The position numbers were made by a program, and so were the translations under genes. Below the pieces are notes generated by a model. The model saw nothing but the letters and a program-made list of their open reading frames with translations. It was not told where the DNA came from and ran no database searches. Positions 1 through 64,000 of a stretch of 64,000 nt of DNA are shown piece by piece. How positions within the stretch are numbered: position 1 is the first letter of the stretch; each line of letters begins with the position of its first letter. Origin of the DNA: Isoetes taiwanensis. Its lineage: Eukaryota > Streptophyta > Lycopodiopsida > Isoetales > Isoetaceae. Location: NCBI GenBank assembly GCA_021234155.1, contig JAJEKV010000239.1, forward strand, positions 1-64,000, given 5' to 3'.

Positions 1-1087
1 AATTGCAAACTCACGATTGACCATTGGACTAATTCTAGCGATTTCTTTGAGGGAAAGGGATCGATTGATTCATGTAGCAACCCTTGTAACCAAAATCCCA
101 ACACTATATATCATTTCAACCAAACACTATATATTGATTCAATGTAGCAATGGAATGGAGAATCATTATTGCAGTTTGGGATAAGAATCGCGCACAAACC
201 CAAGTTCTCAAAAATTGTCTCCATTATATGCCACGAGTTACACTTTCAACAAAGCATGTCGTATCCTGTTTCTACTGTTTAGCCAACTTTGTTTAGGCCT
301 TTATGTGCTCTAGCACCAAATGTAGCTCAACCTGCTATAGCTGCAATTACATGACTTTGGAAAGGAACTATGGAAATAAAAATAGATAAAGTTTTATAAT
401 ATGTGGCACAATAACATGGGGTTGTTTTTGTATTTTATACTTTTTTTTCTCTAAGGTTTTTATATGATTTAGTGTGTATTAAAATGGATGTACTAATGCA
501 TACATCTAGAGTGCGCATATGCCGGTAATGATTTTTATATTTTCCTTCAATGGTAAGCACCCATGTATTTTTTCCGGTGTCTTTGTTTATGTATTTGGGA
601 CATGTTGCATGCGAGCCTCGAGGTTTTCATTTTAGGGTTCATGGTTTTAGTTTGAAGCTTTGAATCTTGGCTCCATGGAGGGCCATTTCTTCTTTGGTGT
701 ATATTACTTTGGAATTGCTAGTCACCGGGGCCAGCTCATAAGTCGGATTAGATTGCAGTAGGGGTTTCTTTCTTCTTTGGTGTATACCGGCTTCGGGATT
801 GCTAGGTCTGCGGGGCGTTTCATTATCTTGGTGGATAGGCGGTTAATGGAATGATGAATGAAGGAAAGGACCGGTGTAAATTTTTTCCACCACGGCAATT
901 ATATGGAGGACATTCTGGGTTAGTGTATATTTGTTTACTTGATCATCCGTGGTTGATGGTTTTCGTAGTTCTATATTCTGTTTTGTCCTGTTGTCTATAT
1001 ACCACATCGGGCAAGGCCATGACAAGGATCGGTTTAAACAGGTGGCGGATCAATGGACTAATGACACGTAGAGGCGATTAGGCCCAA
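1..1087. other. Unassigned flank left of element E1
   Basis: I see no convincing gene here. The sequence is mixed AT-rich DNA. Two short open frames overlap on opposite strands at about 843-1081; they resemble nothing I recognise and look like chance. A short phrase (roughly tttcttctttggtgtata) recurs near 690 and 770, hinting at an old local duplication. Confidence 0.5.
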
Positions 1088-1099
1088 AAGATTCCCTTT
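1088..1099 (+). repeat. E1 left terminal inverted repeat candidate
   Basis: AAGATTCCCTTT matches the reverse complement of 10154-10165. Weaker similarity continues inward for about 50 bases (ACTTTTGG, then TTAAAAA, then ATTTAG in both ends). No flanking target duplication is visible. Confidence 0.5.
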
Positions 1100-1331
1100 T
1101 CAAAACCCCAAAATTTGGTACTTTTGGCATATCTTAAAAAAAACATTTAGATAAGCGGTCCTTTGACCTTAAAAAAGTGCATTTTTAGAACAAACAAACA
1201 AAAGTACAACATTTATAATTAAAAAGGAGGTTTTGGTAGTATTTTAAAGCAGCTTTTGCACTTGACACTGGCGCACATTACACAAACACAATACTAAGAA
1301 CGGTTAGAAGCATCAAAGAAACCTGCAAAAA

Positions 1332-1516
1332 ATGATACAAGGCCAAAATATGATGTAAAATAGATAAGAATGTCTGCGCGCATAGACATGCACCCTTTAA
1401 ACAAACCACATTTTAAAAAGTCATCATTTAAGTGCAAAATAATGATACAAGGGCCTTTTCATCCAAAGTGTAGTTTAAAGAAGAAAGGCATGTCTATCAT
1501 TTGGCGCATAGACATG
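1332..1516. repeat. Tandem duplication of about 108 bp carrying E1 hairpins
   Basis: Two units start with AATGATACAAGG-like sequence at about 1332 and 1440. Each ends in an E1-family inverted repeat: 1371-1388 (TGTCT, GCGCG, CATAGACA) and 1489-1516 (CATGTCTAT ... ATAGACATG). The second copy has a longer loop. This shows hairpins being multiplied by local duplication. Confidence 0.7.
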
Positions 1517-2530
1517 CTCTACCCACAACAGGCGATTTCTTTTTCAAAGTCAATATTTAAAAATAAATGTTATTTTTTTTTGGGTTTATAATCGGACACA
1601 CAATTTTTAAATGTCATGGGGACCTCCCTTATCATTAAGGGGTTCATCGCCTAAACATTGTGTTCTTCACCGTTGTTGGATCCGTTTCTTCCTCCTCTTC
1701 CTCTTCCTCCTCGAGGTTTTCCACCTCGGGTTCTTTATCTACCCTTTGGCATCAACTCAACATACTCCGGTGATCGGTGTTGCACGATCTGCGGGCATCG
1801 TGGCTCTGCGCTTATTCTGCTTGATAGCCAATCGTCCTTCACACCCACTTCTTGTTTCTCATCGGGCAAGTTCATTAAAGAACATATCACGGACTTAATG
1901 AAGGCAACACTATCGAGGAATCATACTCCCTTTACCAACACTGGTTGACCCTTCCTCAAAGCACATGAAATGGTGGGTGCGAGCGAAAATGCATCCACAA
2001 CCCGGTCTCGGTTGTGAAAACATTTCGAGCACGTTGATTATTTGGCGGGGCTTACAGTGCGGGTTGATATCGCGACCTGGTGGGCTGGGTGGGTCTACAC
2101 CGATGTATAGCTGCCGGGAGGTGGAAGACATTTCGATAGTCCATTCCTGTGTGTTGTAGTGTTGTAAAGGTCACGGTGCCTAGTGTCTTTGTGGTACCGA
2201 TGTGAATCTGTTCAAATCGTTTATAAGTCCCCAGCACCCCACCATGCCCACGGATGTTGGTCTTCACCACAATAAAACAAATGAAAGAAAGTCGAGACAA
2301 TTACGGATACCAAGTTTAAAGAGATGCAGACTTACCATATCGCGGGCTCGAATCCGCATTGCGGTGTTCCTTCGGCGTTGCTTGAACCAAACCCGGCTTG
2401 GTTGGTGGAGTGAAAGACAACGATCCTCCACAAAGGTCGCGTGTTTAGCTTTACAGCCGTTTGACAAAAGAGTCAAACTTCTATGCGTGCCAAAAAAGGT
2501 GGCGTCATCACCTCATTTTGTCGGGGCAAC

Positions 2531-2771
2531 TTAAACCCGTAGGGTATGTGACCAATGATCAAGGGTAGTCACCCGAGGTTTCAACACTCTGTCTATCTTC
2601 ACACAATCCCACGGTAGACTTGGTAGAGGCGATTGGTGGCCAAATTCATCAAAATTCTCAAAAGCACCGATTTTCTGTCGCTTTGAATCGGCCTCTTGTA
2701 CCCTTTTCAACTTGGCTCTTTCATCTTTTGCTTGCTTCACCAAAGTCAAACACGGTGGTACGGGTCTTTTT
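2531..2771 (-). pseudogene. E1 minus-strand gene, downstream exon
   Basis: An open minus-strand frame runs from a good acceptor (tcttgcag, intron end at 2772) to a stop near 2531. It is lysine- and arginine-rich at first (segments VKQAKDERAKLKRVQEADS and SKRQKIGAF), then reads FENFDEFGHQSP. I do not recognise a family. It follows exon 3030-3478 across the hairpin-filled intron 2772-3029. Whether it is the last exon, and whether the stop is native, is unclear. No hairpin occurs inside it. Confidence 0.45.
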
Positions 2772-3029
2772 CTGCAAGATAAAAGAAAGTGAGTACTTTG
2801 CAACTCCATGCGTGCATGGCAAAGGCGACATCAATCAAAGATTTAAGTTTTGTCCATGCGGCGACAACAAAGGCGAGGTTTTGCTATGCGCGATAGCAAA
2901 ACCTCAACTTTCTATCTTGTATGGACAAAACTAAATCTTTGCTATCGCGTGCAAAGCAAAGACTCAGCTTTGTCTATCGGCGCATAGACAAATGGTAAGA
3001 TGCAAGATAAAAAGCAAACAAATACTTAC
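2772..3029 (-). other. E1 intron packed with hairpins
   Basis: On the minus strand the donor is GTAAGT at 3029 and the acceptor is TTGCAG at 2772. Within it are CCATGCG/TGCATGG (2806-2819); a nested hairpin with outer arms 2838-2857 and 2921-2940 around a perfect 13-bp stem with a 5-base GCGCG loop (2875-2905); and TTTGTCTAT ... ATAGACAAA (2973-2996). Flanking exons lack such repeats. Splice sites are read by eye, not from transcripts. Confidence 0.55.
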
Positions 3030-3478
3030 CCGGTTAGTAAAATTTGGGGCAAATTGTTTTATCTTCTCATCGGACGAGAAATAGGGTGCGACTCACGAAC
3101 TTTTTTCCCAAATTGTCGCGAATTTAAATGGAGCATTAGTTGTTGCTGACCACGTTAGCACAATCTTTTTGGCTGCGATGCTTGATGTCGATCTGGGGAC
3201 AAAACCTACGGCCCGAAGTGGCAGAGTACTTCTTGTTTAAACTTCGTCTTTGCATTTCTTCTAAGGTGGCTGCCCGTCGACAACTTTTTTGAGAACCTGC
3301 CAAACTTTGTCCATGTTTTGAGGCCCGCATTTCCCTCAAGGCATCACCTCATATCCTTTTTGTTTGGAGGGCTCTCCCTTTTTCTTTTTGTCTCGGGCTT
3401 CTTCCCCTTTGTCTTCAAAGGTGCAAATCCGCATACATATCAAAATTTTCTCTTGCGGATCCCAAATCGTGGTGCACA
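3030..3478 (-). pseudogene. E1 minus-strand gene, internal exon
   Basis: The minus-strand exon is bounded by acceptor TTTTTAG (intron end 3479) and donor GGTAAGT (3029). Readable protein segments are WDPQEKILICMRICTFEDKG, a lysine-rich EEARDKKKKGEPSKQ stretch, and LEEMQRRSLNKKYSATSG, the last in a shifted frame. The reading frame breaks at least once, near 3340. The lysine-rich middle suggests a flexible nuclear segment. No family recognised. Confidence 0.45.
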
Positions 3479-3549
3479 CTAAAAAGATTGAGTGTCTATC
3501 GCGCATGGAGTAAAGGTGAGATTCAAACACAACAACTAGGGAAACTTAC
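3479..3549 (-). other. E1 short intron with one hairpin
   Basis: A 71-base GT-AG interval on the minus strand, from donor GTAAGTTTCC at 3549 to acceptor CTTTTTAG ending at 3479. It contains one imperfect E1-family repeat at about 3490-3510 (gtgtctat, cgcg, catggag). It is the clearest case of a tiny intron carrying the element's hairpin. Confidence 0.6.
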
Positions 3550-3974
3550 CGGCCGTGCACGAAGGCTAGCTGAAACAGTTGTCGTATTTAATCAATGAAG
3601 TCGGCGGCATCTTTTTGATCGTAAGTCAAAGCGACACTCAATTGCACATTGCTCCTTTAAAGCGAGATAAGCGTCCGGATCATCCTTTATGTCTTTCTTT
3701 CCGGGGTTCTCGCCCTATAATTATCATATTCTCTCGTGCATAAATTTAATTTTATCGACAAGCTCATGCTCAACACGTGAGTCGTTGTCACGTTGTGGCT
3801 CATAGCAAGCGCTTTTTTTGCCCGGTCGGTTACACCAACGTGGACGCGGCAGTAGAGATGAGAAGATTGCTTGCTTGAGTTCTTTCCAATTACGCCTTTT
3901 GCCTTAAATGTGTGTGTTCCACCAATCACAATGTACATGTAATTGTCGACCTCTTCTTTCTTAAATTCTTCCAA
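3550..3974 (-). pseudogene. E1 minus-strand gene, ParB-like exon
   Basis: The frame from 3974 reads MEEFKKEEVDNYMYIVIGGT then HTFKAKG, followed by CRVHVGVTDRAKKALAMSHN. A beta-strand ending in a G-G-x-H box, with a later cysteine/valine strand and an alanine-rich helix leading to an HN pair, resembles ParB/sulfiredoxin-fold nuclease domains, which bind or cut nucleic acid. The frame stops at 3687, but a shifted frame continues with DDPDAYLALKEQCAIE to the donor at 3550, so the gene is broken. Domain assignment is from memory of the motif; a profile search would decide. It is the most recognisable part of the E1 minus-strand gene. Confidence 0.4.
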
Positions 3975-4589
3975 GGTTTTTCACGATTACTTAGGGTTGA
4001 CAATCACTATGTGTGGGGACAGTTGCATTCGCCCCGGCCACGATTCTCTCTTTTAAGGCCGCCCGGTGGTTGGATAAATCTTTCTTACCCGCAGCGATCT
4101 GTTACCACGAGGATCCTTTGGGCACAACTTCCTCTATCAATCAAATGCATAATGCGGGCACCGGCACCTCTTCTCAATGTCCTCCGGCATTTTGGAGGCC
4201 TCGTCCATGCCCTTTGAGGCTATCTTCATGCGGGTCCTTGGGGCAAAGTTACACTTCGAAGGCTTCCCCTTTGACTTCTTTGTCTTCGGGCCTGTTAAGG
4301 TATTGATTTCGGCTTGCTTGCTTTCCGGCCAGTTTGCCGTCTTTTTTTCCTTCTTTTTTTTGCAAAACCCGGTTCTTCCTCCTCGAACTCTCCCGTCTGA
4401 TTTCCACCTCTTTATCCATTGTTCATCTCCCTCGGCTCTACCTTGCTCTACATCTGGATCTACCTCCCGGCTCTACCTCTGGCTCTCCCATTTCGCTTCA
4501 CCCCGCCTTTGGGTTCAAGAGTGGATCCTTGCACTTAAGCATCAGGTTCGGTGTTTCCACAAGATCCCGCAAAAAAAAGTTAGAAAAAC

Positions 4590-4612
4590 CCTATCGCGGC
4601 GCATAGACAAAC
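4590..4612. repeat. E1 hairpin just inside an intron
   Basis: CTATCGCGGCGCATAGAC lies about 10 bases inside the donor at 4624 of the minus-strand gene. It is an imperfect member of the E1 palindrome family. Confidence 0.5.
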
Positions 4613-4624
4613 AAAAGTACTTAC

Positions 4625-4763
4625 CTTTTCTTGCTTGAAACAAGCTGTATGAATTCTTGGGCGTTCTCATTAGCGGACATACTCGATCTAAAAACGTCGG
4701 GTCAACTAAGTGCACGTGGTGTCTTCTCCCTTTATTGGTGGTGGTGATCGTTATTGTAGCCAT
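4625..4763 (-). pseudogene. E1 minus-strand gene, candidate first exon
   Basis: The frame starts at ATG 4763, reads MATITITTTNKGRRHHVHLV then DPTFLDRVCPLM and FQARK, and ends at a consensus donor (AAAAG, GTAAGT). The threonine-rich start and clean donor suggest a genuine first exon. The next exon is not clear: several acceptors lie between 4530 and 4550. Function unknown. I group it with exons 2531-3974 because strand and hairpin-bearing introns agree. Confidence 0.4.
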
Positions 4764-5183
4764 GCCGAAAAGTTGAATTTGGTGATTACGCCCACTTCTT
4801 AAAATCTGATCCGGTCAACCCGACTTTGGCAAGGAAGATTTCGTGGCAATGTCTGAGATACACATAGTGCCGCGGATCCGGGGATATTCACCACCTCTAA
4901 TGATTAACCATTGGCGGTTCCTCTAAGAGAGAACCGTCATCATTAAGGTCCACGTTTGCGATTGGTAAAGGTAAGGGAGCCGAGGGGAGGGCACATCCCG
5001 AGGAGGCTTTACGGCTTTGGGTTTCTTCCTACGTAAATATAAAGCACAGCGGGTCAGAAAAATAAAAGAATGCTACAAAACAAACTGAGACTAAGTAAAA
5101 GTGAAAACAAAAACATGATAAACCTATGCGCAAGATAGACACACTAGGTTGTTGTCTAATGACAAGCAGACAAAATACTATTG

Positions 5184-5370
5184 TGTCTATGCGTGCATAG
5201 ATAAATAGTTTTGTCTATGCATGCATAGACAAAACCTAGGTATCTATGCGAGCATAGACACCTTAAGTTTTTTTCTCGTTGCAAGGACAAAAAAATTGTG
5301 TCTATGCGCGCATAGACACAATGGTTTCTACTCCATGCGTGCATGGACAAAAACTAGTGTTGTCTACGCA
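5184..5370. repeat. Cluster of E1 palindromes
   Basis: Six inverted repeats in under 200 bases. Two are perfect 28-base palindromes: 5208-5235 (half-site GTTTTGTCTATGCA) and 5295-5322 (half-site ATTGTGTCTATGCG). Others are TGTCTATGCG/TGCATAGATA (5184-5203), TATCTATGCG/AGCATAGACA (about 5241-5260), CCATGCG/TGCATGG (5333-5346) and an imperfect one at about 5358-5381. Arms are conserved while the central two to four bases vary (GCGC, GCAT, CGTG). Confidence 0.85.
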
Positions 5371-6478
5371 TGCGTGAGTAGATCCCATTAAGTCTAAACA
5401 TAGACACAACACTAGCTAACTACATCGCCATGCCTAAAATACAAAAATATACGAACAACTATCTAAAAAAGTAGTGCAACTAACCTATTTTTCATTTTCC
5501 ACACAAGCTAACAACATCTAAAAAAATGCAACAAACTAATTCTAAAATCACCATAACTACACTAGGCCCGGAAAACCGTTACCTTAACCTGCCATTTCAG
5601 TGCTATCTGAGTTGTATGGAGATGTTACGCAAACTTGGGAGAAGAGAACTCGGCGGGCGAGCGAGGGCGAGTTTACCGGGCTCCCTAGAAGCAAAGGTAT
5701 CTATGTGAGAAATGCCCACTTGATTCGGCCCTATTTATACTCCAAGTATTCATGTAGTTTGAGTTTTGTATGGAAAAGATACATGGACCATATATTTTTT
5801 CCCATGGGGTTGCTTATATTACTAGTGCCGTCTATCGGCATAGCAACCGAGTAGACTTATGTTTATTCTTGAACTAACCTCGGTGCATAGCATTTGTTTC
5901 TAATTCCATGTGATTAGGTTTGTTTAGGGCTACCTATGGCGCATAGGCAACCGAAATAACTTATGTTTATTTCTTGAACCTATGTGTGCATATTTGTTTG
6001 CTAATCCCTGCGTGCTTAGGATTTGTTAAGTGGAATGTATGGGATTGCTCGATTGGATTGTCGATTACCGCCTTTTTTACGTTGATTTGCCTATCGCGGC
6101 GCATAGGACTTGCTTGTTAGCAAACCGTGCGAAGTTTTTTATTACGTACAAGTAAGTCTTACACAAGCTGCTTTTGTCTTTGCAAACAAACACATGTGAT
6201 CCATGATCCACATGGAAGTCCACGACATTTTTGCTTCGATTACCTGGTGGTAAGTTCGCTCTCCCTCACCTCCACGATTACATTACAAACATGGCAAGAA
6301 TCCTCGGCAAGAAATGGAGGAGTCTCCGGTCCCTCGTACATTTGATCGCCCCTCTTCCACATTTGTCCTCCTTCACCCACTCACATAATACGCCGCTTCG
6401 TGTAAATTTAGAACTCCTTCGCCTATAACTTTCCACCAAGGCAAATATTCTCCATCTCCTTCATCGCAGGCACTGAAA

Positions 6479-9474
6479 ATGGGAGGTCCTTCTCTTTTTG
6501 ATACACCTTCTCCTTTTAAGGAGCTCGAACAAACTTTGGAGGATATTTCGTTCGCTAGGCGATTTCACAACGAAGTAAGGGACCTTCTCGCGTAGAGGGT
6601 TGAAGAGGAAGATATCTCCACGTTGAGAAGAAAATCAAGGACACTATTTCCACAGTCATTCTCATTTTGCAGCTCAACCGAATTAAGTGGCGCCAGGGTT
6701 GAACCACCAATTTGTCATAACAAGCGAGTACCACAACAGAGCCCTCCTTTGCAAGATCTAGCTTTTAAGAATCCCCTCTGGCAAATACAAGAGATTTAAA
6801 AGGGATCCTTTAAAAAGTTTTTAAATGCAGGTGTTCGGAACAAGCTCATGGGCTTGAAATACACGAGGAGCCTTTAAGGAGGCTAACTCGTCATTCGGAA
6901 AAATGTTTGCAGTCCTTCACATTTTACGCCATAAGGAGCATAAGGCATAGCCGTCAATGACCGGGGGTGACCAGAAGCTTACGGCTATTAACGTCGAGCC
7001 GTAAGATCGGAGACAACTTTTCTTACTACGATGAGGAAAAGCGTTTGTCAACTAGCTTTCAAAAGCATACATGCCTTAGGTAGCCGGGCGAATGGCTAGA
7101 GTGCGTAAACGCTTGGATTTGAATCCATGTATTGATGACACCATCACCAAAAAAAAGCGGTTGGCATGTCTTGTTTAGAAGCGAAGGTTTGGCTTGTGGA
7201 TTTCTTTTGACAAGAATTGCGAAGGTTGCCAAACGATCCGGTTTATCATCTAATGGATAGCTTTTGCAAAGAAAGAGGTCTATTCCTTGTACAAAGATCT
7301 CTTCCGGGCTTTGGGACGAAGTTCATTTCTTACTCCTACTTCCGCCGGTTGTGGAAGCGGGGAATTTAACCTCGTTAGGATTCGAAGAGACCGCAGGTTT
7401 TCGTCTGCTGTAACGTTCTCTTTTGAAGGAGGAGATCTCGACTAAGGTTCTCGCAGAGAAGTAAGTACCTACGTTCATGTTTACCTACGTGCACAATCAA
7501 TGTTTTCATCGATCATGCGGCGCTTAGTCAAAATCAATCTTGCCTATGCGGCAAGATAGGGAAGAGTGTTTTTGTCTATCGCATGGGCAAAACAAAGGTT
7601 TGCACAGTTGGTCTTCATGTCCACTTTCGAGCAAAGTGTCGGTGTCTATGCGCCGCATAAGCATAGGACACGATTTTGGCGTCTGTTTAAGTAAAAGCCG
7701 ACAAAGCTTCTCATTTTGTTGCGAGATCAAATTTCGCGGCAACTCAAAACCTGTGAGAGGCTCGGGCTTTAGAAGGAAACTCCGCGAAGCATCGAAAAAA
7801 TCATCGGAGAAGCCATTCAAAGATATGTCCATTTGTGATTGATGGCATGGATCAAAAAGAAAAAACGCCTCACTTTGTGAATGTTCCTAAAGAGTTACCA
7901 GGGCGGATTTTTTGAGGTTGCATTTAGTTGGTGCTCGATTTTTAATGGTGTGGTGGATCCTGCAGAGTTTACTTGACTTTACCCAAACATTCATGGTGAT
8001 CCTAACCTTGTGACAATTCTTAACAAGATATTGGCGGCAAAAGAAAAGCTACCTCCGCTTTTGCTTTATGTAAAATGGACAATACCACCCGGAGAGAACA
8101 AAACCGGGTATTCTTTGCTTTCATCGTGCTATCTTTGGTAGAGCTTGGCATATTTAGGAAGGTTAAAGTGGGCTTTCTTCTAGTGGGTCACACACATGAC
8201 CGGATCGACCAGATGTTGATTAAGCACCGGTGAGACTCATGAAAAAAGCTTTGTCTTGACTCCTTGTTGGAAGTGATTGAACAATCTTACAATCGAAACA
8301 GGTTATCGAGGTCTTAGCCGAGACTATCGATTCAAGTGAATTTGTTTTCAAAAAGCGGTCTACCAGTCTTGCCATCCAGCTAAATAATTTGACATTTCAA
8401 AGCATCATGTCAAATTCAAAATTCGCGAACAGAAAGCTTGTCTTCAAGGTAAATACTTTGTAACCTCAAGTCGGCTGCACGAACTAGGGTTGGAGTACCT
8501 TAAGTTTATCCCAAGGCGATTCTGAGAAATGAAAAGAGCTTTGGTAAAGAGCCCCTAAAAGTTCCATTGACTACACCAAAAGAATCCAGCCAAGGATCCT
8601 TTTGTCTCGCCGGCCAACATGGAGAAAAACATTTGTCTCATTGGCCAACATGGAGAAAAAACATACGGTTGGGATTTAAGTACTTGAGCTGATGTAGACA
8701 AACACGGTGGGAAGACCGGGTTTGAGGTCATGACAGATTTAACAAAGATCTTGAAGAGCACTTGTCTTAGAGGTTCCCTTTAGATGGCCTTGTAGTCGCC
8801 ATCACAACACATTCAAATTCCACGGGAAAGTGCGGATCGGGACTGCACTCCCGGCAGTGAACAACAAAGAACCCGACCGTCAAATGTATTTTTAGAAAAG
8901 CGGTAAAAAGAAAGCGGTCAAACTCTTAAAAGCTTGCGGACTTACAAAAGGACATGTTAATAGCTTGGTCCCTTCAAACAGATGGCGATGAGGAGTGTCC
9001 TTTCCTGGATTGCAAGGGTCAAAGATATTACCTACAAAGATAACCTTCCTTCAGTTGTAAAGGTTCAGCGGTATGCCACTAAGGCTACAGATCCATATAT
9101 CTTGGTAGATATGATCCTCAAGTCGTTCCCTGTCAAGAAGGGAAGGAAAACAATGAACAAGAATCATGTGGATGATGTCGACTTGAATGAAAATTTGTCC
9201 TTGCCCTACGACTTTACTTTGAGGGTTGATAATAAAAACGCAAAGACAACAGTTACATTGTTGAAGGAACAAATCGAGGGCATTTCGGACGAATCAAGAA
9301 ATCGAGGAGCCTACTCGCCGTCCGGTTCTTGAAGGCGAACCAACAGAGGGTCCTAGTAGTGGAGATGAAGAAGGAATCGATGAGTATGACGACGTTCTCG
9401 ATGAAGCCACTCGCCGAATAAGCGTAGCGCTAACCACGGCAAGAAGTCGCTATTGTAAAGGTGTAAATTTGTAG
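6479..9474 (+). pseudogene. E1 DUF7869-type gene, broken
   Basis: An N-terminal segment opens at ATG 6479 (MGGPSLFDTPSPFKELEQTL). A shifted frame around 8060-8215 reads MDNTT, GENKNR, then FAFIVLSLVELGIFRKVKVG and LLVGHTHDRID. The DNxxxxENKNR block, hydrophobic helix and VGHTHxxID box are what I know from the DUF7869 family, a widespread eukaryotic group associated with mobile elements. Later pieces (KFKIREQ at about 8420; 8982-9332; an acidic tail with SSGDEEGIDEYDD ending at TAG 9474) fit a C-terminal half. There are several frameshifts. A probable intron, 7461-7606 (gtaagt ... tgcacag), holds two E1 hairpins. The same order of blocks occurs in E2 at 33809-36712. Confidence 0.6.
7461..7606 (+). 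other. Probable intron of the E1 DUF7869 gene with two hairpins
   Basis: Donor GAAGTAAGTACC at 7461 and acceptor TTTGCACAG at 7606. Hairpins TTGCCTATGCGGCAAGATAGG (given as arms TTGCCTAT and ATAGG, 7540-7560) and TTTTGTCTATCGCATGGGCA (from 7570) lie between them. A further imperfect copy, GTGTCTATGCG ... ATAGGACAC, lies just after, at 7640-7672. Confidence 0.5.
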
Positions 9475-10153
9475 TTACATTCCTCGCTATGCACGCAGAG
9501 GCTTTAATATTTTTATGCGTAAGTTGTTTGAAAAGCAAAAGGACTTTTGGTATTTGTTGTGATACACTCTTGCTTTGCATGCAAAGCTTGTGTAAACTTT
9601 GTAATGATGTTGAATATTAAACAAAAAGACCTTTTTGAGTATTTTTTTATTTTCATTTGCTGAAATAATTTTTTTGTCTTGGTATGTCGCGCCGCATAGA
9701 CATTTTATCTTAAAGTTTGTTCGGGCTTGGTGAATGAACCTGTATTGTGCCTTCTTTGCAAGCTTTTTAGATCTTAAGTGAAAGAGATTCAAGCTCATCT
9801 GACTTTTTAGTGATTTGTATTATTTTTGGTATACCAAAATTTCTAATCTGGAGGTATCTATCTTGGCGATAGCACCTTGTCTCCGGTTTTTCTAGGACTA
9901 CTAATGGAACACATTATTTTCCTCTTTCGCTAGCTTTTAAAAGTTGTACTAGCTAAGATTCCAACTATTTTTTTTTTGTTGATTTCTTGTCCGTGCTAAC
10001 TTCCACAAGTTTTTTTTTTGTTTTTAGGACACCCAAAAATGGTGCACGGAAAGTAAAAAGAACAGCATTTTTTAATAATTAGGCGCCAAAAAAGAGCACT
10101 GTTAACTAAATTTGTAGTCTATTTTTAAGTGACCCCCAAAAGTGGTCGAATTT

Positions 10154-10165
10154 AAAGGGAATCTT
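10154..10165 (-). repeat. E1 right terminal inverted repeat candidate
   Basis: AAAGGGAATCTT, the reverse complement of 1088-1099. See the left end for inward similarity. Confidence 0.5.
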
Positions 10166-10930
10166 AGAGAATCTACAAAAGATGCTTTTTATTAGTGCAA
10201 TTGCAGGTCATTAGTGCGTTTGATCCGTCACCTTGTTTTTAGATGACTTAGTTAGGAACGAAAGAGAAGTCTTTTGAATCCTTGGTCTTATTGCTGCCAA
10301 CCTGCATTTCTCGGAAGAGGTTCTGTTTGGATTCCTTGGTCTCATATCAGAAACGATAAGCCAAAAGAGCAGAATTCGATATTAAGAAGCTCCATTGGAG
10401 ATGTTCCATTTGAAGTGAAGATTTAAGGTACATACTCAGATACTAGCTCGACATACTATTATCACGACTGTGTTTTTGTTATCTAGATGATTTTAATGCA
10501 AAAATGGATGTAGTATGAAAGTACCATTTGCAAAGTGAGCTCAGTTACCATTGACTCATGCATTAATTATTGCATATGAAAGTGCCGCAGCTCCACGCTC
10601 TAGCTATATGCTTGCTTAGCTGCATTTTTCATTTTAGCTTATATTTTTTATTAAGGTTTTGGAGATAATCCTAGAAAAGCTCTCAGCGATGCCATCTGCA
10701 CCTTTCCCTCTGATACACATGTCTATTCCTAAATGCCACAATTACCAAGTATGAAAATACTTGGTGATCGTAGCCTTTGTGCAAAAAAGAAGATAGATAC
10801 GGTCATCATTTTTAGTCCAGCTTCTTGGTTTACATCGCATATATTGATGCTGCAACTGTGAGTGCTGGTTTCAGCTGGTCTTGGAATACAAGACTCTCCA
10901 CACTTTGTTTTTGGCAGTGAATACATCTAG
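10166..10930. other. Unassigned interval
   Basis: AT-rich, with no open frame I would defend. A short duplicate (tttgaatccttggtct / tttggattccttggtct) occurs near 10275 and 10330. Confidence 0.5.
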
Positions 10931-11048
10931 CGACATTCTGGAGATATCAAGTATTCTGCCAAATCATCTGTTAAAGTGTTCTTAGGGCGTCTTGGATATT
11001 TTGCTCCATCAAATATTGCAAAAGGAGAAGGTCTAAAATTTGCAGAGC
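10931..11048 (+). CDS. Candidate exon, unknown protein
   Basis: After a possible acceptor (acatctag at 10930), an open frame reads RHSGDIKYSAKSSVKVFLGR, then LGYFAPSNIAKGEGLKFAEQ, ending exactly at a consensus donor (GCAGAGCAG, gtaagaaa). The composition looks coding. I do not recognise the family. A second candidate exon follows (11087-11187, reading KVIWTNKTLSFEESETKKHR), ending at ctcag/gtcagt. Whether they belong to one gene or a decayed one is open. Confidence 0.35.
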
Positions 11049-11187
11049 AGGTAAGAAATAAAAGAAAACCAAAGTGATCTGAGTTCTTGATGAAAATACA
11101 TGGCAAGGTGATTTGGACAAATAAAACATTGTCATTTGAAGAATCGGAGACAAAAAAGCACCGAAAAGTAGCCACAGTTGTTCTCAG

Positions 11188-13252
11188 GTCAGTATGCTTA
11201 CCTCTATTCTTATCAAAATTAAACAATTTTGTGGAGAAAACCTATGTTGTGCTTTGGGATAGTATACGTGATCTCTTGTATTCAGTAATCTAAAATTCCC
11301 TATGCAGGCTTCTATTTGTTTATTTGCAGTGCAGAAGCCAGTTTTCTATGTTTCTTTTGTACGAAGAAAATTGATATGCAATACACGGATATAATCAACT
11401 CGACGTCTTGGAGCTGGAAGCAATAGTAGAATATCAGCATCTACAACCTCGTCAAGCAGCACTCAAATTCATGATATGATATGCAGACATAAATTACTAG
11501 CTTAAAGCATTAGATCTGCTGGCAGGGCAATATATGCTAGATATTATCGTATACAAATGGCTATCATATATTAGACCTTTAATATGGTGGATGTCAAAGC
11601 ATCATGCAAGTTCTTTGATACTTGAATGAACCATTCACAAATGTTCAATCGATTAGAAACATATCGAGGTAATGAAAAAAGATTATATTGTGCGCAAGAG
11701 TTATTATCTAGATATTGAACTATTCAATATTCTTGTAACATATGCTTGAAACAGATGCTTGAAGTCTTTATTTTCCTTTTGAAGTCTTTATTTTCCTGTT
11801 TTCCTTCAAATCTTTTGATAACATAAATCATTAATAATCTCTCTAATTATACTCCCCCCTAAATAATTGGAGGAGAACTGACTAGATACTTGCCACCATG
11901 AAGCATCAGGTTATTCAGTATCTTTTTCTGTTTGCCCAACAGATGCAAGTTTTTAAGTTTTGGATGACACAACGCACAACCGCTCTAATATTGTAAGGCC
12001 AACAAGATATGTATATTCCATTTGGAATTCGTGATTAAGTAGCCATTATTCCAATATAGGTAGGTGTAAATTATCTTGGCGCAGATGGAAAATGCAGACA
12101 CATGATTCGGTACTTTAAAATGGCAGAAGATGTACAAATATCCTATTTGCGTTTTCTGAAGTTCGCTAGGTATGTCTCAACATTTGTCTAGTTTATCTGA
12201 CTTTGGTTGCAAATTGGTGATTTACTTATTTGCAATGTGCCATTAGAAATCTCAGAAAATACAATGTGACATGTCTGTTGCAGATGCATTTTCTAGCTAT
12301 AAATACAGAATGGGTTAAGATATAACAACCTACTATATCCATTATCTTTCCTAGCATCCTGAAAACGTTTTTAGCTCTTGGTGTTTATTGTGTAGATGCA
12401 ATAGCTAGCGTGCTTATGGTCGTGAAATGCACAGTTCTGGAGCATAGGCAGTGTAATTAGGCCTAGATAACTAATGATGAAGACACAAGTCTTATCTGAT
12501 CATTAAATAGGGTATGAAGACCTTGCAAATGAAGACTTGTAGCCAAGTAGCATAGAAGTGGCACCCTTTACAACTTAGAAAAGGAAATGTGCCCGACCCT
12601 ATTAGATGCCAAACCGTAGATTCAAGGCATTGATTAGGTTTAAAAACAATAGAATTGCAAGATGATATTATATCATGGTTGCAACAAAATGATAGCATGC
12701 CATAATGGGGCCCTAACTCAAGGGAATGCAAGAGGTCATGGGTCTCCATGTACAAACCGAAAGAATACATGACAACGCTAGGCAGCGGACATCAAGCCCT
12801 GGGCAGCCCAAGCTAAATACTTAATTGCCGATAGAATAAAAATGCCATACTCTTTGTTCAAGTATTTATGTTGTATATATTGCATTATACCTCGAAGGGG
12901 TCACCGGTCCATTCAAGACATTACTAAAGATTATGCGATGCCAATGGACTTCAAGTTGTTATGGAAGTGGGACTGAAAATACAGTATCAAATAGGATACC
13001 TATTGAGGGCAGGATAAGGTGGATTCTAAAAAGATCAATTTTTTTCTTCATGCGCGTGAGCTAGCATGCTTAAATGCAAGGCTATGATTCGTGCCAAAAG
13101 TGTTAGGAATGAATGAAAGAACTTTTGTAGTTATATTAGTTTATTTGGCATGTGGAAAGATGAATAAATGAGTCATGTTTTTTATAGATCTTGCCATAAT
13201 TCTTCACTCACAAAAACATTGAATAGACCACATTAATTCTTGATGTCTGCAG
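11188..13252. other. Unassigned interval, possibly intronic
   Basis: AT-rich DNA between candidate exons. There is a 19-base tandem pair (gaagtctttattttcctt) near 11760-11800. No recognisable protein. Confidence 0.4.
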
Positions 13253-13320
13253 ATTTTTGTGGATGGGACTGATAATGAGATCCCTAATATGCTGGCGCAA
13301 ATTGGAGCCGAATTTTGCTG
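13253..13320 (+). CDS. Candidate exon, unknown protein
   Basis: Bounded by gatgtctgcag and gctg/gtaagtta, it reads IFVDGTDNEIPNMLAQIGAE then FCW. The strong splice signals and acidic, plausible peptide argue for a real or recently lost exon. Family not recognised. It lies about 2 kb after the candidate exons near 11 kb and could belong to the same gene. Confidence 0.35.
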
Positions 13321-16245
13321 GTAAGTTATCATAATAAGAGGTATTAAATTCCACATATCTTTACATCCTCATGCTTGATACATATATAGATCTATATTGC
13401 AATGCTTTAAAACTTCAATTCTTCTCCTCTTTTTCCTAAAGTGTCATCATATGAAGCTTCGTTTGCGTCTTGCTAAGTATCTACATGTGCATCTGATAGG
13501 AGATTTGCAAGCACACACATATCTCGATGCTATATCGCTGACTCATTCTTTTACTGAGGCACTGCTTCAACCCACTTGCTTTAAAATTTTGAATTCGATT
13601 TCTGCTTCATTATAACATTATCTACAGGTTTATCTCATCGTGATTTATATGTCTGGATTGTTAGAATATTTTGTCTTTACAGAGGCATACTAATATTTTT
13701 AAGAAGTTTTGGGCATACGGAAACTATGTTTTGTTTGTATGCATTTTCTTTTGATGAGCCATTGTTGTCTTATTATTCTTCATCTGACTTCAAGAATTTG
13801 CTATAGGATTGCATGTTCAGATGTGTACATGTCCAGTTGAGCTTCGTATACTCTTCTAACTAATAAGAATATCAAGCTTCAAATGGTTCTCATTTTTCCT
13901 AATGAGCCATCTATTTTTGCAAGTAGTGTGTATACAGTATGACACATTGGAGCCGAAACTAAGGCATTTTTTTGCATCACATATTGGAGCCAAACTAAGG
14001 CATTTATTGCAGAGACTAAGGCATTTCTTGCAGCATGACATCCTTGATCAACCAATAAATACATCCTTGGGCAACCAATAAATTTACAGGCTCTAATGGC
14101 ATGCTACTCATAAGTTCCTCAACCTCACAAGAAAGTCGACTACGCTGAGAGCAATAATAATGCTACACTATTGAGGAGACAATCCACACTTGATTGAGCC
14201 AAACTGCAGGCGAAAAGGATGCTGAGTGAAACTGATGTTCAAGTTCATGCTTTGTAGAAGTTGAGGAACTCCATTGACATGTCTGAGCTGATCATGGCCT
14301 ACACGGATGGTGATTTTGTTCACTTTATCAAATGCACTTTGAGTATCTTTTAAGCTCCATACATGTTTATTAGCGATGTTTCATTTTTCCTTCATTGCAG
14401 GGGACACATACATTATTATATAGTATGTAGTCTACATGATTGTTTGGATTGTTGTAGTATTTGGTGAATAATAAGTAGATCACTTGCTCTTTGCAAATTT
14501 CTTAGAACATTCGATAGTTGAATGGGATGGAGAGTGGACGAACACTTGCTATAATGGTATGTGCATAGGGAAACACAAGGTTGTAGTGGCATGACTATAA
14601 TATTGTGTGGTCAAAGAAAAAGTTACGAGTGAAAGTGGACAAATTAATCGGGATAATGAGCTTTAAGCATACACATTGTCCCTCATGATCATTGTATTAT
14701 GCATTTGTAATGAGCTTTATGCATAATCATTGTCCCTCATGATTATGGTTGGTGCCAATGCATAACACTTCCGACATATTGTGTATGCTTTTATAGGTGC
14801 TTACATCATACACACATGCCAATGCATAACATTTTATCATGAGCACCTTAAGGATGGATAGTTAGTATTCTAAATAGTTATTCGAACATTTGATCAAAGA
14901 ATATTGATAATAGGCATATAAAAGATGCTTCACAGGTAACCCTTCTTGCATGTATTCTTGCCAATCAAAAAAAATTCTAGACCGAATTTGCGGCTATTTC
15001 CTTTCATTATCTTCTAGACCCTTCCCTTAAACTATTGATGCACGATATCTCCTATGTTTCCATCCCAAGTATCATTTTAGATCAAACACCTAAGTGTCAA
15101 AACACCACTCTTTAGTAGAACCTCTACCTTGCTATGACAATACAACATGGCATCGAGTTCCTTCAAGTTGGGAAAATGATCCTCTTTTTCAACACATTTA
15201 ATTTTCAACTTTGACGACCATTCTAAGGTTCATGACAACCAACTATTGCTTTGAACATTAGTATCATGCGGAACCTCTTTCACATTGTCATGTGAACAAC
15301 CTCAAAAACGTACATCCTAGGAAACTATTACATTCATGCTTCAAGTCTTGATTGTCCCGATTCTTAATGGCCAGATACTACTTGATTATGATTAAATGAA
15401 CCAACTACAAAATATAATTTCGTTAAATCAACATTGTAAATATTTGACGACTTCTATTTTCCAATGACACATTACCTGGGGAGTTTCCCCCAACTTCGCC
15501 TGCGTTAACGGGGGGTTAAAGAAACTTTACTTTACTAGAACAAGTTAAGGTCAGATAGCGATTCTTCAACGTTATTTTTAAACCTGAAGATTTTATTGTA
15601 TAGATACATGAAATACAAGATTTCCAACTATAACGGAAAATAGGAAAGCGAATTTTCGATCAAAAGAGTAAAAGTAAAGAACGTAGGCACCAATAACTAG
15701 TATGTTGTAATGTAGGAAGTGTATCAAAATATCATAGAGCAAACCATGTATTGTGATCTACTTATAAAAATAGAAATGTGATATAACAATTTAAAATTGA
15801 AAGGTCGTGTTATGTTTTATGTTGCGATCCAAATTCCAGCTGCAAAAAAGTCAGTACTATACTTTAATATTCAGAGAAACATTATCAAACATTATTGAGA
15901 AGTTATTAGAACAAACAATCAAGCTTAAAGATGCAAAGAATGTAGTAAAAAATAAAATGAGAAAAATCCAAATTCCAGTTTAAAAACACCCTTAAAAATG
16001 CAAAATAAAGCACTGTTTAGATAATTCCTCCTTACTATCTTACCCTGTTGTTTTGCTAAACTTTTTATTGCCTTGTTGAAAAGATCCTTTGATGTTTGTT
16101 GTCACAGCCAATGAAAAAAAACATGTTGCAAGCAATAATAACTCGTACTGTTAGCAAGCAACAAAAACAAATTGTTAATTAGTTAACTGTGTTAAAGGAA
16201 CTGGAATATTTAAAAGCATCTAGAATATCTAAAAGAGAGCATTTA
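13321..16245. other. Unassigned AT-rich interval with small duplications
   Basis: No defendable gene. Local repeats: an ACTAAGGCATTT word three times at 13958-14030, and a pair of about 60 bp (atgagcttta.gcata..cattgtccctcatgat) at 14657-14745. I see no transposon ends. Confidence 0.45.
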
Positions 16246-16365
16246 AAAGATAAGGTGGTGGACTTTGGTTTCTCAAGAATTGGTTCAATGGATTTTGGTA
16301 CGACCAACATTGCTACACAAGTAAAAGGTACTGCTGGGTATTTGGATCCAGAGCAAAATTACTGA
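16246..16365 (+). pseudogene. Receptor-like kinase fragment
   Basis: The open frame gives DKVVDFGFSRIGSMDFGTTN, then ATQVKGTAGYLDPEQNY and a stop at 16363-16365. The DFG magnesium-binding triplet and the GTAGYLDPE activation-segment end are hallmarks of plant malectin/LRR receptor-like serine/threonine kinases. The usual next residues (a tyrosine-rich segment leading to subdomain IX) are missing because of the stop, and no other kinase subdomains lie nearby. This is a single-exon-sized remnant, likely carried here by duplication or a transposon. Confidence 0.75.
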
Positions 16366-17300
16366 TGCAAAATTAAAGTAAGCTATTAAATCTACAAACC
16401 TTACTATACTAGTATGATTTTCATTCCTAAGATATAGTCTCAATGATATCCACAAACACAAGCTGCCAACCGCATCTAGCATACCATTCCATTGGCTGAA
16501 AAAACATTATACTTACAAGAAATTTATCGCGCCGCCGCGAACATTTCTTTGGCCCAATTCGTGGCAAAGTAGTTTTGTATTAGGTCGAAAGGATCTCATC
16601 TATGGACTTGCGAAATTGAAGTAAATGTGTCTAAGTTGGAGAACTCTAACTTTCAATACTATATATTGTATTGAATTGGGTCAAATTATTGTAGAAAGAT
16701 CAGGTTGGATTCGAGCTCTTGAAGGCGCAAGAACTATTTCCGATTGGAAGATCCATGTTTTTTAATAGCATGTTTTAAATCTTGTTAACTAGCATTTTAA
16801 TTGAAATGTTAAATACCAAAATGGGACCATTGCAATCATGGGTCCACTGGGCCTGACTGGGTTGGTTGGGCCAAAACTAAGGGAGAGACCCCCTTCTGTG
16901 CATCGTGACAGAGTCGGGAACCCGGACTGGAAACCTGGACTGGTCATGGCAAGGCCAATCGAGATGGTAGAATAATCTGGGCATAATGCAAATATGGTCA
17001 AATATGGTGAAACAGGGCTCTTCTTTGAGGCGAGTGAGGATGGGGAGGCGGAATAATAAAGGGTCTTAAACTGTGGAAATGCCTGTGTCCAATCTGCTAG
17101 CTGCTAGCATGTAACCCCATGTACCATATGTTGCTCCATGAACTAGCAGCATGGTGCGACAGAGGAAGACACCTAACAGCAGCGCCTTCTTCCCATTCAT
17201 CTCTCTCTGGAGAGCTCCTGGCTGTGTTGTTTGAATCTGGCCTCTTTCAATCGTGACAGCATTTTGTGATGCAGAGGGGCATCTAGCACGTCTCATCTTT
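16366..17300. other. Unassigned interval
   Basis: Mixed DNA without a supported gene. A minus-strand open frame at 16789-17001 is proline- and serine-rich and resembles no family I know. Confidence 0.4.
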
Positions 17301-18440
17301 GAATCTTTGAATGCGCTTTGTCGAACGCGGCGACCCGGTTTGAATGTGAGATGTGGCAAGTTATGATGGATGGCGCCAGAAGATGCAGTAGAAATTGGAT
17401 ATGGCAAACATTAGTACCGATTTGTAGGCGTGATAATCAAACTGGCAGATTGGGTGATTGCTCTGCCGAGAAGAATCAATCGCACCCTTTGGCTATGCCG
17501 ATCCCCGCCACAATTCAATAGGAAGCAAACACGAAAACATGGAAATAGGCCAGCTCAATTGCCGCTTGGCCGAAATAGATGCGGTCATGCATTTGAATGA
17601 TTTAATTTGGCGGCGGTGGAAATACCGGTAGCATCCATGCGTAATCTTTGCTTTCTTTGAATCTGCCGATGGGTTTCTTAAAGAAGCTCTTGCTTCCCGA
17701 TAATTTTTGGTCGGGGTCCCAAATTAATGCCACTAGATCGAATTTTTTACCCGAATGGGGGCGAAATGGCGGTTTGGGCGAAGCCTCTTGTTGCATTAAA
17801 TGCCATCTTAGCGAGGGTAGAACGAATTTGATGCCCTCTCGCATGAAGCTTGTTTTGAATTGAAAATTGAATAACCCAATTCGGTTTTGCGGGCCAATTT
17901 AATGCATCTATGAACCCTACTAGATCTCTAGGTCGGCGGTAGCATCAAAAAGGTTTGAATCTCTATGGATCTATATTTTAGCCCCCACAATTGGAGCACT
18001 TGCAGGGGCGTTGTCTTACAGCATGATCAAGCTGCCGGAGGAAGAAACGAACCGCACTGTTACATTTAATCCAGTGATATGGCATTGTCGAGACGGGGCT
18101 ACTGGCGCAATGCTTTGGATGCGGATGAGCGGCGGGAGACGATCGATGCGGATGGCGGTACGCAGCAGATTCGACAAAAAGGGCTCTCGAAAAGGCCATC
18201 TCCCGTGATCTGCGTAAAGAGGTGGACACGCTCAAAAAGCTCCATCGGAATTTTTGTACCCAGGAAAAAGCAACCAAGAAATAATGATACGTGTCGTCTC
18301 AATAAGAAAGAATAAAAGAATCGAATCGTGGGAGAAAGAATTATATATGTATAGATAGTCTATGGCCACCATGAACCTAAGAGATGAGATAACATTTCCA
18401 TAGAGAATCAAATCTTCTTCTCACATGCACGTCTATAATA
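17300..18440. other. GC-richer interval with possible gene remnants
   Basis: Base composition rises compared with both sides. On the plus strand at about 17990-18285 two overlapping frames give SYSMIKLPEEETNRTVTFNP and, after a shift, KAISRDLRKEVDTLKKLHRN, the latter coiled-coil-like and ending at TAA near 18282. This looks like an eroded coding segment, but I cannot name it. Confidence 0.3.
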
Positions 18441-19438
18441 TCCTAAACCAGCCCACATGGCATTCACCACATGGATACTGTACATTTAAAACATTTAGAG
18501 CAGGCCGAACAAACAAACAAAAAAGGAAGAAGGCTTAAAGGAAACGGCTTGGGCTTCGGCATCTTTGTTTTGCCTTCAAATCTTGGAAAAGACAATCCTT
18601 GATTGAAATAAATAGGATCAGGGAAGCACCTATTGTAGTCCAGAAGCCGACCTGGTAAGCAAAATCAAAGCTCCAGAGCCCTAAACCTGCATAAATACAC
18701 TGTCTTGAGTTACAGTAGGGTTTTTAACAGAGTAAGATGATAAGAAATGATAAGAAATATAGTAAGGCGGATTCACCTGCACGATGCTTCTGAAGATAAG
18801 CACAACCAATGAAGGAAAAAAAATTGTGCCCGGAAGCACCTCAATGAGAGATTGTTTGGGGCAGAATCGGGAGGAAGCATGGATGGATTTAAACCCTAAA
18901 CACTTAATCACGGATGGCGGAGGAGATTGCCGCCCACGATCTTCTCATCTGCCGTCGAGAATAACGCCTCCACACCTGCCATCGAAAATTAACTCAGAAG
19001 AGAAGAATGGGGGAAAAAAATTGTGCCCCGAAAATGAAAAAATCGGCGTAACATTTGCCGGAATTTGCGTTAGCGCCGGCATTAGCACTGCCGTAAAAAA
19101 GAACTTTTTAAATAAGTAGATTGATTGGGGCTGAAATTTCGAAGGTCCGTGAAATTTAGAAGAGGCCAAGGAAATTAGGGATACCATTTTTAAGCAAAAC
19201 AAGAATTTCTATTTAGCATGTCAATGGCTGTTGGTTTTGATATTTTGCAACTGCAGTTAGCCTAGAAAGAGGTTGTGAAAAAGAGTGAACTGCAGTTTAG
19301 AGGGCAACCCTCTGTTGCATTAGCAGCTTGTTTATTTGTGACCCTAAGCATTATCTCCCCTAAGCGTTTGGATGGCTTTGAAAAATACAAAAGCTTTGAA
19401 AAATACAAAAGCCAAAGAACTTTCTGGAGCGCTGGAGC
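18441..19438. other. Unassigned interval upstream of the lactonase pseudogene
   Basis: No supported gene. The phrase GGAAAAAAATTGTGCCC occurs twice (about 18815 and 19013), suggesting a small duplication. A 16-base unit (gctttgaaaaatacaaaa) is repeated just before the lactonase start at 19374-19412. Confidence 0.4.
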
Positions 19439-20470
19439 ATGGCGAAACGTCTGTACATCGGAGGCTATTCCAACAAAATCATCCTCGCGTCTCTACACAA
19501 ATCCAAGCTTGAGCTCACAAAAGCCTTCGATTCTGGCGAGGCAAATAATTTTCTAGCTTTGCACCCAAATGGGAAACTGGCATGCGCTACTAACCTGTTT
19601 TCGATGCGCTATTGGCGAGAAAAGGAAGGAATCCTTCAAGCTTTTTCGATCAATCCCAACTCCGGCGATTTAAAACTGCTTAATCAGGTGCGTTCATATG
19701 GCTCATATCCGGTTCATATATCTGTCCATCCTTCCGGCAAATGGCTACTCTTTGCAAATTACGTGGGCGCCAATTTTGGGTCCACAACCATCTTTTCTGA
19801 TGGATCTCTTTCCTCTGCGCCCATCTCCTTGATCTACGTACAAAGTCGGCCCCACCCGGAAGCAAATAAAAGCGGCCCATCCTCGCAGATTATCACCGAC
19901 CCATCACGGTAAATTTGCCTTTGTTTGAATCGGGTACCGGCCGGATTCATCAATTCATCGTGGATGAAAATGGATCCTTTCCCCAAATCCGCAGACCCAA
20001 GAAATTCACCATTCTTCCTGCGGCTGCCAGGGCCCGAGCATTTGATCTTCAAATGCCCCTTTGCTTCGGCCTCAATGAATTAGCGAACTCCGTTACTCTT
20101 TATAAATTCGACACTGATTTGGGGACTCTTCAACTGTGAAATCATGGTCTACTCTAGATGAATCAATGGAAGATAAGGCCGGATTTATTGCGTGGATTGG
20201 CCATATCGAAGATAATCAATTCCTATATGTTTCAAACAGGTATGGTGCAGAGGGTGCAGAGGGGGATAATTCCATAGCCGTGTTTAGGATTGACGGATCC
20301 ACAGGGGATTTGGTGAAATTGGGGCTTCGCAAATTTGATAAACAATGTCCTCGGCATTTTACCTTTGGATAAGCTTACGATTAAATCTTTGGTAGCATTT
20401 CAGTTTTCAGACAACGTGAGTGTGTATCGCCGGAACTCCATATCCGGAGAGCTCGGAAATAGGCTCTCAT
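19439..20470 (+). pseudogene. Seven-bladed beta-propeller lactonase (6-phosphogluconolactonase-like), broken
   Basis: From ATG 19439 the frame reads MAKRLYIGGYSNKI ... NFLALHPNGKLACATNL ... VHISVHPSGKWLLFANYVGA. It then moves through three more frames: 19915-20139 (CFGLNELANSVTLYKFDTDL), 20136-20372 (QFLYVSNRYGAEGAEGDNSI then AVFRIDGSTG) and about 20372-20460 (FQFSDNVSVYRRNSISGELG). The repeated HPNGK/HPSGK turns, NELANSVT and LYVSNR...SIAVFRID blocks are typical of the Lactonase (PF10282-type) family, about 340-380 residues, which hydrolyses 6-phosphogluconolactone or related lactones. At least three frameshifts make it a pseudogene, and it has no visible introns. Neighbours give no functional link. 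Confidence 0.85.
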
Positions 20471-22388
20471 CTTTAGAGGGCATAAAATTTATGTTCAAAA
20501 AATACCTGGATAAACCCTTTGTTTGTCTGGTCCACTTTAGAAATTGCTGGTCTAGAATTTTGGATGCTGGAAAAAATCCGATTGAAAAAAACATAGTTTA
20601 ATGTAAAATCCGGTATATTTCTTTCTATTATATCGTTTTTTCCATGTATTATAGCGTTTGGTTCATCTTTCATTGCAAGCCATCGATGTGGGGAATATTC
20701 CTGGCATTGTGCCAGATCAATGGCCATTAGAATTTTGAGAGAAAAAATGGATGCCAATGTCAATGGTGTTGAACGAACCTATGGTTGAACAAAAATAAAA
20801 AAGAAGCAAAATAACTCTTGCCATAGTATGCCTTCTGCCATACCGATGCATTTGTTCAAACCCACCATACCTTCAATAGCGCCCATCGAATCCCTAACAG
20901 AGATTTGTAACACAAAGTTCTCAGTTAGATTTTGTACAGTTATGCAAAGTGGGATGAAAGATGGCGGGGAAAAAACATGACAAAATGCTTCAAAATCCGA
21001 CATGATCCTTTCTTCTTAACATTGAGTCTCTTAAAAGCGTCAACATCTTGCGAGGAAATATGGTGCCCAAAGAGTAAGAAAGTAGTCATATATTCACATA
21101 TCTTGCAGCTTCAAGAAAAAAGAATGCGCTCTTCCGGAGAATTGTACCAAAGCAACTTGACTACAAACAATCAATGCATTCGGTAAGTCCCCGGGTGAAT
21201 CGAAACCTCCATGTTTTCGGTGTAAGCCTTTGCAAACAACGAATTCGATTTCTGTTCAAGAATCGATGGGCTCATGCCTTTTCGGTCTGAAACACGAGGA
21301 TGCGGGTTGAGGCGGCTCTGCCCTGCCTGCGCTACGCACAATCCTAGAACATGTGGAGGCCTTTTGTGCCGCCCCTCCTCGCTCCATCGCCAAGCCCACG
21401 CTGAATTTGAGCGAGGGGAGAAAGCGAGCTCCATGAGCAGGGAACGGCGGTCTATCCATGGCCCATGAGCAGGGAGCGTGTGAGCAGCGAAGCCCTAGAA
21501 CTTGAGAGCTTAGGCTTAGAACTGGTTCGTCTCCCAAGATCCCTGTAGCTCCACTTCTTCAGACAAATTTGCCCTTCAAAAAAAAGAAGGAGCATGCCTT
21601 CTTATCCACGCCCTAAAAAGGGCGCCAATTTTTTTCCACTCTTCTTAACCTTTCCAAAGAGCCTTTGCAAAAACATCCATGGAAAAAGGAATTGCCAACC
21701 CGAAATAGTAATAACCATCCAAGCTCCTCTCACATGGCAAATTATACCCTTTTGAATACAATACGATACCGAAATCATAGTCCAAACCACTGCCTGAAAA
21801 CCCTCCCCAACCCCAAAACGAAAATAGCATACTATATGTATCTTGTTATGAATATATCCGGTATGTCTTTTATATGAGTGGAAAATTATCTGGTGAAGGC
21901 TGTGGAGTTTTTTGAACCCTGATAAATCAGCCCACCTGTATTATTGCTGTATAGGCGAGTTTGTCAGATTTATTATACTATATATACAATTTCCTAATCT
22001 CTGCATGTATCTGCCAACCTTGTTCCAAGTCTTTTGCTCTTGTACAAGCTTTCAGCAAAGCCATAAATGTAAAATGGCAAGGATATACCGTGTTATCTTG
22101 CATTGCCTGATAGACATTTGGGTTCAACGATGCTGTGATTGTCCACATTTAATATACCCTGACATAAGGGATGTCCAAGAGTGCTGGTTTCAGTATATCA
22201 TCATGTCACTTTGATGAGCATCTGAGACACTTCCCCGTTTAACAAACATGGGAACAATGTAGTTCCCAATCGATTCTGATTTTGCAGAGATGCAGATGCT
22301 TGTCAAGATTCAGGCCTTTCTATTCCTAGACCTCTGCAACATGTAATCGTGTCACAGCAGAGGACTATTCATCCATGTCTAAAAGACT
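20471..22388. other. Unassigned interval
   Basis: No gene I can support. The stretch at 21270-21500 is GC-richer, with overlapping open frames on both strands, none resembling a known protein. Confidence 0.4.
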
Positions 22389-22779
22389 TTAACCGAGCTC
22401 TTTCAAAATATTCTTCTTTACCTTTAACATGTCCCAACTACTAGCTGCTGCTTGTGTTTTGAAACTACCAAATGCGCTGTACCTGGGATGACTGAAAGGG
22501 TTTTTTTCTAATTCCTCCCGCACAATTTCACGGATCTTGTAAACAGCATCACCATCCTGCTTCATCCAGGCATTCCAAACACTCCACAAAATCTCCAAAT
22601 CTTCAACAATACCTAAGGTACCAGGGGATTCAGGAGGGTCTTCCAAAATACTGTTGTAATAAAAAAACAACTCATTTTGAGCAGGTTCAATGTCTTCTGA
22701 TCTATCAATTACAGCGGTACTACTGGGCTGTGCTTTTTCAAGGGCTTCTTTATCTGCTTTAACTACAACATTTATGACT
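22389..22779 (-). CDS. Candidate terminal exon, unknown protein
   Basis: On the minus strand an open frame extends from a possible acceptor near 22780 (AAAAG) to TAA at about 22389. It reads NVVVKADKEALEKAQPSS, a middle part with NELFFYYNSILEDPPESPG and LEILWSVWNAWMKQDGD, and an end with WDMLKVKKNILKELG. The composition is convincing for protein: tryptophan- and leucine-rich helices and a charged tail. I do not recognise it. A short similarity to the KAD strand of translation factor IF-2 is too weak to use. Confidence 0.4.
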
Positions 22780-22867
22780 TTTCAGATTACTACAGGTTAA
22801 ACTTCTCCAATTGTCATACATGTTTTTTGTATTCATGCCCGCTCTACTATACCTGACATCTAATACA

Positions 22868-23234
22868 TCAATAAAAAGAACCTATTTGCATACCATGCCC
22901 CCTTGACAGCGAGTACAAGCTCCATGTCCTATATAAGCTGATGTTCTGTGTCATATGTAAACTTCCACATTTCCACAACCTAAAACCTCCACAATCCTTC
23001 CAATCTCAGAGTTTCTTTATCCCCATTATCAAAGTGAACCACCCTTTAGATATTTGGACCTGCCATCGTTTGCTCATCACTTTCTTTTCTTATTCAATTC
23101 ACCAACTATTGGCATGACAAACATCTTTTAACAACAAATATACCATCTTTTAACGACGACTTTAAGACCATCTATGGATGGCCAAGGCATACCTTATGTG
23201 TACTACCCAATTAGATACTCTGCTTAGCAGGAGA
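22868..23234. repeat. Dispersed duplicate, copy 1
   Basis: About 365 bases starting acatcaataaaaagaacc are repeated in the same orientation at 39201-39570 with few differences. The copy runs into the 3' end of the PPR fragment. Copy 2 begins directly after the CACTA-like terminus at 39199. Confidence 0.85.
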
Positions 23235-23690
23235 ATGTGCATAAAGGTCGACAAGGGTAGTAGCCACTAGGTAGTCTAGCTCAAAAGCTGTTTTAATGAC
23301 CTGGGCATGGACTTCCTTACCTCTTTCTAAAGCTGCAATACAGGCACATGCATTAAGGATACACAAGAATGTGACCATATTTGGCATTACCCCTTCATCT
23401 TGCATTTGTTGAAACAATATGACAGAAATTTGAACGCATCCATGTCTAGCACATCCCCCAATAAGTGTTGTCCAAGTGATGATGTTTCTGTCAGGCATTC
23501 TTTGAAACAACGAGCATGCCTCCTCTACAAATCCAAGTTTCACATACATATTTAAGACGGCATTTTTGTACCAGTGTCCTTGGCTTATGTACAAATCTCC
23601 TGATCTGATCAAGCTCCCCATGAAATGAGATAGGCTTGCCCTGAAGTCCAGGGCAGTGATCCATGCTATCTTTAAAAATCTTGCATTCTT
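23211..23690 (-). pseudogene. PLS-type pentatricopeptide repeat fragment
   Basis: The minus-strand frame contains NAVLNMYVKLGFVEEACSLF, RMPDRNIITWTTLIGGCARH, GVMPNMVTFLCILNACA and GKEVHAQVIK..FELDYLVATTLVDLYA. These are successive 35-residue P, L and S motifs of plant organellar RNA-binding PPR proteins. Only about four motifs remain. The frame starts within a repeat, and the last residues lie in a repeated segment shared with 39.2-39.6 kb, so both ends are truncated. It is almost certainly a non-functional fragment, though an exon cannot be excluded. Confidence 0.8.
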
Positions 23691-24690
23691 ATTGCTTAAA
23701 AAATACTCTACTTTCGCATTCCAAATTAGGAACCAAACACTTGAGTCTGCAATTCAATGGACATCAGTCAAACGTATATTTCTTTTCAGATTATGATGTT
23801 ATTTAAAATATATGTAAAGAATGACAAGGAACAGATACCAAAAGCTTGAAATTATAATGATAAGAAACAGGCTACTTGGCATAATTTAGGAGAAAGTCTT
23901 TGCAAGGGAACAGAACAATACTGCAGTGCAGAAGGCTTTTAACTTAGCTTCAGTAGTACAATACTTACTGTTGTCTGTTTCTTTGACCTCCAACTGCGCT
24001 TCCAGCAAAGAACAAACATAGATGGTGATTGATTTTCAGAATCTGCAACACAAGATCAATGTTGGTCAGGTATATGTCTGTAGTGAATGCCCTCTGCTTT
24101 AGTACCCTATAAGTAGTGAAGAACCCTCGTAGCTGCTTTCCAGTGAGGTGGTTTTGGATGTTGCATAGCCTTGTAAGGACACCCACTGTACATACAAGAT
24201 TGGAGCAAGTAATTATGAGGTATAACAGAGCTCCAACTAACAGAGCTGAATCAAGAGTTAGCTGATGCGAGTACAATTCACCCAATTAGCCTGCAGATAC
24301 CCATCCTGCGAGACGTTATCAATATCAGAACAGATCTGAATGTATGATCTGACATTAGCACTTCCTAGTATGGTAATCAGCTCAACGTTGTTCTAACAAA
24401 CCATAGTCAAGGTTATAAAGGTTTTTAGTAGGTAATGAGTGGAGTTGTTCAAAGCTCAAGCAGAAGCTGAAGCCCATTATATGTCGAGTACTTTGAACAG
24501 GTAAGCACTGATATGGAGATCTGGTCAAAATGTTATATATGAACGGCTGGTTCTTTGGCATAAGCTGGCATTTACCCTGACATATTAGCCTTGAAGTGCT
24601 CTTCAATGGATGTGTATGCAAGCGAGATTGAGATCTTCATCCTTGCTGTTGTGCCTTGGTATCAAGATACTCTACTCCATGAGGTAGAAT
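23691..24690. other. Unassigned interval before E2
   Basis: A minus-strand open frame at 23965-24285 (QLRGFFTTYRVLKQRAFTTD) is long enough to note but resembles nothing I know. Otherwise featureless up to the TTCA next to E2. Confidence 0.4.
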
Positions 24691-24694
24691 TTCA
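24691..24694. repeat. Target-site duplication of E2, left
   Basis: TTCA directly before the left inverted repeat; the same four bases follow the right inverted repeat at 36897-36900. Confidence 0.65.
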
Positions 24695-24719
24695 AAGTCG
24701 TATTTAATTAAAGTGGGAC
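24695..24719 (+). repeat. E2 left terminal inverted repeat
   Basis: Starts AAGTCGTATTTAATTAAAGT and ends GGGAC; it is the exact reverse complement of 36872-36896. Confidence 0.85.
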
Positions 24720-25559
24720 TCATTCCATTCCCATTTTTTTTCGGAACCCTGGTAATTTACATAAAGGAGCACCTCGACCCGAAAACTATCCTTAATTGAA
24801 TTTTTGAATAAAACTCGCATTCGACTTTCTTTGCGATTTTCCACAGTTAGCGAGTCGAGAACAAGAACAATGCAAATGAAACAAAGGAAATTCATTAAAG
24901 ATTGAAACCAAAGAACTAGTTGAAAAGAATTTTTATTAATAAATTGAATAGGTACAATGTATTTTACATCGGACTTGAGAGACCATGGCGGTCTTCTTTG
25001 TCCTCTGATTTACATCATCTTGGTAGGTGGTCCACCTTAGGGGATTAACTAAGCGGCTTCTTCCATGGTGTAAAGCCTGGGGGCAACTTTGAAGAGTGTG
25101 GAATGCCTCCGCGTGGAGGTGCCTCTGCGGACTCCGGCCCGACACAATCCACCCGACTTCTCCACTTTCGCCTCAGCTTGATCTTTCATCGAATATGCTC
25201 CTTCCCCAACCTCCGTGGATGTTATGCAATGCTTGCAAGATGCTTTGAGCTTCACGGACTTTCTCTTTGTTCTTTGCCTGTTCTTTATCCCGGGGGTGTA
25301 GCGAGCAACCTGAATTCGCGAGCAACCTTATCGGAAGGCGGGCAAAGAGTGTGGCGTGGCGGGAGTGCATTGCCGAAGCGATATTTCTTTTCGCCTTGGC
25401 CGGGATCCGTGCCGCCTCGGCGGTCTGTGATGCTGGCGGGATGCGTGCTTCGTGTGGGATGCGTGCACGAACCACGGAGCAAAGGAGAGTATGATTAACA
25501 ATTCACGGTGCCATTAGTCAAAGCGAAGAAAGAATGTTGAAATCAAATTACAATGGAGA

Positions 25560-25890
25560 ACATTCATTCCATACTGTTGCATCCAATGGCGTGGGAAGTA
25601 GTGTCTTTTCGACTCGCGAGTCGAGAAAGGTTATAAAAGTGAAAGTACAACCATTCTCATTAGAATATGGTTGCATCCAATCACCTGCGGAAGCATACAA
25701 ATGGTTTCGTCAGCGAGACAACCGGTGCCTTTCTCGACTTCATGAGTGAGAAAGAGAAACTTATAATGTACAAGCATTATCATAATAGTTTGTGGCTGCA
25801 TCCGGTCACACAATCAAACATACAAATGGGTCATCAGCGGGACAAGCATGCCTTTCTCGACTTCGTGAGTCGAGAAAGGCAACGAAAACT
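25560..25890. repeat. Three tandem units of about 120 bp with E2 palindromes
   Basis: Units centred on CTTTTCGACTCG/CGAGTCGAGAAAG (25605-25629), CTTTCTCGACT..AGTGAGAAAG (25729-25754) and the 12-bp stem CCTTTCTCGACT / AGTCGAGAAAGG with loop TCGTG (25851-25879). Flanks share ttgcatccaatg, tacaaatgg and gtcagcg(a/g)gacaa words. Confidence 0.8.
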
Positions 25891-26151
25891 CAATATACAA
25901 GTATATTCATTACAAAATGTTCAATACATGTGTTCGCGTTTGTTTACAATATTCACACAATTTGACTATCGGCGAGGTCACTCTTCTTGTTCACCAAAAT
26001 ATTTGTCGTCCATAGCTTTCATGATCGCCTTGCTCTGCGGATCGGGTTAGGTGAGGCTCGGATAGTTGAGAAGCACATCGGCGACAAGAATGGCAAAGCG
26101 GGATTACGCCAAAGGCGGGACCACGGTCAGAAGGACAACCACCTATCCGTC

Positions 26152-26700
26152 TCATATTCTTGGTCGATATGGCTTAAATGATTGATTGTATTTTGCGGCG
26201 TTATGATAGCACTTGTAGGCGGAGTCGTCTATGATCGGCGTGTTGTGTTTGCCATAGTCACGGAATTGCTCATAAACCCTGTCCGACCTTTTCACCATTA
26301 TATGCTTCCCCTTTGTGGCAAATTTGGATCGAGGGTCCGACACATGCTTTCGACCCTTTCGCTTCCCCAAGCGAACTTGAATTTCAAAGCTGAAATGCCG
26401 AGAACACCAAGAACATTGACAATATTTTTCTTTGCCATACAAGACCATATGCCCGCCGAATCCCGTTCGGGCACCATTCAACAATTTCCTTAGCTCTAGG
26501 CCTCGGATACACTATTTTATGCTCCGTTTTGGTGGGATCTGCGAGGTGTTAATCTCGGGGGCGTCTTTATCGTGGTATACTGCGGCTAATACTCCATTGG
26601 CGTCAAATATTACAAGCTTGGCGGGGAGCGGTGGATCAGTTGGAGTTTGGCTCGACCATATATCCGGTTCATCGGGATCCAAATGCGGGATCATTATCTT
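26152..26700 (-). pseudogene. E2 cargo: HAD/FCP1-like phosphatase gene, broken
   Basis: The minus-strand frame reads IMIPHLDPDEPDIW, then PAKLVIFDANGVLAAVYHDK. After a frameshift near 26505 it gives VYPRPRAKELLNGARTGF and, later, FRDYGKHNTPIIDDSAYKC. This order matches FCP1/NLI-interacting-factor phosphatases of the HAD fold: an Asp-x-Asn-Gly-Val-Leu nucleophile loop, an RP-x-x-KELL helix, and a distal IIDDS acidic loop. The second Asp of the usual DxD pair is Asn. Several shifts between 26350 and 26450 destroy the middle. It may be the C-terminal part of the gene containing 26961-27500. The call is from motif memory. Confidence 0.5.
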
Positions 26701-26837
26701 TTCAGGTCCTTTACGGCTGTGGCGGTGTCTTGATGCGGATTGTCTTTGTCCTTTTCATTCTCCTCCTCGCTGGCGTGAACCGCTGCCCAATGACAATGAT
26801 CGAATTCGTTGACACGGAATTCCACGAAATGATGACA

Positions 26838-26959
26838 TATGTCGAGAAAGGAAGCGAGTTTTTTCGACTTCATGAGTCGAGAATGAAAAAGGTATTGAAA
26901 GGAAGCGAGTTTTTCGACTTCGTGAGTCGAGAAACACCGATAGAACAAAGTAAACTCAC
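26838..26959 (-). other. E2 intron part with two palindromes
   Basis: The donor GAG/GTGAGT lies at 26959 on the minus strand. Downstream are TTTTTCGACTTCGTGAGTCG (26903-26930) and TTTTTTCGACTTCATGAGTC (26858-26883), each preceded by ggaagcgag, so the hairpin plus its flank is duplicated. The acceptor is not clear. Confidence 0.5.
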
Positions 26960-27500
26960 CTCAATCTCGGGTTTTCAAGAATGTGTTTGGCGACATTGGT
27001 CCAAACCGACATTTCGTCTCCGTCGACTTTGTCTCCCTCGTCCTCGTCGTCTTTCTTTGCTTCCATTTGTCTTCCTCCCCTTGAAATGCTCATGAAGCGG
27101 ATCGGGTATGACCGAATGGTTTCAACCATGTCCTTATTTCCAACCACGGATATAGGTTTCATTCCAAGCGGCATAGCCCCGAGAGAAAACAGGCCATTCA
27201 TGTACCACTCGCATACAATTTGATCTTCCTCGACCAAGCTGGTTATGAAGTATTTGATAACTCTTGGCGGATAGAATTCTATGTATAGGGACTGTCGCAC
27301 CATCTTTGCTGACCTTGTCCATCGATGGAACATCCTCCATAAATCTGCCCCCTTCGGGGTTCCATACGCTCTTGAGAGATCATGAACTTGTCGAGATAAT
27401 GATGCTCGCTAGACCACCACTTATCAGTCGGCCGCCCGATCTTGAAATCAAAACCAAAACTATGTTGGCAAAGCTTGGTGCCTTGACAAGCCAAGTGCAC
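26960..27500 (-). pseudogene. E2 minus-strand coding segment, unknown
   Basis: Frames read WWSSEHHYLDKFMISQERM, then (shifted) DKVSKDGATVPIHRILSAK, then RVIKYFITSLVEEDQIVCEW and RSYPIRFMSISRGGRQMEAK, with an acidic lysine/aspartate stretch and an end at NVAKHILENPRLR directly at a GTGAGT donor (26959). At least two frameshifts. The density of coding-like sequence is high, but I do not recognise the family. It lies just upstream of the HAD-like part and probably belongs to the same gene. Confidence 0.45.
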
Positions 27501-28180
27501 TCATGATCAAGTTAGGTATATGGAGTGCATGATCTTGTTGGTGAAGTTAATATCGTTTGCCCATTGGGAGGCGGCGGTTAATGCGATTGCGGCATGCAAA
27601 GATAAAGAAGCGAAAGTATCGGTCGGTCATGTCGGAACCGTCTTGTACCTGCTTGCTCTATGTCGGCTTTGTCATAAAAAGGGTGGGGTCTTGATCATAT
27701 TGATGGCAAATAGTGCCCCGGGTCAGTGCGGTTCGGACCACCAAATCCCTTGTGTCCCAAAGTTACGAGAAATGGGGGAGCTATCGATGCGCCTTAAATG
27801 GGACCACCCGAATCAAGCTTCCTCTTGAATTGCCATGCTTGCGTTCGAGGGGAAAGGAAGGGTTTTGGCGTGCAGCTTCAGCTTGGTGTTGATGTAGGGT
27901 TGACATAGGCGGTTCAATTCCTTCATGTCTTCCTCATCAAGGGCAGCCTTTTCCTTGTAATAATCAAAATCATGGTATTCATTAGATGCAGCGTTGCGAG
28001 AACTTCCGTGATGCCTTCTTCTAACGCCTTATTAAGCTTTGGGGCGTGGCATAATCCTTTAGATCTGCATTTTAGAACTCTGGTCTTCCTTAGTAGGATT
28101 GTTCCTTCCAAGATTTTTGCCTTGTAGGTCAAAGCGTTTCTTTGTCCGTCGGGCCACTGTATCCTCTTCATGAGCGCTTG
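27501..28180 (-). other. E2 interval with weak minus-strand coding traces
   Basis: Short open frames in all phases; the strand of neighbouring exons suggests eroded coding sequence. No motif recognised. Confidence 0.3.
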
Positions 28181-28562
28181 TCAAACAACTTGGGGTCCGG
28201 CTGCTTGGAAATTCTCCATTCTTTGTCCTTGACTTGCCTCTTGTCCATTGAGCCCATATCTCGGTCCATTTCTCCCGGACAGCCTCGGTGCTAAGAATGA
28301 GGTCATATTGGTGCGAGAGAGACTCCCTACCTTTCCTTGGTGTTCTCTTCTTCTTCTCCTCTTCTTCCTCTCCCTCATCATCTTCTGTCCCTCAGTGAGA
28401 ACATATCGCATAGTTTCTCAAAGGTCTTCCACTTATCAGGGAGCCTGTTTCCTTTAGGGCCGAGGACAACCCAATGCTTTCCTTTGTTGCCCTAAGCGTG
28501 TATGATCAGGTCGGGATAAAGGGCTGCATTGGTCATTGTACCAATGTCGAGCATGAAAGTAT
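28181..28562 (-). pseudogene. E2 minus-strand exon, unknown
   Basis: It begins at an acceptor (tttgtag, 28563) and reads TFMLDIGTMTNAALYPDLII, then after one stop KHWVVLGPKGNRLPDKWKTF and EKLCDMFSLRDRR. It continues in a shifted frame with EKWTEIWAQWTRGKS. It is clearly protein-like (glycine turns, helix-rich charged region) but broken, and I cannot name it. Confidence 0.45.
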
Positions 28563-28931
28563 CTACAAACACCGGAATAAGCGGTAAATAGTAACGATAA
28601 AAAGTCCCCTTCTTTTACTTATCGGGTTTTCACCATTTCAGTCGAGAAAGTCTACATCCTTTGATTTTACGTATTTACCACGGCTTTCTCGATGGCTTTT
28701 CGAGTGAAACCCGATGATGTCGGGGAAAAGCGTTAAGATGGTAGGGCTTTTCGACTTCGCTGAGTGAAAAGTCCTATGAGTGTCTAATTTTCTTTTTACT
28801 TCTGCGGGTTTTCGATTTCGCGAGTCGAAAGCTCTGCATCCTTTGATTTTTACGTGTTACCACGGCTTTCGACTTCGCGAGTCGAAACCCGATGATAATC
28901 GGCAAATGTTAGGATTGAGAGAGTTATTTAC
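28563..28931 (-). other. E2 intron with duplicated palindromes
   Basis: The donor GTAAAT at 28931 and acceptor TTTGTAG at 28563 bracket two related blocks (about 28624-28715 and 28806-28895, sharing gggttttc, tgcatcctttgattttac and accacggctttc). E2 palindromes are at 28748-28771, 28808-28832 and 28866-28889 (CTTTCGACTTCG/CGAGTCGAAA type). Confidence 0.55.
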
Positions 28932-30240
28932 CTTCGTGCTTCGCACTTTTCGCTGCTATTGTGTTACGGCGTGGCTAATCTTTGGCGATTCGGTTCTTTG
29001 GCGTCTCCGTAGAAAAGAACTTCTGCACTCTCGCTTGGCATATCTATCCTTGATCGCTGCGGCACCTCCTTCTCCGTCGCAATACTTGCGCCGCCCTAAG
29101 CGAATCTTGACCGTCTACAACCCGAACCGGACGTCCTTTCCCTTCCGGATCTTCCTCGGACTTCGGTGAACAACTCGCGGTCGATCGCTAAAAGGTATGA
29201 CATCGCGGGCATTGGATCTGCAGCGGGATGTCGCACCATCGAGGTTGAGAATCTCCGGCATGTGTGCTGGATTAAATTCCACAATGGTTGAACAAGGCGG
29301 CATCTCCGTGCAAACCTTGGTAGTCTAATGTCGGCGGCGGCTTGTGTGATATTCCCAGCGGATATCTTGAGCCGGCCGCTCCATTTTTACGTGCCCCTCT
29401 GTGAAATCTGATCGATCATGCGGATCCATTATTGGGAAGTCGACCATATCTTCGTCTCCGCCGTCATCTGATTCCTCCGTGTGGTGTCATCTTCCCCATC
29501 TTTGTTTTTGGTGGACTTTTTTGTGTATGAACCACAACTTCATTCCCCAACTGCGAGTGTTGTAGAGTCTTGACCACGGTAGAAGTGAAGCTCCCGTATT
29601 GAGCAGTTTTTCCACGACTCACGGAAATCTCCATTCCAAGCTCCACGGATGTTAGGGTTCCGGCCTCCTTCATCCCTTCGGATCCTTCCACCCAAGGTTC
29701 GACAATTTAAAAGCGCTGCCTTTTTTGGTGCCCTTAGCCTTGCTCATGGAAGAGTGAGAATAATTTGAAGCTGCTAATTTTTTGGTGTGATAGAACTTAC
29801 TCTTACGGCGGTCCTCGACATGTAGTGTTAAATGCTTGAATCTGGCGAGGCGGAGAGCACAACACCGATTTTCTTGTACTTGTCTCGGGAGCTCTTCTTG
29901 TCCCTTTGGTGGGAAAGCAGATCTTTCTCCTTCCCACTTGTTGATACCTCGACATACCACCAAGAATCTGGTGGTGTGTCAAAAGCTCTGTCTCCAGTCC
30001 CTCGATGGCGAAGAGCGGAGTTGACCCGGTGATCACTAGTGAGTCGAGGTGAATCTTTGCAAGAAGAAAGGATGGATCGGTTAAGGTATTCCGACAAAAG
30101 AAAAACCTCGAGCTCACACAGGGTGTTAGTCTTCTTCTTCTTCTTTGCCGCTAGAACTAGCATCCCCTCCGGCCTAAGCTTCTTGGGCCGGAGTCATAAT
30201 ACGTATGCCCTCTCATCCTCTTAGGACCCTTCTATAAATT
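28932..30240 (-). pseudogene. E2 minus-strand coding traces
   Basis: Open frames include SRCRSNARDVIPFSDRPR (about 29200), SAFKLSNLGWKDPKG (about 29700) and LDSLVITGSTPLFAIEGLET (about 30020). They are interrupted and change frame often. They may be upstream exons of the same minus-strand gene as 26.1-28.6 kb. No family recognised. Confidence 0.3.
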
Positions 30241-30610
30241 AAGTTTCCTCGTGGCGTTGTGAGTTTTAGGATTTGCATGTAAAAAGATCGGGCGTGTTCT
30301 TTAGTTTGAATTTAAGGACATGCAATCATTTATGAAAAAAAAAGCGGGCTAAAAGTGCGGCCGCGGTCGGCTTTAGCCGCCCAAACACTATTTCGAAATT
30401 TAATCACATCAAGGGACTTAGTGGCGGGGCGTAGTTTATCTTCAACTGCGGCATTGGCGACCCCGAGTTGGAGGGAGCATCGGTATGCGACTTCGGAATG
30501 GGGCGCCCTTGGCAGCGGTAAGCTGCTAACGGCGCCTTGAATGTGTGTTTTCTGGACGGCGTCCTATTGCAAAAGCGCGTCCTATTGCAAGCGGTTGATT
30601 TGATCGATGA

Positions 30611-30823
30611 GCACCGGAGACTAAGGTAGGAAGCGGAGAGGAGCTGCCGAACCACGGGGGAACTCTACAACTGCGGCGCCATGGAGCGGGGATCTGCGAG
30701 AATGTGATGATACAAGTATTAGATGAGAGTGCACTATTGATGAGACCGACAGAAGAAGCAAAGACTCTCGGTGAGGCTGCGGGATCCGTGATACAGTGGC
30801 CCAAGGAATTTCTGCGTGAAGAG
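30611..30823 (+). pseudogene. E2 plus-strand exon resembling a CACTA-associated domain
   Basis: Open to a clean donor (GAAGAG, gtgagt at 30824), this frame reads ICENVMIQVLDESALLMRPT, then EEAKTLGEAAGSVIQWPKEF. The pattern 'LLRPT-x-EA-x-TLGEAVG-x-x-x-WP' is familiar from plant CACTA/En-Spm-associated proteins (DUF8039-like domain). Upstream, YCKRLI-type pieces at 30540-30600 could be its eroded start. It suggests E2 captured, or descends from, material related to CACTA genes. Judged from motif memory only. Confidence 0.4.
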
Positions 30824-31099
30824 GTGAGTTTCAGAGATGCCTGTATTATTTTCCGTGTAGAACATGCGATGCGTGTTTAAATCATGGAACGCTCATAAGC
30901 TCAGCCGGGTTTATTGTTTCCTTGTCCGGCATTTTTCAGCCGAGAGATGATTTACTCTACGGGTTGAGAGATGCTCGGCAAGGAAACAATGAATCGGGTA
31001 AACTTGAGCAGTCCATTTTAGGTGTATTTTTTCTTGGAATGTTTTCTTAGAATGTTGTATATAGATCGGGCTAGGTCTAAGGCCGGGGAGAGATGCGGT

Positions 31100-32180
31100 T
31101 CAAATGCATCCTCTGTGGTTAGTCGAGAGAGGCCTCCACCCAGTCGGAACCACTCCTCTTCGCAATATTCGAGGAAGATGGTTCGAAGGAGAGTGGCTCA
31201 GACAGGCTAGAGGCACCTGGGACTACAAACAGGAGAATACAGTGCTTGGTTGTAGAGACCTATGCTAAGACCCAAAGGCACAGGACGGTCGGGGGCCACT
31301 TCCCTTCATAATATTGGCGGTATAGTTTGAAGGAGAGTGGCTCAGGCTGTCTCTGCGGCTGAAAAAATGCGGGGGGGCGGGCATTGCTATGTGGGATTGG
31401 GCTAAGGGATTCTCGACTTGCGAGTCGAGAATGTAAGCCTTAGCTTCCTCTCTGCAATCTCGACTCGCGAGTCGAGAATGCAGACAGCAAGCTCTGTGGT
31501 TTCCCTGTGGTTAGTTGTAGAGGCCTCCCACCGGTCAGAGCCCCTCCCCGCCAATATTGAGGAAGATGGTTGAAGGAGAGTGGCTCTGGCCCGGGAGTCG
31601 GAAACGACTCCCACCGAGGAGAATTAGGTGGCTAAGGGATTCTCGACTTGCGATTAATCAGTGTTGGTTTCTGTCCACATTCTCGACTCGCAAAGTCGAG
31701 AATGCCTTAACTCATCGAGAACTCCGGGATAGTACACATGGAGTGCGGTTGGGTAAGGCATTCGGACTCTTGGCGAGGAATGCATCTGACTAAAGCTCAC
31801 GTGGTTTCCCTGTGGTTAGTTGTAGAGACCTCCACCCGGTCGAGCCCATCGCCCTCCCTTGTCAATATTCGGCGAAGATGGTTGAAGGAGGCGGTCTTTA
31901 TTTGGGTAGAAAGACTATAGCCCCCACCGAGGAGAATTGGGTTGCTAAGAGTTGGCTTGTGGCGGTCAAAACCACTTCCCTTGGCAATATCGAGGAAGAT
32001 AGTTTGAAGGAGAGTGGTTAAGGCTATCTACTTGAGGGCACAGCGAATCCCACTAGAGCCTGCGTTTTTCGACTCATGAGTCGGCCGACCAACACCTCTG
32101 TGGTTAGTCGCCCGAGGCCTCCACCCGGTCGAGCCAGTCCTCTTAGCAATATTGATGAGCATGGTTGAAGGAGGTGGCTG
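31100..32180. repeat. Field of about six imperfect ~90-bp repeats
   Basis: The repeated theme is ctgtggttagt, then gaggcctccaccc.gtcg, then caatattg.ggaagatggtt.gaaggagagtggct, beginning near 31110, 31290, 31500, 31805, 31960 and 32095. Palindromes with E2 arms sit between units. No protein is encoded. It could lie within a long intron following the exon that ends at 30823. Confidence 0.75.
31405..31480. repeat. Pair of E2 palindromes
   Basis: ATTCTCGACTTGCGAGTCGA (from 31409) and TCTCGACTCGCGAGTCGAGA (from 31459), arms 10-11 bases. Confidence 0.85.
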
Positions 32181-32227
32181 GTTGGGGTGGGGCACACTGC
32201 GGCGCACAAAGGGCTATTGACAGGGTA

Positions 32228-32410
32228 TGACATTCTCGACTCACGAGTCGAGAAGGCTGCAGCAGGCTTAAAAAGAATGTGAAGACGTTGGGTAGCTGTG
32301 TGCAATCCCGAATCGCGAGTCGAGAATCCCTCAACCAGCCAACAGTCCAGAGTGTACACTCCCTCTTCTCGCCTCGCGAGTCGAGAAGTTCTCGACTCGC
32401 GAGTCGAGAA
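32228..32410. repeat. Four E2 palindromes, two abutting
   Basis: ATTCTCGACTCACGAGTCGA (32231-32253), a damaged copy at 32305-32328, then two back-to-back copies at 32365-32388 and 32389-32410. The last is a perfect 22-base palindrome (half-site TTCTCGACTCG). Confidence 0.85.
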
Positions 32411-33480
32411 GAAGGCCTGTACTTCCTGGACTGTTGGCAAGCTGAGGTATTCTCAACTCGCCACTCCCTTCTGCATGTCTCTGCCTTGGTGGAGGATATC
32501 TTTGTGAGTTAGAAATGCAGATTCTGTGAAGCAATTCCTATTCTTAGTTCTCAGTGGGAGAAAAACATTCCTAGTTATGTTCTGTTATGAAACATTCTTA
32601 GACAGTTTAGCTATATCTTTTGTGAATCTCTCCTAGTAATGTTCTGTTAATGCTCTGCAATATCTTACTTACTAACACCTGTCTCTGATGATTTCTATCT
32701 CGGTTGCTTGCTACTACTCTTACCACTACTCTCACTTGTGCCTGTACAATGTATTCAATTCAACCACAAGCAAGAAAAAGATACTTGTAGAAGCGAGAAA
32801 ACAATACAAAAGGAAAAAACGGATATGAGAGAGACTAGTGAGATTAATGAGAAAAGCAGAGAGAACGATGAGAGAAATGAGATTAAAAAAGGGTATGATA
32901 TTACAAAACATACACGGAAGATTTCTTTGCATGAGGAGGAAGCTCCGTGTTCGATTCCATGTGGATGCAGTCGTTACAAAGCGTGAATAATGGATTTGTC
33001 GGGGTACGTAAATTGTATCGAGGGATTAATAAGAGCCTCTAACAACGAGAATATAAGTAAATATGCGATAAAGGACTTTGAGAAAACTAAAAGCGGCAGA
33101 TAAAAAGGCCTCACTTTCTTCTCAGGCGATGCGCCCGCTCGAACACTCAATCAAGGCGAACACTTCGGTATTTGAAGGCGTCTCGATCCGTCGACCAAAA
33201 TTTCTTTGTCATAAGATGGCCTTGGAATGGCTCGGTTCGATCGATCGCCTGATCGGAAGACCCGCTTAAGGAAAATACTGGGAGCGAAGAGTGATCGAGA
33301 GAAAGCGGGGGAGGAAGAATGGTCGGGGAGAGGAAGAGGGTGCGGTTAATTCTGGCTGCACCCTCGAACCTAAATAAAAGTGCAATAATAAACTTACATC
33401 GCGTGTGGGCCATGCCCTCCATGGCGATGCAAGTACGGGTTCTTGACATGTACGCTTTCAGCCTCGAGGAGGCGCCCATT
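32411..33480. other. E2 interval without clear gene
   Basis: A minus-strand candidate start exon at 33395-33479 (MGASSRLKAYMSRTRTCIAM) ends at a GTAAGT donor near 33399. Beyond this I see only short frames. Confidence 0.3.
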
Positions 33481-33489
33481 GGCCCATGA

Positions 33490-33770
33490 CAAGATATTAA
33501 AGGTTATATGTTTATATATGTTACCTTATATTTATATATTTAATATGGTTTCAATGGTTGAATAGTATTAAAAGGTTATATATGGTTACAATGTTTACAT
33601 ATGGTTTTACAATGAATATGGTTGTATGGTTTAATATGGTTATATGATTTTTAGTTAATATGGTTGTATGATTTAATATGGTTTAATATGGTTATATTTA
33701 ATATGTTTGTATGGTTTTATATGGTTCATATGGTCATATTTGTGGTGTTTGGGGCTATATGGTTTTAATG
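33490..33770. repeat. ATATGGTT-type low-complexity repeat
   Basis: Roughly 280 bases of degenerate tandem units (taatatggtt, tatatggtta) directly in front of the DUF7869 gene. Confidence 0.85.
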
Positions 33771-33808
33771 TGAGCTTTTTCATTCAGGGAGCATGTGAGA
33801 GGAGTAAA

Positions 33809-36712
33809 ATGGAGCCAAGGAAGTCCAGCAGAGAGCATTGCCCTAGGCTCCAATGGAGGAAGATGGGTTGCCTTTTGTTGCACCCTTGCAACCAGACGGT
33901 ATTTGGAGAGGGGATAATAACTGCAGTTGATCCATTTGATAGTGTGAATGATGAAAGGCTGGGAGATGATCATCTTGGAGTTGGCATTGTGAAGCTTCTT
34001 ATCCAAGTTGATACAATCATGTCCCAGGGAAGCTCTAGTGATTGCATTGTCTGCTCTGGGTTGTTGGAGTCCCAAACTCAGTTGAGATGGCCAATCAGAT
34101 ATATTACACACAAGAATGGTGATAGTCTGGAATGCCCTATTGAACTACATACCCCAAGGCCCACCCAAGGCCATGTGGAAGATTTGGTGGTCGATGAGCA
34201 TCCTTTGATCACAAGGAAGAGGCGCTATGTTTTTTCATAAGAGGCAGCAAAAGGGTGCCCAAGAGGCCTAGAAGTGACAAATATTTAGAGAGGATGGAAA
34301 GTATGGCCCCAACCAAAGAAAACCTAGAGGCAATTAGGGGACAAGAGTGTTGCAACCTAGATTGCCACAGTCTTGATACAATGTGGATGACCTCGATGCA
34401 GGATAAAGGTCCCAATACATTGGACAGACTTCAAAAAGATAGGATTAATTTCATTTACTCCTTGTGTAGGAATTCCAGCTATGATGAAAACACGGGGAAG
34501 GCTACTATATCAATTGAGGGGCATGAAGGTATGTATGAGAGCATTGAGATGGATTCTTGGGGTGAGCAAGTCTTCATTTACGAGATCTTTGGGAGCAGGT
34601 TAGAAAAGGGCACAGTTTGTTCCAACATGGTAATGCACTCACTTTGAAACCTAGAGCAAATACTCTCAAGGCCATTTGCGGTCTTGAGAGCTTTGTGAGA
34701 TACATGTCTCAATCTATGCCCCACAAAGTCGAGAAGGTGAGCGAGCACGGTGTGCGAGTGGTCCAAAGGGTATTGCCACAACATTACATCCAGAAAAGAG
34801 TGCCTTAAAGAGGTCAACTCCATCCTAGAAAAACTTCTTGGAGGTAGGCCTCTTTCTCAATCACATTTCAGCAAGTTATGGAGCACTCACTTCTCGGGCG
34901 TGAGTGTCCTGCAACACATGCCATTTTCAAAGTGCAACACTTGCATTCAACTCAAGGATACACTTGCATCAACTGCAATAGAGAAAGAAAGAATGGCAAT
35001 TAGGGAGCAATTTGCAGATCACCAAAGGGACCAAATATCATGTAGGCGGTTGTATTGGCGGTGGAGAACATTTTACGAGATCGGTGGGACAAATTTTTGT
35101 GTATAATTCATGATAAGATGGACCAACACAAGACTTTCTTGCCAAAGCTAGATCCTTTACCCAAAGCGTTGTCAAAAGCGCTTTTTCGGATGAAAGTAAG
35201 TCCTGGGTGTCTTAACACATGGTCATGGAACTGGAACATATGGTCATTTTGTGCTTGATCTATGGAGGGATGATCCAAACTTCCATGTGAGCTCTATTTT
35301 CAAGTGTTTGAGAACACTAGAGAAAGGATCAATAGAAGGGAGGAGGTATTCCCCTTCAGCACCCATTTTTGAGGCTTTGATGGATGATCAACCGCTTTGT
35401 TACCAAAGGCAGATAAAAAGGCTCACATCCAAGGTGTCTAGTGAATCAAGGAGGACTTGGGATGATTTCCCCTTACTTGAGAAACCCACCGAGGAGCTAT
35501 GTGTTCAATTGGACAACTGTTGGAAAGAAAACAAGAATAGATGGATGTTTGGGGCAATGTCATACTTGACAGCAGTGGGAGTATTCAAAGTTGTGAAAGT
35601 GGGATTCATGATGGTTGGGCATACGCATGATGATATAGATGGGTTCTTTGGAACCTTCTCCACCAAGCTCAAGAGAGAAAACGTGACTAGTCTACCTGAA
35701 CTAATGGATGTGTTTGAGAGCTGCATTGACCCCAACCCAATGGCATTCTTGATGGATGAGGTTGCAGATTGGAAATCATTTGTAGAGGGATACTTGCTAG
35801 ATGGTAAGGACCGGTTGATGGGACACACAAAGCCACTTGAGTTCAAGTTTTGGGTTAGGGATGGAATACCAATCATGCAATATAAGTGGAGACCAGGTGA
35901 CAAGTTGTGGATGCCCTGTACAAGGAATCGAGTTGTGGCAGAGGGGTCTTCTTTGGTGAAGTTCTCATCCCTAAAGGACAGCCAAAACCACTACCTCCCT
36001 TCAAGGCATCAAAGACTCTAGCCAACTAGTGAAGGGCATCAAGGATTACATAACGACCTTTGGGATGATGTTGAAATGGAAAGCACACCTCCATTCTTAA
36101 GAAAAATCAAATGGACTCCCTAATCAAGCACTTGGGAGAAAGTTGTGACATGCTTAGAAACCGAACAACCATGTGGGAGGAAGGTAAGAGACGGGTTCTT
36201 GAGTCAAGATGGGAGGGTTCTCAAGGAGCAAGCACATCTAAGAATGTTCACTTGGGTCCTAACAAGGGTTCCAAGTGGTTTGTGGGAAGTAAGGCCTCAA
36301 AGCCAAAGTGGTTTGATCTTCCCGAGTGGGATCCCTTTGAGGACATCAAGGAAGGATACTTTGTGCTAGTAAGGCGATGATGAGGACCTGTCCAATATGG
36401 TTAGGGGTGGCACTCTCCGATGTAACCACCACTATGCCCGATGGAGAGGAGTTACGCCTGGATTCCAAATTCAATATTGGGAGCCCATTGGGAGACACAA
36501 GAAAGGCAACTTGAAGGAGCAATACAGAATTGGCCGGGAGAAGAAGTGGAGGGCAAATTATGCTGATCCTCAAAGGGGGAATTGGTGGAGTGTGTGGTAT
36601 GGTCATATCCAAGTTCTCACACCGCAAAGGAGAACACACACAAGATCCCAAAAGGGAGATGGACAAAGCCATGAGCAACCTCCATGCTATATCATTGTAT
36701 GAGGGTAGATAA
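33809..36712 (+). pseudogene. E2 DUF7869-type gene, frameshifted
   Basis: From ATG 33809 (MEPRKSSREHCPRLQWRKMG) the blocks run in family order: a VDPFDSVNDERLGDDHLGVG segment; FFIRGSKRVPKRPRSDK; a cysteine motif at about 34340 (QECCNLDC); KCNTCIQLKDTL at about 34940; DKMDQHKTFLPKLDPLPK at about 35115; VQLDNCWKENKNRW at about 35500; VGFMMVGHTHDDIDGFFGTF at about 35605; WRPGDKLWMP; and a C-terminal part to about 36712. The conserved Asp/Asn and His/Asp residues (MDQ, LDN, GHTHxDID) are all present and could form a metal site, but that is inference. At least four frameshifts (near 34240, 34645, 35050, 35250) break it. Family recognition is from memory. Confidence 0.7.
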
Positions 36713-36871
36713 TATTGAGAAGCCTGAGAACTTTCTCAACTAGTGGTTTGTAAAATTTATGAGGAAAACAAGTAACCCAATTCTTTGTGTGTGATGTGTA
36801 ATTCTATTCAAGCAATGAATTCAGAAATTTTTTTGTCCCATTTTCAGTCCGAGTCCCAAAATTCAAGATTT

Positions 36872-36896
36872 GTCCCACTTTAATTAAATACGACTT
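36872..36896 (-). repeat. E2 right terminal inverted repeat
   Basis: Begins GTCCCACTTTAATTAAATAC and ends GACTT; exact reverse complement of 24695-24719. Confidence 0.85.
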
Positions 36897-36900
36897 TTCA
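36897..36900. repeat. Target-site duplication of E2, right
   Basis: TTCA, identical to 24691-24694. Confidence 0.65.
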
Positions 36901-37305
36901 GTTAAAAATACCCTATCAAATGCGGACGACAGATACTCCAATTTCTAAATAATGTAGGTGCATAAAGGGGCAAATCTTGCCCTATCGCAGTGATTAAAAT
37001 TCTGCATGTTGATACTAATTCTATTGCCAGGCAGATCAGCCACAATACAGCTTCACTGTATAGGATAGAAATCTGCACTAATAGGATAGAAATCTGGACC
37101 ACAATTCCATCCAGGAATATCACCTGCAGCAAGATAGTCTGCAAACAAACTTGAGAGGAATGCAGCATTTACAGTGTATTGCAAAGGCGAAAGACAAAGA
37201 CCATAAGATCCACAAATATTAGGAAGCTGACAGGTTTATAAGGTACTTATCAGGTTTATAAGGTACTTTCCAGGTTCATATCTGCGTTTATAAGGTACTA
37301 TGTCA

Positions 37306-37431
<126 letters not shown>

Positions 37432-37480
37432 TCATCTCATGTAGTTCCGGGATTGGGGTGCTTACCCTTCTGCATCAACT

Positions 37481-38313
37481 ATGGCAGAGATAAAGAAAAA
37501 AAGGCCATACAAGGTATATCGAGAGTCTTTAATTGCCGAAGGGCGAATTCCTGGAAATGTAAGTCCCCTATCTATTCATTTTGTTATTTTTGTGTACTTG
37601 GCATATTTTAGACTGTTTTTTTTTTTGCATTTTTGCTTTCATTTGTCAATTCAAAATTTCTGATTTTTTTGTTCTTTTGTAGTTTGAGGCATTACAATTC
37701 TTAGGGAAGAAGGGCGAGAGGAAAAATAAACAGCGAAGAAAACAATTGAAGGTACTTATTACTCTAATTTTTTGTAGCATTATACTATAATCTCGTCACA
37801 CCTTATTTTTATTTTTTCTTGTTTTAGGAGGCAAAGACCAAGATGCACGAAGATCAAAGGGAAGAAGGAAGGCTACTTGATATGGATCTTGAAGGCGAAA
37901 ATTCCCATGATGTTGAGGAAGACGGCTTAGTTGATGGAGGTGAGCAACAAGTGGATGAAATAGAGGAGACTAGAGCGGAAGATGTGCAAGATGGTGTGGG
38001 GGTAACTATAGAGTTAAATTGTGGCGTAGAAAATGTTGATCAGCCACAACAAGCTGCTGAAATTGACGCTTTTTATGATGCTTTAATGGAGAAGGGAATG
38101 GAGAGTGCGAGGAATGTGGAAGAGATGCTTATTAAGAAGAGAAATGATGTGGAAGAGGTTAATCGGAGTGATAATGCATCTACATCGAGAAAGAAGGGGA
38201 AGAAGAGCAAGAACAAAAACATTAACAGAAATTTGGGTTCTGATTTTGTGGATGGTACAATTGCGCGAAACATTGCACAATACAGATCGCTTCAAAAAGA
38301 CAAGCGGGTATAG
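37481..38313 (+). CDS. Three-exon gene for a 210-residue charged protein, CACTA-internal
   Basis: Exons 37481-37558, 37683-37751 and 37828-38313 join in phase through consensus GT-AG borders and give 210 residues. The start MAEIKKKRPYKVYRESLIAE and exon 2 (LGKKGERKNKQRRKQLK) are strongly basic. The middle is acidic (about residues 60-100), followed by a helical part and a second basic stretch (SRKKGKKSKNKNINRN) before RSLQKDKRV and the stop. An upstream in-frame extension from a possible acceptor at 37444 (FRDWGAYPSAST) may mean another exon precedes it. Intact reading and lysine-rich ends suggest a nuclear DNA-binding protein. Its position before the subterminal array makes a TnpA-like accessory role plausible, but I recognise no domain. 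Confidence 0.65.
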
Positions 38314-38639
38314 CTGCTGATATGAAAACTCGTACATTTTAATGTAGTAAACTCTTTTAAGTTTTGATGTATTTTGACACCTTCTCTTTTTATCTGTGAT
38401 GACTACTTATGTTGTAACAAACTATTTAAGTTTTGAGTACAATCTTCTTCATCTTTAAATTGCATTTTATTTTATTATTCCTGTTGTAACAAATGTTAAT
38501 TGTTTTTTGTTCCATTATATCTATAGTAGAAAATGTTAATTGCATTTTATTCTGTTATGTCTATTGTAACAAATGTTAATGAAGATAGATAGATTATATC
38601 AGGACTGCTCTACTAAACTGCTCTGCTGACTAATAACTA

Positions 38640-39180
38640 ATGCTGTGGTATTGTCTGACTATAATCTGACCAACTATCTGACTAAAATGGTGACCAATAT
38701 CTAACACCAATATCCTAACTATTACTATGACGAAATTCCTAACTAAATATTTAACTATTATCATGACCAAGTTTTTAACTAATAAATTGACTAACTGTGT
38801 ATCTAATAAGTTGACTAATAATCTACCTAATAAGCTGACTAAGTATCTGACTAATACATTAACTAATATCCTAACTATTATTCTGACTAGTTATTTAACT
38901 AATGTGCTGACTAAAATACAGACTATAAGGCTGACTACTGGCATGACTATTCATTTGACTGTCTTCTGACTAAAAGTCTGACTATTGTTCTGACTCGTTA
39001 TTTGCTGACTAAAAGACTGACTAAAAGTCTGACTAAAGGCATGACTATTCATTTGACTATGTTCTGACTAATGTTCTGACTATTATTCGTCAGATAAAAC
39101 TCGTAAGCACATTCGTCAGCAGCAAAGGCCTGGGCACTTGCCTGTTTTATGAAGGCTCTGACTAATATTCTGACTATTAG
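38640..39180. repeat. Subterminal CTGACTAA array
   Basis: Dozens of degenerate units of about 11-13 bases around (C/T)TGACTAnT (for example tctgactaa, aactaatat, catgactattc), becoming more regular toward 39000-39080. Reversed copies (attcgtcag) appear at 39090-39122. Such arrays near CACTA ends are transposase-binding sites. Confidence 0.8.
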
Positions 39181-39200
39181 CCATCATTCTCTTGTAGTGT

Positions 39201-39570
39201 ACATCAATAAAAAGAACCTATTTGCATACCATGCCCCCTTGACAGCGAGTACAAGCTCCATGTCCTATATAAGCTGATGTCGTGTTTCATATGTAAACTT
39301 CCACATTTCCACAACCTAAAACCTCCACAATCCTTCCAATCTCAGAGTTTCTTCCCCATTATCAAACTGAACCACCTTTTAGATATTTGGAACACCTGCC
39401 ATCGTTTGCTCATCACTTTCTTTTCTTATTCAATTCACCAACTATTGGCATGACAAACATCTTTTAACAACAAACAGACCATCTTTTAACGACGACTTTA
39501 AGACCATCTATGGATAGCCAAGGTATACCTTAGGTGTACTACCCAATTAGATGCTCTGTTTAGCAGGAGA
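39201..39570. repeat. Dispersed duplicate, copy 2
   Basis: Matches 22868-23234 almost base for base from acatcaataaaaagaacc to gcaggaga, and then diverges. It starts one base after the CACTA-like end. Confidence 0.85.
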
Positions 39571-39744
39571 GGCATATGTGCGAGGATAAAGCCAAGACTA
39601 AACATCTTTCATTTGCCAACACAAACCTAATAAATGAACAAGTGCAACTAACGATTTTTCGCAAGTAAATTGAAGAAGAACGCACATGTTAGTTGCCATA
39701 GTAATCCATGCAGTGAACATAGAGTATAGTTCAATTCAAACTAC

Positions 39745-39907
39745 CTACTTTGATTTCTTGGGAGCTTTGGCGGACAAAGGGCCTGAGATGCCCTTCTTTG
39801 CAAATCGGATCACATAACCTACGAAATCTTCAAATTTCTCACGAAAGGCGCTTTCTAATTTTGGTTCATTCATTTTGTGGCAATTGAAGCGTTGACTGGA
39901 TAAGCCT
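39745..39907 (-). CDS. Candidate terminal exon, unknown basic C-terminus
   Basis: The minus-strand frame from a possible acceptor (tttgcacag) reads GLSSQRFNCHK, then MNEPKLESAFREKFEDFVGY and VIRFAKKGISGPLSAKAPKK, ending SK and a stop at 39745. The mix of an amphipathic helix and lysine-rich tail looks like a real C-terminus. If the internal methionine is used, it is a 42-residue product. I do not recognise it. Confidence 0.35.
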
Positions 39908-42900
39908 TCTGTGCAAAAATCTCACACGCATCATCTAAACTGAAACCTTAAAACCTATGTCTACGAGATTCAAGCAAGAATAAAAGAATGTGGATTCCAA
40001 GCTCTGCAAGCAGACTTGCAGAGAGGCTGGCGCAACATTTGCAAACAGGCAAGCCCTATATGAAGTTCGAGAAGAAAATACTATCTACATTTGCTCTTAA
40101 GGTTTTAATATGTGTTATGAGTGTTGATATGCCATCTATAAGATGAGCTGATAAGGAAAGGACTGTCCTTTAAAATGTTAGCTGTTTATGAAAGCAAGAC
40201 CCACCTCCTGTATCACACGCATGCAGGGTCTTATTGCAGTTATCGCATTCAGCAATGCATGAAAATATGCTCAACTTCCTCAATACACTAGAGTTGTCCC
40301 TTGATGGACCATAAATGGTTCATTTATACAGTTCACTTTAAAATTCATATAAAATCAATGGTATAAAATTCAGTTAAACCCTTTCTACATGTTAATATAT
40401 GGCAGTCATGTTGCATAGGAAAAATAGTTAAAATTGAATATACCCCTAAAATTGAAAATTATGCTTAGGTGAATCAAGGGGGTCAGGTTCAGTTTGCTTC
40501 ATGTTTACATAATGTAAAACTGTCTCAACAAAAGGATTTTTTGATTTTTTTTTTCATTATAATGATATTTTTCTATACGAGATAAGGATGAATACACAAA
40601 AAACCTTGTTCCATTCTGAAGTCTAGAAAGGAAGATATAGTCAGTCAAACATGAGCCAGGGTCAAAATAGTTTTTAAATCTACGTGGACCAATAATGGTT
40701 CCTGAAAGGCTGTTTCAATAAAATTCTACAACTTTTGCATGAAAGTGATTTTTTACTTCAAATTTGGTATATAAATAGTTGACTAATTGCTTCATTCATA
40801 AAAAATATTTGTTGGCCTATAATTTGAAGGTTCAGCTTTGACATATAGTAACAATTTTAAGTGACTTTTAATTGATGTTTATTTTGTTATATTTGAAGGA
40901 AATTTATTGAAATTGTATGTCATTGAAAAAATCATACATGAATGCTTGTATGGACATGAAACCAATGAAAAAACAAGTAAAGAAAAAGAGCAAAAGGCAC
41001 GATCATGATAAATCAATAAAGGTTTCTGTACCTAAGACCATTACTGGTCCACAGGTTTATTTTAAATCAATAACTTCTTTACCTTAGTCGATCTCAAGCT
41101 GAATTTTAGGATATCAGTATTTCATGAGCTCCTCTATCAATAAAAAATATCTATTGCTAGATTTGGGCTAAAACTTTTAGTATTAGTTTCAAGTTATCAT
41201 CAAATGTTTTCCATGTTTGATCTCTAGATTTATGCCTTGAAAATGAACTTCAAACACCATATTTCAAAGCTTCCCAAAGCTAAGAAAGCAATGCAAGATG
41301 AACCAAGGAAAAAATATGAAAAGATATGACTAAAGAAGATCAAGGTAGATTGTTATGCCGATGCCAATTATTGGTCCACATGACCTCTCATTTAAAAGTC
41401 ATAAACATCATCATCTTAATCAATTCTTTAGAATATAGTTTATACCACATTATATACGACAACATTAGTTCATTAGGAAGGATTGTCTATCTAAAAGTTA
41501 ATATCGAAGCACAAAAATTAAGTAGTTAAGGGCTACTTTGAATGTATGAGAATGTCTACTTACACCTTTCAAAGATTATCTTATAGACGATGAGAAATCA
41601 TAATATCATTGTAGGGGACAAAATGAATAGAAGCGAAAAATAATCGAGAAATTTTCTCAATCCGGTTGGTTTAATTCTGGACTTGTAAATAGTTCATGCT
41701 TATTTATATTCAAATCTTATATATAATATATTATTCTAACATGAAATTTGAGATTTATATTGCCAACAAAGGTTCAAATTTATAAAAGTTATAGCCTATC
41801 ATAAAAGTTGATCTACATGTACTATGGTCCTACTTAGACTACAACACTTTGGGCGACCACACATTGACTAAGCGTATAATAGTAGAAAGTAAGTAGGTTT
41901 CTTCTTTTTTTTTTTCTAATAAGACCATACCAAGGACCTCAATATCCATTTTTATCATATATTGTGTCATTTAAAAGGCTTATGGGAGAAATGTAGTGCA
42001 ATAAGTTAATATTTTAGATAAACTAGAAAAACAGGTACAGAAAGTCTTTTGATCTATTTATTTATAGTCATGGCTAAACATTGTGATATTGTCCTCCATT
42101 CATCAATAACCATCACTACCTACATCATTGTTGAGTTTTAGACCTATAAAGGGTATAATCAACACACTTTGGAACCTTTCTTTGTGTTCATCCCTGTTAT
42201 ATTAGATCTTGTTTAGATCTACATAACGCATCGTTATACCCTAGTTATACTATATTTATGTTGATAAAGTAAATTCCTATATAGAGTTAATTAGAATGCA
42301 TCATTTACTATCCTTATGAGACTTATAGATGGGGTTTATTGGAGCACTTTAACCTATATTTTTATTTTTGAATTGCATACAATAATTTCTTTAGTTAATA
42401 ACGATACTAATATAATATATAAACATCTAAAAATTCCTTGGACTATAGCTTGTCTAGTTAAGGACTCATTGTCACAAAAATTAAGTCAAAACTTGTAATA
42501 ATAAGAGAGAAATAATTCTTGAACCTCATGCAGCATTTTTAAGAAAAATAGGGTTTGGCTGACTTAAATTGATATCAAATGATAGCGGCCAAACATGGAA
42601 ACATGCAAATCGATATGTTTTATCATAATATATCAATTATTTTCATATTTAGCAAGATTTAGACACTTTTATGCTAGAAAATTGAAGAATGCAGTTCTAG
42701 AGTCTTTGTAAAAGCGCCAAATTCTCTAAAGTTTGAACAATCATACCAATATAAAGGTGAATCTAGTGGTCATGAAATTCTCACAGGTCGTTAAGAATCA
42801 AGTGAAGACTCAAATAGTGGTGGTGTAGTTTAAAATTAAAATTTCTCTTGTGAGATATATGGGTTTTAAAGGGGGTATGGTGGACCATTTACGGTCCATG

Positions 42901-43314
42901 GACGAAATGGTCCCGGGACAACTCTAGTGTTAAATAAAAGGATGCAACCTCACTATAATAGAAATAAGGCATACTACATTTTGTCATCACTATAATTTTA
43001 AAGGGTTTGATATAGGTCTTTGAATGAGCACCAAAAATAAAGCTGGCCTTCTCTCTACACCATAAACGTTGATTAAATCGTTGCAAGTCTATCTCCACAA
43101 AAGAAATCTTTATCTTTGGACTTGACAATTTTTCTTTGCGCGGTAATTCGCAGAACAAACCAATTCGATACGTTACCAAGACCATAGATCAAATCCAACG
43201 ACTTTAACGCTCTCCACGCCTCAAATTTGCTTCAAATCTCGTGCACAGAAATTCTAACTGGCTACAACGTGGGTAGGCCAGATTAACGTGCTAAAAATGA
43301 CATATAGCCGGAAG
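39908..43314. other. AT-rich interval without gene
   Basis: Long AT-rich stretch with short open frames only. No transposon ends, protein motif or repeat family that I can name. The last 120 bases before 43315 are GC-richer and presumably hold the promoter and leader of the TMEM97-like gene, though I see no definite TATA box. Confidence 0.5.
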
Positions 43315-44549
43315 ATGGAGGGGATAGATGCACTGCTTGTTGCATTTTTTGTAGTGAACATTCCGGTGGTTTTGTTGATAGATTCCTGTGTCTTGTTGCT
43401 GCTTCGATCTATCCCGCATTTCTTCGCAATCTGGTGGAATGTTATCTTTGTTAGATCCGCGATTTCCTCCCCCTCTTATTTTCGTGGCCTTGTACTAGCT
43501 GAAATATGTTTCCAGTTGCCTCTTTTAATTGCCAACTCCTATGCTTTCTATCATGGTATTCTTCTTCTTCTACTTCTAGGTTTTTAAGTTTGAAGCTCTG
43601 ATTTTCGTCCCTATTTTGATCTGTTAGCATAATTCCAAAAATTCATTATATTTATTTCTTGAGCAGGCAAAAGCTGGGGTCGAACGACTGGAATTATATA
43701 TGGCGTCCATACTGCCACCACAATGGTATGATTTTTCCCTTCATGTTTATCAAAACAGGTTTGCCACTATAGGGAGGTATTTTGGGTGATGGCTGGTTCA
43801 AAATTGATCTCATACGCAGATTTTCTAGGCATTATCCAACTGATCTTACAATATGATCCTACAATACGACACAAGGAACATACAGGGTAATGTGAATAGA
43901 CAATATGTGAAATAATGGAACATGGGGAGGGTGCAAGAGCGCATATTTGCCTTGGCATTCTGTAAAAAAAAGGACATCAATATTTCTCCTATCATAAATA
44001 TTAGGTGCTTCTAGTGGATCCAGGAAAATCTTGCACCCAAGTAGATTCTGACTCCATTAGTATTTCTCCTATCATAAGTATTAGCTACTTCTAGTGGATC
44101 TAGGAAAATCAGTGCACCTAACTAGATTCTGACTCCATATCTGCAAAGCTCAGTATCTGTTTCATATGCTCCTCATTGTGCCTTTCTGAGTAAGGATAAT
44201 TTTAAATAGGAAGCTGCAACTCCAAAGACATTTAGGCCTACACATTCTAGCTTGATATTGACACTCCCCACCAACAAAATGGATTCCACCGCCTTCCAAG
44301 ACTACAAAAATACCGATTAGATGTCTTCATTTATTATTATTATTTACAACCGTGCTCATTGATTCAAGATATCATGGTTATGGTGGTATGCAGGTTCCCA
44401 TTCTTTATGATATTATAGATAGTGTTGTTGCATCAAGATCAATACTGCTAATGACATATCTTTTATATTTGATTTTTCCACTACTTATTATTGCACGGGT
44501 GCTTCCCATAGAGCAACCATTTAAGAAAGAATGCAGTAAAACTGACTGA
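43315..44549 (+). CDS. TMEM97/EXPERA-type membrane protein, three exons
   Basis: Exons 43315-43555, 43667-43725 and 44394-44549 join in phase with GT-AG borders to 151 residues. The start MEGIDALLVAFFVVNIPVVL leads into IDS, helix 1 with its conserved aspartate. YFRGLVLAEICFQLPL carries the family glutamate in helix 2. GKSWGRTTGIIYGVHTATTM spans exons 1-2, and TYLLYLIFPLLIIARVLP is the last helix. This is the DUF2781/EXPERA family (human TMEM97, the sigma-2 receptor, and plant homologues): four-helix endoplasmic-reticulum proteins that bind sterol-like ligands. The C-terminus ends KKECSKTD, a weak retention-like charged tail. Methionines at 43297 and upstream in-frame codons offer alternative starts; 43315 gives a normal family start. 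The gene is complete and may be active. Confidence 0.85.
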
Positions 44550-45947
44550 AGTATGGATACCAAGAACTTCTTGTATGGTCAAGAATGTCAAAGTGAACTT
44601 CATCTTAGAATCCTTGCCGATGTTTTCCACAAATATGTTGCTTTAATGGGCATGCTAAAAAGGACAAAGACAAGCTCCTTTGTGTTGGATGTAGGTATTT
44701 GAGAAGTAATTGTTGTTTCTAATTGCTTGGTGTTGGCCCATACTGTGCTTGAAGATATGTCCATTTTTGTCTATACACATGGATGTTCGGGTATTTGTGT
44801 GTTGGAAAATTAGATGGAATGGGCTTAGAGGGTTTTCTTTTTGTGTTGTCTCTATTAGTTTCTTAAGCTGGATTGGTAGTTAAGGTGGAGATAATGATAA
44901 GCGTTCCTATGGAAAATAGGGTTCCTCCTCAGAAAATCCAATAGCTCTTGGAAAACTCCAGTGACCTTGTTTTTTGAAATGTAGTTCTAGCCAAAAATCA
45001 AAGAGAGGGCAAAATTTCGGTGACCATGTTAGGTTACGAGGAAAATTTTGGTAACTCTGCAAGAAAGTAGAAATTTTTTTATATATAGTGAAATACTAGT
45101 AAAATTTCTATACCTACATACATTATCTTTTCATATACACATTTATTGTAATAGCTTTTTATATAGGGTGACATGAACTATAAAATAAATAAACCAAGCA
45201 AACAACGTTCCAAATCCAGCCTTTTAAGTAGGGCCTTAACATAGAATTGAGTTGAATTGAATTGATAGAGAAGTATCATCATTGTAAGTAGAAATGCATA
45301 TGTTTTAAAGGAAGAGGAAATTCATCTAGGCAATCTCTTGCCCACAGATTGCAATCCTTGAAACGGCACGCTTTCTAGCTCGCATTCAATTTCGCTCAAT
45401 TGGTGGGTCTTGCTTGTAATGTTGTATCCACACTTTGGGCCATCGTTTTCTTCCATTCAATCACTTCCTTGCCAAGAACTTCTAGTTCAAGAAAAATGGC
45501 ATATTGGTTTTCTAGAGCAATCATCTTCAATTTTTGTTGATAGATGCATATGCCTCTATTTTGAGAAAATTGTAGGCTATGAAGGGGGCCCGACTATGTA
45601 GGGGAAAGGCTCAACAATGGCTGATAAATTGAGAGCCTTCAATACAGGTTAATGGCCCTTCAATGGATAGGAATTTTGATTTTACAGGAAGTCTTGATGT
45701 TTGGAAGGGAAAGGCCAAATGCCATGTTTACATTGGTGCTAAGCAAATGTATTTTATCAGTGAGAACTCCAAGCAGTGCGTTATTATTCAAATATGTTAT
45801 TTGAGTAAAGAAATATACTATCAATACAAGTAGATGAACTTTAAATGACAGAAAGTATTATTATATAACATTTTCATCACATGTCCTTTATGAACTGGAA
45901 TTGTGGACACCAATGGAATTGGTAAGCTTTAAGTGTAATTATGCCAA
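43471..45947. repeat. 2.48-kb segmental duplicate, copy A
   Basis: From ccctcttattttcg in exon 1 of the TMEM97-like gene to taagctttaagtgtaattat. Closely similar to 53230-57627 after removal of one insertion (2477 versus 2473 bases). I see no inverted or target repeats at the edges, so the mechanism is unclear. Confidence 0.9.
43978..44137. repeat. 80-bp tandem pair in intron 2
   Basis: Two units of tatttctcctatcataa.tatta..t.cttctagtggat.c, each ending gattctgactcca. Also present in copy B (about 53735-53892). Confidence 0.8.
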
Positions 45948-46693
45948 ATGGAAGTGGTAAGCTTTAAGTGTGATTATGCTAAAATTCATTTAGTTTGCAG
46001 ATCTAAAGGCAAATTTCTAGTAATTTGTTATTGAACATGATGAATCTGGCTCATCTAAGAAAAACACGATATAGCCTCCTTGGAAAAAGCAAAAATTGGT
46101 ATGAGGTCGAAGTTTTTGTTCGCACCCTATCCTGTACATGAACTACATTATAGACATTTCTAGTTCTGTTGCTGTGGAAAGTCTCATGGTAGAGCTTTAA
46201 TGTTTGCAACCACTAAGTCAAAATACCCTTTGGCATGTTGCCCATTACAAGCAACTAGCCAAGGAACTTCTCTAAACCATACTCAAAGCAAATAATTCCT
46301 CTATCATATCCAAAGAAATATGTTGTATGTGTCAGGAATCTCTGAGATTGATTTATTCTATTATAGGCGGGAAAAATTTAGTTGTGTATTTTTCAAAAAT
46401 AATTTTTTCGCTTTTAGCCCAAAATGTTTAAATTTTGTTGATGTTCACTCTTCAAACACCCAGAATGTTTGAGACTTTTGATGGCATATCTTGATGGGGT
46501 GCTACGTTCATCTTCGCAATAGGACCTATTGCTAAATTAACAAGATGGGCCATTTGTGCAAAGTTTTTACCTTTTCTTCATTCGCAAAATTATTATAATA
46601 ATGGACTTGGAAACTTGAGCATCTGCAACTTCCATCGTATTTGGGTTTTGTGGTCTCTTAGTCCAATCCTAGAAAAGCGAGGTACATCAAGAA
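45948..46693. other. Unassigned interval
   Basis: It begins with a partial repeat of the preceding 25 bases (aaatggaagtggtaagctttaagtgtgattatg). No gene supported. Confidence 0.4.
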
Positions 46694-47253
46694 ATGTTCT
46701 TCCTCCGGGACTGCCATCCCAGGACCTTCTGGCGAAGGGTGCTCATACGGCCAGTGCAGCCTACAAAGAACATCACCCCTGAACATCATCCCGAAATATC
46801 ATATATGGATCTATTGCACGCTCAGGAAGATGGTTCACAATTTATAAGGATCATGGCAAACATGTGCCGCAATTGTGGTGGCATGCCCCATGCTGCTGCT
46901 TCTTGAAGAGACTCAAGCCATTCTGTGTCATCTCGAAGCAATCCACAACGAATACAAGCTTCTTTATATGTTGCACATAACTCCCCGTCAAAAGAGCGTA
47001 AATCTTCAAAACTAATTGCACCTGTCACGCGGGTCAACAGGAGTCGTAAATAGTATCGCTCTCCTTCTGAAGGATTAACAAAGTACATGCGTCCAATAGT
47101 GGGAAACTTCTGGGTATCCTCTCTGACCTTCCATTTTCGACTGGGTTTATCATAGGTAAATTTTTTAGGAAAATCATGGTAGAGCAATTGTGTAGCCTCT
47201 CTACCTCTAGATGCATTCATCTCGAAAAAAGCTGTCAACATTGTTCCATTATT
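46694..47253 (-). pseudogene. Helitron helicase fragment
   Basis: The minus-strand frame reads NGTMLTAFFEMNASRGREAT, then YHDFPKKFTYDKPSRKWKVR, FPTIGRMYFVNPSEGERYYL, LLLTRVTGAISFEDLRSFDG, and ACIRCGLLRDDTEWLESLQE. The 'IGRMYFVxPxxGERYYLRLLL-xxVxGAxSFEDLR' run is the signature of Helitron Rep/helicase proteins, just before the Pif1-type helicase core. The frame ends in a stop near 46820 with degraded sequence beyond, and upstream it is cut by the CACTA terminus at 47254. The open frame continuing across that border is a chance fusion with transposon repeats. Confidence 0.85.
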
Positions 47254-47274
47254 CACTACAAGGACTAATGGGGG

Positions 47275-47570
47275 TTTGTAACGTATTGATTTGTGACGGA
47301 TAATGATTTGCAACGCAATTTTAGATTTGTCACAAGTGACAAAAAATATAAAATTTTGTAACGCGTGGCACACGTTGAATAATTGTAACATGTTACTAAA
47401 ATCTATATGAACCCGTTTGTAACGTGCGACAAATATTAAATTTTGTAATGGGTTACAAATGAAGTTTGTAACGTGTGACAACCATTAAAATTTGTAATGC
47501 GTTACAAGTGCAATTTGTAACGTGTGACAAATGTTAATATTTTGTAACGTATTACCAATATCTTTTGTAC
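47275..47570. repeat. CACTA subterminal repeats
   Basis: About a dozen degenerate copies of tttgtaacg(c/t)gt(g)gacaaa, in both orientations, spaced 20-25 bases. Confidence 0.85.
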
Positions 47571-47658
47571 TGTTGGAAACGTGCCCATTTGAGTTCTTCT
47601 AGGCGTCCATTTGAGCTCTTCTAGGCGCTTGAGGCGTTGAGCTTCTCTCTGAGGCACC

Positions 47659-48044
47659 ATGGATGATCTATTTGCTGATTTGCCTACAACCACTAGGAGA
47701 AGAAGATTGAAAGAGCTTGATGACGCAGGTATGCTAGATCCTAGTGCAATATCACGAGCTCCCAGAGGACATCATGCTGATGAGTTTGAACTACGTTGGT
47801 GTGCATCTTGTGTGGGCCAACATAATTGATTGCCTACGACGATTGAGCGGCATCTTAAATCATTTGGGACCCATTGGAAAGCTCGTGAGACCTTTTGTAC
47901 TTGTTTTCGTATACATTACAATTCGGCTCCTTACCTCATGGATGCAATATTAGAAACATCTATTGTGATGACTAAGGACAAACATCCATTAAGAAGGCAA
48001 GGAGGAGCTTACCCATTGTATCAGTCTCAGCTTAAAGAGCTTTA
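47659..48044 (+). pseudogene. CACTA-internal reading frame with one stop
   Basis: The frame from ATG 47659 reads MDDLFADLPTTTRRRRLKEL, then FELRWCASCVGQHN and a TGA at 47827-47829. It then runs unbroken through PTTIERHLKSFGTHWKARET and GGAYPLYQSQLKEL to TAG 48044. Removing the single stop would give 128 residues. A CxxC pair followed by TIERHLK resembles the zinc-binding start of plant transposon proteins, but I would not name it. A donor-like GTATG at 47731 could alternatively make the first part an exon. Confidence 0.45.
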
Positions 48045-49189
48045 GATCACTTTTAGGTTACTTCTTGATTTGATATCTATCCAAAGCACAGGCAAACATC
48101 AGAGCCATAGCCTCAAAGCATCTATAGTCTATATAGTGGAATTTGTAACCCCAATATAAACTTTATGCTATGTGAAGGGCCCTGTGCTTTCATTAAATTG
48201 CTACATCTCACCATCCCAGCATAAAAGACCATGCGAGTAAGTGGCATATCTTTCTTGATTCTTATTTGGAACAAGCTTGTTTTCTTTGAAGTTCTGATTT
48301 TAGGACTTTTTTTGGAGGCGTATTCTTATTATCATCTGTTAGCAGATCCATGCAACCAACTTCTATTCTAAGAACTCATAACTTTTCACAGTCATAGCTT
48401 TACCCATCCCTTTTGAGTAATGAAGCTCAGGCTCATCCCTTTCACTTGGTTATTTGTGAAGTTGAAAATATATTTCCCCATCTGTTCCCACTAAATTTAA
48501 GTGGCCAATCTTGGATAAAGAAATACTGTATGTTGAAGAGTTTGTTAGAGTTAGATCTTTCCTGCCTGATTGTGGGTGCTAGAGTCATTTAATATTGGAA
48601 CTTCTGTCGTAGCATTGTTTAATACGTCTTCCATTATCCTGTTTTAGTTCGATGAGAAACCCCTAGGACATCTTTCATGTTCTTCTTTTGTGCTACCATC
48701 CCATCCTTTTAATAGTATCTAACAAGTGAGTCCATTTGACATCAACAGTTATCATAGGGAATTCTAAACATTGTTTTGAACAGTTGGACTATGATTTGAA
48801 AATGCTTAAATGTCTGATCTTAAACCAGAATGCATTTCACAGCCTATTTAAGTTATGCAAGAGTAGAAGGTGAGTGTTAAGAAGCTCAAAGGAAGCAGAT
48901 CCATGTAAGAACATTAAATGTAGTCTTAAGGTCCTGCTATACCAGTAAAGCATCCAGCAAGAGCCTAAGTTATCAGCAAATAGAGTAATAAAGAAGCATA
49001 GCACATGAACCATCTACTCATGAGCCATTTTATGGTCTGATATCAAACAAACTACAGTTATTTCTAACATTTAAGATTCATATCTAACTCTTGTATGCAT
49101 GTGGGTAAAAATAGTAAACTTTATATGTGTATATGTATAAGAAGATGAGCACACTTAAATTAGGAGTGCCACCTATAGGCCAGGGCTAC
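48045..49189. other. Unassigned interval
   Basis: AT-rich, short frames only; may be CACTA interior or host DNA. Confidence 0.4.
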
Positions 49190-49326
49190 CTATAGACCCC
49201 ATGGTCCTGCACTTTGAAACTCATTATGTACTCTACTTGGCTTGTTCAATCGATACGCTTGGGGTCCAATGTAACCAATAACTTCAAATGGTCCAAGAAA
49301 TCGTGGAGCTAATTTCTTAGCTATAA
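49190..49326 (-). pseudogene. Ty3/gypsy integrase C-terminal fragment
   Basis: The minus-strand frame reads AKKLAPRFLGPFEVIGYIGP, then QAYRLNKPSRVHNEFQSAG. 'KLAPRFxGPFEVI-xxIGxxAYRL-xLPxxxxxHxxFHVS' is the conserved C-terminal region after the integrase core of Ty3/gypsy polyproteins. Neighbouring frames are too decayed to extend it, and no LTRs are evident around it. Confidence 0.8.
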
Positions 49327-52300
49327 GAATTTTAAAGAACTAAGGATTATTGTAAAAAATATCTAATCCTCTACAAAAAAAATTGCATGCAAGACATGGA
49401 ACTTGGGTCGCAATTTTCGTTACCTTGGCTTAGTTTGATTGCACTTGCCATGCAATAAATACTATTATGTATCTCAGGGCAATATTGTTACTTATAACAT
49501 CTCTAAATGTCATAAACCACTCTAAATAGATCTAGCTTAACTTGGTTGTGGCATATCCATATTAGAACCTTTTTAAAGCTAAAGAGTCTTGTGTAACAAA
49601 TATCATTCCGTCGACTTATACAAGACACATGCATAAGTTCTGAATGTGAAAAATAAAGTTAGATATTTGCATAGATATCTAACCTAGGCCACAAATAAAA
49701 TTTAAGTGCAGGGATTTATCATATGACATTCTCGTAGAAAGCAATGGTGAATGGGTTTATTTTTAGTGTCCTTAATGCATAATGCAATGGTCAATTAATA
49801 TGACCACATATGCATAAAGATCTTATAAGGAACTTAGTTAAATGATGACTTGTTTCACAATTGATAGGCTTGGAGAAAAGCCACAGAATCAACTCATCAT
49901 TAAATCTTCTATCACAACCTTAAGGTGAAGTGGTTATTTCATGTGACACCGATGATTTAATGAGATATATGGCTTATGCTATCTAGAGCTAAGGATGTTT
50001 TAACTAAATCTCAACCATAAAAAAATAAATATGGGTTATGAATGAATTATAAAGAGCAATTGTCAATTACCATTGCTGCAAGTAACTTCAAAAATGACGA
50101 GAGGTTAAGAAAATTAGCGAAACGAGTCACAAGTGGCGGCAAATCGTCACAAACATGATCCCAAATTTTTCTGTAGTCACAAACTTAATCCCAAATTGTT
50201 CTATCGTTCTTGATTCCCGCCAATCTTGCTATCTTGCTGCTGATCGATCTTGTTTGCGGTGCGGCCTCATTCGGTTGATTCGTAGGCGCTCCTCATCTTT
50301 ATTCTATTCCAGGTATTTTTGATCCCTCACATCCAATTTAAAATTGCATCCATCTAAAGCCCCCAAAATTTTATGATCAAATTTACCTTGTAGAGAATGA
50401 TCTCTGTTGCAAGAATCCTCAAACATTGTGTTTTTTATTGTTAACGGATCTAATGAGGCAAATTCAGACAAGCAAAATTCTGAGGGAAGCAAAGGCAAAT
50501 TTTCAAGGAAGCAGCGCAAAATGTGGAGCTAAAAGGCGACTGAAACCAGGTCAGAAGTTAGATACACTGGAACCAGATCAGAAGTTAGATAGGATTCATT
50601 TCCTTGCAATTATGGTCTGTATTTGTTTCTGCATAATTGCTTTGGTAACGAATGTAATAGTGCATGCAAGATTTGGTATGCAAGGATTCAGTTGGCTTTG
50701 GTAGGGTTGTTTGCTAGGCATGCTACAGTTCTGCTTGGCCAGGGTGTTGTTTAGATGGTGGGCTGCTGCAGCTATCTTCTCAGCACAAATCACATGCCAT
50801 CTGGACAGACATGAGCAAGCAAGCATTGCTTTCCTCAGGGTACTTTCAGAGTACATAGATTTAAAAGAAGTTTTTAAAACTCTCCCCTGAAACTGGGATG
50901 AAGAGCATTGAATCATGAAGAGACAGTGAATCATGTTGATCTTTTCTCAGCCATCGTCAAGTTGCTTCAAATGATGTGGCATGAAGTTGCTCATCTTTGG
51001 ACGTGGCATCAAGTTGCTTTAAAAAGCAGCCTATGTTTAGAGCTCAGATCTGCCATTGGATTTTGCTTTTCCTTTTATGAAACTCCACAAATCTTAGATG
51101 TTGGGCTCTGGATAGAATTGGCCAGCAAGAGTATCTGGATTCACTTATACTACTTGTAACTGGGACTTCTAAAAGAGATCCAGTCTTCGTATCAATTGCC
51201 TTTGAGAGAACTGCTAAGTATCCCACTGCTAATCACAGATTCCATAAAATCTGCTTTGCAATGTACATTTGGCCGCCCGCAGCAACTATACATTTCATTG
51301 CCACTTCGGCCCTATTTTCTATGCCACTGGCAGCAACCTGCCCTGCCACCATGATCTTAATCCCTCTGGTTGCTCTTCATTAGAACAAGTAGGAAATTTG
51401 TTGTATATCCATGATATATTGCAGAACCATTTTCCAAGAAAGCTGAATGCGACAAAATGCATGCTGCTTGTTAATCTAGAGAGTTTAGATACATTACCAG
51501 ATCTATGGAATGACCTTATGATTAGGTCCTGAACTGCAACGACCTTATGATTGGGTCCAATAATAAGGCTCATAAAATTTGCCTTGAAGGCACATGTGAG
51601 CATTAATAAGCCTTATTTATGACAGTGGCTGAAAACCATAGAGTTGAGATTCATACACTTCTTTTGTTGTTTGATGTAGACAATAGAAGGCTGGTTGCAC
51701 TGATTTACACTGTAGCATTTGAGATAATAAAGTTGTATCTCTTTGACTTTTACTTTGAGATAGAAAGCTAATGTGTTGGTTTAAACACTAGTGTTTGACT
51801 ATTACGCTGAGAAAGAAAAGGATATAGTGGTGCAGATCTGACAAATATCATGTGAGTTTTTGTGAAAAAGTATAAGCACATTATAAGTCAGTAGATCTTA
51901 ACTTGATAGATATATGTTGTACACTGCAGAAATCTTGCTTCTCTAGCCTGGGTTCGATTTATTCTGTGCTTTTAAGCGACGCCGGGTCTGCTAGACTGGC
52001 ACAATCTTTGCAAAGTGGCACACATCGTGAAAAACTTATATAAGACTTGAACAAGTTCTGATGTCGTATGCGTCGCCTTTTTCTTGTCTTGGATTTCATC
52101 TGTGGCATTTCTTGGAAATGAGGCATGTCTTGCGGATTTGTTTTGCAAAAATCGGTTCTCTAGCATGGAAAAAACCATGGTCGCATGTTTTAGTTTGTTC
52201 AAATTGCATTGCATGTTTCAATTCAGTTATTTCGTGTAGAGAGATTTGGTTTAGTTTGTACTGCTCTTTCATGTTCATTGTATTTAAGCTATACTTTATG

Positions 52301-53100
52301 CTAAGTTTTTTGTTTGATAATTTGCAGCAAGTATTATCAGAGCTGGAAGCTGATCTTAACATGTGTGTCACTCTTTATATTTTTGCATCCATTTTGTCAT
52401 ATCCTTATATGCGTCAATTGTAGAGACAATCCATAGACTGTTATCTTCCTGTTTACCTTCGTTTTCAAATTGTTGTTCCAGATGGGATGTGAAGCCTATT
52501 TGCATGCTTCTGGGCTATTTTGTTCCAATTCGAGGCTTTCTTAGCTTTTGTACTCCTGTTTTGCAGATCCCTCGAGTATGGACCTGATGGCAAAGATAGT
52601 TTGAGTTTTTGTTTCCGGGATTTCTTGATCAATATCACGTATTTGGATAGGATCTGGATTAAACAGTATCACGTAGCAAGTTTGTGTGATAAATAGATGC
52701 ATGTTTGTGTGGTAAATAGATGCATGTTTTTTTCCTCCGAAATGTTTGACGTAAGAATTCATACTACTCAAGGCAAGTAGCTTTCAATCCTTTTTCTTTC
52801 ATAATGCGTTTACTTTAGAACAAGTCGTAGTAAACCTTTGAGCGTATGCATACAGCAAAATCGTTGCTCACAGTGATAGACTACAACATCTTATGTATTT
52901 AGTTTCATCCTTTACCATATCTATTCATCCTTTGTTCACTCTATAGGTTGTAACACTTCTTTGTAGGAAAGCGATTCCCTTTTTGGGCAGCTTATTCTGT
53001 GGGTGGCCATCACAGCAACGTTCTCTGTTGTTCACATTCAACATATAGTTTTATGGTCTCCTAATGAATGTGTGCTATAATTTAATGATCGAAAGGCGTG
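49327..53100. other. Unassigned interval
   Basis: No supported gene. A possible small exon at 52328-52362 (QVLSELEADLNM) lies between ttgcag and gtgtgt. Small tandem pair at 52680-52728 (24 bases twice). The stretch 50050-50190 has repeated cacaaac..gatcccaaatt words resembling a transposon end. Confidence 0.4.
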
Positions 53101-53119
53101 CTAGAAATGCCGTTTTGGC

Positions 53120-53206
53120 AATGATCTTCATTTGTGGAGCATCCTACATGTCTGTGGTGCAGATACAATGATCTTCATTTGTAGAGCATCCTACATGTCT
53201 GTGGAA
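53120..53206. repeat. Short tandem pair of about 46 bp
   Basis: atgatcttcatttgt(g/a)gagcatcctacatgtctgtgg occurs twice in a row just before the duplicated segment B. Confidence 0.85.
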
Positions 53207-53229
53207 AAGATTTCCTCCTCATCAACAAG

Positions 53230-54298
53230 CCCTCTTATTTTCGTGGCCTTGTCCTAGCTGAAATATGTTTCCAGTTGCCTCTTTTAATTGCCAACGCCTA
53301 TGCTTTCTATCATGGTATTCTTCTTTTTTACTTCTAGGTTTTTAAGTTTGTAGCTCTGATTTTCGTCCCTATTTTGATCTGTTAGTATAATTCCGGAAAT
53401 TCATTATATTTCGTTTCTTGAGCAGGCAAAAGCTGGGGTCGAATGACTGGAATTATATATGGCGTCCATACTGCTACCACAATGGTATGATTTTTCCCGT
53501 CATGTTTATCAAAAAAAAGTTTGCCAGTACAAAGGGGTATTTTGGGTGATGGCTGGTTCAGAATTGATCTCCTAGGCAGATTTTTTGGGCATTATCCTAC
53601 AATATGATCCTACAATATTATCCTACAATATGGACATATAGGGTAATGTGAATAGACAATATATGAAATAATGGAACATCGGGAGCGTGCAAGAGCACAT
53701 ATTTGCCTTGGGATTCTGTAAAAAAAAGGACATTGGTATTTCTCCTACCATAAATATTAGCTACTTCTAGTGGATCCAGGAAAATCTTGAACTAAGTAGA
53801 TTCTGACTCCATTAGTACTTCTCCTATCATAAGTATCAGCTACTTCTAGTGGATCCAGGAAAATCATGCACCTAACTAGATTCTGACTCCATATCTGCAA
53901 AGCACAATATCTGTTTCATATGCTCCTCATTGTGCCTTTTTGAGTAAGGATAATTTTAAATAGGAAGCTGCAACTCCAAAGACATTTAGGCCTACACATC
54001 CTAGCTTGATATTGACACTCCCCACCAACAAAATGGACCACCTTCCAAGACTACAAAAATACCAATTAGATGTCTTCATTTATTATTATTATTTACAACC
54101 GTGCTCATTGATTCAAGATATCATGGTTATGGTGGTATGCAGGTTCCCATTCTTTATGATATTATAGATAGTGGCGTTGCATCAAGATCAATACTGCTAA
54201 TGACATATCTTCCATATTTGATTTTTCCACTACTTGTTATTGCACGGGTGCTTCCCATAGAGCAACCATTTAAGAAAGAATGCAGTAAAACTGACTGA
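53230..54298 (+). pseudogene. 5'-truncated copy of the TMEM97-like gene
   Basis: Exon 1 remainder 53230-53314, exon 2 53426-53484 and exon 3 54143-54298 match the complete gene with few changes (for example arginine-threonine to arginine-methionine in exon 2, V to G and L to P in exon 3). Splice sites and the final stop are kept, but the start codon and first helix are missing because the duplication begins inside exon 1. No substitute first exon is visible upstream, so it is a pseudogene despite the clean remaining frame. Confidence 0.85.
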
Positions 54299-54609
54299 AG
54301 TATGGATACCAAGAACTTCTTGTATGGTCAAGAATGTCAAGGTGAACTTCATCTTAGAATTCTTGCGGATGTTTTTCCACAAATATGTTGCTTTAATGGA
54401 CCTAAAAAGGACAAAGACAAGCTGCTTTGTGTTGGATGTAGGTATTTGAGAAGTAATTGTTGCTTCTAATTGCTTGGTGTTGGCCCACACTGTGCTTGAA
54501 TATATGTCCATTTTTGTCTATACACGTGGATCTTCGGGTATTTGTGTGTTGGAAAATTAGATGGAATGGGCTTAGAGGGTTTGCTTTTTGTGTTGTCTCT
54601 ATTAGTTTC

Positions 54610-56529
54610 TGTTGAAGGTTTTCCTGGACAAAACCCTCAACCTCAAAGGTATAGGACCTCCAGGTTGCTTTAGGCAACCACTCTGTAGAGAATTCTGTAA
54701 ATACTATGCTCAAGAACCCAAATAAATCAGTTTCCCTAAACAGAAAAAAACCAATCTCAGCAAAAAACTTGCCCTGGAACAATCTTTGAGAGTTTTTCAA
54801 TAAATCCAATCTACAAAGCTTCTAGACAATATGCTTTAAATAGACAAGTAATCTCTATTTTCTGTGTTTTATGGACTTTTAGCATAAAGGAATAAGAATT
54901 CAACTGTTAAATGACAATAGTACTTACCAAGGTCAGATTTTCTCTCATTTGATTATCACATAGAAGGTAAACATCAATTCCCAAGTTCACAGTCTTGGGC
55001 ACAGGATCCAAAATAATCATAAGAAGGTAAACAATTGGGTTTTTTGCATCAAATTCAAATAAACTTCATGCAAGGTAGGCCATTCTTAGCTAAATACTTT
55101 CAAGTCCGTTATATGGAGTAACTTCGGTGACGTCGGAATTTCTCATAGATAGAGCGATTTAATCTCATAACGTATTCCCCTTTTATTTCCTTATTTCTGG
55201 CACATTTTTGGCATCTGAGTTTGTTTGGTTTTGGCTTATGTGTGTGGTGAGGTTTCTTGAAGCATAAGGATATAAAAAGAGATGTTGGGGCTTATGATTA
55301 TCGGGTCCGGATCCACTTGGGAGAGGTGGGATCTTGGCGACCTTTTAGGATGAATTTTCGCTAGAGGAACAATATCCCATGAGGCCTTCCAAAAATTAAT
55401 CCCAGGACAACGTGGCGCATGGGGATTGGATGAAATCATACCTAGGCCAAGGGTTCACAAGAAATAATTGCCCTCCCATATTTTTCTTTCTAGATGGTAT
55501 GATCTTGGAGCTTGGACACGTGGTAAGTGTAGAGTGTGGGTAAGCAACCAAAAAGTGATGTGGCATGTGATGACTTGGCATGTGGTGATTTGGCAGAATT
55601 TTCCTCTAGTCAAAATTTTGTGAGATGAAAGAAGGAATATGATGTGTGATGAGGTGGCTAATTCTTGGTGGGGTAGATGATGACATGGCATGGTGACATG
55701 GCAAAAATCTTTTCTCCTAGTCAACAACTTGTGTGAGATGGAAAACAAAATGGTAGCTGACATGTATGGTGAGGTGGCATTTTTGGTGAGGTGGATGGTG
55801 ATGTGGCACAATTATATGCACTTTGGATATACACCCTTGATAATGCTTAAGCCAAATTTGACCAAGTAACTTTGTAATGGAGATGAGTGTTTGAAAACAT
55901 GGGAATGTTTTCAAAATGGTGGATGACATGTATGGTGAGGTGGCATGTTTGGTGAGGTGGATGATGATGTGGCATAATTATATGCACTTTTGGCATGAAA
56001 TCTTAATAATGCTTAGACCAAGTTTGCCCAAGTGACTTTGTAATGGTAATGAGTGTTTTTTTCCTCCCTTTTGTTTTAGAGAGAGAGTGTGCCCTATTGA
56101 TCATCAATATGCCAATTCCAATAGGGATTTAGGGAAATAGTGGATGTGTGATGGAGTGTGTTGTTCTTGACTAGGAGATAGATTAGGCCATTTTGGATTT
56201 GGGTAATGGTGAGTAAAAGGAGGCAATTGGAGTCAAGGAGTTCCTCAAGGTATAGATCATGCCAAAGAACTTGAATGAATATCTTACTTCTTAGGGGGTC
56301 TTCCAATCTTGATCTTGCCATAGAGCTTCCTTATGTTGACCTTGCACTACATTTTGACCTTCAATCCTTCTTTGCAATACTTCAAATGAGAGTCCTTGCT
56401 TGGTTCTTCAACTTGAGGTTGCTTGAATTGTCTTGAGGATGCAGACTTGGTATATGCACATTTCCAGCAAATTGTTAGCCATCAATGAGAATGTCTATTG
56501 CTCTTCTATGCTGCCAAATTGTGGCAGCA
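54610..56529. mobile_element. Solo-LTR-like insertion, 1920 bp
   Basis: The insertion starts TGTTGAAGG, ends GTGGCAGCA, and is flanked by GTTTC on both sides (54605-54609 and 56530-56534). The uninterrupted sequence in copy A (attagtttcttaagctgg) proves the empty site. TG...CA ends and a five-base target duplication fit an LTR retrotransposon. No second LTR, primer-binding site or coding part is present, so a solo LTR is the simplest reading. A tandem pair of about 175 bp lies inside (55755-56055). Confidence 0.8.
55755..56055. repeat. Tandem pair inside the solo LTR
   Basis: Two units beginning tgacatgtatggtgaggtggcat and ending ttgtaatgg.aatgagtgttt. Duplicated enhancer-like blocks are common in the U3 part of plant LTRs; here the role is inferred. 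Confidence 0.8.
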
Positions 56530-57627
56530 GTTTCTTAAGCTGGATTGGTAGTTAAGGTGGAGATAATGATAAGCGTTCCTATGGAAAATAGGGTTCCTCC
56601 TCAGAAAATCCAATAGCTCTTGGAAAACTCTAGTGACCTTGTTTTTTGAAATGTAGTTCCAGCCAAAAATCAAAGAGAGAGCAAAATTTCGGTGACCATG
56701 TTAGGTTACAGGGAAAATTTTGGTAACTCTGCAAGAAAGTAGAAATTTTTTTATATATAGTGAAATACTAGTAAAATTTCTATACCTACCTACGTTATCT
56801 TTTCATATACACACATTTATTGTAATAGCTTTTTATATCGGGTGAAACATGAACTATAAAATAAATAAACCAAGCAAACAACGTTCCAAATCCAGCCTTT
56901 TAAGTAGGGCCTTATAATAAAGAAAACATAGAATTGAGTTGAATTGAATTGACAGAGAAGTATAATCATGGTAGAAATGCATATGTTTTAAAGGAAGAGG
57001 AAATTCATCTAGGCAATCTCTTGCCCACAGATTGCAATCCTTGAAACGGCACGCTTTCTAGCTTGCATTCAATTTTGCTCATGTAATGTTGTATCCATAC
57101 TTTGGGCCATCTTTTTCTTCAATTCAATCACTTCCTTGCCAAGAACATCTAGTTCAAGAAAAATGGCATATTGGTTTTCTAGAGCAATCATCTTCAATTT
57201 TTGTTGATAGATGCAGATGCCTCTATTTTGAGAAAATTGTAGGCTATGAAGGGGGCCCGACTATGTAGGGGAAAGGCTAGGGAAAATGCTCAATGATGGC
57301 TGATAAATTGAGAGCCTTCAATACAGGTTAATGGCCCTTCAATGGATAGGAATTTTGATTTTACAAGAAGTCTTGATGTTTGGAAGGGAAAGGCCAAATG
57401 CCATGTTTACATTGGTGCTAAGCAAATGTATTTTAGTTAATGAGAACTCGAAGCAGTGCGTTATTATTCCCTTCAAATATGTTATTTGAGTAAAGAAATC
57501 TACTATCAATACAAGTAGATGAACTTTAAATGATAGAAAGTATTATTATATAACATTTTCATCACATGTCCTTTATGAGCTGGAATTGTGGACACCAATG
57601 GAATTGGTAAGCTTTAAGTGTAATTAT

Positions 57628-58170
57628 CTTCTTTTTTATTTTGGTAAGATGTTGGACTTCGTGCCTGGAACGCCGCAGTGCAGACGCATGCGGCGTTCCC
57701 TTTCAGTTTCTGGCTCCTCTTGCGGGACGCAAGTTGCCGACGTTAAATGCAAAATTTGAATGAAAATTATGACCTCGATCACCTACACCTACATGGGCCG
57801 GCGTTTCTACGAAGTCTTCCCTCCATCACACCGGTTTTTCCCTTTGGCGCCTCACTCCTCCTCACAGCTTACGATTCTTGGCGCCTCACTCCTCACAACT
57901 AGGATTTTTTCAGTCGAGAGTTCATGATCAACAGGGTTCGAAATTTTGAAATACTTATACTTTGGATAATACAGATGCAAGATAAGGATTGTTTTTCTTT
58001 TGGATTGCGGAAACAGGGATTAGCTTCTAATTCATATTCGAATGGTCCTGGTTTATTGTCTTGCTTTGTAAATTCCTTGCAAAGGAACAGGGAGATCCGG
58101 TAGCTTGATCCGGTAGCTTGCTGTGCAGCCCATCATCCAAGCTTTCATTGTGTATGTTCCTCATATTATT
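57628..58170. other. GC-rich interval with strong hairpin
   Basis: Holds the 11-bp stem GGAACGCCGCA (57667-57677) / TGCGGCGTTCC (57689-57699) with an 11-base loop. Then comes a small duplication (ttggcgcctcactcctc, twice near 57852 and 57880) in a pyrimidine-rich, leader-like stretch. Confidence 0.6.
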
Positions 58171-60060
58171 TGCATCATGTGATCCTCCTAATATCATTTG
58201 AAGCGCTAATCGTTTCTTCCTCTTTAAATTCGATGCGAACGGGAGAAGAGGCGCGGCTTAGTCGCAAAGAACCCATCTTCCCAATCCATTCTAGGTTAGT
58301 GTCTTTCTTTGCTTTCTTTGAATCTGTAGGCGAGAAGCGGAGAGTTCATAGTCATTTGCAGTTTGATCTTCATCTGTTAAATCAGAGGCAGTTTTAAATC
58401 AGAGGCAGTTTCAAGAGGCTTGGAATACCATTATTGAAACGTTTACAAAGGCAGAGACCAACTCTTGAATCAATAGCTGAGATAAAGGAAGCCGAGCTAT
58501 TATTGTATCGATAAGGTTGGTTCAACCCTAAAGCTATGTGGAATTATATGATTGGGCCGGTATGAAGCGGTGAGAATACTTAATTTAAAAAAAAAAGACA
58601 AACTGAATTCTTGGAAAAGCTTTTGACTCTATTGTTGCGCCAAGGTTTTAGCGGGCATGCTATTTAAATGATACAAAAACATAATTTGAACAATCGGTTA
58701 CGTATTGAAAGTATCGAGTCCGGTTGTCTTTTTAGTGCACCTTCTTCTTTGGTAATGGGAATAGCTTGCATTTCACCGTTGTTTCTCCGATGTATTATGC
58801 CTACATGGCGTGGAGAGCCGCGATTGAAGCAAAAACCAGCAGCCTCAGCGGATGTCAATTCCACCGGATGGCCATTGTGCCCTCCTTGATTATGGATATA
58901 CGGTTTGCTCTGTTCCCATTTCAAGCTCAATTTTTCATGTCCATCTCCTCTATGAATGCGTGGGGAGTGTGAGAATGAAAATCCTTCGGCCAAAGAACAA
59001 GCCCTTCCCTCCTGTATGGCCTTCCTTCTAACAAAGATATGTCAAGGGGGAAATACGGTGGCAAGCCTGAAGATTCGATAGGTAAATCTGCGAGCCTTGG
59101 AAAATGCCATTGCTCTCTACTTTCATTTTGCTGCTCTTTCCTGTAGGCATTGGTGGCCTCAATTACCTCGAAGAACACAAGAACACCACCGGCTCGAGAA
59201 AATGTAGCCAATCCACGCTTTAGATCGCCCTATAATATCCCAATGTATTTTTATGGGTTAGGTGAAGTTTTAAGATCATAATATCTGATGGAGCTGCAGA
59301 TAGTTGTGGTGACCACGGGCAAACCCGTTGGTGAGCAATGACCACCTACGCGTCTTTGCCTGGCACTTTGACATGTCAATGTGCTCACGACAAACCATTC
59401 ATCCCCTTTTGTGTTGTTGATTTTGATTGATTTGTGCCTTGCTATTTTAACCGCTTTGTTTGGCCTTCAATCTTCATTTTAGACCTTTCTATTCTAGCTT
59501 GAGCATTCCTTCCACTTTGATCCTATGACCTCTGCCCCATTGCTGGACTTGAGCAATTTGCTTGTGATTCAAAATCTATTTCAAGGTTAGATTCGGTGGA
59601 TATTTTAAAAAATGCTCCATTTACTTACTTGAGAAAGAATGGGCGCATGAAGCGTAGAATTCCCTCACATGAGATATTATGACAATGAGATTGAACAACA
59701 ACTGGCTCTTACCAAAGCATGTATTTATGGTTCGGGGTTTTCGTTTACGCTGGTTTTATCACGGTAGAAATGGGTCCATCCGGTATTGTAGCCTCATCAT
59801 CCCATCCATCGCGGAGAAAGAAATATGTTGCGAGAATAAGTTTAGGACATTTATGTTCCTTTGCTTTATTTTTGGCGGCAAATACTTTCTTGATTCTTAT
59901 GCTTCTTTTTGCATCTAAGAGTTTTGGAATTTTGCCGGTGGGCCGGACTTCTATTCTGGGATGTTATTGAGTACCGAAAGAGCTACTCCAAAGGTTTAAA
60001 GGTCTTTATAATGAGCTAGAATAGAATTTCTGCCCAATAGCCCTTCCGCGGCACCTAATG
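58171..60060. other. Broken coding traces of unknown origin
   Basis: Several protein-like pieces change frame. Plus-strand RLGIPLLKRLQRQRPTLESI then EIKEAELLLYR (58410-58515); membrane-like MYYAYMAWRAAIEAKTSSLS and FALFPFQAQFFMSISSMNAW (58790-58970); NEIEQQLALTKACIYGSGFS (59685-59745). On the minus strand, 58927-59211 and 58664-58993 are open and equally plausible (PYFPLDISLLEGRPYRREGL). The density of open frames suggests decayed coding DNA, but I cannot decide the strand or name a family. Confidence 0.3.
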
Positions 60061-61400
60061 TTGCCATTCAACATATTAAAGACGAACGGTGCACATCTGA
60101 TCCCGAGCCCCTCCAAGGGTGCCGCAGGTCACAGCCCAAAACATGTCGATTTTCTCAAATGCGGGCGAAGGAATGGCTAAAGATAACCGACTTTTAGGAA
60201 GGTCCAATTATACAAAAAGCAAGATCCGTTGATCGGAAGATGATGCAAGCGGATGCCTCTCTTATTCACAAGCATTTTAAGTAATACCAGTGACATGTAA
60301 AGGCACTCTTGCAAGAAGGTGAGGCTTCTTGACTTTTTGTTTTTCCTTGGTTCAATTTTGCTTGGTCCTCTATGAAATTTAAAATATTGTATTATGTACA
60401 TTTTATTCTAAAATACAAAACTCTCTTTCCTTTACATTTTTTTTTTTTTGCTTTGCCATTTTTTTGGGTTTTTGGATTGTTTGGTTGTAGGTCTTAAGTT
60501 ATCGATCCAAAGTCCCACAAGCAAAATGGCATTTTCTATAGGAAGCTTTTATTTCCTTTTGAGTCAAATTTCCACAAGCAATATACATTTTCCATAGGAA
60601 GCTTTTACTTCATTTTGCTTCTTGAAGCATAAGTTCTCAAAATTTCCCTCTAATGTGACATTGTTGATATATACAACATAACATTCATCATTGCAGTTGA
60701 TGTATACAATAAAACATTTCTCTCAATCATCATTCTTACATCACAACACAAGGCTATGTTAACACACACCCTACAACATTGGACACCTATCTTTGCAGTG
60801 GCCTTTAACCAAGAAGGAGGGCGAACCAGCTCCAACCGAATCCTATATAAAATGCACATCCTATTTAGGTGTGGCAAAGCCAAGCACACGCTTGGCAAAA
60901 AGTAGCAAACGGTCAGCATTGGGTGCCCACATAAACAAACGCCAGCATTGGACGCCCACATAACTATACTCCCCAACTTATGCACAACAATGCCGAGCAC
61001 ACATAGAATTGATAAGTTATTTGGATTCAAGTTGTAGATCAAGAACAACAATGCCGAGCCCACATAGAATAGATAAGTTATTTGATCTCAAGTTGTACAT
61101 GTATGTCTTAGAAACTTTTGAGGGCGTTGTCTTAATGATCCATGGAAAACATACTCATTTGTTTTATGCTCAAAATTGCTAAGTTCAATCAAAACCTATG
61201 CTTAGGGGATTGAAGCTTATGCCCAGGGTACCCATTTGTTTTATGTCACATCTAAACACTGGGGGAAGGGACCATGAGATGTCATCAACATTCTGGGAAG
61301 GGGACTGCCGAGAGACACAAAACCGGCAGATAGGCTTGTCATTCATCCACAGCAATTATACAATGTGGAAAACTAGGGAGAGAGAGGGATAGCCCACCAT
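60061..61400. other. Unassigned interval with small repeats
   Basis: A pair of about 60 bp at 60515-60612 (caagcaa.., ttttc.ataggaagctttta) and a pair of about 75 bp at 60975-61100 (aacaatgccgagc.cacatagaat.gataagttattt). No gene. Confidence 0.5.
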
Positions 61401-64000
61401 AGGAACAATATGGGACTACCCCTAAAAAGAAAATGTGCCAAGGCAAAATAAAAAGGGTAATGGCGACAACTTCTCATCGAGGGATAAAACCCATCCCTTC
61501 GGGTTTGAGGAAAACTTAATGAGAAATGCAAAATGGTCGCCAACAACCTTGAATGTGTTGCCTGGAGGAGAACGGAGAAATGAGTTGATAAGTCGCCAAC
61601 AACTGAATGTATTTGTTACTGGAGAACGGAGAGAAAGCAGTTGATGGCTAAGCGCAAAATAGAAACATGACCCAAAGAAACCTAAAGAAAACAACCCCAG
61701 ATGTGTCCATGGAGAACCAAGGAGAGGGGTGATGGCTGAATAAATAGAAACGGGACCCCAGGGGCCGTGCGAAAAATGGGCGGAATCCCAAGCAATACCA
61801 ACAAAACTCCCAAAAGAACACCCGTGAAATGGGTGGAGAAAACAAATAGCACAAGCTGCACCAAGAAAGTCGAAAATGAAAACAAAGAAAAAAGAACATA
61901 ACAGAAAAGATAGCATCACCCGGCCGGGTGGAGAACCATTATGTAAAATATGCATCACCCTCGAGGTGGAAATAAATAGCATAAAGCATCACCCAACCCG
62001 GTGGAGAACCATTATGTAAAATATGCATCACCTGAGGTGGAAATAAACAAAGATCACCGTGGTGCGGAGAACAAATACTGATGAGGGCGATGGAGCGTAA
62101 AACATAAAAATAGCAACACTCCACGGGTGAAGAACAACAAAAGAGGTATGAACAACAAAAATACAAATGAAAAAGACTCGCAATCACCGCAGGTGGCGGA
62201 AAGGAGGAAGCCACGAGAGGAGAAGAAGAGTTGCCGTGAGAAGACGCAGCCATAAGCGAGGCAAAAGCGGAAAAGGCCCTAATAAATTTCGTCCCTTCCC
62301 AGTAATGGTGATCCGATGTTTCCGGATCGATGGGATTAAGGAAGGGACTCTTCCTCAACTATAAGGTAATCGCTAAAACCTCCGGCTTAAGCCAATAGCA
62401 AGAAGACACTTCCGCCACCACCCCCAAGTAGTGGGATAGGATAAATATCAGAGAGAAAGGAGAGGAACGAAAAAGAGGGTCACGAAACCAGGTATCGAGG
62501 AGATGATTAGGAAACGGTAGAAATTAGGCTACCAAGGATAGTAGCGGGGCAGCGGAAGGAAGGCAAGCGCGGCGGGAGAAAGTAAACCGGGATCCGGCGA
62601 GTCCGTTCAAGCCGAGAAGCGAAGGCCACGTTGACGGCGAGAATCGGCTAGTATGGCGAAAGTGCCGGGGAAGAAAACGGCCGAAGAAGAAGAGCCGAAA
62701 AGCACTCGCTATGGGCGACATCAGCTCAATAACCCGAAAAAGGAAAGGACATTAGAGAAAAACAATGAAAAAAAAGCCACGCCCGATGATGGCTAATCTA
62801 AGGAAGCGCCCTACTGGATGGCATCAACAAGAATGACCTGAAAAAAGGAAGGACATTAGAGAACGGAGACAATGAAAGGGACGCCGCCACGATGACGATC
62901 GAAGGAGCGCCTCTGGCATGCCAACGCAGAACGGCAACAAAGGCGATGACAAAACAAACCACGCGTTAATACGCACAATGCACATATGATATGAATGCAA
63001 ATCACGGACTTGCGTCGGGTGGATATTTGTCTTATTTGAATCTGATTCTGGATACGGAAGTTTGTGAATGTGGCTACGGACTGAAGTCCGTGAATGTGGC
63101 TATGATTCCTTCGAACACGGTGGCTAATATATCTAGATGGAGATAAGTCAACAAAGGAACCCTTCAACATGGATCCCCAAAAAGAATAAACAATAACGAT
63201 AAATAAGAAGGAAAAATAACAAGTGGCGAGAGAATAAGGCAAAGAGGAAAAAACCTACGCATAGGAATGTAAAAATGCATAGATAATATAAAGATCGGAC
63301 GAGAAACATGAGGTTGAGTAGAGTCGCACACCATTAGCGAGCGTGAGAAGACGCGGACCCAAGGCCGCCACGCCACGAGTGAGGGGCAAAGGGCTCGAGA
63401 TCGCAAAAAGCGGCAAAGGAAAATCTGACGAGAGCAGCGTGGTAGAGGGAAAAAAAAAACCGTAAGGATGCGGAAGTGGAGAACAAAAAGCGTACATCTT
63501 GAGGCGAGAGGAAAAAGGTACCAGGGCGAGCCCGTGAGAGGTAGACCGACGAGCCAAAAAAAAAGGGTAAAAGGTAAAATGGCGGGAGGGAAGTTGAAAA
63601 ATTTGATGAAATTCGCGATGACGACGAGAGAACCAGAGTCCAATCGAGAAAACCATTACAAAGGCATCAACATCCGATAGAAAACACAAGTGCAAATGAA
63701 AAATCTAAAACAACCATGGGAAAACACAAAATCAATAAGATCGGACCCACGTATAAATGAAGCACTGGGCAACCAAAGCGAAAAAGGTAAAAGGAACATA
63801 CAACCGGGATAAAGGCAAAGCACTCGGGACGTATTCCACAGGGCCAGTCAATGTCCGCCCGTGCAACCCGTAAAGGCATTGCGACCCATCTCGGAGGAGG
63901 TGCAAAAGGGTCCTTTTCGGCTCACCGCTGCCGGCCGGGCAGAAAGATGCTTTGGGAGAGGGCCGCTCACGGCGTAAGCCTCGGGCACCACCACCTTCCC
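61401..64000. mobile_element. Possible third large element (E3), partial
   Basis: Composition turns GC- and purine-rich with many open frames on the minus strand, as in E1 and E2. It holds its own hairpin array (61905-62070) and local duplications (about 62726-62830 versus 62833-62940: aggacattagaga..acaatgaaa...gcc). No end, no DUF7869 motif and no recognisable protein are in view, so this is an analogy only. The window ends inside it. Confidence 0.3.
61905..62185. repeat. E3 array of CACC/GGTG hairpins
   Basis: Successive palindromes: CATCACCCGGCCGGGTGG (about 61914-61931), CATCACCCTCGAGGTGG (about 61954), CATCACCCAACCCGGTGG (about 61986), CATCACCTGAGGTGG (about 62026) and ATCACCGTGGTG (about 62052). 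A shared spacer, aaccattatgtaaaatatg, follows two of them. Degenerate forms continue at about 62118 and 62185. Confidence 0.75.

Follow-up and report, generated by a model that had tools for sequence, protein, structure and literature searches.

Family-specific palindromes in large Sola1-like DNA transposons of a land plant: candidate recognition sites for an element-encoded protein

The two large transposons, E1 and E2, that lie in the window (the whole 64,000-nucleotide stretch of Isoetes taiwanensis DNA analysed here, from a 1.66-Gb land-plant genome) belong to a set of DUF7869 families, E1 to E4, each with its own unrelated palindrome: CTATGCGCGCATAG (E1), TCGACTCGCGAGTCGA (E2), TGTATTCCGGAATACA (E3) and TGTATGAATTCATAC (E4). 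On balance, it is probable that these palindromes are family-specific cis sites, spread across non-coding DNA, and that an element-encoded protein recognises them in trans.

Matches to PF25273 in both elements uphold the original prediction that E1 and E2 are DUF7869 transposons, and they are large Sola1-like (DUF7869) DNA transposons, DUF7869 being the domain found and the Sola1 likeness being drawn from published descriptions. The span predicted for E2, 24695-36896, proved correct, with its perfect TIR and the TSD TTCA at 24691-24694 / 36897-36900. The ends of E1 (1088-10165) had been set too far in, the homology of other copies continuing to the TIR AACAAGG...; the left TIR of the window copy is AACAGGTGGCGGATC, and the TSD is TTTA at 1033-1036 / 10238-10241.

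1037..10237, no strand: E1 transposon (alignment to 4 other copies and TSDs; ends corrected)
24695..36896, no strand: E2 transposon (25-bp perfect TIR AAGTCGTATTTAATTAAAGTGGGAC)
8024..8230, plus strand: E1 DUF7869 (transposase) fragment (PF25273, E=2.6e-15)
35200..36018, plus strand: E2 DUF7869 (transposase) exon (PF25273, E=4.5e-39)

Identical 4-bp flanks (TSD) surround nine of the ten elements with both ends readable (window E1, window E2, C931, C952, C579, C1081, C1034, C23 and C13), C941a being the exception; a TSD of this length is not exclusive to Sola. A second E2 copy, C76, is 81-82% identical to the window E2 in two long aligned pieces. DUF7869 proteins occur widely, in liverwort, fern, cnidarian and amphioxus, so that this genome is not exceptional in having the family, and a literature search for "DUF7869" found no paper naming the domain.

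With the half-site CTATGC (up to 2 mismatches, gap 0-6) we counted 22 sites in E1, against a mean of 1.2 and a maximum of 3 in 40 dinucleotide shuffles, and with the half-site CTCGACT (gap 0-8) 12 sites in E2, against a shuffle mean of 0.25 and a maximum of 2; these numbers agree well with the "about twenty" and "about a dozen" hairpins first proposed, and the two perfect 28-base palindromes reported in E1 are indeed there, at 5208-5235 and 5295-5322. Palindromes of any sequence (arm 10, at most 1 mismatch) are likewise in excess in E1 (11 vs a mean of 1.9 in 8 shuffles) and in E2 (13 vs 1.5), the corresponding figures for the window's two other parts being 4 vs 3.5 and 12 vs 6.4. The sites are grouped as follows.

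1368..1517, no strand: E1 subterminal palindromes, ~340 and 460 bp from the left end
5122..5414, no strand: densest E1 palindrome cluster, including both perfect 28-mers
5830..6106, no strand: E1 palindromes between the two divergent genes
9482..9700, no strand: E1 palindromes downstream of the transposase, towards the right end
24849..25877, no strand: E2 palindromes past the second gene, towards the left end
31401..32466, no strand: densest E2 palindrome cluster, between the divergent genes

The two families do not mix: the E1 core occurs 7 times in E1 and never in E2, the E2 core 8 times in E2 and never in E1, and the 41.5 kb of the window outside both elements holds 0 cores of either family. 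At the looser half-site setting this outside DNA yields 7 E1-type and 0 E2-type matches, about the shuffle expectation for that length. The statement that neither family appears outside its element is thus true within the window, but the genome at large contains 1,815 E1 and 12,282 E2 places (at up to 3 mismatches), and 7,237 for E3, the controls (reversed motifs for E1 and E2) giving 1, 3 and 2 respectively; the motifs are thus amplified. The matrix of family against motif counts is essentially diagonal, with shuffles at ~0. Moreover, four loci chosen by their DUF7869 matches before any palindrome search (C1018, C1081 and two on C1034) all proved to have a palindrome family: three of them belong to E3 and one to E4, E4 being seen across 4.3 kb only.

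Palindromes of other kinds were also met. Those in the window outside the elements form only loose, mostly AT-rich groupings, and the C931 stretch has 51 TTCTAGAA words outside its E1 copy, a palindrome-rich repeat of another kind, so DUF7869 elements are not alone in having repeated palindromes.

Within the elements, the palindromes are absent from the coding DNA that was tested: homology-supported coding blocks hold 0 of the 92 sites where 28.1 would be expected, in copies that are related to one another and with blocks that make up 4-38% of an element. Several palindromes lie inside GT-AG introns that, in our own reading of the alignments, recur in relatives, and the position-matched introns of E1 and E3, compared by eye, carry different family motifs.

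2772..3029, minus strand: E1 intron with family palindromes (splice signals GTAAGT...TTGCAG; RNA fold z -6.1)
3479..3549, minus strand: E1 71-bp intron with one degenerate palindrome (splice signals; RNA fold z -0.15)
7461..7607, plus strand: E1 transposase intron with palindromes (splice signals; RNA fold z -3.5)
28563..28931, minus strand: E2 intron with palindromes (splice signals; RNA fold z -4.1)
26825..26959, minus strand: E2 intron with two degraded palindromes (donor GTGAGT intact)

Copy C76 aligns to the E2 intron 28563..28931 only in part and the motif is kept; at the acceptor of 26825..26959 the window reads TTTCGTG and C76 TTTCAG. The original view of the palindromes as intronic, with exons free of them, therefore stands as regards the coding blocks and these introns, but intergenic and subterminal sites exist too, and a solely intronic location is contradicted by elements without the known genes that carry sites as well.

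The non-autonomous elements C23 (3,585 bp, TSD TATG) and C13 (3,179 bp, TSD ATTC) both have E1 ends, and a search for homology to the E1 and E3 proteins found none in either. Even so, C23 has 7 core sites and C13 has 8, where 100 shuffles of each average 0 and 0.02, and the interior of C13 cannot be aligned to that of E1, yet has the same core. In E1, C931, C952, C941b, C13, C23 and C941a one end has a site at a distance of ~230 or 340-355 bp, and C507 and C907 have a site at ~230 bp from an end; in C579 the corresponding first end-proximal site is degraded, and the E3 copies have central sites and no obvious subterminal ones. Since relatives such as C23 and C13 keep 7-8 sites, the motif is not just a splicing aid, and it looks like a cis-acting DNA site that is read in trans.

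What might read it is suggested by the second gene of these elements, which in E1, E3 and E4 is divergent from the transposase and has a conserved region that we call ParB-like on our own reading and a weak match to DUF6551 (E=0.0046, in one of three members); neither a credible PDB match nor a phage relative was found for this region. In E1 and E3 it is apparently joined to a CcrM-like N6/N4 DNA methyltransferase, and the two halves would then form one protein.

3732..4289, minus strand: E1 ParB-like coding remnant (frame interrupted in the assembly; tblastn match to the E3 protein, E=1.3e-13)
1876..2697, minus strand: E1 N6/N4 DNA methyltransferase remnant, two exons (tblastn to E3 exons; frame broken in the assembly)
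26960..28400, minus strand: E2 second gene, approximate (equivalent of a 412-aa frame in copy C76)

In copy C952 the ParB-like block (E=5e-42) and the methyltransferase blocks are unbroken, and PF01555 is present in one of the E3 exons that match the E1 remnant. The E3 methyltransferase matches the C-terminal part of PF01555 (E=2.7e-16) and, across most of the profile, the CcrM structure 6pbd (E=2.1e-10); its match to the NCBIfam CcrM model is far under that model's cut-off. Non-synonymous change between a pair of E3 copies is low and synonymous change saturated. Among the best-scored 150 methyltransferase and 150 DUF7869 matches of a larger number of candidates, 24 pairs lie at most 15 kb apart (0.4 expected), 22 of them divergent, and an exact E3 palindrome was seen by eye within 2 kb of six of the seven methyltransferase matches on contigs C1-C97. 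The composite of ParB-like region and methyltransferase had no relative at E<=0.001 in a set of 5.8 billion proteins, and neither had the second protein of E2. Comparison of the latter (412 aa in C76) with Pfam, the PDB and profiles brought up no methyltransferase, and window E2 and C76 have no match to the E1 and E3 proteins. The recognition site of CcrM is GANTC, which is present in the E2 motif and absent from those of E1 and E3; this counts against a methyltransferase as reader.

It had also been argued that selection is evident from conserved arms around a varying centre. The assembly does show this variation: of 186 copy pairs, 120 differ at the centre and 99 in its length, whereas flanking 7-column windows differ in 126 of 380 (in length, 60) and background 8-column windows average 0.43 and 0.22, these figures coming from 19 of 25 aligned site clusters, with six of tangled alignment omitted. 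However, the inference of selection is weak, because changes between copies concentrate at CG and at CAG/CTG becoming CG. CG dinucleotides have an indel rate of 0.173 against 0.04-0.09 for other dinucleotides, and CAG/CTG appears without its middle base, as CG, 79 times in 3,804, compared with 12 times in 4,644 for the GnC control (~8-fold), the next highest being TnG at 11.7 per 1,000. Identical odd centre variants turn up at sites that are independent of one another, and in the window copy one splice-acceptor CAG appears as CG. Such a pattern could arise from sequencing error at methylated sites or from CpG hypermutability; probably the centre variability is in part assembly noise, from base-calling error at methylated CG/CHG, although the E3 pair C1018/C1081, which is without the CG effect, is awkward for a general error of this kind. 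As the pattern of CG/CAG change is general, we set aside the idea that hypervariable centres are footprints of cutting or demethylation at the dyad.

Of the roles initially proposed for the palindromes, element-specific recognition sites fit best. That they are structured introns, folding in the pre-mRNA to help the splicing of long introns, is very improbable: several do lie in GT-AG introns, and the RNA fold of five out of six introns is more stable than that of their 60 shuffles (z -3.5 to -9.3, with the sixth at z -0.15; two of the intervals were off by up to three bases), but palindromes fold whatever their purpose, so such z-scores do not discriminate, and the protein-less relatives and the subterminal and intergenic sites leave the splicing role unsupported. 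Transposon inverted repeats can in principle seed small RNAs; with arms of mostly 8-14 bp, short for precursors, such a role is scarcely credible here. A lack of any function, the palindromes having multiplied through tandem duplication, gene conversion and hairpin-templated mutation, to persist only where coding selection spares them, would suit the arrays with 31-42 bp spacing that differ between copies, the arms that are palindromic past the shared core, the nested inverted repeats and the different palindrome near C931. This too is quite improbable, considering that C13 holds the same core in an unalignable interior, that four families each keep one motif across copies and that the window outside the elements has nothing but loose groupings.

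A use in transposition alone, with an accessory protein or the transposase pairing the ends as TNPA does on CACTA and with no epigenetic role, is unlikely in our judgement, but it has more to recommend it: the retention of sites in copies without the known genes, the site near one end in the elements listed above and the CACTA subterminal repeats, which are likewise described as forming stem-loops and differing by family (PMC2613891). Nevertheless, many sites are kilobases away from either end, within introns or in the intergenic DNA at the centre, those of E3 are central, the first site of C579 is degraded, and synapsis alone hardly accounts for a conserved DNA methyltransferase. We therefore return to cis sites read in trans by an element-encoded protein. 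For E1, E3 and E4 the leading candidate reader would be the product of the divergent gene, with its ParB-like region, followed in E1 and E3 by the CcrM-like N6-adenine/N4-cytosine DNA methyltransferase; its binding to the palindromes may mark the element or protect it against silencing by the host, in the manner of VANC or Spm TnpA, and possibly aids transposition too. In E2, this part might be played by the second protein, with a fold that differs or has eroded. A bolder version, possible but decidedly tentative, is a self-recognition code whose families are blind to one another: each family's ParB-like methyltransferase would read its own palindrome, load like ParB at parS and write 6mA/4mC on the element and, in trans, on its gene-less relatives, with reader and palindrome changing together when families split.

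The ParB-like/methyltransferase gene itself is already known from Sola1-1_Ec32 of Ectocarpus, where it is described as lying on the strand opposite the transposase and its authors suggest self-binding and self-modification, with no target named in the portion of that account available (PMC12477816); what is new here is its candidate target sites. That element resembles ours as a large DNA transposon with an N6A/N4C-type methyltransferase (PMC12477816); its ParB-like domain has a putative counterpart in our elements, whose 4-bp TSD is that reported for Sola (PMC10741241). The differences are that our host is a land plant with several families per genome, that E2 has no recognisable methyltransferase and that each element has its own palindrome family, of which the same portion makes no mention for Ectocarpus. 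With four family palindromes, unbroken protein relatives and gene-less copies that bear sites, the self-marking proposal becomes directly testable. DNA-modification enzymes are also described in DNMT retrotransposons, TET/JBP fungal DNA transposons and Dam-like DIRS (PMC5890265, PMC12730594); the enzymes are other ones, and the available sections describe no element-specific palindromes. Spm and its CACTA relatives share with our elements a repeated, stem-loop-capable, family-specific motif, a cis-determinant kept by non-autonomous copies, and Spm TnpA is linked to demethylation (PMC2613891, PMC10398659), but here the ends are AACAAGG... or AAGTCG..., the TSD is of 4 and not 3 bp, the sites are spread over the whole element and the proteins are different. 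As far as the available descriptions go, the VANDAL elements of Arabidopsis have family-specific short motifs in intronic, intergenic and terminal non-coding DNA, absent from the coding probes tested, in fast-changing tandem arrays that are read by the element-encoded VANC (PMC5735166, PMC10398659), and a family-specific motif concentrated in the element's non-coding DNA is what we find too. VANDALs are, however, MuDR-type, with 8-9-bp motifs and a VANC that lowers cytosine methylation, whereas our elements have 14-22-bp palindromes and a candidate methyltransferase, and Pfam scans of selected frames found DUF7869 and no MULE domain. If the proposal is true, these transposons would offer, besides VANDAL/VANC, a further case of element-specific co-divergence of motif and protein, in which a modification enzyme takes the place of an anti-silencing factor.

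The palindromes of the two DUF7869 transposons in the window, E1 and E2, are real, above chance and broader in scope than the original prediction could have seen from this DNA alone. A half-site search gave 22 E1-type sites in E1 (shuffle mean 1.2) and 12 E2-type sites in E2 (0.25); each element does have a palindrome family of its own, as had been claimed. Palindromes of any sequence are likewise in excess over shuffles within E1 (11 vs. 1.9) and E2 (13 vs. 1.5), the excess being smaller elsewhere in the window (4 vs. 3.5 and 12 vs. 6.4). The assignment of both elements to the DUF7869 type is borne out by PF25273, present in each, and the two perfect 28-base palindromes reported in E1 were located. 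With respect to the borders, those of E2 were right and those of E1 (1088-10165) too short. Four relatives on other contigs (C931, C952, C579 and C941b, the last missing its right end) are 88-90% identical to E1 and 93-94% among themselves; their homology passes the earlier ends and, together with the terminal inverted repeat (TIR) seen in their alignment (AACAAGGTGACGGATC...) and matching 4-bp flanks, places E1 at 1037-10237.

1037-10237: E1; target-site duplication (TSD) TTTA (C931, TGTA; C952, AAGA; C579, TAAG)
5208-5235 and 5295-5322: perfect 28-base palindromes of E1
E2 ends: perfect 25-bp TIR; TSD TTCA
C1081 and C1034, elements of the E3 family: AACAAGG start in common with E1; TSDs AATT and AATG, respectively
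C23 element, 4417-8001 of its fetched stretch: E1 ends; TSD TATG
C13 element, 5710-8888 of its fetched stretch: E1 ends; TSD ATTC

The 4-bp flanks are equal in nine of the ten elements with both ends read, the exception being C941a. Sola transposons have a 4-bp TSD, according to the relevant part of PMC10741241; such a duplication fits Sola but is not exclusive to it.

E2 and its immediate surroundings contain several further features, and E2 may have inserted into a duplicated PPR region or an older element.

23211-23753 (-): PPR frame beside E2, which would mark the DNA as that of a land plant
23020-23234 and 39353-39570: direct repeats flanking E2 and overlapping the PPR frame (39 and 177 nt, 95-96% identity, 16.3 kb apart)
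31121-32460: second repeat unit (GAAGGAGAGTGGCTC, GAGGCCTCCACCCGGTC) alternating with the palindromes between the two E2 genes
37441-38313 (+): short spliced-looking gene right of E2, with intron-like stretches between exons; Pfam gave no match above cut-off for its longest frame

Each palindrome family had been thought confined to its element. Neither window element carries the core of the other, but a search of the 1.66-Gb assembly (1,110 contigs, up to three mismatches, whatever the element type) found the E1 20-mer at 1,815 places, the E3 22-mer at 7,237 and the E2 22-mer, the commonest of the three counted, at 12,282, vs. 1, 2 and 3 places for the respective reversed controls. The palindromes therefore extend well beyond E1 and E2 and mark large families of elements. 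The E3 palindrome, AAGTGTATTCCGGAATACACTT, occurs in C1018, C1081 and C1034, all three loci that had been selected for their DUF7869 score and the length of their frames. A fourth, with core TATGAATTCATA, defines E4 at locus L032 (4.3 kb), upstream of the best DUF7869 match; the largest palindrome family there has seven members, vs. at most three in 40 shuffles. The matrix of the four cores against the elements is diagonal apart from lone E4-core matches in C952 and C13 and two in the window, these two within the 41.5 kb outside the elements. In C941b (L016-L017, joined coordinates 9503-9586), two E1 palindromes are nested within an inverted repeat with 40-nt arms.

The palindromes were also held to be intronic and absent from exons. 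Coding blocks, defined by between-family homology only and covering 4-38% of an element, contain none of the 92 family-motif sites in nine elements (28.1 expected by length), although these are not 92 independent trials because the copies are related. Several sites do lie in introns. As read by eye, the introns of the gene divergent from the transposase occupy corresponding positions in E1 (C952) and E3 (C1081, C1034), holding E1 motifs in the former and E3 motifs in the latter; the E3 array occupies one intron in C1081 and the next in C1034. Two perfect palindromes lie in an intron (GTGAGT...TTTCAG) of the E2 copy on C76; in the window E2 the donor is identical and both palindromes are degraded. 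Of six introns folded, five are more stable than their shuffles and one is not. However, introns are not what the sites have in common, because palindromes also occur near both element ends and between the divergent genes.

Nor does a role as a splicing aid agree with the copies on C23 and C13, where tblastn (E 0.01; six loci) found no match to the E1/E3 protein blocks. C13 aligns to E1 at its termini only (173 and 113 bp), yet C23 and C13, without the known genes or introns, retain seven and eight core sites (shuffle means 0 and 0.02). Cis-acting DNA sites, putatively recognized by a factor provided in trans, are therefore the best reading of the palindromes. Further copies with E1-type ends and core sites are C941a, two in C507, C907 and C930 (its ends recognized by blastn only). 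In E1, C931, C952, C941b, C13, C23 and C941a, the distance from one element end to a site is ~230 or 340-355 bp; the corresponding site of C579 is degraded. That the palindromes have no function is improbable, but this view gains slightly, and the favored one loses slightly, from a different, palindrome-rich repeat on both sides of the E1 copy in C931 (51 TTCTAGAA words; L005-L006, G000:C931:960374-967600 and 978167-978430): repeated palindromes are not peculiar to DUF7869 elements. Family-specific cis-acting palindromes, recognized in trans by an element-encoded protein, would be the best explanation, and we lean modestly towards it.

The likely reader, judging from sequence, is the product of the divergent gene. 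In E3 this gene encodes a ParB-like region, a label weakly supported here by a weak domain match in one of three members, apparently joined to an N6/N4 DNA methyltransferase (PF01555, E=2.7e-16, over the C-terminal part of PF01555). Homologous blocks are intact in C952 (56%, 44% and 44% identity to E3) and survive as broken remains in the window E1, and E4 has the ParB-like exon. The methyltransferase profile matches CcrM (6pbd, E=2.1e-10) over most of its length, the best NCBIfam CcrM value (4.3e-16) being far below the cut-off of that model; motif IV is DLPYG/DIPYG and motif I FSGSGTT. Related methyltransferases are numerous in phages (822 records, best E=6e-8). C1081 and C1034 are separated by a non-synonymous distance of 0.24, synonymous sites being saturated, and the DUF7869 dN/dS is 0.11. 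When the best 150 of 1,443 methyltransferase and the best 150 of 9,903 DUF7869 candidates were scored, 24 pairs lay within 15 kb among the matches listed (0.4 expected; same-family copies counted separately), 22 of them divergent and 17 of these spaced 4.9-6.2 kb. By eye, an exact E3 palindrome lies within 2 kb of six of the seven methyltransferase matches on contigs C1-C97. The second protein of E2 (412-aa open frame in C76, L031:4563-5798 (-), no recognized domain) gave no methyltransferase signal by Pfam, profile or PDB comparison; an eroded SAM-binding motif at its end was a by-eye resemblance supported by no test. CcrM recognizes GANTC, and the E2 core GACTCGCGAGTC contains two such words, perhaps by coincidence, though E2 has no detectable methyltransferase.

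Selection had also been argued from conserved arms and variable centers, an argument undercut by abnormal variation between copies. CAG/CTG is read as CG at 20.8 per 1,000 (2.6 for GnC), CAG plus CTG number 102 in the window E1 vs. 263 in C952, and CG sites have excess indels in E1-type copies (window 1037-10237, L005-L017); the CAG/CTG-to-CG effect was not found in one E3 pair. Wrong base calls at methylated CG/CHG are a possible cause and would put false frameshifts in transposons of this assembly; the broken E1 and E2 frames of the window are possibly in part assembly error.

The divergent gene is already known, since the part of PMC12477816 concerned reports an opposite-strand ParB-like and methyltransferase gene in an Ectocarpus transposon; no target site for its protein was found in that part. 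In the relevant portions of PMC5735166 and PMC10398659, VANDAL elements carry motifs peculiar to each family in their non-coding DNA, and a protein of the element itself, VANC, reads them; the elements described here resemble them in the motif and in having a candidate element-encoded reader. For subterminal repeats, CACTA TNPA (PMC2613891, in part) follows a comparable logic. The element class and accessory gene are known; what is new, as far as these portions of the literature show, is a set of palindromes that are candidate targets peculiar to each family.
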